Below, one piece after another: positions 1 to 64,000 of a stretch of 64,000 nucleotides of DNA; position 1 is the stretch's first letter; each line of letters opens with the position of its first letter. Both the position numbers and the translations under genes were made by a program. Origin of the DNA: Craspedostauros australis (Eukaryota > Bacillariophyta > Bacillariophyceae > Mastogloiales > Achnanthaceae); assembly GCA_026770025.1 (NCBI GenBank), contig JAMXDE010000004.1, positions 868,001-932,000 of the forward strand, read 5' to 3'. The notes under the pieces are model-generated. The model was not told the DNA's origin, did no database searches, and saw nothing but the letters and a program-made list of their open reading frames with translations.

Positions 1-1391
1 TAGAAGGTGTGGCTGCTCATACCATGTATCCCGAGAGTTGAAGGGGCATCGCCGAGCAGGATGGCGGAATGGCTGTGGCGGAAGCAACACTTGCTCCAAT
101 GCCTGTAGCGCTCCATGGTTCGTTCCCAGCTCTGAGATGTAGGGTGAGTACTCGCATGGTACTCGTGGCGTGCACAAGCGCGTGTGCCATGCGTACATGT
201 AAAAAGCGTCATGTGAAGCTTGGAATAACACGACTACGAGCAAGGTGGTGCAGCCGACATTGAAACGAAACTTCATTTCTGGGCATCCCGCAATTTCTGA
301 ACCAAGCCAGCACCAAGCCAGCACCAAGCCAGGACCGGACAAGACTGGACGACAACCTCACGTTGGCGAGTCGACTGAAGCGGGTGGGATTCAATGAATA
401 GGGTTTCATGCGTGATGATGATGAAGGCAGAGGATGGCAGAGGATGGCAGAGCAAAAGCACATCAAAATGGGACCTGTTGCGGCGAGTGGGAAACTCAAA
501 GGCGCCGAAAAACGCGATTCCGGTCCAGAATAGAGCACTTCAATGATGTGAAGTTCTGGAGGTGACACCAAACAAGATTGTGAACGCCAATGATGTGCAC
601 AATGTGTCCAAATGGGGCGCGCAAAGGATGCATTCTGGCGAATGTGAGAGTGGCGCAGGGAACTGATACTGCGATGGATCAAGAGTTCCTTCTCAGCGAG
701 GAAAGCAAATGAAGCCAAGAGAGAAAAGCATCGGCACGAGCCAGAGAAGGAGGACGACTGTCATTCAGCATCGTAAAAGCGTAGTATTGTACATTGGCAT
801 CTGCACGAGTTGGAGGAGGTATCCGTGGGCAACTTGAGACACGCAACCACAAGTATCAGTACGTACGGTACGAGACAGAATGACCACCGCGAGCGATGGG
901 TGCTTCACATTAGGGTTGCGCCATCTTTCACGTAACGCAGTCGGCAGGATGAAGAGTAACCATGTGTTCCCATCGATTGGGCTCCTTGATGCCATGCTTC
1001 TAACAGCATGCCAGGGGCGCATGATGCGCCAAGAGAGGACTCTCCTCTTGAGTAACAGGATGGACAGCCCTCAACATACCATTGCAATACACTTTTGCTC
1101 TACTCGTACTCGCATCTCCGTGCCGGAATCCAAGATCGTAGCCCAATACCCGTAGCATGAATACTGCTTCTTGTGCGAACAGGAGCACACAGATATCGAT
1201 TCTGCCGTACCATCCATGCGCGGCGCTGTACATGGAATGCCTGATGTTGTCGAGATCCAACACGCGTGCAACGCTATTGTCCGGTGTATTTATTGTTCTA
1301 CCTGTATATGCAGCACTCTGTTCGTACGTGGGAAGGACAGCACTACGCAGTGCTTCGATTCCATTCGATTTGTCCTGGAGCAGACGGGACA
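1..1391. other. No supportable gene, 3' flank of HSF gene 1
   Basis: I see no reading frame here with a recognisable domain. The short open frames on both strands overlap one another and have unbiased composition. This is the downstream flank of the minus-strand HSF gene that ends at 1392, and the left edge of the window cuts it. Confidence 0.5.
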
Positions 1392-2792
1392 CTACACCTC
1401 TACAGCTCTGATTTGGCCTTTGCCCTGTTCCTGGTCCACCAAGAAGAATGGCCGCCCTTCGAAGAATGTGGACTTGGCTATTGCCGCCTCTATCTCCGCC
1501 CCAACATCTTCGATGAGCAAATCAGAATCACTCAGTTCTGAGCCGTGTGTGTTGCACACCTCCTCGTAAGATGACACGGGTGCTGCGTCTGCGGTGACGT
1601 CTTCCACGTAGGTTGGTGAAATGATTTCGGATGAGAGCGAAGAGTTTGGGCTGGTTGTAGCGACGCACGCTGAGTCAAACGGTGATGCAAGCCAGTCCTC
1701 TTGCCGCCGCTGCGGCTGCTGCTGCTGCTGCTGGAACTCGCTATCGTGATCTTCTGCAACTTGATCAAAGTTCAGATAAAGTGTGTCCTCGCAAGATCCC
1801 AGGATCGCCTGTATTCTTTCGATCCCTTCGTCTGGCACAGTGTCACTGTGGTCACTGGCATCGCTCAAGAAGGAGGGGCAGATGTATGGCTCTATTGCCG
1901 GGAGATAAGTTGCCTCGCGGAGTGATCTTGCGTAGTGATGTTGTTCGATCGCAGGCCCGAGGCTGACAATGGAGATTCTTCGCATCATGTCCCCTCCCTC
2001 CTTCGTCACCCATCGTTCTGTGCTGGGGGATTGGTCAGGACTGACAACGATGATTGCTTTTGTGTCTGCAGCATCAGCAGCATCGATTGGTTTGTCAGTG
2101 CGCCGCCTACCCTTCTTCGTGCTTTTAGCTGTTCTTGTCTTTGTCACGGCTGTCCTTTTCGACAGTTGGGCCGATGGTGATGCCAGCGATGCTCGATGCC
2201 CCTTCTTTGCCATTCGTAGTTGGGCTGATTTGGTCCTACGCTTGACCTGCTTCTTCCTCCTGGTGGATGCAGTCGTGATGGCGCTCGTGCTGCTCTTGGC
2301 TTTGGCATTCTTGCTTGCAGGTGTGCCTGTGCCTGTGCGTGCGGCTGCGCCCTTGCGCTGGCATTGGCCTTGGCTTTTCTTGGTACGCGGGGACGGTGCG
2401 GAGCCACCCCGTTTGGGGCCACCCTTGAACTTCGTCAGCGACATCGTGTTGCAAAGATGCTTCTTGTCACGAACGAACAGCGGATGGCTATAGGAGCCGC
2501 GATCTGGCCCCTGCGTCTGGCGTTCGAAGCAGTACAGGTTGAGCTGGCGGATGAAGGACTTGTACTTGGACATGGAGGACATGTACTTTGGAATGATGTT
2601 GGCTTCGAACGCCTTGATGTCGTGGACTTGGAACGACTTGTTGCTGTCCGGGAGCCAGCTGATGATGTCATCAAAGCCCTTTGCGTCCGCAGCCTCGAGC
2701 AGGTCATGGAGCCTCCATGGGAATGCTCCGTCTTGCGGTGTTGGCAGCGATCCAGGATCGGTGCTGTTGGCGTGGGTGGTGCTTCGGGACAT
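1392..2792 (-). CDS. Heat-shock-factor-type transcription factor 1
   Basis: A single-exon gene of about 466 residues. The HSF DNA-binding domain lies at roughly residues 20-125: FPWRLHDLLEAA, then ISWLPDSNKSFQVHD, the recognition-helix region SKYKSFIRQLNLYCF, and GSYSHPLFVRDKKHLC. A long Lys/Arg/Ala/Ser/Thr-rich tract follows (about residues 125-265), then an acidic C-terminal half with a glutamine run near 1720. I chose the ATG at 2792 because the frame upstream, open to 3113, is only tandem-repeat and Asn/Ser low-complexity sequence that fits a 5' leader. HSF proteins act in the nucleus and bind inverted nGAAn sites. I see no clear HR-A/B heptad region behind the DNA-binding domain, which is unlike animal and yeast HSFs. 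Function is inferred from the domain only. Confidence 0.9.
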   Translation of the reverse strand: MSRSTTHANSTDPGSLPTPQDGAFPWRLHDLLEAADAKGFDDIISWLPDSNKSFQVHDIKAFEANIIPKYMSSMSKYKSFIRQLNLYCFERQTQGPDRGSYSHPLFVRDKKHLCNTMSLTKFKGGPKRGGSAPSPRTKKSQGQCQRKGAAARTGTGTPASKNAKAKSSTSAITTASTRRKKQVKRRTKSAQLRMAKKGHRASLASPSAQLSKRTAVTKTRTAKSTKKGRRRTDKPIDAADAADTKAIIVVSPDQSPSTERWVTKEGGDMMRRISIVSLGPAIEQHHYARSLREATYLPAIEPYICPSFLSDASDHSDTVPDEGIERIQAILGSCEDTLYLNFDQVAEDHDSEFQQQQQQPQRRQEDWLASPFDSACVATTSPNSSLSSEIISPTYVEDVTADAAPVSSYEEVCNTHGSELSDSDLLIEDVGAEIEAAIAKSTFFEGRPFFLVDQEQGKGQIRAVEV

Positions 2793-2813
2793 GGCAAATT
2801 TGTTCAGGGCAAC

Positions 2814-2890
2814 GAGTATGCTGCGGAGTATGCTGTGGAGTATGCTGTGGAGTATGCAGTGGAGTATGCTGTGGAGTATGCTGGAATATG
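2814..2890 (+). repeat. 12-bp minisatellite in HSF gene 1 leader
   Basis: Six near-perfect tandem copies of a 12-bp unit of the form GAGTATGCTGTG, with one or two substitutions, plus a partial copy. It sits 20-100 bp upstream of the chosen HSF start codon, so it is expected in the 5' leader or proximal promoter. In the HSF frame it would encode repeats of SILH, which argues that it is not coding. Confidence 0.85.
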
Positions 2891-5800
2891 TCTCCTCGTG
2901 TCGTGTGGGCTTGCTTTTGTACTGCCTTGTGTTGCTGGTGTCGTCTGCTCTTCTGGACAATGGACTCGTTTTCTTGTGAGATGGTAGAGTTGTGAGCAGA
3001 ATTGGACGTATGATAATGGTAGATTTGTTGTTGTTGTTGCTGCTGCTGTTCTCGAGGTTGTTATTATGAGCTCGTCTACTGAAAGATCTTTGTTTTGAGC
3101 AAATGCTGCACACAAATCGAAGTCACGTCTCTTGTGGGCGGCGAAGTATGGTGCGCCGCGTTGAGCTTGGGACGCATCCACCTGGCAACGTCTCCAATCC
3201 GGAGGCGGAGGCACGGCGGCGAGGCAGCCAGCGCGTTGGGTGCTGTCCGCGCGGAATCAACAGGATGCTTGTCTGTTCGGGAGTGCGTCGTGTGTCCACG
3301 CAGTCCCCTTTTGGGTGCGTGTGTGTGTAAAATGGCGCACTGTGTGGGTACTTTCACTCGTGTTTGTACTTGTGTTCGTGTGTGTGATAGACACCTTGTG
3401 CCAAACACCACCAACACTCTTGCGGCTGGTTGGAGTCGCTCCCTCTCTGCGGATGGGAAGCGCAGATGCGTCGCTGAGACGAACAACCCAAGGGCCCCCT
3501 CGACAGATCCAAACGATCAGGTACCAAAAATCAGAGGTGCTCGCGACGTTGGATCTCGTTTGTCACGAATTCGTTGCCATTTCGCGATGGCGCATTTGTA
3601 GTGTGTGATGCAGTCGCCAAAATGTGAGACGAAACCATTCTGTGTTGGTAGCCGCAGAACAACATGACGAGTGAATTGCGCTTAGATCGTTGGTAGTGAT
3701 GCGGCAAGACCGCTGAAATAGCGAATTTGTTCCCTGATTCAATGCAGTATTTATCACAAGACATTCCAGAGACAGGCCCAAATGCACCCAAGATCGCCAA
3801 GGATAGTCGAATGCCTCTCCGCGAAAGGTAGAAGATGATGGCCGTGACGGTTGGCGTGCGCTTGTTCTGTTGCACTATCGATGTTCTTCGCAGCGGCCCC
3901 AGGAAGCGAATTGGCAAACCAGAGTAATGGAATTGCTGCAGTCCATGGTAGCTGTTGTCGCGGTTTTTAATTCCGTATCGGGCGCACAAAGAGCAGCCCG
4001 GCGACTGCAGCAACTGCGCCGCAGGTACGAGTATGTAGCCGCCAGGATACACATGTTTGTGTCAAGGAAGAATGCGGGAATGCCTTTTTTGCGCTGTCGT
4101 TTTTGTACCCATCGCTGCACCCTGGCTCGGGGAGTACGGAAGTACGAGAAACCTGTCGCGCTCGTATTGGAGAGAGTCTGGCGCTATAGGCGGCACGGGA
4201 ATGGGATTGTATCACAGGGGTAGGAGTAGCAGTGGCGGCGCTGCGGCCAGAGCAGCTTGCAGGAGCGGCAGTAACGGTGAGCCCACCCCTGCCGTTTTGT
4301 GCCACAGACCATCGATTGAATCGAGGTTTGGTGTGCTATTGACACCAATCGAATCCACCTCATTGCCATTGCCTGTGCTCCTGGCGGAGGCGGACGGCCC
4401 ATCCTCCCCCTGGTCACACTCGTACCATGCTGTATATCTGCGTGTAGGACCAATGTTGTACCACATGTCATGGTTTGCCCATTGGTGTACCTGCATCACG
4501 TAATAGCTCGCCGTGCGCTCAAGAGCAGGGATGGCAAATCATGAGTCCAGCAAAACATAAACAGTAGTATCTGCCCTTGGTTGTCTGATTCAATTGCTCA
4601 ATGCTCTCACCATGGAATACGACCTAGTGACGCATCAAATAGACTATGCGCGCTCTTTGTCCTCTGCGCCTCAGAAACCAGCGATGACGATTGCGAACGA
4701 GATCTGTTTGCTCTTCGTCTCCAGAGAGAGAGAGAGAGAGCGGCGGTTCGAGATTGGTGTGGTCTTGCCTCTTTCCAAACTGGAAGGAACCCAGGGTCAA
4801 CTATGACATGAACATTCACAGGGGAAGTACTGCAGAACCGGCTGGAAATGCGGCACATCTGTCATTGCTGCAAATGTGGCTGCGGTTTGAGCACTCCTGA
4901 AGAACAGCGCGTGACGTAGCAGGTGGCGGAACAACAAGGTGGTGTGAGGAAGCTTCCCCAGAAGGTAGCTGCACCCGCACGCGCGATGCCGCACTGCCAG
5001 GTAGAGTACGGTAGGGTAGCTCGCCGTCTCACGCGAGTGTTGCTCCTTTGGTGGGGACTCGAATGACAACGAAACGGCGGAGCGTTGGACATGTACGAGT
5101 GGAGTAGGGTGGAGCGACACTCCTTCGGGACCAACATCAGAAGGCGAATGATCAGACAGGCGGTTTGTTTGGTCGACGGTTGATTGGGTTGTGGTGGCTG
5201 GTCCTTGTCGCATGCCGTTCTCCTGTTGGGTCGCTTTGCTCCCCTGGCCTACGCGACCCGTGTTGTCGAACAGACACTGTTGCCGTCTGCGCCTCTCTCT
5301 CGATCAACCGTTACAATAGGCCTATCAAAAGGCTGTTAACTGCCCAATCCATGTATTTCTCATGTAAAGGGACACACTATTATATATTTCTAAAGAACAA
5401 TCTGGTTCGTTTAAACACGTCCTGGATACGGTCCGTTTACTATTTGCCCGATACAACAATGTGAAAACCAAAGGCAAAATAAGGACCTACTACATGCGGG
5501 ATATTGTTGTGCCGTGGTGTGGATATACGGTAGAGTTGCCAATATTCTAGTATATTCATTCATGTTGATGCGATGTGCTGCATGGCATGAAAGCGGAGGA
5601 CGCCGGTTGCCCTCAAGCACGCGCATCGTAGATTCTCATCCATCGATACCCCAACCGAAGTGAACAAGCCCCTGGATCCGGCCATCCTGTTTGCAGCATT
5701 CCACGGCACGTCTCCCGATTTACCACAGGAGCACCCCATGCCCCCTGCGGTGAGATCGCTGCCCTTTCTTATTCGCCATTTTGGAAGCTCTTCCCAATCA

Positions 5801-7535
5801 TCGATTCGATCCTCTTCCACGCGTTGCAAGGTTGGACGAAGAACTCAGTGAATTCAACATGCTGAAGGAACCTCGAACTGATGTTGGAGGTGTGCCTCTT
5901 CTCTCCAAAGATTATGTCTCTCCGTATCCCAGAGGCATATCTCAGATGTGACTTTGATTTGTTATCTCCTTCCTCTTTCCACCATAGACTCTGTCTCATT
6001 TGATGTTGCCCGCTGCACCTTGCGGGGAAGAGATGATGTGGCTCGGTTCTTGTGAGAGTCCTGCTATCATAACAATAGAATACTAGAATATGTAATATAA
6101 CAGAACGGATGCACCTACGTGCCTGTCCTACATGTGTTGCACTTGAACGATCGGCGCACGGAGTTGCATGGGGTTGCTTGGAGTACTCCAGTCTGTGCAC
6201 GGTGCATACATATACTAGATCCAAGCGAAGGTGACCCACCACCGAGTACGATCCATAGCACTCGTGGAGAGGAATGGCACGTCCCCCAATGCTAGTCGTA
6301 TTGTCTGGATATGTGTGGAGCAACTTGCGATTGAGTCGGCATGAACTTCCACAACATCGACCACTCTATCCGAATCATAACAAGATGGGATGGAACAGCG
6401 CAGAACAGAACATGGATATTCCGTAATATTATTTTGTGATGCAACACGAGACATTCGAATACTAGACTATTCCTCAACTGGTGGACATACTCGTGGAAAT
6501 GACGATGTGTTATGGGTTCCTGCTACAGTATTCTCCAGAGAATGGAGCAGAGTGACTTGGTGGACCGCGCACAGAGACTCCATCGGAATGAGTCTGGTTT
6601 CTACACCAAGGCAAGAATGGTGTTATAGACAAGGTATACTCCATTGTCACTGGAAAGAGCAACCACGAGATGTGAGGCAATCGCAGCGCAAGTCCTCTTC
6701 TGTGCTCTGTTCTCCCCAGTTGGACAGAACTGGACTTATCCGCAGATGGCTTGTCCAGGAACTGGGCTGAGCCGAGATTCGCCATGCGATGAGACAACAT
6801 CGCATGGTACGAGGATGAATGGCATTGCACTTTCATTTGCTCCTTGCATCGAGCAAAGTCAACGATCTCCGCACCATCTCGTCTTCCCCACAACACCAAA
6901 GGAAGTTCGGTGATGCCGATTGATCCTTGCCCGAGATTGAAACTGCACAGGTTTTGGCGTGATGCTGCACGCTGTGATTGGCTGTTGTAAGCTGTCGTGT
7001 CGCGTTGCTTTGTGTTGGTTGTTGAGACACATTTTGCGGTTGCGGTCGTGGGCGCCAATTGCTCTGCAGTCCGCGTACAAGCTTTGCTTCGTCGTCATGC
7101 AATTACAAACTTGAAGCACGTGCGACGAGGGCGAATCGCACAAGAGAACATCGCCGCAGCCGTCGTCGTCGTCGTGATCGTGGTCCCCATCATGTATGTC
7201 ACCCTTTGCAATTGCAACGCTTCCACGATTGCCAATCTCACAAAATGCAACTTACGGGATTGGTCCAGCGCGTTTCGCTTCTTGTTTGAAGAGAGCAGAT
7301 CCGAGCGAATGCAAGCATCGACAAGGTGACTCCGCCTTTGCCTCCCATACTCCCACATGACATTCCAACCGTGCCCCAGCGACATTGTTGTGTGAGCGAG
7401 GAACATGAGGGGGCGTGTCTGGAGCAAAACGCAACGGCGCTGTTCCCTGTAGTCCAACCACCAATCCAAGAGAACAGAGCCCTTTGGTACCCGTCCCATC
7501 TCATGGCCTGAACGCGACGTATCGTAACGTAGCGT

Positions 7536-7597
<62 letters not shown>

Positions 7598-10500
7598 GCG
7601 CGCCCGTACCCTGCCTCGTATCACCGCGTAGCACGCCTTGTTGGGAACACGATCGTCCAGGTTACTCTATCTGCATCCTGCTCTCATCCAAGTCCACACT
7701 CTTGCTCGCACATCCTGCGCCAAAATCATGTGATGTTGGACGATCTTGCTGATCCAAACACAAGTCATGTGACATTGCGCGACATCTTCGCTTCCGTCAA
7801 ATTCGCCTGTCGTTGGCGCCTTTGATGGCTCTCGTGGCGCTCAAAGTGCCCTGAGTCCCCTCCACGGACATTCGCGATGAGATTCTCCCAACCATCTTCG
7901 TGCATGATATCGCGCGAGTTCTCATTTGCACGTTGATATTCTGTTTCCATTCGGACCGACACTATAGCCCAAGAGGAGGCAGCGGCTAAGGAGCGAAGTT
8001 GGATCATCAATGATTAACCTTCGTGCTGGTACGGATATTGCACCTCAAGACAAGATGGGATGATGTTGCTGTTTTGACTTATGGTCCCATTTCATTTCGC
8101 CACCTCTGCTTGTGGCAGGAAGAACCGTTGTCCTTCTACTTGTACCTGTCCCTGACGCTTTAGTTTGCACGAGTACAAATGGTCACCGTTCACCACAAGC
8201 GAACGAATCGTCCACGCCCACCCTGTCCAAACCCCAAACGCACAAAACAGCTTGCGTTCGCCAAAGCGCACGGTATGACGCGAAGCCAGCGTGCAGGCTT
8301 GTACCATGTTGGCTTCAAGTACGGCGTATGGTGTGATGGCACGACGCAAATGCTGGAGATCACATGTGAGGATCCGACATCCGAGTTGGTCCTGTCTCCA
8401 TCGGAGTGGCCGCATCCTACGACCAGTAGAGCTGCTATTCATTACCTGACGTCCCTTGAACTCGTATGGGCGGAGGACCAATCGTCGGAAACAAGACAGG
8501 TTCCGGTCGCAGATCTTTCTGGGTTGCGTTCCAGAGGTAGAGCAGAGCATTCCGCTTTGTGAATGTTCTTTGCAAACAATGCGCAGGCTTGCTCAACATG
8601 GTAGCACGGGACAGCCTCAAAGGCCAACAATCCTGAATTCGAAACGCGTTGGCAATACCTGGAGCGACGACAACGGTTCCAGCAAAATGCTGGTACCGAT
8701 ACCAAGAAAGAGGATAACACCACAAGAGTGCTCTTCGCGGTTCGCACAGACAAGAGGAAACGGAGGAGAGTAATTGTGTGGGCAGAGTAGAGCGACATGG
8801 ACCAGTGCATGTTTTCGTGCTCGTTCTGTCACATACCTGTATTCGTGCTTTGCTGATTGATTGATGGTGATGCCGTTTGAAGTGGTGGCAGCAGCCGCCT
8901 TGTAGAGTTTGAAAGCCTTTCGATGCGGCACCATATATACTCATATGTCACTGTGAGGACACCCGTAACAAACCAGAAGAACAAGCACGAGGACGACCAC
9001 AAGAACAAGAGGAAGAACAAGAACAAGACACAATGAGGCACACCGAGGATCACCAAGGAACAATTACATTGCACATCATCGACGTGGATGTCGACGTCGA
9101 CGACAACAAAGGCTGATGAGAGCTTGTTGAAATTGTGAGAACAACAGAGCGGGACAGATGGAAACAAAAGGCTTCGTTGGCGAGAGGGCAATTATGTCCG
9201 TGGGCTGATCACGTTGACATTTCCGATGTCACCAATCCGAACTTTCCTGACCAAGGACAGACGATGCCAACTTGTATGGATCGGTACTGAATGTGTGAAC
9301 CCAAGACGTGCTTTGCACACGGCTGCGGTTTCAGGTTGTGGAATAGCGACTTCATGACTCGTGTTGTTGGATCTGTGACCCGACCTGTCCGTCCACGCTG
9401 AGAGTACGTGGAGGGAAAGTTCTCTTCTGTTCTCAGGCAGTTGGCTTGGTAATCGGAGTTTTTGCTTGTTTGTGTTCACGAACGATTTTCAACCTCTATA
9501 TGTGCGTGATGTCTGGACGGGCTTATATGCGGATGCGTTATCTGTCTGTGTGGTTGAAGCCAACGCGCCAGCCTCCCTGTACAAAGAAGTACTCTTCATG
9601 AGATCAACAACGCTTCCAAGAGACATCGCGTTTTTGTCCGTGTCGCATTGTGCCTGTTTTGGGGGCTTGTCGCGGCATTCGTTCTTCTTGTGTTGCGTAG
9701 CGATTAGTTGTGCACAAGTCACATCCTTGCGCAGGAACGCAGCGGGGGTGTGTTGGAAAGATTCACCGCACACCACCGCTACATGTTGTGCTCTTTTGGA
9801 AATGTCGCTGCTGTTGTTGTCGTTGTTGGTGCTGGCGCCACTACTGCACTGTTACCGGAAACGTCGTTGACTCGTACATACGACGAGCTACGAGTAGTAC
9901 CACAGTCAGCGCGTTTTTCTATCTGCGATCCTTGTCGCCATCCGCTTCTTGATCTTGTCCTTGTTGCTCTCCACCACCTTGATTTTCGTCGTATTTCGTC
10001 GCGCACTACCACCCAGTTGTCAGGGAGTACTTGCATGCTGGGGTGGCAAAGCGAAACAATCGTCATCACCTTGCAGAACATTTCGATCAGAGGTATCATA
10101 AAGTGACTGCACCAGAGCACACACACCCACACAAATTCACCTCCAGCAATCAGCGACAACCACCCACGAGAGCCTCCACCGCCAGGAATCACGAAGTCGC
10201 GCGCTGCAGTTTCATCCAGAACAGCCCACAACCAGCAGTCACTCACCTGTGTCGCCTCTTGTGACCAAAGCGGAAGCAAACATCTCGAGACTGACTCACC
10301 AGTCGGAATCAACACCAACTCCCTGATATTTTCTCAGCCATCTTCGGCACTGCGATCAGCTTCAGCGTCAAGCACCTGGCATCACACACACACTCTCTCT
10401 CTCTCGTCATCGTCCTTGTTCTCGCCTCTGAATCACAATTTCGGTGCCTGCATCGCCCCTCCATCATCACCCATCACCCATCACCCATCACATAGATAGA

Positions 10501-10849
10501 GGCATCGCGACACTCGTCTTTGCCATCCATTTGCAATCGAGGGCATTCTGTCAGACTCCGTGAAGATCGCGATCGACGACCAGATCAACGAGAGCGCCAA
10601 ACCGAGCACAGACATACATACTCGGACCACACAGCACAGCTGCTGCACATACAAGTACTCTCCGGGACATCCAATCCTCCTTTCCAACTGCACCAACACT
10701 CAGGCAGCGTAGCAAAGGCCGAGCGCAAGCAACAAGAGTGACATAGCCTACCACACCACACCACACCATACTAATAATACTCCAGAAAGCATCGAGAAAG
10801 CAACGAGAGACCGCCACGAACTTTTACATCTGAGAATCGAGAACTGAGC
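2891..10849. other. 8-kb head-to-head interval between two HSF genes
   Basis: No gene can be supported in this stretch. The open frames of 60-184 codons on both strands have no recognisable domain, overlap each other, and many run through simple repeats. Contents I can name are a TTG-type triplet run around 3020-3050 in the HSF gene 1 leader, an AG run at 4723-4740, a CA run at 7537-7594, a CT run near 10391, and CCCATCA-type heptamer repeats at about 10468-10491 in the HSF gene 2 leader region. The interval must contain the promoters of both divergent HSF genes. Confidence 0.5.
7537..7594 (+). repeat. CA dinucleotide microsatellite
   Basis: About 29 uninterrupted CA units. The two open frames that cross it on the minus strand (Cys/Val and Val/Cys runs) are artefacts of the repeat and are not annotated. 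Confidence 0.95.
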
Positions 10850-12484
10850 ATGAACCAGCCAATTGTCAACTCGAACGACTCCAACAAAATTCTGACCATG
10901 AGAGACATACCATCAGCCGAAATGAGGGTCTCTGGGGCCTCCAGCCACAACAACGAAGCCAACGACCGAAATGCAACCGGCGGAACAAGCAGCGATATTT
11001 TCACTACCAATCTGGATGTGAGCATGGACGCAGATCTTGCCATGCACCTGGACACTGACATTGCGCTGGGTATGGATCTGAACGAAGAACAGCATCACAC
11101 CACCGGACACCATTTCCACGGCTCGCATTCCTTCGCTGCATCTCCTGATGCCTCGTTTCACAACAGGGACAGGGCTGCTGGTGGCAACATGCCAAGGGCC
11201 CCGTGGGGGTGTTTGCCTGAGGATCCGGCAACCGTCATGAGTCATGTGACGTCATCGTCGCCCCACGCTCAGCTGTGTGGCCACCAATACTCTTCCTCAT
11301 CAGAGTCGGAATCAGAGTCAGCGATGAGTCCTTCGAGGGGCGGGACGGCAGATGCTTCGAGGAGCATGACCGACCATGTTGCCTCCGCAAGCATTAAGAG
11401 CGGTATCGGGGGCACTGCCAGGACCTCGTCCGAGCCCAGCAAGCGCCGGTTCGTGGACTCGGTGAAGCTGCCATTCCCATGGAAGGTCCAGGAGATGCTA
11501 GAGCACTGCTCGAGTCAGCATCTGGAGAATGTGGTGTCTTGGCTGCCGCATGGCAAGTCCTTCAAGATCTACAACCAAAAGGAGTTCGTGGAGCACATTA
11601 TGCCCATGTACTTCAACCAGTCCAAGATCACCAGCTTTACCAGGCAGCTGTACATGTACGGCTTTCAGAAATGCCAGGGGGCCGGACCTGAGAAGGGTGC
11701 CTTCTACCACCCCTCGTTCCTCCGCGACAACAAGGACAAGTGCCTAACGATCCAGCGCAAGCCAGACAAGCCGTCCTACCCACGGCGAGCGGCCAAGGCG
11801 CTTTCTGCCGCGAAGAGAGGGCAGAAAGCAGCAGCCTTAGCGGCTAAGGCTGTCATGGAAGCGGGTCGCGTGGCCAGTGCAGGTGGCTCGGCTAAGAAGT
11901 CAAAGACGAAGACGAAATCGAAGGGAAAGACAGCTCAGAGCAAAATCACTGCTAAAACCAAGTCCAAACGGAAGAGCGCGGCCCGTGCAACGACTGGTGT
12001 CCACGCTGCTACCACCGCAACTGGCCCTGCTACTCGGAAGAAAAGATCTGCGGCATCCCCAACAGCAACAAAGGCAACCAAGCCAGCAACGACGGGATGC
12101 AGGCAGAGGAGCAATTCGGCAGGTGTGGGCCCCGTCCATGCAGCTACGGCTTGTCCACAGAGTCCTCAGTCCACGGCTTCATCCGCATCCACTGAGTCAT
12201 CGTGGAAATTGTCTTCCCCGCTGCCGTCATTGCCAACGTCAACCATCCTGTTCACGTCTGCCACTGGCAGCAATGTCATGGACAGCATGCGCCAAGATGA
12301 AGAAGAAAGCCAGATTTCGGCTCAATCGATCGACGCGGACGACAATTCCCTGAAAGACAAGCAGCTACAAGAGCTGCTGAATGACTGCGACAGCATCTTG
12401 GACACGATGCGAGAGACCTTGCGTGGGATCGAATCTCAGCTGCAAGAGGCCACCTCACCTTGCCAACAAACCGCCGCAGTCTAG
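10850..12484 (+). CDS. Heat-shock-factor-type transcription factor 2
   Basis: A single-exon gene of 544 residues starting at the first ATG of the frame. The N-terminal 200 residues are Ser/Thr/Asn/His-rich and unlike known domains. The HSF DNA-binding domain follows at about residues 200-305: LPFPWKVQEMLEHC, VVSWLPHGKSFKIYN, the recognition-helix region QSKITSFTRQLYMYGF, and GAFYHPSFLRDNKDKC. Residues 305-430 form a Lys/Ala-rich, histone-H1-like basic tail with likely nuclear targeting. The last 60 residues (DDNSLKDKQLQELLNDCD onward) have amphipathic heptad spacing and may mediate oligomerisation. It is arranged head-to-head with HSF gene 1. The two proteins share only the DNA-binding domain and the basic tail style, so this is not a recent tandem duplicate. 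Target genes are unknown. Confidence 0.92.
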   Translation: MNQPIVNSNDSNKILTMRDIPSAEMRVSGASSHNNEANDRNATGGTSSDIFTTNLDVSMDADLAMHLDTDIALGMDLNEEQHHTTGHHFHGSHSFAASPDASFHNRDRAAGGNMPRAPWGCLPEDPATVMSHVTSSSPHAQLCGHQYSSSSESESESAMSPSRGGTADASRSMTDHVASASIKSGIGGTARTSSEPSKRRFVDSVKLPFPWKVQEMLEHCSSQHLENVVSWLPHGKSFKIYNQKEFVEHIMPMYFNQSKITSFTRQLYMYGFQKCQGAGPEKGAFYHPSFLRDNKDKCLTIQRKPDKPSYPRRAAKALSAAKRGQKAAALAAKAVMEAGRVASAGGSAKKSKTKTKSKGKTAQSKITAKTKSKRKSAARATTGVHAATTATGPATRKKRSAASPTATKATKPATTGCRQRSNSAGVGPVHAATACPQSPQSTASSASTESSWKLSSPLPSLPTSTILFTSATGSNVMDSMRQDEEESQISAQSIDADDNSLKDKQLQELLNDCDSILDTMRETLRGIESQLQEATSPCQQTAAV

Positions 12485-14547
12485 GGGGTGAGCGGTGTTG
12501 CCTACATGTGCCCGATGTATATGTATGGGAAAGTGCTTGCTCTACTCTACTCGTGGAGTCGTAGAGTATGCTCATTTCCATGCTCTACGTCATACTTCAT
12601 TGCTTCACTTCATGGCAAAGATGAGCAGTTGACAATGATGGTGGTGGCGGCGACAGTGGCGGTGATTGTGATGACAGACATGCTTCGTTAGAGGGGACCG
12701 TTCTTGGAATGCAAGATGGTACGAGTACGTACATGTAGAGCATAATATTAGACATGTAGTACAAGCGAAAGTACCACTCTAATCATTCCTAACAGTTCCG
12801 TAGAATCGATCTGACAAGTTCTTCATCCAAAGATTTACTATGGTGCAGTGGATCTCTGGAGCGCAACAGGCATTGGACGATAGCTGCATCGTTGGAACTG
12901 ATCCATTTCAGCACAACGAAGACAACGACAGAACCCCGAAGACCGCTGGAACGAAAATACATGCATGCACCCGTTTGGCACAAGAGAGGAGAGTGATCCT
13001 CCGATTTTCTGCTCGTCGAGCAGTTGGATCATGGAGGTATGGCTCGTACTCTGGCGGCATGATACTCTGCGTGGTCGGCAGAGCTATTCCAATGGATGCA
13101 ATTGGCCATCGAGCAGGTGGCCGCGCGAACTCATACTTGTGCGTGATCATTCACGCAAATGCACCAGCGCATGACAACACACCAGGAGCAGCACAACAGG
13201 GAGGAAGTGCCGATCCAAATGATGGCGCAGAACCAGCCGATTTGCTGAAGTTGCCTGTGAGGTGGAGAGTCGGCACTTGGATCAGATTCAAGTTGGATGC
13301 ATGACGCGGCAGAAAGGAGACGCACGGCAACGCCAAGACTCGGATTTGATGGGATCTCTTGTCGTTTCGTGTTCTTGTGCGGTACATACAGGTAGAAAGT
13401 GTTTTCTGTATCTGGAAAGGGATGGAGTTGGATTGTCCTTGAGCGCTGTTGCGATGCTGCTCCATGCCATCGCATCGCGAGCTTTGCCATCGAAGCCAAG
13501 GTCGGAATTGGCGTCCAACTCGGCTCAAAGGTGGAAGTGGCCGTACTATTCGAACACGGAACTCCAACATGATCCCTCCGGGACGCCTCATCAACTCGAC
13601 TCGTTCTCGTATCCGTAAACTAGAGGCATGGCATCACACGACACAGACAGCGCTTGCCTCTCCCCAGAAAGAGAAAGAGAAAGAGAGGGGGCACACCAAC
13701 AACTGGCAGAAGATTCCACCCCTTGCACTTGTACGTCTGAGTTGGTCGTGCTCTTGTGGCACGAGCCGCATTCGTCCGATTCTCCAAGCGCCTTTTGCAG
13801 ACACGCGATGACTCTCTTGGGCTCAGTGACATGTTTGACACATATGTGTTGATACGGAAGGGCGACCAGACGTGGGAGGACCATCATTTCCCAACCAACC
13901 AAGGATGCTTTCGGTCGTGGATACATTCCCACTCGCAGCGGGACACCGTCGTCAGAATCTGACACCGCAACACCGTTTCGTCATGCTGCAGCGAGAAAAC
14001 ACATCAAACAGATCGAACACATCACCACATCGTCATCGACATCATCATCATCATCATCGCATCCACCCACATCCGCTGTCACACCCATCATCACACCACC
14101 CTCGCACTTGAGTCGTACCATACTCTCGTACGAGTATTCGTGGTCATCAACAACGCCTCCACCTATTGTACCATATTGGTATAATACATACCAGACATAC
14201 CACACACACTCCGCGAACAACTCCGCCAACAACCTCGCCAACAACAGCAACTGAGGGCGCTACCATTGACGTTCGTATCTTGTCCACGTCGCATGCGAGA
14301 GAAAGCGAGATCGAGGAACACTACTCCTCGTACCCCTGCGGCCACCTGTACCCCTGCCTGCACCCACACCACCACCACCACCACCACCACCAATAGAGGA
14401 GGATTCAACGACCGAACGAACAATCAGCACATCACGCAGACAGAAAGCAAGAACGAAGCGAACTCGTATCAGTAAAGACAGACGATCTCGTTGGAGAGAC
14501 GGACAGAGCTATTGAGAAACACAGCGACAGCGACAGCAACAGCCATC
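12485..14547. other. Intergenic region, simple repeats only
   Basis: No supportable gene. I see GA-rich runs near 13672-13690, a CAT triplet run at about 14038-14060, and a CAC/CCA run at about 14366-14394 just upstream of the ATP-grasp gene. The remaining frames are short and mutually overlapping. Confidence 0.5.
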
Positions 14548-16461
14548 ATGGGTCAAATCATCTCCGTTCTTTCCCACACGTCCACCTACTACAGGGGATT
14601 CCTCTACTACTTGGCGGGCGCAGGTCGGCACGGGCAGTACTCCATCAAGGGCGATGACGCCAAGCTGCCCCCCGGGCTGCAAACCAAGGCGTCGGACTCC
14701 GCTGAGACCAAGCTCTTCAAGCAGCATGCTCGCATCCACCTCTTCAGTCTGGCGTCCGCGTTCTACCTCTACAACAAGCCGCACTACCGCAAAGGCAGTT
14801 ACAGGGATGATCTGATCGACAATCTACGCAATGTGGCCATCCCAGGAACTGGAATCCCCCTCTCGCTCTTCGTCAGGAGCAGGTGGGTTGCCATGGGATT
14901 TCTGATGACGGCCTACCCTGCCGTCAGCCTGGTGTCGTCTCTTCAGAAATGGTTCCTCTCCAAGTTCCAGAACTCGCTGAGCTCCGAATTTGCGACGCGA
15001 TTGCTGGCCCCCGATGATTGGTTCACCTACTGGAGGCTCAATTGCAACGTGGTCGGCCTGCACGCGCTGCTGAATGACATGCCGACCGGGTACGGCATGG
15101 AGAACAAATGGACCTTCCTGGAGGAAGGCGATCAGCTCGGCGTCCCCGTCAGCCCGTACCTCAAGACGCCGGGCATCGTGGTGAAGCACAGGAACGAGGA
15201 GGGCGGGATGGGAATCCACTTCTACAAGAATGCAACCGACGGCGGTGACTGGATCATCCAGAAGGTCATTGCCAACTCGGAATGGGTCTCCACCCTCCTC
15301 CCATCCAACGCGCCTCTGTCCACCTTCCGCGTCATCACGCAGAGCAGGGCCTCGCTCGACATCAACAAGAAACCCAGCTTCGCGGACGTCACGGCCCTGT
15401 CCTGCGTCTTCCGTGCCGGCCGCGCAGGAGCCGCGACGGATCACGATTCCATCCTCTTCGACGTCGATGTCAACACGGGCCTTATCAAGGGCGGAACGAC
15501 GAACGCGCACTGGTACCGGCTCGGGCTGCACGAGGCGTTGCCGGGACGCTGTCCTTGGAGGTCGCACCATGGATACAAGGCCCATCCAGATGGCGACATC
15601 GCGGTGTCGGGTAACTACGTGCCCGACATCAAGGCCATGCTAGCGTTGGTTGAAGATGCTCATCTCAGCATGTGCCCAGACGTCCCGATGGCAGGATGGG
15701 ACGTTGTGCTCAGCTCCGATCCGGCTCTTCCTGTCTGCCTCCTCGAAGTGAATCTGTCTTGCAACTTTTTCCGCGGATCATTCGATCTCAAGGTACGTTC
15801 GTTGCATGCATGCAGGCATACTTGGTCGTTTGTTTTGTCATCGTGGTTGGCGCCACACAGATCAGATGGGACGTTTGCCATTCCACAATGTCCTTGGGGC
15901 TGGAGCCCTCGGTTCCATACCAATTCATCCATCCATCGTCATGTTCTTCGCTTCGTGGTACCACATGCATGCAAACATTGCAATGTTGACATTTCCCGCA
16001 CGCGCTTCAACTTGCGACCCTTGTTGGTCTATCCGCTTTGGGGTCTGCATCTGCATTTTTGATGGAAGGAGGGCGAACGCAAACGCGCTTGTTCTTTCGC
16101 AGGCGAAAAGGGCCCACGGGGCCAAGGTGTCTGGAATCGCGATCATGGAAGTTCGTCTTTGATGTTGATGTCGTTGTTTGCATGCCATGAGTGTGGTTAT
16201 TCATGTGGGCAAAAGGGTGGGAACATCATGTGCTCTGCATGGACCACAACTAACCCGGCCACACCAACCCTTCTTCGTGTTTCTCTCATCCCAACCTGTC
16301 CACCATGACACTTGGACCATTATGGTGCGCTGTCGCCACGCGACCACAAATACATCCGCTCCCTCCAGGTATACTTGGACTTCATTGATGAGTCCTTTGC
16401 CCGCCTCCAAGCCCAACGACTCACGGCGGATGCTGGTGGCAAAACATTCAAAGTGGCTTGA
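14548..16461 (+). CDS. Sugar-transfer-associated-type ATP-grasp protein
   Basis: Two exons, 14548-15792 and 16369-16461, separated by a 576-bp intron (donor GTACGT, acceptor CTCCAG, phase 0), giving about 445 residues. The start at 14548 gives MGQIIS, a glycine-2/serine-6 pattern typical of N-myristoylation; the frame is open a further 19 codons upstream. A hydrophobic stretch WVAMGFLMTAYPAVSLV (about residues 112-128) could anchor it to a membrane. The C-terminal half matches the ATP-grasp fold seen in sugar-transfer-associated proteins: STFRVITQ, DSILFDVDVNTGLIKGG, HPDGDIAVSG, the MAGWDVV box and the metal/ATP-binding LLEVNLSCNF. The second exon adds 31 residues of charged helix. ATP-grasp enzymes ligate a carboxylate to an amine or other nucleophile; the substrate here is unknown. 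Family assignment is from motif recall, not a search. Confidence 0.78.
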
Positions 16462-17027
16462 TTTTGAAGTGCGCTGCACGCTCGTGACGCGGCCAGCGTT
16501 GCGTTCTTCCGAAGGATAGACAGCACGATACCGCTATCAGATGGTAGCACTTGACAACGAGAGCACCGTCTGTGCCGCGCTCGACTCAACTAGACCGGTG
16601 GATGTGCGAGGAGCAAAGCGAATACATCGTACAAGTGCCAGTACTCCGGAAGGCTCAGCTTCATGTCACGCTATTAGTGCTGTTTGCTGGATGCTATTTT
16701 AGAGTTTGGCGACCCATGAAATAGGACAAAAAGGCAGCAAATTGCACTTCAGACTGACGCTTCTTGCATGACATCAACCGTTCGCCGCCCACGATACGTG
16801 CAAGCGCAAGCAGAGCACGAATAGGTGTAGAGTCTTGTTGTTATTGGGCTGTATAATAGTTCATGGTTGACATGCCATTATGCTATCTACGAGCGAGATT
16901 ATGATGACGAAATGACTTGCGCACGCTGCGGTTGTGTTGTGAACAGCCTTTCCACAGGATGCGGCAACCCATCGCTGGCAACAAAGTGTGGTATGGCGTA
17001 CGAGCACGGGATAGGAAAGCGCTGCGC
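16462..17027. other. Convergent intergenic region
   Basis: About 560 bp between the 3' ends of the ATP-grasp gene (+) and alpha-tubulin (-). It should hold both poly(A) sites; I see no gene or repeat in it. Confidence 0.5.
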
Positions 17028-18860
17028 TTAGTACTCCTCGTCGAAGCCTCCCTCCTTGTTCTCTCCGGAGTCGGCGCCGACCTCCTCGTAATCCTTCTCG
17101 AGGGCGGCAAGATCCTCACGGGCCTCGGAGAATTCACCTTCCTCCATACCCTCACCGACGTACCAGTGGACGAATGCACGCTTGGCGTACATGAGGTCGA
17201 ACTTGTGGTCGATGCGAGACAGGGCCTCGGCGATGGCGGTGGTGTTGGCGACCATGCAAACGGCACGCTTGACCTCGGCCAAGTCGCCGCCTGGGACCTG
17301 CTTTGGTGGCTGGTAGTTGATTCCGCACTTGAAGCCGGTTGGGCACCAGTCGACGAACTGGATGGTGCGCTTGGTCTTGATGGTGGCGACAGCGGCGTTG
17401 ACGTCCTTGGGGACGACGTCTCCGCGGTACATGAGGCAGCATGCCATGTACTTTCCGTGGCGTGGGTCGCACTTGGTCATCATGTTGGTCGGCTCGAAGA
17501 CAGAGTTGGTGATCTCGGAGACGGAGAGGGACTCGTGGAAGGCCTTCTCGGCGGAGATGACCGGAGCGTACGAGGTCAGCATGAAGTGGATGCGTGGGTA
17601 TGGCACCAAGTTGGTCTGGAACTCGGTGACATCGACGTTGAGCGCACCATCGAAACGGAGGGAGGCGGTCAGGGAGGAGATGACCTGGGCGATGAGGCGG
17701 TTCAAGTTGGTGTAGGTTGGGCGCTCAATGTCGAGGTTGCGACGGCAGACATCGTACAGGGCCTCGTTGTCAAGGCAGAAGGTGCAGTCGGTGTGCTCGA
17801 GGAGGGCGTGGGTGGAGAGGACGCTGTTGTATGGCTCCACCACGGCAGTGGAGACCTGTGGGGATGGCGAGACGGCGAAGGAGAGCTTGGACTTGCGGCC
17901 GTAGTCGACGCTGAGGCGCTCCAAGAGGAGAGATCCGAGACCGGATCCTGTTCCTCCTCCGGTGGCGTGGTGGACGAGGAATCCCTGAAGGCCGGTACAG
18001 TTGTCGGCGAGCTTGCGGATGCGGTCGAGGACGAGATCGACGATCTCCTTTCCGATGGTGTAGTGACCACGGGCGTAGTTGTTGGCGGCATCCTCCTTTC
18101 CAGAGATGATCTGCTCAGGGTGGTAGAGCTTGGCGTAGGCTCCGGAGCGGACTTCATCGCACACGGTTGGCTCCAGATCGACGTAGACGGCACGTGGGAC
18201 GTGCTTTCCGGACTGGGTCTCAGAGAAGAAGGTGTTGAAGGAGTCATCGGCGACACCGACGGACTTGTCGGATGGCATGGAACCATCTGGCGTGATGCCG
18301 TGCTCGAGGCAGTAAAGCTCCCAGCAGTTGTTTCCGGCCTGGATACCGGCTTGTCCCAGATGGATGGAGATGCACTCTGTACGTATCGTATGAGGATTTG
18401 TTGTTGTTGTTGTTATCGTTCATGTCATGGTAGGGATGCGTTGGGCGTGTGCGGTTTGTTACGGTTGCGCATCATGGCGACATCGCGAATGAAAAATCGA
18501 CAACGGCGAAGGCAAGAGCAAGGCAGGAAGGTGAGACATTGCGTGATGGTAGAGTTGGTTGTCTGTTGCGTGTGCACTGCCATCTAATCACATCGTGGAA
18601 GTTGGGCCGTTCTTCATCACCGTCAGGTTTTTTCGCCATGGTCGGCAATCTTCGTACTGTATCTTTAATCCAACCACGCGGGTACACGCAGACGCGAGTA
18701 CCGCGCAAAGGGAACACCAGGCTGGCGAGGCAACACCAGCAAGCTCCGCATTCACGATGCCATGTATCCTCCAAAGATCCGCCTTGGCATTTGGGCGCAG
18801 GTCGCCGCAATGCCGTCACCGTGGTCATCCTGTGACAGCCGTATCGAACGTACCACGCAT
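17028..18860 (-). CDS. Alpha-tubulin
   Basis: The subunit that pairs with beta-tubulin to form microtubules in cytoplasm, spindle and, where present, flagella. Exon 1 is only 7 nt (18854-18860, ATGCGTG); a 477-bp intron (18377-18853, donor GTACGT, acceptor ACAG) follows, then exon 2 (17028-18376). Joined, they read [17 protein letters not shown] and give 451 residues, the normal alpha-tubulin length. The MREC autoregulatory start, lysine 40 (the acetylation site), the GTP-binding loop [10 protein letters not shown], the M-loop region and the C-terminal acidic tail ending in EEY (detyrosination-type tyrosine) are all present. The antisense strand is open for 556 codons, a shadow of the strongly biased codon use. 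It is divergent from the RPAC2 gene. Confidence 0.97.
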
Positions 18861-19476
18861 GATGAAAGTTGGAAGGTTGGCTTGAGAGGCTTGGTGGTGT
18901 TGGATGCAAACGCTGAAAGGAGGTATTACTCTCGCGACAAGAGATCAACCAGTTGTTTTTATGACCTTCGTAGCTGTTGCTGCTTCCGTTCTTGTTGCCA
19001 AACCTGTTGTTGCTGTTGCCGCGTTGTCCTCGATCGTTGGGTGTGTCTCCACGCTGCTGTTGCCAGCTTCTGTTCGATGACCGTGGATTGCCTTGTCGTG
19101 TTTTTGTCGGTCGTATCTTCCGCGTAACCGTTCGTGTTCTCGTCAAAGGCAACAGGTGCGCGCCGGCGTGTCTTGTTTCAATCATGACTCGATCGATCCA
19201 TCATTTTCAAAAATTCAGCCAAGCCTCAAAAGTTATGCGTATTTGGTGCCTGTGCTTATTTGCCACCATTCCCACAACCAACCAAATGGAAAATCTTGGT
19301 CGGAACACCCAGATTCATCCCTCTTCATGGTGCCATCACCACCGACATCACCACTCTCAGGCCTGGCCACCCAGACTTCCACAACCTCACGAATCACCTT
19401 TCCCATCACGCAATACGCACTCACACCCAAGAGAGTTCACATACACGCATACACGCGCACACGCACCGTTGGTATC
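18861..19476. promoter_or_regulatory. Shared divergent promoter region, tubulin/RPAC2
   Basis: 616 bp separate the start codons of alpha-tubulin (-) and the polymerase subunit (+), so both promoters must lie here or overlap. I cannot point to a convincing TATA box or initiator. The open frames within it have no recognisable domain. Confidence 0.4.
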
Positions 19477-19953
19477 ATGTCCGTGAATGAAGTCAAGCTC
19501 CAGATCGCCCCCATGACCTTGGAGGTCCGAGGGACGGGGGCACCCACGAATCGAACATTTGCCATCGGCAATGAGGATCACACGCTGGGCAACTCGCTGC
19601 GGCACGTCCTGGTCAACAACGCCAAGGTCGGATTCGCGGGGTACTCCGTGCCGCATCCTTCCGAACCCGTGGTCCACATCCGCGTTCAGACGCACAAGGG
19701 TTCGGACGTGACGGCGCTGGATGCTCTGCAGGAGGCGTGCGAGACGCTCGTGAGCCAGTGCCAAGTGGTGCTGGACAAGCTGGAGCAGGAGGTCCCGGAG
19801 ATCAAGACGGATCGGGCGGAGCTGGCGGAGAAGCTGCGTCTCATGGATGAGGAGCAGGAAGAAGATGAGGACGAAGAAGGGGAAGGCATGGAAGTTATCG
19901 AGGAGGATGGTGATGGTGATGTCGCTGGGAGGCGCGGTAATGCCATGTGTTGA
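19477..19953 (+). CDS. RNA polymerase I/III subunit AC19 (RPAC2)
   Basis: A 158-residue single-exon gene. The ATG at 19477 gives MSVNEVKLQI and places the conserved core at the usual distance; the upstream open frame is Pro/Ser/His-rich and not conserved-looking. The core GNEDHTLGNSLRHVLVNN, GFAGYSVPHPSEPVVHIR and the heptad-rich segment TALDALQEACETLVSQCQVV is the alpha-subunit-like dimerisation domain that pairs with AC40 in polymerases I and III. YSVPHPSE distinguishes AC19 from the polymerase II paralogue RPB11. An acidic tail of about 30 residues (EEQEEDEDEEGEGMEV) follows, longer than in yeast. It acts in nucleolus and nucleoplasm in rRNA, tRNA and 5S synthesis. Confidence 0.93.
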   Translation: MSVNEVKLQIAPMTLEVRGTGAPTNRTFAIGNEDHTLGNSLRHVLVNNAKVGFAGYSVPHPSEPVVHIRVQTHKGSDVTALDALQEACETLVSQCQVVLDKLEQEVPEIKTDRAELAEKLRLMDEEQEEDEDEEGEGMEVIEEDGDGDVAGRRGNAMC

Positions 19954-20192
19954 AATATAATTGCATCAATATCAAAATACCGCGAAAAGGCGAGCAAACT
20001 GCCATGCCCGATATTTCTATTCATTTCGTGACCTTTAAGTGGGTGAAACAACAGAATTTTGCTCCATTGTCATACAGTACTGATGTTTGCTGCTTATTTG
20101 TATGCGGCGAATTACTGGTTTACTATTTGCTACTGCGTACAAGAGTGTGTGTGTGGCTTGTTTACTGTTATATGTATGTTGGTACGATGTCA

Positions 20193-20780
20193 TCACTCCT
20201 CATCGTCGCTGCTGTCCTCGTCGCTGCTGTCCTCGTCATCCCTTGGCTCATTCTGGCTGGTCCCCAACAAGTGGTCTCCAAGTAGGTCGAGGCCGTCGAA
20301 TTCATCTAATGCGTACTCTGGGGGAGGTGCATCAATACCGCCACCTGCAACCCACAGGAGGCCCTGGCCTTCTTGTGCAGCAGCAGCTTCTTCTTCTTCT
20401 TCTTGTTGTTGTTTGGCTCGTGCAGCAGCTTCGTCTTGTGCTGCAGCATCAGCTTCCCTCTTGGCTCGTGCCGCCACAGCCGCGGTCTTCACCGCAAACG
20501 CTCGGGCTCTCGCCGCTGCTGATGGTTTGACGCGTGGGGATTTCCCCGGCGGCGACAAAGAGCAATTGATCACCCCACCGCAGAGCTCCGTAGTGGCTCT
20601 CCTTGGCGGTTGGGGGGAGCGGGCCGCTGCCATCGCGACGCCATGGGCGATCGCGGCATCAACACCGCGCCTGGTTGGTGCGGGTGTTGGTTCGGTGTGG
20701 TGGATGGCGTTTTTTTTGTTTTTGTGGGTGATTTGTGTTTCTTGTCCTTCCGCTTTTTCTTGTGCGCTTTGCTTTTGGTC
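20193..20780 (-). CDS. 3' part of split host gene (unknown protein)
   Basis: This is the C-terminal coding part of the gene whose 5' exons lie at 59278-60814. The 38.5-kb transposon nest separates them. The reading runs from a Lys-rich stretch (TKSKAHKKKRKDKKHKSPT) into an Ala/Arg-rich and Glu-rich segment and ends in the acidic DEDSSDEDSSDDEE. The Lys-rich start and the acidic end lie in frames that differ by one base, and the change falls at an 8-base A run (20710-20717). That is either a real 1-nt loss, a sequencing error, or a sign that the protein stops at 20570 in the first frame. The ATG at 20797 that seems to open this frame is formed partly from LINE-B sequence, so it is not the native start. 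I do not recognise the family. Confidence 0.55.
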   Translation of the reverse strand, partial: DQKQSAQEKAEGQETQITHKNKKNAIHHTEPTPAPTRRGVDAAIAHGVAMAAARSPQPPRRATTELCGGVINCSLSPPGKSPRVKPSAAARARAFAVKTAAVAARAKREADAAAQDEAAARAKQQQEEEEEAAAAQEGQGLLWVAGGGIDAPPPEYALDEFDGLDLLGDHLLGTSQNEPRDDEDSSDEDSSDDEE

Positions 20781-20794
20781 TTGGAGTGTTTGCT
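20781..20794. repeat. LINE-B target-site duplication, left copy
   Basis: TTGGAGTGTTTGCT, repeated exactly at 59264-59277. Host coding sequence reads continuously when only one copy is kept. Confidence 0.9.
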
Positions 20795-20812
20795 CATAAT
20801 ACCAGAACCCGA

Positions 20813-20821
20813 AAATCCAAA
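20813..20821. repeat. MULE 9-bp target-site duplication, left copy
   Basis: AAATCCAAA, repeated directly at 49526-49534, immediately outside the terminal inverted repeats. Nine bases is the canonical Mutator duplication length. Confidence 0.9.
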
Positions 20822-20839
20822 GAGGAAATTCATTAGGGG

Positions 20840-21526
20840 AGTTAGGATTCGAGCGTAGGCGTCGAATCGGTGGAGAATGCCTCGTGAATCTGCCGGCTTC
20901 GGGATAGCCGTGTGATGCAGTTCAAGAGAGAGGTGTGCTGGTTGAAGAGTTATAACTGTAACGATGCGTAGAAGAGTGCTTTGAAGCTAATCTTTGTCTG
21001 TGTTTATTATGAGTTAGCTTGTGGTGTTAATAGGGTGAAGAAACGATGTCACACAACTTGGTGAGACCCTGCACTGATGTACTTGGTTCAGTGCTACAGG
21101 GTATACTGTCATTACAGCGCCTTGCTCTCCACACACGTAGATACACTGCAGTGTAGATCATGGCACATAGCAGTGACGACCATGAGGCAGTGGCTGTGGT
21201 TGGAGCTGGCTCTCGGATTCCATTGCTTGAGTTGAAGCAGGTTGGATACACGCGTTAAGACTACGGCAGTGGTGCAGTAGTCATCAGCATGGAGGGAATC
21301 GAGGTATGTTGTAGTAAAAGGATCTGAGGAGCATATAGTTCCCAAGGTGGAATGTGAGTCAGGTCGGTCATGGTTGAGTCATGATGGATTCGTGAATGGA
21401 GGAGAGAAAGGAGGAGAAAAGATTTGGTGGTCGATCAGGTCGGAAGATTTCGCGCCAAAACAAGAATTTCTCCCATCAGGTTGATACCGTGTTCGGTATT
21501 AGTCTGTCCCTCATTGAATCTCAACT
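20840..21526 (-). repeat. Copia 3' LTR
   Basis: 687 bp, matching 29284-29970 at a constant offset of 8444 bases with no difference noticed. In element orientation it follows a short polypurine tract. Confidence 0.93.
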
Positions 21527-21610
21527 CTCCCTCTCAGTGTTGGGTCGTGATTGGAGTTGTGGTATCGATGAAAACTTCATCCTTCGTTGTTGTTTGTTGT
21601 TTGCTGGTTG

Positions 21611-24600
21611 TTACCAGCCCATGATTTTGGATCGTAGGTATTCGAAGACTGCGATGGACAATCCTTTGGTGAAGATGTCTGCAAGCTGCTCCGGAGTGGC
21701 GATGTGCTGGATGCAAATGAAACCTGCCTTGACCCAGTACCAAAAGAAATGCCACTTGGTCAGAAAATGCTTGGTGCGCGCGGTCGGCTGGTGATTGGTG
21801 GCTAGAGAAATGCAAGCTTGGTTGTCCTCGAAGACAGTGCACTGGAGGTTGGTGTGCAGCGGCATGTCGGTGCCGGCGTTATTGATCACTTGGCGAATGA
21901 GCTGTTGGATGGGAATCAATGTTCGCATTGCCAGGGAGAGAGCGGCGTATTCGGACTCCATTGTGGATAACGCGATCTCAGTTTGGAGTTTCGACTTCCA
22001 AATGAGAGGGCATCCACCCAATGTGATGAGATATCCCGTGCGTGATTTCACCGACACTGGATCTTTGCTGTCCTCACGTTGGTAGAGGCCTGCGAAGTCA
22101 GCGTCCACGTAGCACTTGAGATCGAGTTGCCCTGTAGGGCGAACGATGGTGCCCATGGTTTCAGTGTGCTTGAGATAGCGCATGATGCGCTTGATCGCTT
22201 TGGCATGTGATCGGCGGGGATCGTGTCCGAAGCGAGCGACTTGGGAGACTGCGAAGGCGAGATCGGGACGAGTGTTCGTCGTGAGGTAGAGCAACATTCC
22301 GACAACAGAGCGGTAGTTCCATTTCTCGTTCATGGCTGGTTCGTCCTTGCACTGTCCGAGTGCGAGTTGGGTAGTAGGTACCGGACATGGATTGCAGTTC
22401 GACATCTTCGTTGTCTCCAGGATCTTTTTGATCAATCCTGGCTGTCGGAGATGAACTACATCCGCTTTTGGATCGCGGCAGAGTTCGATCCCCAGGAACT
22501 CGGTGAAGCTGCCTTCCTGAGTGAGCTCGAACCCAAGTTCACGCATTGATGCAATGAATTCGTCGGCATCCTTCTTGGTCTTGGAGGCAATTCCTGCATC
22601 GTCAACGTAGAGAACGATCATGATGTTGCGCTTGATGAACAAGCATTGCTCTTGGTCGCAGGCTGTGAAGCCAACTGTGATTAGAGCTCGTATGAGGTGC
22701 TCGTACCACAGGCGCGGGGCGATCGTCAATCCGTAGAGACTTTTGCAAAGTCGGAGACAGGTGTTGGGTCCCTTGCTTGACTTGAAGCCGCGAGGAAGGT
22801 GAAGATGAACAGGCTTGTGGATGGAGGCCTGCACGAAGGCGTTGGTGAAGTCGATTGACGTGGTTGTCCAACCCATCACGATGGATGTGCTCAGGAAGAT
22901 GCGAACCGATGACCAGGCCACGACTGGTGCGTAGGTGGATGCATCCTCATTCATGAGGTCTCCGCGGCAACACCAGCGACCCTTGTACTTCTTGATAGTA
23001 CCATCTGGTAAGCGCTTGCGACGGAAGACCCAGGTCCCTGGGAAGATTCGATCATTGACGACGTCGGCCTTTTGAATTTCTTCCCATGTTCCCTTTTCGG
23101 TAAGTGCCTTGATTTCCTTTTCGGCTGCCTGCATCCACTCGTCCTTGTTGTCGTCGCGAATTGCTTCGTCGAAGGAAAGGGTGTCAGGGTCATTGCTGGA
23201 TGCCTTGTACGTGGATGAGCGTTCGGCGATATCCAGATCGCCACCTGTTGCGAAGTAGCTCATCATGTGTCCATCAACGTAAGTTGGGAAGTTTGTCGAG
23301 TCTCGTTGTGGTTCGATGATCGAGACAGCGTAGGCATGCTGTTCGATGTTAGCCCACTCGTGTTCTGGAATGCATGTTGCTGTGTCCAGGATGGACGATG
23401 GGTCAACTTCAAGTGTCGATCCGATTTTGTCGGAGACGCGCGTTGCTGGAGCCACCTTGAGAGGTGCTGTGTTGGTCTCGATCATCCCTTGGACAAACTT
23501 CTCGACTTCGAATGCACTTGGCTGTGGCCATGGCCCTGGACGAATCGTCGTGACTTGACGACGGAGTAGTTCGAATGCGAGACGATAGCGATGATTCTCA
23601 GAGATGGCGTTCCACACGGAGCGAGTCCTTTTGAAGAATGTGTTTCCACTGATTCTGGATTCGGGAGGAAGAAAACCCTTCATCATCAAGTATTCCGGAT
23701 CCTGATACGACCATGGCTCTGGTTTGGCCGATGACATGTAGTCAAAAGCATCGAAGCTGGGGTTCATGATGCCAGTTCGTATGAAAGCGCTCAGTCTGTT
23801 GACGAATTGGCCGACGGCGTAGTCAGTCGCTTGTCTCCTGAGGTCGTCGCAACGAATCTCGCAGTGAAGGTCGACTTCGAAGTGTCTCTCCATGTCCGCG
23901 TAGAAGTCCTCGTAGACGTCTTGGAATGGCGTTGGTCCTTCTTCGACCATGTCGTCTGGATCCGGCTGCCACCAATCGGCCATGTTGATGCTTGCTTCTT
24001 CTGCTTTAGCCGGCTTTGGGGTGAACGTTGGAAGGACGATGTTGGTTGGTTGTGGATTCAACGTATTGAATCGACCTCGAAGTCTGCGCAACAAGTAGTG
24101 AGCGTCCACCTTGAATTGATGTAGGTCGATGGAGAGAGAGTCGCTGCCTTCGCGTTGGAGAGGTTCGATTGTATGTAGGCAATCGACAATAGCTTGTGAG
24201 AATGTTATGATCGACGACGAGTCGGGGTGCAATTCCCTGGGTGTCATGGCCTGGTCAATCTCTTCCAAGGTAGCTACTGCGGGGCAGAAGTAGTAATCGT
24301 CGGTGTCCTCGTCGTCCAACCAGGCTGCTTTGCCTCCCAAACGCGCGTACGTGAATCGCTTTGGTTGTTTGCGACTTCTCGTGCTTCGAGGTCTTGATGG
24401 CGTTGACTCGGGCTTCGGCGTGGTAGTTGTCGTGGACTTAGTATCAACTGGCGTTGGAGCTAAAGGTGGTAATGGAGTTGCCTGTTCTGAAATTGGCGAC
24501 TCTCGGAGAGGTGAACTCAATTGCGGTTGAAGTGTTCGCTGATCCGGTGACTCTATAGTAGGGTCAGGTACCGGGGACTCATAGGGAGCTCCCTCTGTCG

Positions 24601-27600
24601 AAGACATTTGCTTGTTGGCTCCCTCTGAAGCTGGCATCGGAGGGGCGAGAGTTTCACTCATGAGATCCGGGATCTGTTGTGTCGTTGGCTGCGACTCTTT
24701 CGCCAATACCTGTGGCGCTCTTTCACGGATGGTTCGTTGGTTTCGCGTTTCAGTTATCGGTGGTGGAGTATTGTCGTCATTGCGTTGTAACCGGTTGTGG
24801 TCTCGCGTGTCTGATGCGAAGATGTCGTCCTGCTCCATTGATTCCACATCGTCGTCGTCGAATGGGTATTGAAAGGTGGTATCACCGAACATGCGAGTCC
24901 ATTCTTCCGATTGATAGCTTGGAAGTTGCTTCAAGTCGGTAGCAATCGTTGCGAACCAGTCATCGAATACAACATGGAACTGAGGTGTGATTGAACCTGT
25001 CCGTGGTGATAGGACCAAGGGTACGGTTGAGGCATGCTTCGTGGAGAGACCCATGTTCACGTATCTCTCTCCTCTTGGTTCCCATCGGGGTATTTTGCGC
25101 CCGTCGGCCAATGCTTTGTTAAGGACATAGACTGGACTACCCCACACGTGCAGGTTATGAAGTTGCTTGAGGGGGAGACGAATGCGTGATAGAACATCGT
25201 AAGGTGTGAGGCCTGTGGCGGGGTTAGGCACGCGATTGTAGATGTACGCGGCATGCACTACGGCCATTGGCCACAGTTGAGCGTCGAACATCGTTGGCCA
25301 ATGAATGCTTTGATGCATCATCATGGTTCGGGCCATTGATACAATTGTTCGAATGCTTCGCTCGGCGATTCCATTGTGGTGATGTGCGCCTACGCCTGCG
25401 AATCGATGGACTTGATGGAATATCTCAAGGTGTTTGGAGTATTCGGGCGAGGTGAAGGTGGTAGCGTTATCCGATAGATAGGATCGTACGGGGACCCCCA
25501 CATCACGACACATCAGTTCGAACCGTTCCTTTGCTTCGAGGGTGGCGTGCGTAGTCAGCGCTGCCACAGGTTCCACATGGATGTATCCTGATGCGTGGTC
25601 GACGAAGATGGCTCCGCCTTTGTACATTTCATTTGGGTCGCTTTTGCCTCGTCCTGAGAAGAGGCGTCCTGGCGTTCGACCGACGAAATGGTCCACTGAT
25701 ACCTGTTGTCCTGGGAACAAGTGATCGGTGCGCAGAACTCCTTGTTTGTCGCGAATGACATGTTGGGTTATTCCTGGTGAAGATCGACGATGCAGTTTTC
25801 CGAATTGACATGCGGCGCAGAGCGGGAGGCTCGTGACTTTTGCCGCAGCTGTGTGCATCTTTCTAGACGATTCTGACCCAGTGAGTGCACCCGAACGCAG
25901 CAGGAACTTCACTCGACTGAAGGATAAGTGTCCGAGACGATAGTGCCACCGAAGAAGTTCCTTTTGTGGTTGGGTGAGGTTCACGTTGTGGTCGGACACG
26001 GTAGAGACGATGGACGTTAGTGCAGCTGGCACATCATGGATGTTGTCGGCGCTGTAGCCGACGGATGTTGGCAGCCTTGTGGACTTCTTGTAGTTCGCTA
26101 CGATTGCATTGCGATCGTCGTTTCCCAGGATTCCGCTGAGTTTACAGGAGGACTTGTCGAATACGATCGTTTCGCCCTGATACTCTTCAAGGAGACTGGA
26201 TGTACTGATTAGCTTGACCTTTGATTCGGGAACATGGAAAGCAGGCAGTTGCAACTTGCGAGGGCTTCCAGTTACATCAAGGACATACCATTCGACGGTT
26301 CCCAACGCATTCACTTGGATTTTCTTGAGGAATCCGTTGAGAAAGGTCGGTTTTGGTGGAGGACTTGGAGTAGAACAGAAATCGTTGAGGTCATTTGTCA
26401 CAGAGATTGACGCTCCGCTGTCCCATACGAGTTCGAATGGAACATCAGGCGAGAGATAACTCTCAGCCTTGGCTGGGGATGCGAAAGCGTTGCGATTGGA
26501 GAAGTAGGAGGCTAGACCTTGCAGAGTGAGTAGTGCTGGCATGTCATTGTCACATTGTTGTTTTTGATTTCGATCATACATCAAGTCGATTCCGCGAGTT
26601 GGGTACAAGCTCCAGAGGTTTCGTGAGATGGATGAGGTGCGACCTTCCTGGCGGGGCAATTTTGCAGTCGTGAATGGTTGGTTTTTACCATAAGTGGAAG
26701 TTTTCGACTGGTTCCGGTAACGACGTTTTGATCTGTGATTGCGAGTTTTGGTCCGAGTTTGGGGACGCCACACACGTTTTGTTCGTGGGGAGTTCACTTT
26801 CGACACGTTCACAGTTTTGGGTCCATCTGGGTCAAGGCTTTCCATCACGAGATCGTAGAGACTGCGTTTCACAGCTCCATTGAAATGTGTGGGACGTTTG
26901 TGCACTTGCTTGAACCGTTCCTTGACTCGTGCCTTGTTATAGGCTAAATCAGTAGAGTTGATTAAGTTGGGTCTTCGTGGAACGTTCGTGTGCAGGAGGA
27001 GTAGAGTTACGGCGATTAGCATCCAGGCATTAGCTGCCACGATGTACCACCCATACTCTACTCCGATGGTGATGACTTGGAGTGAAGCGAAGAGGAGAAC
27101 CGTTCCAACGATGCTACCGAAGTAGTTGAAAGAGGTGCAGAGGTTCCATATGAGGGACCACCAGGTGTCTTCGTCTTGGCTGGAGGCGGCTGTGAAGCAT
27201 GTCCAGGCAGCCATGTCGATGGAGAGGTTTTCTTGTTTGGGAACGTTCTTGCCCTTTGCCTTCGCCTTGAACTTGAAGTTGTCCTGGTGGCTCTCGGTGT
27301 TGTGCGAGAGACGCCAGCATCGGCACTTGGCGCACCACATGAACGTCTTGTCGTTGACAAGCTTGCGCTGTGGTTCACCGGGCTTGGGAGCTTTGGACGA
27401 CCAGCCCTGGCCGGCGTTGCGTTTGGCGTCGCGTTCCTTGGGCTTCTTGGAGTTGTTCCTCTTTCCGTCGTTCTTGGAGAAACCCTTGTGTTGCTCGAGG
27501 ACGTTGGCGCTTGGGTTTTGGGCGACGTTGCTAGCGTACGAGTACTTGGGCACGTTGCTGTCTCTGGTACGCCTGATGGCATGCCAGCGATTTCCACGCA

Positions 27601-28855
27601 CTTCGTTTTCGTACGACGCCTCGGCCTTGTTGCAGATTGCCATCCATGTGAGATCTTTTGCGGCAAGCTGGGGGCGAGCGTACTCGTATGTGAAGACGGG
27701 GAGACGCATGAGGATTTCCTCAAGGCTATCCTTCATCACATAGAGAGGACGTCGGTACTGTTCACCAGACCGGATCTGTCCTCCAGCCTGTAGGAAGGCA
27801 TCGAGGATCGTTCGGAGGAGACGGAGGTCGAAGCGACCGGCGTCGTCGAGGCGCTTGCAAAGAGCACGGAGGTGGACTGCCATGAGTCCAACGTTCTCGT
27901 TTGGAAAACGTCTGCAGTTGACTTCGCGGATCTTGGCTGCGAGGGCGTCTTGTTCATCCAAGGAGTTGGCTGAGTTGCTGTTCATGAACTCAACGAAGAG
28001 AGTGATGAAGTTATCGTGGAACTTCGGCTCAATTCGGTTCATGAGCTGGTCTTCGAGGATTGGATCAAGACTGTCACGGAAGAACGCTGAGGCTGTCTCG
28101 TTGTTCTGGACGTCGTAGTGATCCCACTTCAGATGGAACTCTTCAAAGTGCTTGGTGGCATCTTCAAGAGTGAAGGCGGCTGGTGAATCCAGGACGCAAG
28201 TCATCCCTGACTCTGCGTTGGCGTCAGCAATGTACGCCATGGTGAGGAGTCCGGTTCTTGCCATGTGATTTCGCACCAGGCGGATGAACTGCTGGATGTT
28301 CCCTCCCTTCTTGAACTTGTCGGTGAGTCCTTGCTCTCGCTTGGACTGGTTGGTGGAGTCAGCACCGTTATGGAGGATTCTCTGTTGTTGAGAGTTAGTC
28401 CACCTGGTGTGTGACTCGTCTTGGAGGCCGGTCCAATGTCCGTTTGGTGCGCCTGCGGTCCAGGGCACCCAGTTGCGTCCTTGCTTGAGGATACCTCCCA
28501 TGATGGGAACGGTTGGTTTCCCTGAGAGGTCGTGGTCGTCGTCTTCGCTATCCTCTTCTGACTTTCTGCTCTTCTTGGGCATGGGAGTTCCCATGTCGAA
28601 GATACTGTCGTTGAGGAAGGACTGGTCCGTCCGGGTTCTTGTGTCGCCAGCGGAACGGCTGCGCTCGAGACCGGGACGGCTTGGGGTCGTAGTGGCTGTA
28701 GCTGCTGCTTGGGCAGTGGCTATAGCCGCATTTGCTGCTTCTGCAGCGGCTTCGGCCGCCAACGTCGCCTGTGTGAGGCGGGCGTTTTCGACCGTGATCG
28801 CTTCGAGCTGCGCTTGCAGCTCTTCCAGCGTGGCAGGGGTTGTCTCTTCCGCCAT
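21611..28855 (-). CDS. Copia Gag-Pol polyprotein
   Basis: 2414 codons in Copia order: Gag with a Cys/His knuckle (CAKCRCWRLSHNTESH, about residue 505), a strongly hydrophobic segment of about 45 residues (about 570-630), aspartic protease (VWDSGAS, about 805), GAG-pre-integrase (HYRLGHLS), integrase catalytic core (about 1050-1170, including SDNATTF and NGIAERS), a long Pro/Ser/Thr-rich linker, reverse transcriptase (DFTNAFVQA and LYVDDAG, about 2000-2085) and RNase H (YVDADFAG, STMESEYAAL). The integrase-before-RT order makes it Copia rather than Gypsy. Treated as a mobile-element relic; no host role is implied. Confidence 0.93.
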   Translation of the reverse strand: MAEETTPATLEELQAQLEAITVENARLTQATLAAEAAAEAANAAIATAQAAATATTTPSRPGLERSRSAGDTRTRTDQSFLNDSIFDMGTPMPKKSRKSEEDSEDDDHDLSGKPTVPIMGGILKQGRNWVPWTAGAPNGHWTGLQDESHTRWTNSQQQRILHNGADSTNQSKREQGLTDKFKKGGNIQQFIRLVRNHMARTGLLTMAYIADANAESGMTCVLDSPAAFTLEDATKHFEEFHLKWDHYDVQNNETASAFFRDSLDPILEDQLMNRIEPKFHDNFITLFVEFMNSNSANSLDEQDALAAKIREVNCRRFPNENVGLMAVHLRALCKRLDDAGRFDLRLLRTILDAFLQAGGQIRSGEQYRRPLYVMKDSLEEILMRLPVFTYEYARPQLAAKDLTWMAICNKAEASYENEVRGNRWHAIRRTRDSNVPKYSYASNVAQNPSANVLEQHKGFSKNDGKRNNSKKPKERDAKRNAGQGWSSKAPKPGEPQRKLVNDKTFMWCAKCRCWRLSHNTESHQDNFKFKAKAKGKNVPKQENLSIDMAAWTCFTAASSQDEDTWWSLIWNLCTSFNYFGSIVGTVLLFASLQVITIGVEYGWYIVAANAWMLIAVTLLLLHTNVPRRPNLINSTDLAYNKARVKERFKQVHKRPTHFNGAVKRSLYDLVMESLDPDGPKTVNVSKVNSPRTKRVWRPQTRTKTRNHRSKRRYRNQSKTSTYGKNQPFTTAKLPRQEGRTSSISRNLWSLYPTRGIDLMYDRNQKQQCDNDMPALLTLQGLASYFSNRNAFASPAKAESYLSPDVPFELVWDSGASISVTNDLNDFCSTPSPPPKPTFLNGFLKKIQVNALGTVEWYVLDVTGSPRKLQLPAFHVPESKVKLISTSSLLEEYQGETIVFDKSSCKLSGILGNDDRNAIVANYKKSTRLPTSVGYSADNIHDVPAALTSIVSTVSDHNVNLTQPQKELLRWHYRLGHLSFSRVKFLLRSGALTGSESSRKMHTAAAKVTSLPLCAACQFGKLHRRSSPGITQHVIRDKQGVLRTDHLFPGQQVSVDHFVGRTPGRLFSGRGKSDPNEMYKGGAIFVDHASGYIHVEPVAALTTHATLEAKERFELMCRDVGVPVRSYLSDNATTFTSPEYSKHLEIFHQVHRFAGVGAHHHNGIAERSIRTIVSMARTMMMHQSIHWPTMFDAQLWPMAVVHAAYIYNRVPNPATGLTPYDVLSRIRLPLKQLHNLHVWGSPVYVLNKALADGRKIPRWEPRGERYVNMGLSTKHASTVPLVLSPRTGSITPQFHVVFDDWFATIATDLKQLPSYQSEEWTRMFGDTTFQYPFDDDDVESMEQDDIFASDTRDHNRLQRNDDNTPPPITETRNQRTIRERAPQVLAKESQPTTQQIPDLMSETLAPPMPASEGANKQMSSTEGAPYESPVPDPTIESPDQRTLQPQLSSPLRESPISEQATPLPPLAPTPVDTKSTTTTTPKPESTPSRPRSTRSRKQPKRFTYARLGGKAAWLDDEDTDDYYFCPAVATLEEIDQAMTPRELHPDSSSIITFSQAIVDCLHTIEPLQREGSDSLSIDLHQFKVDAHYLLRRLRGRFNTLNPQPTNIVLPTFTPKPAKAEEASINMADWWQPDPDDMVEEGPTPFQDVYEDFYADMERHFEVDLHCEIRCDDLRRQATDYAVGQFVNRLSAFIRTGIMNPSFDAFDYMSSAKPEPWSYQDPEYLMMKGFLPPESRISGNTFFKRTRSVWNAISENHRYRLAFELLRRQVTTIRPGPWPQPSAFEVEKFVQGMIETNTAPLKVAPATRVSDKIGSTLEVDPSSILDTATCIPEHEWANIEQHAYAVSIIEPQRDSTNFPTYVDGHMMSYFATGGDLDIAERSSTYKASSNDPDTLSFDEAIRDDNKDEWMQAAEKEIKALTEKGTWEEIQKADVVNDRIFPGTWVFRRKRLPDGTIKKYKGRWCCRGDLMNEDASTYAPVVAWSSVRIFLSTSIVMGWTTTSIDFTNAFVQASIHKPVHLHLPRGFKSSKGPNTCLRLCKSLYGLTIAPRLWYEHLIRALITVGFTACDQEQCLFIKRNIMIVLYVDDAGIASKTKKDADEFIASMRELGFELTQEGSFTEFLGIELCRDPKADVVHLRQPGLIKKILETTKMSNCNPCPVPTTQLALGQCKDEPAMNEKWNYRSVVGMLLYLTTNTRPDLAFAVSQVARFGHDPRRSHAKAIKRIMRYLKHTETMGTIVRPTGQLDLKCYVDADFAGLYQREDSKDPVSVKSRTGYLITLGGCPLIWKSKLQTEIALSTMESEYAALSLAMRTLIPIQQLIRQVINNAGTDMPLHTNLQCTVFEDNQACISLATNHQPTARTKHFLTKWHFFWYWVKAGFICIQHIATPEQLADIFTKGLSIAVFEYLRSKIMGW

Positions 28856-29283
28856 GATGGATAGCAGGGACTTCTCGAGTAGTCTTCGGACGTCGAGGGG
28901 ATCGATCTGTTTACCTTCTCTTGCTCTTGCTCGACTTCACTTCGTTGAGAAGGTGTGCACTGAAGTTCGATGCAGGTTTTGAGAGGCTCGTACTCGGTCA
29001 GCGAGTATGGTTATAGCTTGCTTTAGCAGAGGCTACTGAAGTTCGACCTTGGGTCGCTTACCTTCAGCTGGGACTTTTGTCCTCTTGAGTGGCTCGGTTT
29101 TCGAGCGTTGGGTGTCTGATTTCAAATCAGATGCATGCGATGAGGACTGTGTCCTTTGTTGAAAGCTCGGTCTGCGAGCTGTGCCTTTTGGCTTGGTCTC
29201 AGAGAGACTCTTGCGATCGGTTGGCAGAGGAAGATGCTCGGTGGAGTTGATTTGAGAGTATTTGGCAACCACTCGCAGCTACC

Positions 29284-29970
29284 AGTTAGGATTCGAGCGT
29301 AGGCGTCGAATCGGTGGAGAATGCCTCGTGAATCTGCCGGCTTCGGGATAGCCGTGTGATGCAGTTCAAGAGAGAGGTGTGCTGGTTGAAGAGTTATAAC
29401 TGTAACGATGCGTAGAAGAGTGCTTTGAAGCTAATCTTTGTCTGTGTTTATTATGAGTTAGCTTGTGGTGTTAATAGGGTGAAGAAACGATGTCACACAA
29501 CTTGGTGAGACCCTGCACTGATGTACTTGGTTCAGTGCTACAGGGTATACTGTCATTACAGCGCCTTGCTCTCCACACACGTAGATACACTGCAGTGTAG
29601 ATCATGGCACATAGCAGTGACGACCATGAGGCAGTGGCTGTGGTTGGAGCTGGCTCTCGGATTCCATTGCTTGAGTTGAAGCAGGTTGGATACACGCGTT
29701 AAGACTACGGCAGTGGTGCAGTAGTCATCAGCATGGAGGGAATCGAGGTATGTTGTAGTAAAAGGATCTGAGGAGCATATAGTTCCCAAGGTGGAATGTG
29801 AGTCAGGTCGGTCATGGTTGAGTCATGATGGATTCGTGAATGGAGGAGAGAAAGGAGGAGAAAAGATTTGGTGGTCGATCAGGTCGGAAGATTTCGCGCC
29901 AAAACAAGAATTTCTCCCATCAGGTTGATACCGTGTTCGGTATTAGTCTGTCCCTCATTGAATCTCAACT
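29284..29970 (-). repeat. Copia 5' LTR
   Basis: 687 bp, the partner of 20840-21526. Its promoter would read leftward into the Gag-Pol frame. The base pairs just inside it (29264-29283) are where a tRNA primer site is expected. Confidence 0.93.
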
Positions 29971-31077
29971 AGGGGGATATCGCATTTCACATTGCGAGTC
30001 CCACGGTACAAAATAACCTGATAATGACATTTTTAGAGGGGCAACATGCGAACTTCCCCCTCGGAAAGTGAAACTCGATTGCGTTTTAGGAGCCAAAAAC
30101 ACAATTGAGTTTCACATTGCAGTCCCGGCAATCCAACCTTCCACGTGTTGGAACGAAACGAATGGCCAATCATTTCTCTTCATTTGCAGCAATGTTGAGT
30201 CGTCCTTGTCGTGCTGATGATAGTTTTTATGAGATGCTAATGATGATGAAACTAGCATTCCGAATGAGGGGTGCATGGAGCGATAGAGAGTGATTGCGAT
30301 GTCGAATATGCTTGTAAGCTTCACATATGATATCTGCGCGCAAGTATCAAAGGCCCCCTTCATGATACAGCTGAGGAATCTTTGCTCATATCCTATTTCA
30401 CCCGATGCAACATCCGCGGCGTGTTCCTGATGCTCTGAGGATTAGTGTAGTCAGATACGACCAGGGACTTCGACCAACGGACATTTTGCATCCTTTGGAG
30501 ATCCTGAATGCCATATCAGAAGTCGTTGGTGGTCTCCAATCACCCCAACATGAAATCGCAATAGTTCTGTGTAGACTGCGTGAAGAGCTTCTATTGGACA
30601 ACAAACTGCTGGTCTATCTCCATAATACGGTGATCAAGAGGTCTCTGCCATCGACATTGGCAACAGAGCCTTGAACAAGCCGTGAATTAGCAGGGACAAA
30701 GTGCTTGCGCATCTGTTGCCGGACCTCTGTTGGTGGCAAAGTTGAGACAGAAGAGATGGCAACGAACCTCTCACAACACGAAACTCCTAAGAGGAGAAAG
30801 AGGGATGTGTGTTGCGTACAACTCAGAGCACACCCATTAACGATCCTACCATCCTTTGGTCTCAACAAGTGATGCGATAACCTGCAACGAAGCATTCAGA
30901 TCATATCAGTCTAAACTCGAACTATATTCTACAGAAGAGAAGCCGATTCAGTCATATTGGTCGTCTTTCTGTGTAGGTCACGAACGAGTCACGAGTACCA
31001 ATGTGAAATCCGAACGTGAGTGCCACATGTGACATGAATGGAGGGGTGTGAATGTGAAATGCGATATCCCTCTATTA

Positions 31078-31434
31078 ACCAGCCCTTTTGAAGTGCCGAT
31101 TTGCATCAACCAGCCTGTTTTTTGTGACTTAAAGTATCAAAACGTCCAAATGTCGATGCGACGTCCTATCGACAGAGAGGTTTCGCATCGACTTCCAAGG
31201 TTAGCGCATAAATGTAGATTACCTGTAACATGCACGAAAAAGACAAACCACATCACATAAATATGACACACTCATCATAGAATGCAAGTAAATAGTCCAT
31301 ACGAATATGTGACATGCAATGAAGGGAATTAACGCCTACTTTAGTCATAGATATGTGCATCATCCATCCATTTGCTCCGATTCTTTGCGCCATGGATCAT
31401 GTTCTGGCCAAACCTTCATAGCATGGCTCCATAC
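31078..31434. repeat. MULE left terminal inverted repeat (inner part)
   Basis: Pairs with 49155-49511 in inverse orientation; the outermost 14 bases of this repeat are displaced to 20822-20835 by the MITE-like insertion. The noticed differences between the arms (for example near 31225 and 31398) are transitions. Confidence 0.9.
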
Positions 31435-33430
31435 ATATTCCATCTAAACAAGACCAGCGAATCGAAAGCATTCCAATCGGTATACTACCAGCTTGCGAGT
31501 GTCTATAGCCATCTGGAAGGTGTCACAGATCACATGCTGTCATATCACGGCTTACGCCACGGTGACTGTGTACTTCACAAAGAACTTCGACCAAACCTTC
31601 ATCTGAAAGATCCAATACATCAAAATTTGCAAGCATCATCACAGCAACCGCGCGAAAGTGGGTACAGTGGGTGGATTACAAGGATCATTAACATTCTGGA
31701 AGGGGTGCCCCTATCCAAATCCATGATTCGAGTGATGCTGTGCGGAACACATCTCGTTGCACAGAACTTCGAACATGCGTGCATAGAAAATGTCAACCGG
31801 AATCCAAACCAACCCGGCGCCCACTTCCAACACACTCCAAAGGATCTGGTCACGAAGTATGAGGTCTCCAATCCATCTGGAAGGGAGTCAAATCTGAGAA
31901 TCTAGATATCGAGTGGTGTTGTGGGTGACAGTACTGTGACCTACGCACCATACTGTGCAGTAGATTGCCCATATGTGTCAGGAATCGTGTGTTCTGAAAC
32001 ACCATATTGCCGCACCTCCCAAGAGTAAGGAGCCGAACGTCGTGATATTCTACATTACCGCAACTCCCACGTTTGATCATTGTGACACAGAAAAATGTGA
32101 GCTGCACGTAACTCGCGGTGGAGAACGCCACGTGCCAAATGCGAACCATACCTTGACGTTCATGACTCCAATGCAGGAATGCGAATCACATATGTATGTC
32201 GCAGGGGGCAGGGATGTTGGAATCGTGACCAACATCACGACATGAGTAACTACGGCCCCCATGTCGCAACCAATGAGAAAAGAGTACTGGAGGAAGGCCG
32301 ATGTCACGAAGTGTGAGATGGCCTGTGAACGAACCTGAGATGAGGAACATCCAGGAAGCCGGTGAAGTGATCGGCGAAGAAACAATCAGAAACGACAGGA
32401 GAAGCATCGGAGATGATCGGAGATGGTCGGAGATGTGAGATGGTCGAGGAGCTGAATGAGCTCCCAACCAAGGTGTTTCCGTGACGAGTGGGAGACCGTG
32501 ATCTGATGGAATGAACCGATCTGTGTGATGCCTACGACTCGGCGATGTCTAAGGCATCGAAACTATCAGCGGAGGACAACGTGCTTGTGTGCACGAACAT
32601 GGGGTACTCGGTGGTGCTTGCATGTCCATGATGAATTTGCGATGAATGCAAGATGGATGCCTGCTAGACCAACAGAGGAACCCATGGTGATCTCAGAAGG
32701 AGATCAGACTTTGAAGTTGAGAGCAATGAAGAGCTCACAGTTCAGAGAAGTAGATTCTAACAAACGATTAGCTTTCTACTATCACACCACCCCGGATTTC
32801 CAACACATATGTGCATATAAAATGTCAATCACAATCAAATCCAACCTGGCGCGCACTTACAACACACCCCAAAGTGTCTGGTCACGAAGTATGAGGTCTC
32901 CAGTCCATCTGGAAGGTAGTCAAATCTGAGAATCTAGATTTCGAGTGGTGCTGTGGGTGGTAGTACTGTGACCTACACACAATACTGTGCAGTAGATTGC
33001 CCATATGTGCATATAAAATGTCAATCACAATCAAATCGAACCTGGTGGGAACTTACAACACACCCCAAAGTGTCTGGTCACGAAGTATGAGGTCTCCAAT
33101 CTGTCAGGAATGTATCCGTGTGGAAGGATCAGTCTAGCCTGATGCCAAGGTCACCGTGCGGCCTCACAAGGCACCGCTCGAAATCTAGATTCTCAGATAT
33201 CCGTAAGGAAAATTTTGTGTGGGCGTTTTCGTAAATGTCCTGAGGAGGACATTTATCGCTTCCTGTCGATGTTTTTCCCACAACTGTCCTGAGGAGGACA
33301 GATAAATTATCTGTCCTCCTGAGGACATTTAATTTTGGCGTTTGACTGGCTGGAACACGTATCCACGACACAAATTATGAGTGTCGCGACAATTCATCGC
33401 GTTGTTGGCTGGCGCCATCTGCTTCGTTCT
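31435..33430. repeat. MULE left subterminal array of 196-bp repeats and palindromes
   Basis: Copies of a unit of about 196 bp (landmarks CATATGTGCATATAAAATG, GGTCACGAAGTATGAGG, GAATCTAGAT) run from about 31790, are interrupted by a solo LTR, and resume at 32806-33190. More diverged copies seem to extend outward to 31435. From 33236 to 33330 come three palindromes of the GTCCTC/GAGGAC type, then about 100 bp shared with the right arm. The whole stretch is an inverted counterpart of 36470-37265. Confidence 0.75.
31976..32805 (-). mobile_element. Solo LTR, family 1, in MULE repeat array
   Basis: 830 bp beginning TGTCAGGAATC and ending GGATTTCCAACA, so the ends are TG...CA with short inverted termini. 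Flanked by a 6-bp duplication CATATG (31970-31975, 32806-32811). It is the inverted counterpart of the copy at 56300-57089. No internal coding region; a fossil. Confidence 0.82.
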
Positions 33431-33826
33431 TTTCTGTGCGCTTGTTCTGGGTGTTAGCGCACCTCCACTTGCATCGCGGTACTTGCTTGTTCTAGTTTTG
33501 TCTCCTGCGTCAACAAAACCATGCTAATGTGTGTCTACTGTCCGACAAGCTTGGCTACGTCTATTTTACAGTCTTTTCTTAGCGGATGCTTTGCGTTTGT
33601 TTTTACCTTGTCTTCCACTGCAACTACGTTCTACCCCATTTGCAATTCTTTCTTTCATTCGAGTTTCCGCCGCATCTCTCCATTATACTGCCAATGCAGA
33701 TTTCTAATGTATCTCTCTCTCTCTTTCGAGGTGGCTGTTTTGTTCAGACCTTTTCTTGTTGATTGTTGCAGCTGCTGTATCCGTTCTTTCATCTTTGTCT
33801 TCGTCATTGCTGCTATCATGCTTGTC
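33431..33826. other. MULE interior, no gene seen
   Basis: About 400 bp between the left repeat arm and the 3' end of the second MULE gene. T-rich on the plus strand, with no supportable frame. Confidence 0.45.
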
Positions 33827-35655
33827 TCACTCTATGTTCGTAAACAATTCGGTGGACTCCGTCCTCGCGACTCGGGGAGGATGTCCATCATGGTCGCTGT
33901 GGTATTCCCTGTCACCGCAATCTGAATCTTGTTGGGAGACAGTGATTGCGGAATCGCTGTCACTTCCGTTTCTGTTTCGGTTGCAACTGCCACTGCCACT
34001 GCCACTGCCATCGTGGTTGTTGTTGCCATCGCAGTGGCTGTTGATGTTGCCATTGCTATTGCCGCTGACAGTGCCATTGCTGGTGTGGTAGTTTTGGAAC
34101 ATGAGGTCCGCAAGAGACCTCATATCAGCAGAGAGCCTATCTTGGGTGTAGCGCAACTGAGAAGTTTCTTGCTCCACGCTGTCACGATCCTCCTCCTAGC
34201 GGTGGCATGTATCGCGCATTTTCTGTTGCTGATTCAACATGTGCTGGATGAATTGGCTGTTGTTGCTGTTGTTGTTATTGTCATTGCTACTGTCCCTGTC
34301 CTTGCTGCCATTTCTGTTGCCATTGCCATTGCCGCTATTGTGGATGTGTGCGCTTGCCTCCACAGCTGGTACTGAAAGGGGGGAAGCAGACCAGACCACC
34401 ATGATTGGATGAAGTCCGGCTTGGGTGGGAGCAGGAGGCATTGCCACATGCAGCCAATCTGCGAGTTTGTTTCGATTTTGTTCAGCCTGTTGAGGAGGCT
34501 TGCAGTGTTCTGCATCTTCTGTTCCATACTCACGCGTGGCTTCTTCTCAGGCTTCGTTGTGGTGGATGACATGCAGAAAGATGAGGCATTCTCTTCATTT
34601 CCTGCTGCCTTCTGTTTGCGCGCGGCTTTGCCAGCCTATTCCTTTGATATTGCAGGGCGCAGGGCGAGCATGTGGGACCTTTGCTTGTTGGTGATGCTAT
34701 TGCATCCTTGAATTCTTTGCTCCAAGGTGACACAATCCTTGGCGTAGTCCTTGCGCTCCTGTATCAGGTTGGTGAGCTCATTGAGCCACTGCTTCATATT
34801 CTCCGTCATGCCGCTGCAGCAAGGGGTGCGCTTCAGGAGAGTTTTGGTGAGCTCCAGGAAGTTTTTGAATCGGTTGGCCAATGCAGACTCTTGTGGCATA
34901 TTCGGAAACACCGTGGAGTTCTGCTGGTGTAGTTCGTTGCAGATGATTGTCCATGCTGTGCCAATGAGTGGTATCCATGGCTGGTTTGGAAGCCTGATCA
35001 TCACATTCATGGGGATTCCGTTGCATGGTTGTGGTATGTGCAGCCAAGGCAAGCAGTCCACCTTTCCCTTCAGTTTGTAGTACATTGGAGGGAAATGCTA
35101 TGCGGCCTTGCCAACAGTGGTGGTGGGATCAGGCCATGAAGTGGGCTGATTACTGTTGCTACCAACCATCACAATTTTGAAGACTGAGGTAGGAGGAGCT
35201 GGTGGCTTCTTGCAATGGCATGCCCTCTTATTGTTCGTCTGGTCCGTAGATGGCGGTGTTGTGCAGGGTAAGCCATCAGTGACAGACATGGTGCGGGATT
35301 CGTTGCTGTTGCATTCCGTGTAGGCAACACCTGCGTCCTGAGGAGACTGCACCAACATGAATACATTGGGACACCATGTGATGGTTGGTGGCTGCTTCAC
35401 ATTGTCGGCATAGGAAGGTGGTTGTATTGTGCAAGTGGATGGTGCGGGAGACTGCGCTGCAGTCCCATCAGGATGGTCACTGTTGTTGTTGAGGCGAGGG
35501 GTGGAGAGATAATCGAAAGGATGGGATGGATCTGTGATGATCGGGAGACGATACGGATGTGTTGTGTGTGTGTGATGATGTGAGATTATTATGGAGACTC
35601 TGATTGTCTCCGCAGAGACTGTGAACATGGGATTTGCTGCTGCTCCGTCTGTCAT
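33827..35655 (-). pseudogene. Second MULE gene, decayed, possible SANT/trihelix-like protein
   Basis: Reading from the ATG at 35655 the frame is open except for TAG at 35098-35100 and again at 34636-34638, each followed by in-frame continuation. A one-base shift occurs near 34440-34500, and the continuing frame has a third TAG at 34196-34198 before a stop at 33827. The N-terminal part is Pro/Ser/Thr-rich. About 150 residues in the middle (TAWTIICNELHQ ... LANRFKNFLELTKTLL ... WLNELTNLIQERKDYAKD) have the tryptophan/helix spacing of a trihelix or SANT-like DNA-binding module followed by coil. The C-terminal part is Gln/Asn/Ser-rich with Asn-Gly repeats. It may be an accessory gene of the transposon. 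I do not recognise a precise family. All three stops are TAG, as expected if CAG codons were deaminated. Confidence 0.55.
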
Positions 35656-36469
35656 CCGACCGTGTACCAACAGGATCAATGATGGAAGAATATGGCTTGT
35701 TGATTTGGCAAGAAGATGCACAGTGGGGTGGGGTATGGATGAATTGGCTGTTGTAGGTGGGTGTGGATCAGAGGAAAGCAAAAAGGTAGAGTGGTGTGGA
35801 TGATGCGGATGATGCAGAGGAAGCATGTGATGCGATGTAATCCCATGACATGGATGTGTTGCGGTGGTTCTCCTTGACGTCGTGGTTTGAAATGGAATGC
35901 AAATGAGATAGCCCAGCGACAAGCATGGAGCAACGAAGACGACAAGAACAATAAAACAACGCAGAATAAAGCACCATGATTGGCTAATGTTCGGTTAACG
36001 CATGGAGCTGCTAGTTTGCTGGAACTGTGCAAGCTTAGAACATATCAGCTTGGAGCACACGAACTTAAATCTATTCGGCTTGCGCCAAGGGAGAAGCTCG
36101 GATGCCGCCCCTCGAAAGGTGTGGCTATCGGGCTGTGGCTCCCTTGCAGGCTTGCTTGTGAAGGGCTGAGCGGAGTGCGAGAGTCCTCTATCGCAACAAC
36201 GAGAAATCAACCAAGCTTTTTAAAAATGGACACACAGTTACATGGCTCCATTGATGAAAGAGGAAACATAACCAGGACACACAAGTTCTAGAACACAATT
36301 AGAGATCCCCCAACACCCGTAAGTGATGCAACTGAAAGCAGATGCTGTAGAATATAATATAATAATATAATATAATAGTATAGAATAGTATTCTGGAATA
36401 GTATTGAACAGATTGGCATGTGGATGTGCAGATGGCAAAAAAGAACGGAGCAGATGACACCAGCCACAA
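35656..36469. other. MULE interior 5' of second gene
   Basis: The second-gene frame stays open upstream to about 35922 with a His/Pro/Ser-rich low-complexity reading, so the true start could lie there. The rest has no supportable gene. A TATAATA-rich run sits at about 36350-36395. Confidence 0.4.
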
Positions 36470-37265
36470 CGCGATGAATTGTCCCGACACTCATAATTTG
36501 TGTCGTGGATACGTGTTCCAGCCAGTCAAACGCCAAAATTAAATGTCCTCAGGAGGACAGATAAGTTTTCTGTCTTCCTGAGGACAGTTACGATGCATGT
36601 CAAAAATAAATGTCCTCAGGAGGACAGATAACACTAAATGTCCTCCTGAGGACCGAAACTTTCCTTACGGATATGGATGCCTTCCAGATGGACTGGAGAC
36701 CTCATACTTCGTGACCAGACACTTTGGGGTGTGTTGTAAGTGCGCGCCAGGTTGGATTTGATTGTGATTGACATTTTATATGCACATATGGGCAATCTAC
36801 TGTACACTATGGCGCGTAGGCCATCGCACGACCACCCACAGCACCACTCGAAATCTAGATTCTCAGATTTGACTACCTTCCAGACGGATCTAAGACCTCA
36901 TGCTTCGTGACCAGACGCTTTGGGGTGTGTTGTAAGTGGGAGTCGGGTTGGATTTCATGGTGATTGACATTTTATATGCACATATGGGCAATCTACTGCA
37001 CAGTAATGTGCGTAGGCCATCGCACGACCACCCACAACACCACTCGAAATCTAGATTCTCAGATTTGACTACCTTCCAGATGGACTGGAGACCTCATACT
37101 TCGTGACCAGACGCTTTGGGGTGTGTTGTAAGTGGGAGTCGGGTTGAATTTGATTGTGATTGACATTTTATATGCACATTTTGACAATCTACTGTACAGT
37201 TCGATGCGTAGGTCACAGTACTGTCACCCACAGCACTCGATATCTACAAACTCAGATTTGAATAC
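36470..37265. repeat. MULE right subterminal array, inverse of left arm
   Basis: From 36470 to 36540 the sequence mirrors the left arm (33330-33430). Four GTCCTC/GAGGAC palindromes follow at about 36543-36655, then tandem units of 196 bp with CATATG landmarks at 36785 and 36981 and a diverged third near 37177. With the left array it encloses the second gene. Confidence 0.8.
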
Positions 37266-37522
37266 CTTCCAGAAGGATCCTGGTCCTGGTAAGCTGGGAG
37301 TGTACCCAGTCGAACGCCCTTGATGCTCTCCAAGTGTTCAAATGCCATCATCTTGGGCCTTCTAATGCATACCTTGCCAATTCATGGCACACTGTGGACA
37401 GCATGAGACACTTTTGGAGCCATGATGATGCAACAGACTACTATACATCAGCATTGCATTGCAGAGTGTTATCTACAGGGAATGTTATGGCGAACTATGC
37501 CATTGTGCTATGATGGGTTAGT

Positions 37523-37947
37523 CTATTCTTCATCCTGCACGCTGCCTCCCAGTTGTTCCATCACTTGGGGCAGAATCTTATCAACTTGTTTCTTTTTGCT
37601 CTTCACAAGGGTGGATGGAATTGGTTTTGGGCAACTGTGAAGGAAGTGACCGAGCTCGCCGCATCCTGGGCACAGTCGCACTCCTCCGGCTGTTGATGGA
37701 TTGTCGCTGTTGGTAGTTTTGCGCTTTCGACCAGACTTCGCGGAAATCACCATGGGTGCCACGTTCTCTGCCACCAATTGTCTTCGTTCCACCCTTGCTC
37801 GTTGAATGGGCACCATCTTTTTTCCGTGTTGCTCCAACCATGTGGCAGTATGCCATTCCTTGCTGTACCAGCCAACGTTCTTGTAGTGAAAGACACCTGG
37901 TGGTGCATTCCTGGGCTTGGCAGCATCTGTGCGGAACACTGCGAGGA
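37523..37947 (-). pseudogene. MULE transposase, C-terminal part
   Basis: Continues the transposase frame cut by LINE-A: after YKRPCLH the reading resumes with ILAVFRTDAAK and ends at 37523 after SVQDEE. It contains a CX2CX4HX4C knuckle (CPGCGELGHFLHSC), a usual companion of the SWIM finger at the end of MuDR-type transposases. The LINE-A duplication covers 37948-37969, so the SWIM histidine codon lies at the insertion junction. Confidence 0.85.
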
Positions 37948-38221
37948 TGTGGAGACAGGGTCTCTTGTAATAATAATAATAACACACTGATTATCCCCTC
38001 ATCGGAGGGTTGCCTCGAAAGCTTTAACGTCGCCGGCACACAGCGAACCCATACGGGCCGACTGCGCTCGAACGACCTACCTAGGCCTCTCACTCCTGGG
38101 TCTACCGCTGGTTGCCACTCCACCGGGCCATAAAACGTACCGCACTGGGCATCCGGAATCCTCCGCTATGCTCTTCACTCTCTTTTTGTAAGGCCGAGGG
38201 GCTGCTTGCCTGCTGTCGCGC

Positions 38222-38895
38222 TTAACGCCACGATCGGACTCGCCGTGCCCTTCCTGCCACTGTTGTTGTCGAATCGGACCTCTTCCTTTTCCGTCTAGCG
38301 CTGGCCGCCCGTGCCGCCTGCACGTGCTTCACCCACGTCAGCTGATTCGCTGCCGACTGTCGCCTCACCGCCGCCTCCGTTGTGAGGGTCAACAGCCACG
38401 CGTCATCTCCCGTTAGGTTGCCCACTCCCTTCCTCCATTCTTTGCGTACTGCACGCGCCGCCTCCCGCGTCAACTTCGCTGCCGCGATCCCGGACTCGCT
38501 TTCGTGCAACACCTTGTTTCTCGCTTCCCACGCTTTCCACCGGACTTCCCACAACCCCACTATTGCTCTTGCAATCCAGTTCGCCGCTGTCCCTGGCTGT
38601 TCGTGGAGCTCCATCATCTGCTCTTGCATTAGTCCCCATTTCTTAGACCACTGGCCCCTCACCATCATATTCCATCCTATACTTGCCTGCTCATCGACTG
38701 CCTGGCTCAATTGTGGCCCTTGCTCACTCTCCAGCCTCAGCCCATCGCACCATGCTCCAACCTGCCGGACTAGTCCGTGCACCATCAATCCGCTTCCGCG
38801 CCCTGCCAGCATTCCTGTTTCCCACTCTTTCATAGCTGCTGGCATTGCATGACATGATCCGTCGTTTCCTCGCATTGCCCGCATATTGGGCACAG
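38222..38895 (-). pseudogene. LINE-A ORF2 C-terminal segment beyond the insertion
   Basis: Begins with LCPICGQCEETTDHVMQC, the CCHC-like finger that ends ORF2 in these LINEs, then changes frame by about 38830 and continues to 38222 (MKEWETGMLAGRG ... WEVRWKAWEARNKVLHES ... KRKRSD). LINE-B has the same order (CPNCGEPESSAHFWEC, then WKIAWEQWQIRNEALFH). One frame change plus the upstream insertion disable ORF2 in this copy. Confidence 0.75.
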
Positions 38896-38901
38896 ACTAG
38901 T

Positions 38902-39605
38902 TATCAACATCTAGATCGAAATTAAGGTACCCATCTCCCATGACTAAAACGTGACTCAATATTTTTTTATTCGACTCGATTTGAGAGTATAGTCGGATGA
39001 GTCTTGATTACACGGATGATATCCAGTCACTACTGTCATCGATCCTGACGTAGTCACTGACATCATCAATGACATCAGAGGATCAGTCAGTGTGATCCTC
39101 GGAATCGAGATTATATCTTAGTCATGGTATGCTGACCTGTCTAGCAAGACCGAGTGCATCATTGAGCACGTGGCAACAATACTTAGGATCCAGAACAACA
39201 TCGTCAGGGATGATGCAAGCACCCCGCCGACGTAGACGGATCAACTCTTATGTAATCAAACAGAGATCAAGGCAGACAAGATCAGACAGAGATGAAGAAA
39301 GACCCAAAGGCGAGAATAACACAAGATATCGTGTAGATCGACATGCCATCTTGGGCAATGTTTTAGGAAAGACTGTGAGAGAAACCACGAGGTAATCGAG
39401 CAGCACGATAGCAACCGTGCAATAGGCACCATCTTTAGAATGATGAGATCATCATCTCATAATCCAAACTCAATCATCAATTGATACAACTAATAGCAAC
39501 AACAACAACACCAAACACACCGACTCCACCTCTTGGCTTGATCACCCTGGCGGCGTAGTAAGTGCAGTGTTTGGTGCCCTATCCTGTATCGAATTGCTGA
39601 TTATC
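38902..39605. mobile_element. 704-bp insertion in LINE-A ORF2, unclassified
   Basis: Flanked by ACTAGT at 38896-38901 and 39606-39611. Keeping one copy lets ORF2 read from KWKFWATS directly into LCPICG, so the interval is an insertion. Ends on the plus strand are TATCAACATC and GCTGATTATC; they are not TG...CA and show no clear inverted repeat. It has no coding capacity and contains an AAC triplet run. Solo LTR or a non-autonomous DNA element are both possible. Confidence 0.72.
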
Positions 39606-42600
39606 ACTAGTCGCCCAGAATTTCCATTTGTGCATATTTCTGCCGACGGGCCCGAAGCTGCACGCATGCTTTGCCACCCACTGCCTGCGCCTTGTCGTGA
39701 TTCGTCCCATGGCTAATCTCGCCGCCGCAACATCCACTGCTGACATCTGTTCCTTACGGATACGACCCACTTTGCGTTGCCATCCTGTGGTCCGTTGGCC
39801 TTGTACGTAGTTGCGGAGCGTCTCCGTCAAACTCGTGCATACCTTCTTGCCGTCCAACCACACCGACCACTCATTGGCTCCCCACTCATTGTCACCGCAA
39901 TCCGCTTCGCTCGACTGCGCTGCTCCGGCCTGCTTGTCGACTTCATCGTTCCAAAACGCGAACTCATCCTGTGCAACGCCTCGGTCTCTTTCCAGCTGGT
40001 GGCCATATACGTGCTTGTACCGTAGCTGTACTGGTAGTCTGCGTTGTATACCCCGTATCTCCCGGAGGATGTCGAAGTGCTGAACTGCTGTACTGACATC
40101 TTGTGTGTATTGGACTGCGTGGATGCCTGCCATTTTGTTGTCGCACGCCACCACCACTGTTTTACCAGCTGTGTCATGTCGTTGGCGGTCGCGCTTCATG
40201 ATGCTCTCGACTCTTCGCAACGCCTGGAGAATCCCTCCGAGCTCTGCACGGTACGCACTCTGCACTTGTTTGCGACCTTGCACCGCTGCTGCCGCTGCCA
40301 CCAACCCCTTGCGCCGTCCATGCCTGTTGAGTGAGTACGCCGCCGTGCTTCTTCCGTTTTTGAACGACCCATCTGTACTCACCACTGCATCCCCTGCGGC
40401 CACTGCCTCCAGCCATTGCTTTTCTGCCCTGCTCAGTCGCTTGTCTGACTTTGGCTGACTCCGCTGGACCCTGCCTCCTGTCCCAACCACGTGTAGCTCC
40501 TGACGCATTTCTCGCACAAACACCGCTCGCCCGCCTTCCGGTGGCCCACTCGATGCTCGTTGCGTACGTTGGTATCGTTCCATGCCCGGAATCATTCCTT
40601 CCCTGCCTCTCCATTCGGTCCACTCCTTCGGCCCATCGCGCGTCCACAGCTTTCTTCCATTCTCGGCCCGTACCGCGCTAGCCTGCTCCAGTTCCCATTC
40701 CTCACTATGCCTTGCTTTCTTTGCTATACGCGTCATAGCTTGTTTCCACAACGCCCAGTCTTTCCGCGGCAGCGGTCCCTGTCTCAGCCATTGGATGTGC
40801 TCTCTTCCTCTCCACTTGCTTCCTTCTTCCATTGGACTTCTCGCCACTACTCGCCGGCTCCTTGCTTCGACCACATCTGCCACGCTAACCACCTTCATCA
40901 CTATTCTGCACCTGTTCAATCGGATCCGTTGCTCCCTGCTATATCCTGCTCTCGTTAGCGCCACCATCAACCACTCGTCTCTTTCATGGACCAGCCGAGC
41001 CGTGTCCGTTTTTTCTTTCAACCTTATATTGCACTCATGCGTTTCTCGCCAGACCGTCTTGATCCAGCAATCTGTCGCTAGGAATGCCCACTGGTTGAAA
41101 TCAATCTCGAACGCCGAGCTGCCTACACCCACTTCGGTTTTCATTGCCTGTATGCTGCCTCTTAGCAGCCGGCCTGTCATGTTGTCCCTGCTTCCGTGCT
41201 CCAATACCATCTTCACGTGTTCTACCACCTGTGTTGTGTGTAGCTCATGCATATTGGCCCCAAGCCACTCATGCGACGCGTACGCCATTGCTCTGGGGAA
41301 CCCTTTATTGAATCCGATTTTTGACATCATCGTGCTCCACACTGGGCGCATCACATTGTCGCATTGCGTTCGTGAGAGCTGCGCCACCGGCAGGACGTAT
41401 TCCAGCTTCTTCATCAATACGGTTCTCATTGCCACCTCCGCATCCTCTTTCCTCATTCGCCATGCCCGTACCGTTTCTACCCATTTCTCGGCCTTGCCCT
41501 GCAGCGTCGATTCAATCGCAGACCCGTTTCCATCCGGGGCGAGTTTGACGCCGAGTGTCTCGAATGCCTGACTCGCCGCGCTTCTTGGCATCTTCTGCAA
41601 CTTCCCGGTCGTCCCGCGCATCATCAAACTTGCAGGGTTCTCATCATCCTCTGCGTACCTCCATGATCCATCTTCTTCCCATCTGAAATCGATCGCCCAC
41701 CACATGCATTTGTCGACGACTAGCGCTCCTCCTGTCGCCCTCGCTAGGCTTTCCCACCTCGTCACGCTTTGTTGCATGCGCTGGATTGCCTCCTGTATGC
41801 CTTCTCCTTCTCGTGCGTTCACCACAAGGTCCGTGTCATCCACGAATGCGTATCCTACCATCTGCACTTCTTCGCCGCTCACCGCTGTCGTAAACCGCGC
41901 GGTATGCCCTTCCTTCTTCATCACTTCCAATATAGGCGATGAGATCACTGCCCATATGACAGGCCCTGCTCCATTTCCTTGGTAAATACCTTGCATAGGC
42001 ACCACCCATCCACTTCCTCCGTACGTATGCTTGGATTCGCCATACGCCGTGCGGATGTAATGCTCAAGGTGTTGGAGTGTGCTGAACATGCACACCACTT
42101 CCGACTGCGCTATCCCTTGTCGCTGCAATCCTAACGACGCTATCGAGTGCACGATCCTATTGTAACAGCTCTTTAGGTCATTTGTGCACAGGACGGTCGG
42201 GGTTCTTGTTTGTCTTGCCCAGTCCATTGTGAGTTGCTTGTTCAGCGCGTGATCAATGGCGCGGTGTCTTTTCCGGCTGCCGTATTGTTCTTCTGCGAAG
42301 CCCTTCTGTTGCTTCGCCTGCTTCGCCGCCTTCCTTCCGATGGCTTTGTTCGCGAAATTGAAATCGGCTTCGAACAGAACAATTGTTCTGAGTTTGTCCA
42401 CTCGAAAGTTGTTGGCCTTCTTCATGATCTCCACATCGGTTCCTCTACGCCATCGCTTGTACGAGTACCCACTCTTCATCGCCACCGACGTCATGCTGGC
42501 TTCGAAGTCCGAGTTGGATCGATGGTAAGCGATGGCCTTGAAGTGACCGAAGTGTAGTCCTGATGGCCATGCGGAGGTATCTTCCTTGACCTTCTTCCAC

Positions 42601-44489
42601 CCTTGCTGGAATTCGTCGGTTGTCATTCCTGCTGGGATTTGTTGGTTGGCCACTGATTTCAACCCTTGCAGTAGCTTCCGTGCTCCTTCATCGACCCATG
42701 GTTTCGGTTTATAGTCTCCCTTCAGCGTTCTCTCGGCTGCCTCAGTCACTCCCAGATACCCGAATTCCTTCGCCAGAACTCCATGCATGAATGGCGTCTC
42801 CTCCGTTTGCCTGAACCTCCTCTTGTTCTCTTCCATACATCCCTTCTCGATTTCTTCCTTGCCCGTCCGCTCTACCCAATTCCCTTGGCCGTCCGGGGCT
42901 ATCACCATTGATATACCCGCCGCTGTATTGCTTCCCGTAGCTGTTCTGATCCTTTTGTACGTTGCCCTCACCCTCTCTTTCTTGCGTAGCTGTCGTATTT
43001 GCTGCTCCGTAGCCTCCTTTGCGCTCCTCTGCTGTCTTTGCTTCTCAGATTTCCCATCTGTGTTCGATTGTTGTTGTAACCCCGCTCTCCCTCTTGCTGT
43101 CGCTAGCCCCTCCAGCCAGTTCTCTCTTGCCCTCGTAGCTCTTGTTCGGAACATTCGCAATGCCTCATACGCTGCTTGCTGTTCCTTCTCCAATTCCCCA
43201 TCGTTCACTCGCATTAGTTCCTTCACTTGCCTGTCTTCTTGGGCTCGCTTTGCAAGCCGTACGATGGTGGTGGACGAGACGTTGGCTTCTTTCCTTTTTC
43301 TGACGATGTTGTTCCACATGCCTATCCGGGCTTCGACGACCTTATACTCCCTGGAATACGGGATTCCTCCCATGCTCAGCCTTCGGCAAGCTTTGTCGGC
43401 TTTCCAAATCCCTTCGACCCGGATTCTATCCAACCGTTCTGCTTCTTTCTCCATGTCCGCAGTCCATTCTGTTGCTGCTTGTCGTTCCAGCCGGAATGCT
43501 CTCTTCTTTGCTTTGTGCATTTTCAGGTGCTTCGCGTATGCTATATTGAACCGCTCGACTATCCTTGGGTCTTCCGTCTTCACTCTTCTTGTCACTGCTT
43601 TCCTCAGCTGCGCCATCGATTGTCCCAGCACTGCCGCCATGCTTATATCTACCCACAGGCATCGATGATCTGCCTGTCGCATCTGTATTCCTTCGTCCCA
43701 GTTGCTCATTCCGGCCCCTTCCACTTTCACTGCTGCTGTTGCGAATATCCCGTCGATCGGTACCTTCCCAAGGCGGTGAGTCGGCATCCGTCGCACGTCG
43801 TTGCCTGCATTCGCCATTGTGTTGCGAAGCCCGGTGGCTGCCCTGAATCTCGTCATTGTGGTTGAATCTGTGTCTTCATTGCAGTCCATTATTACTACAA
43901 TGTGATCTCCATCGCTTCGCCACTTTATTATCTCCTTCTGCAGATCCTCAATCATCGCTGTCCTTGGCTCCCTGTCCTTATCCCGCTCGTTGAAATATCT
44001 TCGTTGCTGTGCGTGTGTATTCAGGAACCCTTTGCTTCGTGGCCTGCACGGTCGGTATGCCGTCACCACTCGTAGTGTTTGTTGTTGTGCTCCTCGGTAT
44101 CGTTGCCAGACCCATCTTCCTAATCTCGTGCTGTCTTCTCCTTGCTCCATTATTCTAATTGCGGCCTGGAATCTGCTAATCATAGCGACTCCTCCCCATT
44201 GTTTCCCATGGATCGGTTCGCTCGTTTGATTGTTCGCCGTTCTTGCCACTGCCGTTCCCGTGGGCCACCACTCTTGTATCCTTCCTTTGAGTGAGTTCTC
44301 TGTCGTCGTCGTTCTCCAATCCACATTCACCTCCGTTAGCCCAAAGATATCAAACTCCCCTTCATTCATCCATCTCTTCAGCCCTTCATCTACATTGCCT
44401 GCTTTGCTTCTCAACCCTCCGAAGTTCTGTAGTCCGATCCTTAGTTGCCCTGTCTGCTTTCGCAGCATGTTCCTCCTCACCCTGATCAT
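39606..44489 (-). CDS. LINE-A ORF2: endonuclease, RT, RNase H
   Basis: The frame is open from 44597, but the first ATG is at 44489 (MIRVRRNML), so that start is preferred. Domains in order: apurinic-type endonuclease (LRIGLQNFGGL, FGLTEVNVDW, VVIMDCNEDTD, DGIFATA, QADHRCLWVD, to about residue 330), a Lys/Arg-rich linker, reverse transcriptase (GPSGLHFGHFKA, EQYGSRKRHRAID, TNDLKSCYNRIVH, the catalytic YAFVDDTDLVV), thumb region, then RNase H (VSTDGSFKNGRSTAAYS, ACDNKMAG, KHVYGHQ). Catalytic residues of all three enzymes appear present. The frame is cut at 39606 by the 704-bp insertion. It acts in target-primed reverse transcription. Confidence 0.9.
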
Positions 44490-44622
44490 CCTTCCCCCTC
44501 TACTTCCCTCATCATTTCCACGGTCTTGCTGTTGCGGTATAACATTGTCGTCCGTGGGCGCTTGTTGCGGGCTCTGATGCAGTCGCTGTGCTGCCACTGG
44601 CTATCGATCTTGCCCTGCGGGT

Positions 44623-47418
44623 CTAACCCTTCTCCGGGTCACCTTGCGGTTCCCCGTTCCCTTCATTGTCGTGCACCTCGTCCTGGTTGTCGCCCATTCT
44701 GATGGCTGGTGTATCGCACTGGACCGTCGGTGGTCTTACATCCGTCCGTTCTTGCACTTCTTGCCTCTCGGACCTGAGTCTTGCATTCTCCTCATTCGTT
44801 GATATCAACATTCTTTGCATCTCCTCCATCTGTCTCTGCATCGATGCCATCATCGCCCTTGTCGTTCCCGTTGTTCGGCCTGTGCTTCCCGAGAGTGTCG
44901 ATGTTACTGACCCTTGTGCTCTCGCTTCCAGGATTTTCCCCATCTGTTCTTGCAGCATCACCACTTTCTCTCTTTGTGTTCCTGTGGTCTGTCTGCTTCC
45001 TTCTGTGATAGATGATGCTACCGAAGCCTCCTCCTCCTTCTTCTTCTGTGCTTTCTTTCTTTGTGCTGTCTTCGTCTCCTTGATTTTTCGCCATGCTTTC
45101 TTATCCCTCATGGATGGAATAGTATCCTCTTCTCCGTAGTCTTTCTCTTTTCTGACGTTGCTCTCGAATCTCTCCTCCTCCTTGTCGCTGGACTCTTCCT
45201 GTGTCTTGTCTGTCACGAAATGCATGTCCTCGTCTATGGTCATCGCGGCTTCGACCTCTTTGTCTTTTTCCGAGATCACTCTCTTGGTCTCTTCATCCCA
45301 TCGCATCGTCCTTGATTCCACTCGGGCCATTGAAGTGAATACTCGTTCCACGTCACTCCCGTAATCAGCAGTCAGTTTGACCAGCAGTCCTTTCACCACC
45401 AATCTGACTTCCGCTGCTTTGTCCGGGTGAAATTGGAACACGTAACCGTTTCCTCTCCACTGCTTGTCCACCGAGGTGAACAGAGGCGTTCGAACGTTGC
45501 CTGAAGTCGACTTGATTCTCATGATCATCTCCCGAAGTGTTAGGTGCGATCCTTCTGGGATCTCCTGCAGGCACTCTGGGATGATGTCGTATGTTGTCAT
45601 TGCGACCACGTTCAGGCACCATTCCATCTGCCGTTCTCTCAACTCAAACCACCCTTTCCTCATGTCGGTATTGACGATTCCTGAGAGAGGTGTGATGATC
45701 CGCATTCGTACCCCCAGTGGGAACTTCTTCGCCTGTGTGCTGTAGTACACTTCGAGTACCTTCGCCACCAAAGCTCTGTCTTCTGTGCTTGACTCCACGT
45801 GTAACTCCCGGGGATCTTTCTTTGTATCCCGGTTCGGGTCGTACTTCTCACCATCCGAGATCCGTTTCCACGTGATTGCGACCTGTGTCTTCGCGAGCTT
45901 GGTGAGCTCTTCTTCCAGGGCATCTGCGTCAATCTGTCGTGTGGAGTACAGCAACCAACCAAGCGTCGTTGTGGATGGTGCCTGGATTTTGGCTACTTCA
46001 AATCTTCCTCCCACGTGTTGGAAGTAGTCAGTCAGCTCCGTTGTGATTTTGCTGATCTGCCCTTTTGCTTTGATCTTCACCTTCAGGTATCCTTTCTCTT
46101 GTGCTACCTTGTAGATCGGTCGTACGCCTTTGAAGAATTTCTTCAGGTTGGTCATGTCGGTGGGGAATGACTCCATGGCGTGGACGATAGTCTGATCTTC
46201 ATAGGGATTCCATGGGATAAGCTTTGCTGTTGCATTCACTCTTTGAATCGATTGTAGAAACTCCTTGCATGACGCAATGGCCGCGTCGATCACCGTTCCT
46301 GCATCGTTTGCCCCGTCTCCTCCTTCGATCATCATCTGTACATCGCAGTACCTCGTCTCCACCGCCTCGTCGCGACCCGTTCGTCTCCAGTTCAAGCCGC
46401 TTTCGTTGCTGCCTGCCTGTGTGGCATTGTCACAGTCCATGCTTTCTTCCGGTTTGTGGGGTTCTGGCTCTTTCTCCTGTTGTGCCTCGTCTCCCCTGCT
46501 GCCGATTGCGTTCTCCTTTGGTCCTTCTTGCTCCTTGTTCTCTCTGTCGTCGTCTTGTTTGGCTTCCTCTGCTTCCTTCTCTTCTCCCATTCTACGCAGG
46601 TCCGTCCTTTTGTGTGGTTGTTCCTCTTGCATCGCGTGTCGTGGGCTCCTCGCCGTCCTCTTCTTGTTCCCTCCTGCTGCACCTCCTTTCTCTTGTTGCG
46701 CGTCTCCTCCTCCTCCTTTTGTAGTCTCTTCCCATTCGTCGGCCCATTCGTTCTCATCTTCACTGCTGTCGTCAGCTCCCTCTACATCCCTCTTCTTCTC
46801 CCCCGTCTTGTCTCGTGTTTCTGCCCCTGTGCCCTCGTCCTCGTTGTTTGCTGTCGGTTCCTGTACCCGCGCTGCCTTCTCACTCTCTTCTCCTTGCTTT
46901 TCTCCATCATCCTTTGCCATGCCTTCATCGTTGCCTTTCGCGTTCTTCATCTTTCCCCACTTCTTGCTCAGTGCTCTTCGGATGGCGTCTTCCGATGACC
47001 CCATGTATTGCTGTCCTGTTTTTTCTTCTTGGACGTTGATGCCTTCTTTTGCGATGCATTGTTTGTAGACCACCGGGAACCCTCTCGGTGTTGTCAGCCC
47101 TTCCTCTGGCCTGATCCATGCCCTGCACTCTCTGTGTGCCGGATCTCCACACGCGATGCATCTGACTGCCGCTGCTGCCCTTCCTCTTCCCTTGCAATAC
47201 TTCCCTGCTGCGCACTCGACCTTTCGTGCTCCTCTCCCTTGTTTCCCATCGTTCTCGCCCGTCTCTTTCCCGATTCTTCTTCTGCTCAATCCATCTTGCG
47301 CCTCTCCCTCTCTTCTCTCTGCTCCTGTTGTTTTGTTGTTGTTGATTGCTCCTCGGACATATGCTTCCATCGGCATTTGGCCCGACGGTCTCGTCATCTT
47401 GCTCCTCGGTGTCGTCAT
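44623..47418 (-). CDS. LINE-A ORF1 protein
   Basis: 931 residues. Near the N-terminus is a Cys/His cluster (CAAGKYCKGRG ... RCIACGDPAHREC) resembling a PHD or zinc-ribbon unit. A long Glu/Lys-rich disordered region follows, then a globular middle (about residues 400-700: VRPIYKVAQEKGYLKVKIKA, KFPLGVRMRIITPLSG) and a C-terminal coiled coil (MMASMQRQMEEMQRML, NEENARLRSERQ). LINE ORF1 proteins bind the element RNA and form trimers or multimers; this one is inferred to do so. LINE-B ORF1 has the same plan: globular middle, then a terminal coiled coil. No frameshift seen. Confidence 0.82.
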   Translation of the reverse strand: MTTPRSKMTRPSGQMPMEAYVRGAINNNKTTGAERREGEAQDGLSRRRIGKETGENDGKQGRGARKVECAAGKYCKGRGRAAAAVRCIACGDPAHRECRAWIRPEEGLTTPRGFPVVYKQCIAKEGINVQEEKTGQQYMGSSEDAIRRALSKKWGKMKNAKGNDEGMAKDDGEKQGEESEKAARVQEPTANNEDEGTGAETRDKTGEKKRDVEGADDSSEDENEWADEWEETTKGGGGDAQQEKGGAAGGNKKRTARSPRHAMQEEQPHKRTDLRRMGEEKEAEEAKQDDDRENKEQEGPKENAIGSRGDEAQQEKEPEPHKPEESMDCDNATQAGSNESGLNWRRTGRDEAVETRYCDVQMMIEGGDGANDAGTVIDAAIASCKEFLQSIQRVNATAKLIPWNPYEDQTIVHAMESFPTDMTNLKKFFKGVRPIYKVAQEKGYLKVKIKAKGQISKITTELTDYFQHVGGRFEVAKIQAPSTTTLGWLLYSTRQIDADALEEELTKLAKTQVAITWKRISDGEKYDPNRDTKKDPRELHVESSTEDRALVAKVLEVYYSTQAKKFPLGVRMRIITPLSGIVNTDMRKGWFELRERQMEWCLNVVAMTTYDIIPECLQEIPEGSHLTLREMIMRIKSTSGNVRTPLFTSVDKQWRGNGYVFQFHPDKAAEVRLVVKGLLVKLTADYGSDVERVFTSMARVESRTMRWDEETKRVISEKDKEVEAAMTIDEDMHFVTDKTQEESSDKEEERFESNVRKEKDYGEEDTIPSMRDKKAWRKIKETKTAQRKKAQKKKEEEASVASSITEGSRQTTGTQREKVVMLQEQMGKILEARAQGSVTSTLSGSTGRTTGTTRAMMASMQRQMEEMQRMLISTNEENARLRSERQEVQERTDVRPPTVQCDTPAIRMGDNQDEVHDNEGNGEPQGDPEKG

Positions 47419-47555
47419 CGTTGGTTCGTTGTTTTACTAGTTATTTTTGCTGTCTGTTGTCTTTCTTTGATTTGTTTATTCGTGTTTGTTTGCTGCGACA
47501 ATTTCTTCCGGAAGTTTGGTTCCTTTTGGAAATTGTGGAGACAGGGTCTCTTGTA

Positions 47556-49043
47556 CTCCAATGGAGCACCGCAGGTGCAGGTCATTGCAAAGTCCGATCT
47601 GAGAGTCACTTCCTCAGAAATGGTAGGGCTGTCATACCACATGACACTCGCTTTGATCTCAGAGTCATGTACACTGTCCACGAGCACGTTTAGTTTCCCG
47701 GATTTTTTGTTCAGCATTTCCATGTCAGACATGCAACGAGGAGTCAAGACATTTCCAGCGTTCCAGTGTTCTTCTGCCTTCATGGCTTTCTCCATGCGCT
47801 TGTCAGCCATGTACTTGATAACACCTGCCACCAGGGTGCAAAGTGGCTTGTCCCTGATGTGTTCGAGGGCCGCATTGGCCTGCTCGGAAGAATTAGACGT
47901 GACAATACCGAAGCGATGTTGATTGGGTTTGCGAAGCAACAAATGTGTCAGGCATTTATGTTGGCATTGAATAAACCATTCGTGGAGTTTTGGATTCTGT
48001 GCCTGGACTTGGCTCAACTTCTGATCTGCATGATTCTCATTGCAGGCATACACAGCTGACTTGAGGAGCTTGTGCTGTCTTGAGGTCATTGTCAGCTGCT
48101 TGTTGGATGAAACATTCTTTTCCAAGATGTGGTACATGCAACGCGTGTGAGTGACGCCCCATCCTGCCAACATCGTTTGCACTTCGCCACTCTCAAGGCC
48201 CTTCGCACCATCGCTCATGAGCAGGCGCACCTTTGGAAAGCTGTCCCTCACATGATCGAGGAACCATTTCCAGTTGCTTGCTGTTTCAACAGGGAGAATG
48301 CCCAATGCAAGACTGACGAGTTGGCGTGAAGCGTCATAAGCGGTCAGGAGGCACATGTAACCCTTCACTGCAGATCGAAGGTGAGTGGCATCCACGCACA
48401 CCATACCATCGAAATGAGAGAATGTCTTGATGCTTCCACCAAGTGCACAAAAGACGCGGCGCAATTGCATTCCATCGTCACCATTGATGTCACCTTGGAC
48501 TGGACCAATGTCAACTTTGTACACTCCTCCACTGTCTTTCTCAGCCACAGCACCGATGTAGGACCGAATCAACTTGCACTCAGCCAAGTGCTTCTCAATT
48601 GTAACTCCTTTGTCCCTGATGATATTGTAGAGCTGCCCCTTTTTCAGCGTGATGGACAATTCGTTCTTGATCATGTTGCCCAGTTGCTGACGTCCACCCG
48701 CAGCAGGAACTTGATACTTCCCAACGATGTCAGTCATCTCGTCCAAGATGGCAGTTTTGTAGCTTTTCTTGCGGGTGCATGTGCCCTGACAAGCATGGCC
48801 AACGAAGTGCGTGATGCGGACCCCTTTGCCATTCGGCAAGAGACGAGCACGGCAGTCGAAGGGACAGTCAGTAGAAACAGAGCACACGAGCTTGATTGCA
48901 TCGCCTGACCTCTTCTTTTGAATGTATCCGGCACCAACAGACAAGCTGTGCGACAATACAGCCGCGCAAACATGAATGAAGTCCACTCCTTCCTTTTCCG
49001 CTCCCTTTGCAAGGGTGATGAACGATTTGTTGTTGCTGGACAT
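47556..49043 (-). pseudogene. MULE transposase, N-terminal part
   Basis: Starts at 49043 (MSSNNKSF), about 110 bp inside the right terminal repeat. The N-terminal Cys/His zone (CSVSTDCPFDCRARLL ... HFVGHACQGTC) resembles the WRKY/GCM-like DNA-binding module of MuDR transposases. The MULE catalytic domain follows with DGMVCVDATHL (first Asp), LLMSDGAKGL (second Asp) and SNSSEQANAAL (Glu). The SWIM finger starts as CTCGAPLEYKRPC and is cut by LINE-A at the CLH codons; the rest lies at 37523-37947. The full protein would be about 640 residues. It cuts and joins DNA at the terminal repeats, making 9-bp duplications. Confidence 0.9.
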
Positions 49044-49154
49044 GCTGGTTGTTGAACAGTTTGATGCGATTGTTGTGTTTGCTACGTTGGATGTAATTTA
49101 TGTTATGGTTCGGCAGCCTGTTGTTTCGCATGCTCAGAAGGACACAGTGCATTG

Positions 49155-49525
49155 GTATGGAGCCATGCTATGAAGGTTTGGCCAGAACACGATCCATGGC
49201 GCAAAGAATCGGAGCAAATGGATGGATGATGCACATATCTATGACTAAAGTAGGCGTTAATTCCCTTCATTGCATGTCACATATTCGTATGGACTATTTA
49301 CTTGCATTCTATGATGAGTGTGTCATATTTATGTGATGTGGTTTGTCTTTTTCGTGCGTGTTGCAGGTAATCTACATTTATGCGCTAACCTTGGAAGTCG
49401 ATGCGAAACCTCTCTGTCGATAGGACGTCGCATCGACATTTGGACGTTTTGATACTTTAAGTCACAAAAAACAGGCTGGTTGATGCAAATCGGCACTTCA
49501 AAAGGGCTGGTTAATGAATTTCCTC
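49155..49525. repeat. MULE right terminal inverted repeat
   Basis: 371 bp, inverse of 20822-20835 plus 31078-31434. Outer end GAGGAAATTC on the minus strand. The 9-bp duplication follows at 49526-49534. Confidence 0.92.
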
Positions 49526-49617
49526 AAATCCAAAACACACAGTAACAACAATAAAATCCAAAACAGAACACATCAACAATTTCACGGTACTAAGTCTACA
49601 GAAGTTTGTACGCAACC

Positions 49618-52095
49618 ATGGATCGCAAACAGCAAGCGAAAAAGACCACAAAGCAGGTCCGCATCGTAATCCACAAATCTGTTGACAACATGGAGGTCGA
49701 AGCAACAACCAACGGAGCACCAACCCAACAGACGAAGCCACCGCCAGAGCCAGATCCGAAAGCAAACGAGGCAGCAGAGCTGGAGAAACAAGGATTGATA
49801 GCCACCGCATGGCAAACGCCCAACGCTTCTCGTTGGAAAAAACTCCCCCTGAGTGTCATCACACAAGCCAAAGGATACACAGCAGAGGAAATCTTCGGAG
49901 AGGCAGGGCGATCGATGCACAACAAGGTGAAACAGGTGCTAACCCAAAAAGCACTATGGGAAGGCAACGACACTTTGCTAGTCTTGGCCATGGTCCCCTC
50001 AGTTCAAGAGATCACCAAGTTCTTCCAAGCAGTGATGGACGGCAGAATCACCAACATTGGGAAGGCCAAAGTTTCTCCAGATGACCCCAAACGAACCGGG
50101 GTCAAGCAGATGATAGCAGATCTATCTCTCACGGATCCACGCAAATGCTTTGGCCCATCCACGCAAGAGAATCGACAGACAACAATGGCAAACCAGATGT
50201 CTATCATGTGGGCTGCTGCAATCAACTACATGGGCAGCCAGTATCAAGAAGAGATAAGCCCACCAGAGGTTGACTTGGCAGCAGAGCCAATGGAGGAAGA
50301 CAGCGACAACAGCAGTCATGACCTCAAGGCCCTCATCACCAAGCGGCCCCTATGCCAGTCAAATCTCACGGCGTTCACCACGACAGTCAAGGATGGCAAA
50401 TCGAAACGACCCAAAACAGTCAAGTCCCCGCCGGCCGCAGCAGCAATGCCAAACCACGCCCAAGATACTGGGCAACCAGGGGACGGGGAAACAGGAGAGG
50501 ACGCCGCAAAAAAGCAGGGGTGGACGACGGTGGAAGCCAGAGAAATGCAAATTGGCAACATCAAACGACGCCACTACGAGCGATTCGAGATGCGTTTGAA
50601 GATCCCAAAAGAATCTCGCAAGCCAGTCCGGGACTTTCAGGCCAGATTCGCGCAATGGTGGGAGGAGGCCAAGGAAATGGACAAGAGCCTTGTCATACGC
50701 CCATGGTACAAGAACAAGAAGAAAGGATGCATTTCAACAACAGAAGGAGTTCCAGCACAATGGAAAGACCTCAGAATCTATGTGGGTAAAGCCAACCCAA
50801 GCTCAAGGAGCGAGGATGTGTACATGCAGATCCTGCTGGCATCCAACGTCGGAATGCAAATCTTCACCAGCCGAAGCAACAAGATGGAAGGGTCCTACGC
50901 AGAAGGCGAGTACGCCTACATTCAAGATCTGTGGGACGCGGAGCACATCACGGAAATAGGATTCATGGTGTACTCCGGCAACTTCACGAAGGCCAAGCAA
51001 ACCCTCGAAGTCATCAGCCAGCTGCTGGAAGAAAACAGAGCAAAGATCAAAGTGGGCGGGAGAGTCAAATTCATCGGGAAAGTACAGGAGGACGTCCAAG
51101 ACGCGCACAGAGCCAATGGAGGCAGTTGGTACAATGCTCCTTGGATGGCTCTGCACATCCATGCCGACGTCAAGGACGCACGGAGGGCATCAAAAATGCT
51201 GGGTCAAATCTTCAACAAAAGCGACGCACACCGTGGGGGTTTGAACTACCGCTACGTTCCCAAACCGGGCACATCCGTCATGGGGGCCAAAACCGCCACC
51301 AAGGTCAAGGCCATGATCAAAAAGCACCAACGACACGTGCGGCAGCTCAAATACGAACAGCTGAAAGGCGATTTCGCGCTCGACGAGAAAGATCCGGAGA
51401 CCAAGCAGATCACCCTACGGCAGTTCCTTGCAAAGCAGACCAAAGACGGATGCCCCCTCATTCACGACGTGAGCACAACGCACATGGCAGACGGAAAAGA
51501 TGACGCCATCCACATTGTTGCCTTCGGTGAAAGATTCCCAGAAGCAGTCGGAATCATCCACACCATCGCAGTCCGATGTGCCACGGAGATCAACGCATCA
51601 ACCAACGAGTGGTTCTCAGACGACATCGTAGAGATGAGCTGTCTAATGCAGAAGGATGACAGCGGCGACTACGTGGACGCGGAGATGGAGCTGGAGATGG
51701 ACTTCCTGCTTGACAAAGGCTTTGGCGAGGTACAAATTGACGGCATGGGGATGGTGAATGACGACCGAGAGCCCTCTCCCAGGCGAAAGAAGCCAAGGTT
51801 GGAAGATGAATCGGTCTACACTTTCACCACCGAGCTTGGCAAGTCAGTGGCGTCATCGCGCTACACCCAACTGGATTCGCAGACGGAGGCAGAGGAAATA
51901 GAGAATGAAATGGAAGCAGTAATGAGAGAAGCAAGAAAAGACCAAGAGGCAGAGTTTAATCACAAGAGAGTGCAAGAACAATCGAACGCGATCGCCAGCA
52001 AAGACTCCATCATCGCAGCGCTGCGCGCCCAACTACAGGCGTCCGGCTCGGCTCCCCCCGACTCAAGCAAGGGAGGGGGCACAACCAATGAATAA
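49618..52095 (+). CDS. LINE-B ORF1 protein
   Basis: 825 residues from MDRKQQAKK; the ATG at 49618 has a favourable CAACC context. The N-terminus is Pro/Gln-rich and basic. The middle (residues about 330-680) is globular (MQIFTSRSNKMEGSYAEGEY, GGLNYRYVPKPGTSVMG, HRHVRQLKYEQLKGDF-like spacing) and matches the LINE-A ORF1 plan. The C-terminal 70 residues form a coiled coil (EEIENEMEAVMREARKD, KDSIIAALRAQLQ). The likely role is binding of element RNA. The stop is a TAA at 52093-52095, and the same frame stays open behind it into the ORF2 endonuclease. Confidence 0.82.
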   Translation: MDRKQQAKKTTKQVRIVIHKSVDNMEVEATTNGAPTQQTKPPPEPDPKANEAAELEKQGLIATAWQTPNASRWKKLPLSVITQAKGYTAEEIFGEAGRSMHNKVKQVLTQKALWEGNDTLLVLAMVPSVQEITKFFQAVMDGRITNIGKAKVSPDDPKRTGVKQMIADLSLTDPRKCFGPSTQENRQTTMANQMSIMWAAAINYMGSQYQEEISPPEVDLAAEPMEEDSDNSSHDLKALITKRPLCQSNLTAFTTTVKDGKSKRPKTVKSPPAAAAMPNHAQDTGQPGDGETGEDAAKKQGWTTVEAREMQIGNIKRRHYERFEMRLKIPKESRKPVRDFQARFAQWWEEAKEMDKSLVIRPWYKNKKKGCISTTEGVPAQWKDLRIYVGKANPSSRSEDVYMQILLASNVGMQIFTSRSNKMEGSYAEGEYAYIQDLWDAEHITEIGFMVYSGNFTKAKQTLEVISQLLEENRAKIKVGGRVKFIGKVQEDVQDAHRANGGSWYNAPWMALHIHADVKDARRASKMLGQIFNKSDAHRGGLNYRYVPKPGTSVMGAKTATKVKAMIKKHQRHVRQLKYEQLKGDFALDEKDPETKQITLRQFLAKQTKDGCPLIHDVSTTHMADGKDDAIHIVAFGERFPEAVGIIHTIAVRCATEINASTNEWFSDDIVEMSCLMQKDDSGDYVDAEMELEMDFLLDKGFGEVQIDGMGMVNDDREPSPRRKKPRLEDESVYTFTTELGKSVASSRYTQLDSQTEAEEIENEMEAVMREARKDQEAEFNHKRVQEQSNAIASKDSIIAALRAQLQASGSAPPDSSKGGGTTNE

Positions 52096-53343
52096 TGCAG
52101 GGCTGGGGGCAGGCGAAGCATCGTCCACCACCCCCGCAAGCCAAATGGATGCATCCCAGGAGGCGACACGCCAGGAAGGGCGACACGCCAGGAAGGGCGA
52201 CACCTCCAGGATAAGCATTGGGGCGACTCCACAGCAACAAAGGGCCTCTCGATATTGAGAATAGCGGCACTAAACGTGGGGTGTCTCCATAGCGAGTCCA
52301 ACCATTGGAAGAACCGAGATATGTGGCAATGGATAAAGCAGATGAAGATTGACGTGGCACTATTGTCAGAAATAGGGATCAATTGGTCGAAGGTGGGAGG
52401 AACCAGGGCCTGGAGCGCTACAGCCAAGCAACACATGCATACCGAGCGCCATGCCCTGTCCTACAATGAACACGAACAATACGGGAACAGACGGCAGTGG
52501 GGAGGTACGGCATGCACGGCCACAGGGCACTCGACAGGGAGAGTCACCACACAGGAGAAAGACCTGAGGGGGTTAGGCAGGTGGGCAAGCCTGACACTGC
52601 GAGGTAAACAAGACACAACTGTTCGGATGGTCAGCATATACATCCTGTCCAAAGGTGGGAAGAGCGCAGGCACGGTGTACAACCAACAAGCATTGTGGTT
52701 GGAATCACAAGGAGTCAGCACTCCACCCATAAAACAGTTCATACAAGACCTCGAAGAGGCCCTGCAAGAATGGATAAGGGCGGGAGAGACCATCGTGATT
52801 GGCGGCGACATCAACATGCACGTGAACAAGTCGCAAATGGCAGAAATGATGAAACGCCAAGGCATGAAAGAGGCCATATTGAGCCGACACCCCAACGCTC
52901 CCGGCGTCTCTACCAACATCAGAGCGCAGTCTGACCGGGTCATAGACGGCATATGGGTATCGGCGTCGCTGAACATCATACGAGCGGGGTACAGTGCCTT
53001 TGGACCTTGGGACCATCGAACCGCGTGGGTTGAAGTCACATCGGAGTCAATCTTCGGCGCGCACAGCAAACCTACACCAACGTTTAGCGGTAGAAGAGTG
53101 CAACTCAATCGACCCAACATGGTGTCTCGCTACCAGGACCAACTGCGACAACAGTACCAATCAAAGCAAATAGGGCAGCGTGTGCGAACTCTACGACAAA
53201 CGACAATAGCAGGCGCGCCTCTCACGGCAAAGCAAGTCGACGAAGCTGAGTCCATCGACGCAGACAGGACGCAAATGATGCTAAATGCAGAAAAAAGAGC
53301 GCGGCGGATATTCCTGGGCAATGTTCCATTTCCCCCGAGATAA
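52096..53343 (+). pseudogene. LINE-B ORF2, endonuclease segment
   Basis: An apurinic-type endonuclease: IAALNVGCLHSE, LSEIGINW (Glu), VIGGDINMHVN, SDRVIDGIWV and FGPWDHRTAW (Asp-His) are all present. No ATG precedes the domain in this frame, which is open from the ORF1 TAA at 52093. Translation may therefore depend on reinitiation or read-through of ORF1. The frame ends at 53343 while the downstream part continues in another frame from about 53285, so one frame change separates endonuclease and polymerase. A 17-bp tandem (GACACGCCAGGAAGGGC) sits near 52165-52200. Confidence 0.8.
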
Positions 53344-56299
53344 AACGCAAGGCGATGGAAAAAAATTCTGGGACCTGGCGTGGAAGAAGCGGCAAGGAAA
53401 GACGGTCAGCTCCAGATGGTACAATCGAGCCAAAAAGAAAGCGCACTTAACAGTACACACGGCAACGCTGACAGTGGAGGAGATACAAGAGCGGCGCAAG
53501 ACGGCACAACAACAGTGGAAGCAGGCCAAGCGCAACGCGGCAGCAGACCGGAAAACATTTCTGGAAGAAAGGGCGGAAGAAGTGGCTCGCGCAGGAAACA
53601 CAACGGTGGCCACGACGTTATCCAATATTGTCAAACGGGAAGAAGTGGTGCACACATTTCAAGCCATCCGCAGGGTGACTGGCAACTTCGACGCCAACGG
53701 TAAAGTGGCGCTGGTAGTCGCGACAAACGATAACGGAGAGGAAGAGGTGTATGACACTGAGCAAGCAGTGATAACACAATGCATGAAGGCCAACGAAGCG
53801 AAATACAGGCAGGCATACATCACTCCTCTGCAGGGACGCGCATTTGAACATGATGTGAAACAGCACGGGGCAGCGCGAGCGCACCAGCGACACCAACACA
53901 AGCTTGGCCCGTTTGACGACATGCTGATGGATCAGCTTTTGTCAGGACAACCCATTCCATGGCCAGATGACTTTCTGCGCATCACGGTGGAGAGCCATCA
54001 AAAGCTCTGGTCCAAGGCTAGAGAACGCACCACGTCGGGGCCATCTGGACTACACTTCGGTCTCTGGAAAGCCAATGCGAAGGACGATCAGCTGGCTGAG
54101 GTGGACGCGGTAATGAGGGAAATCTCTCTTCGGTCCGGATACAACCTGCGCAGGTGGCTGAGATGTGAAGACGTGACACTGCTCAAGGAGCCAGGCAACT
54201 ACAGGGTGACGCGGTTTCGTACCATAAGTCTCGTGGAAGGTGATTTCAACGCAAACCTGAAGTGGGTGGGAAAAATAATGATGCAGCACGCGGAGCAGCA
54301 CGACATGCTACCGGAAGAACAATATGGCAGTCGGAAGCAAAGAAGCGCGGCGGAAGTCAGCCTCGACAACCGAATGATTGACGACATTGTCCATATCACA
54401 GGGACAACCAACGCCATATGCTCCAATGACGCGAAAATCTGTTACGACCGCATGGCACACAATCCACTACGGATGAGCATGGGCAGAATCGGGGTCCCTT
54501 CGTGGATAAGTCACAGTGTGACCGACGCAGTGGAAGGAATGAAACACCATGTCCTTACCAGCTTTGGGAAGTCTCTGAGAACGTACCCTGTCAAAGGTGA
54601 CAAACTGCAAGGACTGCTCCAAGGGCTTGGCATCTCTCCAGCAGGATGGGTGGCGATGAGCTCCCCTCTCATGCAGGCCATGCAGCGGCAAGGGTACGGT
54701 TTTCGATCTACCAGCCCGATCACCAAGACGACGACAAGACTAGTGTGCTTTTCCTTTGTCGATGATACCAACCTGATCCACTCAGTCCGCAGTGATGCGT
54801 CCGACTCAAATGCATGTATCACCGAAATACAAGCAGTGGTGGATTCGTGGGAGGGCATGCTCCGGGCGACCGGCGGGGCCTTGGAACCACGGAAAAGTTA
54901 CTGGTACCTTATGGCATTTCGCTGGGACGGAGAGCGCTGGCAATACAAGACAGTGGAGGAACAGCCAGGCGACATCAGCATCCGCCAGCCTGACAGTGAC
55001 GTGAAGTCGAAGCTACAACGCCTGCATGTGGATCAGGCCAGAAAGGCATTGGGGGTGATGGTCCGGCACGACGGCAATCAGGAAAGCAATGAGGCGTACT
55101 ATTTCAAGAAGGCACAACAGTGGGCGGACAAAATGCGTCAAGGAAAGCTACTACGTATGCACGCGTGGATCGCGATGAAGGCCACGATATGGAAAACGGT
55201 CGAGTATCCTCTTCTGAGCTCCACCTTTTCCAAGGCAGCGACGGAGCGCATAATGCGGCCAATACTTCAGGCCGCACTGCCTGCGTCTGGCATACAGCGG
55301 AATGTTTCTCGAGCGCTGGTGTTCGGCGCGCCTCAAGGCTTCGGTCTCGGGGTGCCACACATTTACAACACTCAAACCATGCGACACATCGAGGCAGTCG
55401 TCCGGCACTGGACAGCACCCACCCTCACTGGAAGACTGATGCGAACTCAGGTGGAGATGCTCACGCTCCAAGCGGGAATGCCCAGAGCTATGGAGCTGGA
55501 CTTCGACAAATGGAGTCTGCTCGCGGAAGGCTCCTGGATGAAGTCAGTCTGGGGCGAAGCCCACGCAGCCGGTGTCCGAATACAGTACGAAACACCCATT
55601 GTCGCACCTCCGCGCCAGCATGACATCACAGTCATGGACCTCGTGATGAGGTTGGGCCTGCCCACGGCAACGCTACGGGCGGTCAACCTGTGCCGGCAGA
55701 AGAAGCAGGTGTTTTGGCTCTCGGACATCGTAAACGCCTCGAGCGACTCCTTGGTCCCTGACGTACTCGATCCAGGACCGACCAATCTCAGGCAGTCAGT
55801 CATGGCATGGCCAGCAATGGGGGACATCAGCTCGGCGAAATGGCGGCAATGGCAGCAGGCGATCAGCCAGTGTTTCCCGGCATCACGAACGCGTACCATC
55901 GCTCTGGAGCGGCCTCTAGGGAGCTGGATAGAGTTCTCCTCGATGAGGCCCCTGGTCTTCCAAAGTGCTATTGAAGACCGGCTTTACTACTCTCAATGGC
56001 CCAACAAACACTTTCGCAGAGTGCCACGACGTCGAAGACAGCAAGTATACGAGGAATCGGACGGCGCAATCATCCCAGGTCAGGGGGTGGTCGATGGCTA
56101 CCTACACCAAGGACGAATAGTGGTGGAAGGCTCGGGCCCAGGGTTGACGCCGCACTCAGCGCCAGCACTGCAGTTTGGCGATCTCGTCAGCCGGATGGCA
56201 CCGTCCAAGTCATGGGCGATACGAGTTCATGAAATCATGGGGGACGTGGATACCATCGCCAACTCACTGAGAGACGGTACTCTTACGGCGTGTAGCGAC
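53285..56299 (+). pseudogene. LINE-B ORF2, reverse transcriptase segment
   Basis: A long linker (KKRQGKTVSSRWYNRAKKKA) leads into the reverse transcriptase: SGPSGLHFGLWKA, FRTISLVEGDFNANLKW, EQYGSRKQRSAAEVS, CSNDAKICYDRMAHNP, the catalytic FSFVDDTNLIH, GGALEPRKSYWY and the thumb. The start of RNase H (TACSDG, beginning at 56285) is cut by the solo LTR at 56300. After the insert RNase H resumes at 57096 (GSVAEGRGAAGAVIHA). Confidence 0.85.
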
Positions 56300-57089
56300 T
56301 GTTGGAAATCCGGGGTGGTGTTAGTAGTAGGAGACTAATCGTTATTAGAATCTACTCTTTCGAACTGTGAGCTCTTCATTGCTCTTTCATCTTGATGATC
56401 GATCACCTGCTGCAATCCCCATGGTTGCATCTGCTGGTCTACCATGCATTCGTCTTGCAAGGTTGCCCATCTTGTGAATTCACCCTGTCTTTCTTCTGTT
56501 AGATTCATCATCGTAGACATCGTTGATTCACAGGCGTTACCGATTCGATTCACTCAGTCGGATCATCATCTTCGTGTTTTTCACAAAACACAAGAGACAC
56601 AACTGTTCTCACGGTTGAACCGTTGTTCTCACGATTTCTCACACGATGTCTCGTGTTGAGGCAGCCATCCCTTATCACTTTCCTTTTGCTGGTCCGTTAC
56701 CAGCTTCATCCATTATCACCGGAGAGTTCTCTCACGGTCCTTTTTGTACTTCGTGGTAATGGGATATTCCGACTCCTCGGTTCTTCGTTCGTCATTACAT
56801 GAGGGCTGTATTCGCTTGTACCTGATGATGGTCACGAATGCATCATTGCAGCCACGTGTGACATGCAACCGTGCATTGGATGATTGTATTACCCTTCACA
56901 GTCATCATTCGATCCACACTTGCCATTCACCATTTGTCTCAGGATACCATTCGCCCTGTCACGTACCTCACATTTTGGTGTTCACAATGTCACAGTGGGA
57001 GGTGCGGTAATATAGTGTTTCATGACATTTGTCTCCTCACTCTTGGGAGGTGCGGCAATCACGCGTTTCATAACACCCGATTCCTGACA
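56300..57089 (+). mobile_element. Solo LTR, family 1, in LINE-B RNase H
   Basis: 790 bp from TGTTGGAAATCC to ATTCCTGACA, flanked by the 6-bp duplication AGCGAC (56294-56299, 57090-57095). It matches the inverted copy at 31976-32805 at both ends. No internal coding region remains; a fossil. Confidence 0.85.
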
Positions 57090-57095
57090 AGCGAC

Positions 57096-57266
57096 GGATC
57101 TGTTGCGGAAGGTCGAGGAGCAGCGGGAGCTGTTATTCACGCCGTCCAGGCGGACCAAGTGGCGCGGCTCTGGCTCGCTAACAGAACTCCAGCCACCAAC
57201 GAAGTGATGCAATCACATTGTGCGGAACTCGCCGGAATCTATGGTGTGCTTGTGATCATCGAGGCC
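57096..57266 (+). pseudogene. LINE-B ORF2, RNase H middle piece
   Basis: 57 codons between two solo LTRs, reading GSVAEGRGAAGAVIHAVQAD ... QSHCAELAGIYGVLVIIEA. It carries the RNase H catalytic glutamate region (HCAELAGI). It joins 56299 on one side and 57839 on the other. Confidence 0.8.
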
Positions 57267-57832
57267 TGTTGGAAGGCTCCGCGCACGGAGAATCGGTAGT
57301 AGTCACACTCTTTGTCGAAAGTGTTTCTGTTACTGTTACTGTTGTTGCTATTGATTGTTGGTGAGCGAGCGTGGGGTATGAGATGATCAAGATGCTCTCT
57401 TGATCCATCTCTTCCTTGCTCTCATTGCTTGGTGCAATCCTCTTGCACCTCCATGCACATTGCTCTCATGTTGCTCGTTGATGTTGACTTGATCGTCAAC
57501 CTCGTCGTTTCTCTCTCGTTGTCTCGTCGTTGTTCCATTCTCGGGTTTTGTTGAATCTGATGATTGATCGAATCTGACGGAATATTCACAACATATTTCA
57601 TTCCTGTAGACCTGGTAGTTAAGGTCTCGATGTGACGTCACGTGTGATGGATACTGTGGTATCCGCTGGTATCGCGGTATCGTGGCGTCGTAGTATCGCG
57701 GTGTCTTCGTGGTATAGCGATGGTATCGCTGTGACGTCATAGTTTTGTGTCGTGATTCCGCCACCGAATAGTCTAGATGGCGGCAAGCAAGTGTGACTGA
57801 TGCATACACATCCGAGTACACACATTCCGACA
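57267..57832 (+). mobile_element. Solo LTR, family 2, in LINE-B RNase H
   Basis: 566 bp from TGTTGGAAGGC to ATTCCGACA, flanked by the 6-bp duplication GAGGCC (57261-57266, 57833-57838). Termini resemble family 1, but the interior differs. Orientation was not established independently. A fossil without internal genes. Confidence 0.8.
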
Positions 57833-57838
57833 GAGGCC

Positions 57839-59013
57839 ATCTGCAATGCATGCCAAGTGACGCAAGGCTCGATGATACTAGGGTGCGATAACGTCGGCGC
57901 GCTCAAGGCGCTCGACGGTGCATGGCATCTGTCCCCGCGATCCTCGGACGCCGATTTGCAGAGAGCGGTTCGAAACCTCAGTCAGAGTCTCCCAGTTACC
58001 GTAACAGGCAAGCATGTCAAAGGGCATCAGGACGCAACGACAGAATGGGCCGTTCTCGACGACTGGGCCTTCTCAACGTCGAGGCGGACAAGCTCGCAGG
58101 CTCGGCGCGCACGTCTCTTTCGGAGGAGTGCGTCTATAGCGGAGCTATACATGGCGAGCGAGTGTCCATTCATGGCAGGTCGAAGTTGACGTCGATTCGA
58201 TATGACAGCATCTTTGGAGCGACCACCGCAAGCTCTGCAATCGTTACTTTGGCGGAGCGGAAAGTCATCAACCAAGGGGATCAAGTCCTTTGGGATGCGG
58301 TGGCAGGAGGTCTCCGGTCTCTGGAACACGCCAAGCGCATTCTCACTTTCAAACTAGTGACAGGAGAGGCAGCAACAGGCCAACGCATGAAGCGGTGGGG
58401 CCTGCGCGACTCCAATAAGTGTCCCAATTGTGGGGAACCGGAGAGCAGCGCTCACTTCTGGGAATGCAAGGACCCCGTCCGAGTCCAGGCGGCCAGCCGG
58501 CATGTCAAGGATATCCGGAGTTGGATGCAGCGATACCCCACCAGCCCGGGGGTCTCGCACGCCATCGTCTCGACGCTACGCAGTCAAATCAGAGGAACAG
58601 TTCTATTGCAGTCAGCAGACATGAGTGTCGGAATGCAAGCGGCGACTCAGAGTCAAGCATCAGTGGGACGCATGGCCCTTCGGAAGGGCTTGCTGTCCAC
58701 CACATGGCGAGAGCTGCAAAACGCCTTCTTGGCGCAACAGGATACAAGAAAGACGGCCAAAAAGTGGTCTATACAGTTGGTTCGACGCATATGGAAAATA
58801 GCATGGGAACAATGGCAGATACGCAACGAGGCGTTATTTCATCAAGATGACTCGGCCGACGCCGAAATGGAGCAAGTGCTGCGAACACGCGTGGCTTCAA
58901 TCCGGCATCGCCTTGAGGGATCCCCAGTCAGCAACCAACGAATCATCAGCACCTCCCCAGGAGCAAGCGCGTCAGTGCCGCAAACCGCAGTGTGGCTAGA
59001 ACAGGCTGCTTGA
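57839..59013 (+). pseudogene. LINE-B ORF2, RNase H end and C-terminal finger
   Basis: Begins with ICNACQVTQGSMILGCDNVG and KHVKGHQDATTEWAVLDDW, the end of RNase H. A one-base change at about 58068-58075 then moves the frame to LLNVEADKLAG. The rest is continuous to 59013: tether region, CPNCGEPESSAHFWEC finger, and a helical tail with WKIAWEQWQIRNEALFH shared with LINE-A. The protein ends WLEQAA. Confidence 0.82.
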
Positions 59014-59263
59014 TTGCTAGGCAAGCCAGCTGCCCACGGCACGCTGAGTCGCTGGCTACGGTACAAGCAGCAAGTTCAACCAGCCCACCCGGACGGCTAA
59101 CGGCGACGCGGCAACCTGCACAATGGAGCCAGCATACATATACAAACAGCAACGTAGATTCCGTGCTCTCTTCCCGCCTGGCAGGAAGATTAAAGGAGGC
59201 AGAGAAAAGCACCTACGGCGCAGATGCCACAGTGGTAATCTAATCCTTGCGTTATTTATTTAT
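59014..59263 (+). other. LINE-B 3' UTR and tail
   Basis: 250 bp from the ORF2 stop to the TTTA-type tail that abuts the right copy of the 14-bp duplication (59264-59277). No further frame. Confidence 0.75.
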
Positions 59264-59277
59264 TTGGAGTGTTTGCT
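59264..59277. repeat. LINE-B target-site duplication, right copy
   Basis: TTGGAGTGTTTGCT, identical to 20781-20794. On the minus strand it encodes the SKHSK codons of the split host gene. Confidence 0.9.
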
Positions 59278-60814
59278 GTTGGATGCAGCAAAGCGGCTGC
59301 TGGTGGCACTCAGGCTTTTTCCGGACAGGCTCACCACGTCCGGACCCTCGGGAAAAGCCTTCCCAAACACACCGTGCTGTTGGAAGAAGAAGTTGGCAAA
59401 GTGGAAGAAAGTTGCGTGTGTTAGTCCGTGTGCTTTTGTCACCCATCGAATCGTGGGTGATCGTGAAAGTCATCGGGTCATTGTGCTTTGACTTACCTCT
59501 GTCGCGGCTGGCTTCTTGTACGTTTTCGCTTGAAGGAATGTCCCAGTACCGATGCTGGAGTCATCGCAACGTGAGGGCAGACATGTATGACGCGTGTTGA
59601 TGTCAACACGGAATTGGGGCTTAGTCGCCCCAACCCGCGACAAGCCAGCGAACACGGGGCGATTATGTGGAGAACGAGCTTTCGGAACGATAGAAACGAT
59701 GGGATGAGAACTGTTTTGCTCAACAACACGGACGATCAGCACAGGCGCCCGCACCAATGCTTCTTTATCGTTCGTTGGAACTTCAAGTTCAAGGTAGTTA
59801 ATTCCGTTGAGAACGCGATCGTCAGCGCGTTCCCATCGATTTGTCACAGCGAACGGCAAATCGACAGTCTGTGTGCGCACTGGTGCTCCATCGCGCTGTT
59901 TCATACGCGACAATGATTTCATGCTTGCATCCGCACGCGCCTTTTTGTCGTTGAAGGGCGACACCCAAAGACCGTTCGCAACCGTAAACTCATCGCGCAA
60001 ATGGTTGTGAACACGTTCGATGTTTGCGAGAGCAGCATTTTGTGCAACTTCAAGCACAACAGACATGCCCCCAGGCGCAACATGCACACGAAGGTCTTTG
60101 TGGCAAGTGCCACCAGTGAGTTCGAAGGTGGGGTCGATGATACGCTCGCCATTCGCGTTGCGGTAGAATGTGCGCGTGACAGGCAGAGCGTGGTTGTTGT
60201 TGGCGTCGAGCCACTTCATGACATCGGCGTCAGTGGTGGCGACTGGTGGTGAAGGAGGGTGTTTCATGGTGTTTGTTTGTTGCGATGGTGGTGGTGGCTG
60301 CGTTGTTGCGTTGTTGTTGTTGTTGTTGTCTAGGTTCGTCAGGTTGGTGTCGTTCCGGACCATTCGAGAAGCTTCTCGAATCGATTTCACGTTCGCAGCA
60401 AGCTCCGACACGGTTGGAGATTCGTTGGCGTCTCTCTGGACTGAAAAACCCAATCACGAGTAAAAAATTGAGTCACGTTGTATGAGTCACGCACACAGTA
60501 GTCGAGCAAATCATGATTGCATACGTCATGGATCCAAGGTACTTACTTTGCTCCTGTCTGACCTTCGCACGCAGATTCGACAGATTCCGTGCAAATTCGG
60601 TTGGGATGAATTGGTGTGCGACTTCGGAGTTGTTCCACACCTCTTTTGTCGAGATTTGGCATGACGTCACCGACCAGGCGAAGGCGGGACTCGAATCGAG
60701 ACTGAAAACTCACGGAGGTCAGATGAATCGTGTGTCTGTACCACGACCGAAACTGTGACCGAATGTAGTGGTCTCAATACTTTACCCCAGTGTGCAGAAT
60801 GCAAGATTGAACAT
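59278..60814 (-). CDS. 5' exons of split host gene (unknown protein)
   Basis: Exons on the minus strand: 60786-60814 (proposed, from ATG, MFNLAFCTLG), 60547-60701, 59497-60440 and 59278-59376, with introns of 84, 106 and 120 bp. The junctions are GTAAAG/TTTTCAG, GTAAGT/TTTTTCAG and GTAAGT/CCAACAG, and the reading phase agrees at each. The first exon is the least certain. Readings include KEVWNNSEVAHQFIPTEF, SELAANVKSIREASRMV, an Asn run, then a long conserved-looking region (TFYRNANGERIIDPTFELTG, RVHNHLRDEFTVANGLWVSP, LPFAVTNRWERADDRVLNG). The last exon runs to SSRFAASN and meets the LINE-B duplication; its continuation (SKHSKTKSKAHKKKRK) lies at 20193-20780. I do not recognise the family. 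The allele is disrupted by 38.5 kb of transposons. Confidence 0.62.
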
Positions 60815-63575
60815 GACACTTGCAAACACCTTGACATTGGAGGACTCCCCATGTGTGTCCTTATGTGTTCAGATTCGGAACATCAACATTGCAATCTGTG
60901 AGCAAGATGGAATGACAGATGAATGCGCCAATGGTTCCGAGTACGAATGGGATTGCTCCATAGACGGAAGCAACATGGATACACAAGATAAGATCAGCAG
61001 AGTGGCTGATGTACAACACGAGATCACGATGAGCAGAGCAGCAGAGAGAGAGAGCAGAATCGGAAATAGAATAGCTCATAAAACTGACAGAGAAAAGGTT
61101 ACCAACCCTCAACAGAAACAGTCTACTTTTACCAACAAGTCTACAGCACCCGGACATTTCAACACTCTTTTGCGGTCCACTTGGGTCGGATGACTCCAGT
61201 CTGGATCTGCGTTTTAAGGAGTTGCACCTGTGAGCAACTGTATACGACCCGTGTGAGCGAAAAGCGGTGCGGTCCATCCAGACTGCATTTTGGCCCAAGC
61301 TTGTACGGCCCCTCATAGAAAACGCAACCTACATTTATATACTTTATCATACTGTTAACATGATTCAGGTGTTAGATGGTGAGTCCAGGTCTTAGTTATA
61401 AAATTATAAGGGTGGCAGTTTACTGTTTTAGAGGCAAAATAAAGTGCAAGCGGACAGACTTTGAATTGTGGGGGGATAATGTCACGACACGTGGAACCCA
61501 TTTCTATCTGATTTTCGCTTTCTTTGTGTTTTGCTTGGTGGGAAGCTTGATTTGGGACAAGAATGTGTGCTCATTTGAACGTTACAGACGTTAATCGGAG
61601 TCGAACCTGCCATGACGTCGTTCTTAAGTACGGTGTGATGTCACATGATCCGTGGTGCGTGACATGGCCAAAGTTGCGTGTGGTTGGACAGACGTTCGAA
61701 TTGACGTCTTCATTCCACCTGGTTCAGATCAGAGCTGATTTTCGCGTGTGTTTTGGTTACAGAAGCGTGCGTTTGCCAATCCATCTCGAAGTGTGTGTTT
61801 GCGACACTGGTTGCGGCGTGCGAATGCAATCGACGGTATTTGAAGTTTGTATGCTCTGCTGCAGCAATGCATTGTGGTCACTGTGAGAGGACACTTGCGA
61901 TATTATTTTGCTTCGGTTCGATTCTCGCTTTTTCTTCCTTTTTGCACCGCACGTTTTTGCTGAGCGATCTCGTATCATACTCTTCTACATTCGTCACAAC
62001 ATCATGTGCGCTGCAGGCTCGACTCGCACCCTACTATTCTACTCTGCATGATTTTGATTTTCTGTGTAGAATAGATCTGGATTGTTTGCCAACTGTTATC
62101 TTGCCATACTAACGTAGCACATGCATTCACCTGCGCTGCTGAATGGGAACGAGTATGATTTTTTTGTGGATTCTTGTTCCTGTGTAGTTTGTGCATGTCC
62201 AAGCGATTGCTCACCCCTCCGACTAAGTCATGTTGTGATCATTCATGTCAACAAATGACGCAGATTGTACACATCACCACATCCAAAATCACACACTCGC
62301 AAGCACAAACATCAACACATTCACCCAAACGCCCGAACATGCTCAGGAGGGCAGTCCGAACTCCCAAGTGTGAGTAAACCCAAGAGAGAACCAACTGAAG
62401 GAAATGCTGATGTCCCAAACTACTCTGCTCTCCCACCACTATCTGAATGGCCTCTGAATGTATCTGCCTACCAACACTTACACTTGGGGGTTACCCGTGG
62501 TCACCCGGGCGTCCAGGGGCTGGAAAACGCCATTCCCTTCCCTCTCAGCAGAGACAAATTCATTGCAGCTCCATCGTGACTCCAACAGCAATCCCTTCAG
62601 GGCAATACCCACCATACCCACAAATCCACCCATCAAGCATTGAGACAGCCTACCCATCAACACCAAAAACCAAATTCAGGAGCCAACCACAAGCAACCAA
62701 CAAAGAGTGAATGTCCAGAATACAGAAGCCAGCAAGACAATGATCCAAACCAGGATGATAACAGAGGCAGCCAGAACTGTATCCATGGCTGTCTTTCCCC
62801 ACCTTGACCAGGACAACTCATGTGCCCAACTCACATACATTCTCGAACATGGCCAACAAGCTTCTCCCTCCCATGACCATGGTGATTCAAGGCCCCATGC
62901 TGGGACCTTCCCCTTCAGCTCCACCTTTGCTATTCTTGCAGCAACCATCCACTGCCTCCAGATTCATCTCATTGATGTCTGTTGCACTAGCACCACCCTC
63001 ATCCTTGCCCATTGGGGTCAGCTTTGCCAACTGCAATGATGGTGGTCTGGTTCTGGTGTCCGTGCACAGTCCCATGGCAGCAACACACCAACCCAAAACA
63101 TAGAAGGCAATAACGTCAAATAAACAACAGTGGACCAAGTCAAGGAAGAGGTGATGGAGGACATTGCTGACAATCTCTACAATAGTTCACAAGTGCCAAG
63201 TTCTGGGACGTTGATCTGAGCAATGAGCAAGTCCACAACTTGGTCATTCACATTGTATTCATCCCCAGTTGGTCATCCAAACATTGAACTCTGGGACTCG
63301 GTGCTTGCAACTCAACAGGAGAGGTCTAAACATGTGCAAACAGGAGAGGGTAACTCAAGTGCCACATTACCGCGCACAGCAAAGGGCAGTTATTCATCTG
63401 CAAAACCTGACGACCCTTGTCGAAATGTGTGACATCAGAAATTCCTGATCGTACAGGACTGGACCAGAACAGAGGACAGAAATAACAAAATCCCCCTCAC
63501 TTTCAACATGGCAAGTGTAGGATCATCACTCCTGAGCGTTACAGGAGCATGTTCCTTTTGGGACAACAGGGAATT
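60815..63575. other. Intergenic region, no supportable gene
   Basis: Open frames are short. From about 62260 to 63430 the plus strand becomes CA-rich, and frames read Pro/Gln/Asn/Ser-rich, a composition unlike the neighbouring host genes and closer to the decayed second MULE gene. This could be an old element remnant, but I find no ends, motifs or repeats to prove it. Confidence 0.4.
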
Positions 63576-64000
63576 TCAACAGAGAATTGGGTGATGGGTA
63601 CGGGTAGGCCATGAGTCTGTGATGTAGGCTAGCAGTGTTGACGGAATTGGTAAAGAGGAGGCAGTTGGGATCTTGCTTGCATTCAAAACATCATCATGAA
63701 TAGTACTTGCCTGGATCCCTGTGGTGGGAAAATTGAGCTCTGGAAAGGAGAGCATTGCTTCCAGAGTGTTGATGATGTTGTTGACGATATCCTTCAGGAT
63801 GGCCTTCAGCATATCCTCCTTGGTGGCTTTGTCAATGTTGTTGCCACCACTGACATCGCATCCCTTGCTCTTGAGCTGTTGCAGGATAGCCTTGGCCACG
63901 TTGAAGGTGTTGAAGGAGGTGGCAGTATCAACGTTGATCTTGCAGGATGGGAAGGAGAAGGTGGCAATGGCGATCTTCTTCTGCTGATTCTCTTTGCACT
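63576..64000 (-). CDS. Partial open frame leaving the window, unknown
   Basis: The minus-strand frame is open from the right window edge to a stop at 63576 (about 141 codons) and reads IAIATFSFPSCKINVDTATS, FNVAKAILQQLKSKGCDVSG, then KEDMLKAILKDIVNNIINTLEAML. The first 100 codons use GCC, AAG and ATC codons as the host genes do; the end looks less coding-like and may run past a splice donor. There is no recognisable domain. The start lies outside the window. Confidence 0.4.
   Translation of the reverse strand, partial: CKENQQKKIAIATFSFPSCKINVDTATSFNTFNVAKAILQQLKSKGCDVSGGNNIDKATKEDMLKAILKDIVNNIINTLEAMLSFPELNFPTTGIQASTIHDDVLNASKIPTASSLPIPSTLLAYITDSWPTRTHHPILC

Follow-up and report, generated by a model that had tools for sequence, protein, structure and literature searches.

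The window analysed here, a stretch of 64,000 nucleotides, contains a minus-strand coding exon that is split by a nest of transposable elements, and this raises the question of whose gene was hit. The original prediction was that the exon belonged to the host and that the nest implied either a null allele or a dispensable gene. Our analysis gives a different answer, which we hold with high confidence: a PIF/Harbinger-like element, called H in what follows, inserted at a CTG near the end of the host gene RPAC2 and then served as a landing pad for other elements, and the supposed host exon is an exon of the accessory gene of H. The nest itself is ordinary and its container had been misread; such modest interest as the locus has attaches chiefly to the displaced 3' end of RPAC2.

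The nest is bounded by a 14-bp duplication and has empty sites elsewhere in the genome

The sequence TTGGAGTGTTTGCT is present at 20781-20794 and at 59264-59277, with no third match in the window at up to one mismatch. In the shuffle control the mean number of matches was 0.03, and two matches were found in 0 of 100 shuffles. When one 14-bp copy was deleted, the minus-strand frame read ...SSRFAASN-SKHSKTKSKAHKKKRK with no shift at the junction. Both flanks were contiguous in five close relatives at other genomic positions (L029-L033), their overlap being exactly 14 bp; the empty sites with a single 14-bp copy lie in H copies on C6, C12, C9, C3 and C52. This alignment is a direct empty-site control for the nest insertion. 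The shuffles and the five relatives bear out the prediction that a nest of 38,469 bp is bounded by a 14-bp duplication, and the frame is, as predicted, uninterrupted at the junction after removal of one copy. That the exon runs straight on was right only there: compared with the five aligned relatives, exon 3 of the window copy has 2 extra nucleotides about 70 nt beyond the junction and its frame reaches a stop 74 codons beyond it. Because of these 2 extra nucleotides, the exon has a frameshift as well as an insertion.

The split exon belongs to a multicopy element with inverted repeats

The joined protein of the split exon was searched against the source genome (74.8 Mb, 90 contigs), which gave 87 rows of matches. 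Exon 2 matched with at least 73% identity at 14 loci, the window's included, and all 13 of the other loci also matched the exon that follows, at 51-88% identity over query residues of about 257-320, spanning the junction near residue 290. The two halves, which might have come from different genes, are parts of one gene, though a transposon's. Copy-to-copy alignments extended over about 6 kb in close pairs and ended abruptly at inverted repeats, GGAGGCGCGGTAAT. In a scan of 16 loci for these repeats both ends were found in 13, as GGAGGCGCGGTAAT or variants with at most two changes; both ends were not shown in L031, L039 and L043. Among these 13, the 3-bp target duplications on the two sides agreed in 12, the window copy included. 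They were CTG or CAG in 11 and CGG in one, and the remaining copy (L032) had unequal flanks (CTG/CAG). The other end of the C9 copy (L031), fetched later, revealed a CTG target duplication.

On the strand opposite the accessory gene we detected a match to DDE_Tnp_4 (PF13359), which we take to be the Pfam family of PIF/Harbinger transposases, with an E-value of 1.6e-8, above the curated cut-off (L029 1193-2452, minus strand); the transposase open frame opposite the accessory gene is 419 aa long. H was thus found to have the features of the PHIS superfamily, namely a DDE transposase, short inverted repeats at both ends and two genes, and it is a two-gene PIF/Harbinger-like (PHIS) DNA transposon of about 6 kb.

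H lies within the last codons of RPAC2

Since the split exon is part of H and not of the host, the nest implies no null allele of a host gene. A host exon was hit elsewhere: the outer H starts at 19928, within the last codons of RPAC2 (19477-19953, plus strand, stop at 19951-19953). RPAC2 (AC19) is a subunit common to RNA polymerases I and III. The plus-strand open frame 19093-19953 carries the Rpb11-type dimerisation domain (Pfam RNA_pol_L_2, E 6.3e-27), and a PDB search with this frame gave E 1.7e-19 for RPAC2 versus 3.5e-11 for RPB11. One RPAC2 copy was found in the assembly, the sole other genome match being closest to RPB11.

At the occupied site the RPAC2 frame reads ...DGDVAG-RRGNAMC*, with the last codons and the stop coming from the terminal sequence of H. 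When the flanks were joined and one CTG was kept, the empty-site reading was ...DGDVAG-DNMED*, an end that is read from one assembly. As read at this reconstructed empty site, H is inserted five codons before the RPAC2 stop. The chance of meeting a stop within the first six random codons is roughly 25% by arithmetic. Since it left the conserved domain of RPAC2 whole, the insertion was probably tolerated; the 3' flank of the gene now lies 52 kb away. Close to the site the tail is acidic, of low complexity and unaligned to the PDB relatives, as might be expected if H lay just behind RPAC2, outside its coding sequence, for example with a native C-terminus reached by splicing before the site. We consider this unlikely, since the frame is open from the conserved domain into the inverted repeat, with no stop before H, and the empty site closes with DNMED*.

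The 2 kb to the left of H (17900-19927) had genome matches to themselves only, and farther to the left in the window lie a gene for tubulin and two open frames encoding DNA-binding domains of the HSF type (1392-3113 and 10850-12484). A minisatellite of about 5 kb starts about 50 bp to the right of H (L045 8110 to about C2:945243) and, in a search skipping very common words, had matches at this place only. The composite is thus situated at a gene, at the very end of RPAC2, in seemingly gene-rich sequence.

The second gene of H is paired with the transposase and under purifying selection

We then compared the positions of the accessory gene (ORF2) and of the transposase across the genome. For the pairing test 69 of the 87 ORF2 rows were used, leaving out 15 exon-3 pieces (the window's two included) and three other fragments, together with the best 80 of 100 transposase rows. 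Among these best 80, a divergent transposase match lay upstream within 15 kb in 61 of the 69 ORF2-like loci and within 6 kb in 56, where about 0.3% would be expected for random places; the remaining eight loci had no match among these rows within 15 kb. The head-to-head pairing was also observed in many ORF2 relatives of only 27-31% identity, and the spacings between ORF2 and transposase cluster by family. In exon 2 of ORF2 the dN/dS ratio was 0.13-0.33 among six H copies, the identical C6 and C12 copies giving no ratio, and ORF2 is thus under purifying selection between H copies. The transposase pairing and the dN/dS values together indicate that ORF2 is a selected, transposon-borne second gene.

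All 15 loci L029-L043 contain exon 1 of ORF2 (MAKPKRW...), which in L039 has stop codons. Exons 1, 2 and 3 gave nothing above the curated cut-off in Pfam, whether for Myb/SANT or any other family, and comparison of the ORF2 protein with the PDB gave no convincing relative; the matches in these searches were weak (E 0.05-0.25). The single-sequence structure prediction for exon 2 had a pLDDT of 31, too low to be informative about the fold. According to the excerpted text of PMC9179366, the second proteins of PIF/Harbinger elements are far more divergent than the transposases.

The many copies, some of them just 27-31% identical, might also suggest a host multigene family spread by segmental duplication, from which a transposon had only captured a gene. 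This is very improbable, as the similarity stops at the inverted repeats in copy after copy while the flanks differ, and even distant relatives are paired head-to-head with a transposase, the distance between the two genes again grouping by family.

Four insertions interrupt the H copy of the window

The H copy of the window extends from 19928 to 64000 and on to 72055 (L045 8055), a length of 52,128 bp with its insertions, and is flanked by CTG. ORF2 is on the minus strand and the transposase on the plus strand, beyond the window. The right end, with its inverted repeat, was located at 72055, and the same end structure is present in the C9 copy. To the left of the nest, the fragment 19928-20794 (minus strand) contains the inverted repeat, the 3' part of ORF2 exon 3 and the left 14-bp copy. 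To its right, the fragment 59264-60646 (minus strand) holds the start of exon 3, intron 2, exon 2, intron 1 and part of exon 1. Exon 1 is interrupted by solo LTR 4 (60647-61164, 6-bp CTCTTT duplication) and by an inverted-repeat element (61245-64000, on to 68495, 2-bp TA duplication), and a small insertion of about 180 bp is found near 71099-71275. There are hence four insertion sites, of which the nest is one; the three further insertions fall outside the region covered by the original prediction. Three of the four sites (the nest, solo LTR 4 and the TA element) are in coding exons of ORF2, and together with the 2 extra nucleotides in exon 3 they show that this accessory gene has been disrupted.

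The transposase of this copy is open in two exons separated by a 112-bp GT...AG intron, so not both genes of the copy have been lost. A frameshift in the transposase was considered and ruled out, as the second apparent break is the intron and the first lies before the likely start. The terminal 1 kb or so of the copy resembles a different H subfamily, so the window H could be two fused copies, but the same arrangement in the C9 copy (93-95%) argues against this. H copies are mosaics, the transposase-side end existing in two strongly different versions exchanged between subfamilies; the region concerned spans 70980-72055 by window numbering (L045 6980-8055), and L052 covers it in the C9 copy.

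All of these junctions come from a single assembly, and unrelated pieces might have been joined in it. Such an artefact is scarcely credible, since the junctions given here and below with a duplication have matching copies of it (the probable element at 33199-36673 excepted) and the H fragments to the left and right of the inserts resemble the same relatives to a similar degree. Least probable of all is the original reading of a host gene exon split by the nest, with a null allele or a dispensable gene as its consequence: the 14-bp duplication and the continuous frame at the junction speak for it, and the exons and introns and the purifying selection do look gene-like, but we reject it because the gene recurs at many unrelated places, each time with a paired transposase in most cases and within sharply ending inverted repeats flanked by target duplications.

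A proposed history of the locus

The preferred history, in which H became a landing pad within RPAC2, may be pictured as follows. H landed at the CTG site five codons before the RPAC2 stop, duplicating the CTG, as the site itself shows. Its terminal sequence supplied an in-frame stop at the eighth codon on, whereby the conserved domain of RPAC2 was kept, and an insertion at the end of this gene would be tolerated. Thereafter the H copy would act as a neutral landing pad, with elements inserting into H and into each other, stretching it from about 6 kb to 52.1 kb and reaching greatest depth in the series LINE-B, MULE, MITE and Copia. The mechanism would be that elements insert again and again into an H copy able to do without its own accessory gene, presumably because other copies exist, and the nest would require no function. 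A further reading is held more tentatively, and we lean slightly against it: the sole RPAC2 found may be a working allele that takes its stop, its last seven residues and its 3' UTR from the inverted-repeat end of an H of 52 kb with eleven named insertions (one only probable), and the second protein of H may be an accessory factor that lacks the Myb/SANT fold seen in related elements.

The result removes a false host-gene knockout. It also illustrates a pitfall, in that the second gene of a two-gene transposon, with its introns and purifying selection, mimics a host exon and is unmasked by copy number, inverted repeats and transposase pairing. In the locus one can follow, step by step, how an insertion tolerated at the extreme end of a conserved gene goes on to receive many others, and it offers a testable case of a transposon-supplied 3' end in an RNA polymerase subunit.

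Comparison of H with known systems

Eukaryotic nested transposable elements, with elements inside elements ordered by their target duplications, are ordinary. The nest studied here is of the same kind, except that its outermost element lies in the end of a conserved gene. H resembles PIF/Harbinger elements, as described in the excerpts of PMC4482050 and PMC9179366, in its DDE transposase, its inverted repeats and its second gene, which encodes a DNA-binding protein in known members. It differs from them, within the same excerpts, in having CNG instead of AT-rich target duplications and a second gene without a recognised domain. PIF-Harbinger is listed for a diatom genome in PMC7466962. The excerpt of PMC4482050 describes the NuwaI group of the PHIS superfamily as two-gene elements that duplicate CWG, encode Myb/SANT in their second protein and occur mainly in animals. 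H shares with this group, so described, the DDE transposase, the two genes and the 3-bp CWG target duplication, whereas its host is alga-like and its second protein has no Myb/SANT match by sequence. Since the Myb/SANT feature was not found and the agreement is one of transposase type, gene number and target, we call H NuwaI-like and not a member of NuwaI. Light-harvesting genes were found, and the one compared matches LHCI and fucoxanthin chlorophyll a/c proteins, so that the host is plausibly a chlorophyll a/c alga and perhaps a diatom. If the host is an alga, a CWG-targeting PHIS element would extend this type beyond the mainly animal range given in that excerpt.

Layers of the nest

The longest chain, H, LINE-B, MULE, MITE and Copia, is five elements deep, and 12 elements counting H were named (one only probable), in addition to the small insertion near 71.1 kb. 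The predicted insertion order of LINE-B, MULE, MITE and Copia was confirmed, a target-site duplication being found for each step. The predicted nest agreed with ours in boundaries and order, and lacked a probable inverted-repeat element inside the MULE.

LINE-B, with all inner insertions, occupies 20795-59263 on the plus strand, between the 14-bp duplications and with a (TTTA)n tail at 59263. A relative on C4 (L047), which shows 81-83% identity in its long stretches, is without the MULE and solo LTRs 2 and 3, which are inserted in LINE-B at 56300-57089 (plus strand, 6-bp AGCGAC duplication) and 57267-57832 (plus strand, 6-bp GAGGCC duplication). The MULE (20822-49525, minus strand) has a transposase domain (PF10551), long inverted repeats (361 bp, 99% alike) and a 9-bp target duplication, AAATCCAAA, all features of this class. 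An uninterrupted relative (L046), whose long stretches beyond the repeat array show 93-96% identity, is without LINE-A, solo LTR 1, the MITE and the element at 33199-36673. LINE-A (37970-47533, minus strand) has a 22-bp duplication and open frames of 931 and 1672 aa, and solo LTR 1 (31976-32805, minus strand) a 6-bp CATATG duplication. The probable inverted-repeat element, at about 33199-36673 in the centre of the MULE repeat array, has arms of about 240 bp that are 81% alike, with no clear target duplication at its ends. The MULE also contains inverted arrays of 196-bp tandem units (36670-37278 and 31779-33198), and a longer array is present in L046.

The MITE-like element (20835-31073) is inserted in the left inverted repeat of the MULE with a 3-bp ATT duplication and contains the Copia element. 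Its inverted repeats begin with AG. A relative of this MITE is held by the C9 copy of H (L031 7948-9052), in the transposase-gene part, with an AGT duplication. The Pangu group of PHIS has ANT target duplications according to the excerpt of PMC4482050, and the MITE is like it, as far as the termini compared go: ATT here and AGT for the C9 relative both fit ANT, and the inverted repeats start with AG. The Copia element (20840-29970, minus strand) was recognised by its RVT_2 reverse transcriptase (E 1.3e-36), its LTR pair (20840-21526 and 29284-29970, identical over 687 bp) and its 5-bp AGGGG duplication, and has an open frame of 2414 aa. Its innermost position makes it the most recent member of the chain.

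In each of solo LTRs 1 and 2, which are related, a 15-bp motif resembling the inverted repeat of H occurs twice (32006-32068 and 56997-57059). We considered on the basis of the motif ATTRCCGCACCTCCC whether these two elements could be H-derived MITEs, and ruled this out, as they start with TG, end with CA and have 6-bp duplications. Apart from one weak 39-bp match, they did not align to the compared H copies. At up to three mismatches the window contains eight matches to the H-repeat-like motif, four of them in solo LTRs 1 and 2, versus 1.06 expected, and the motif may be a shared binding site.
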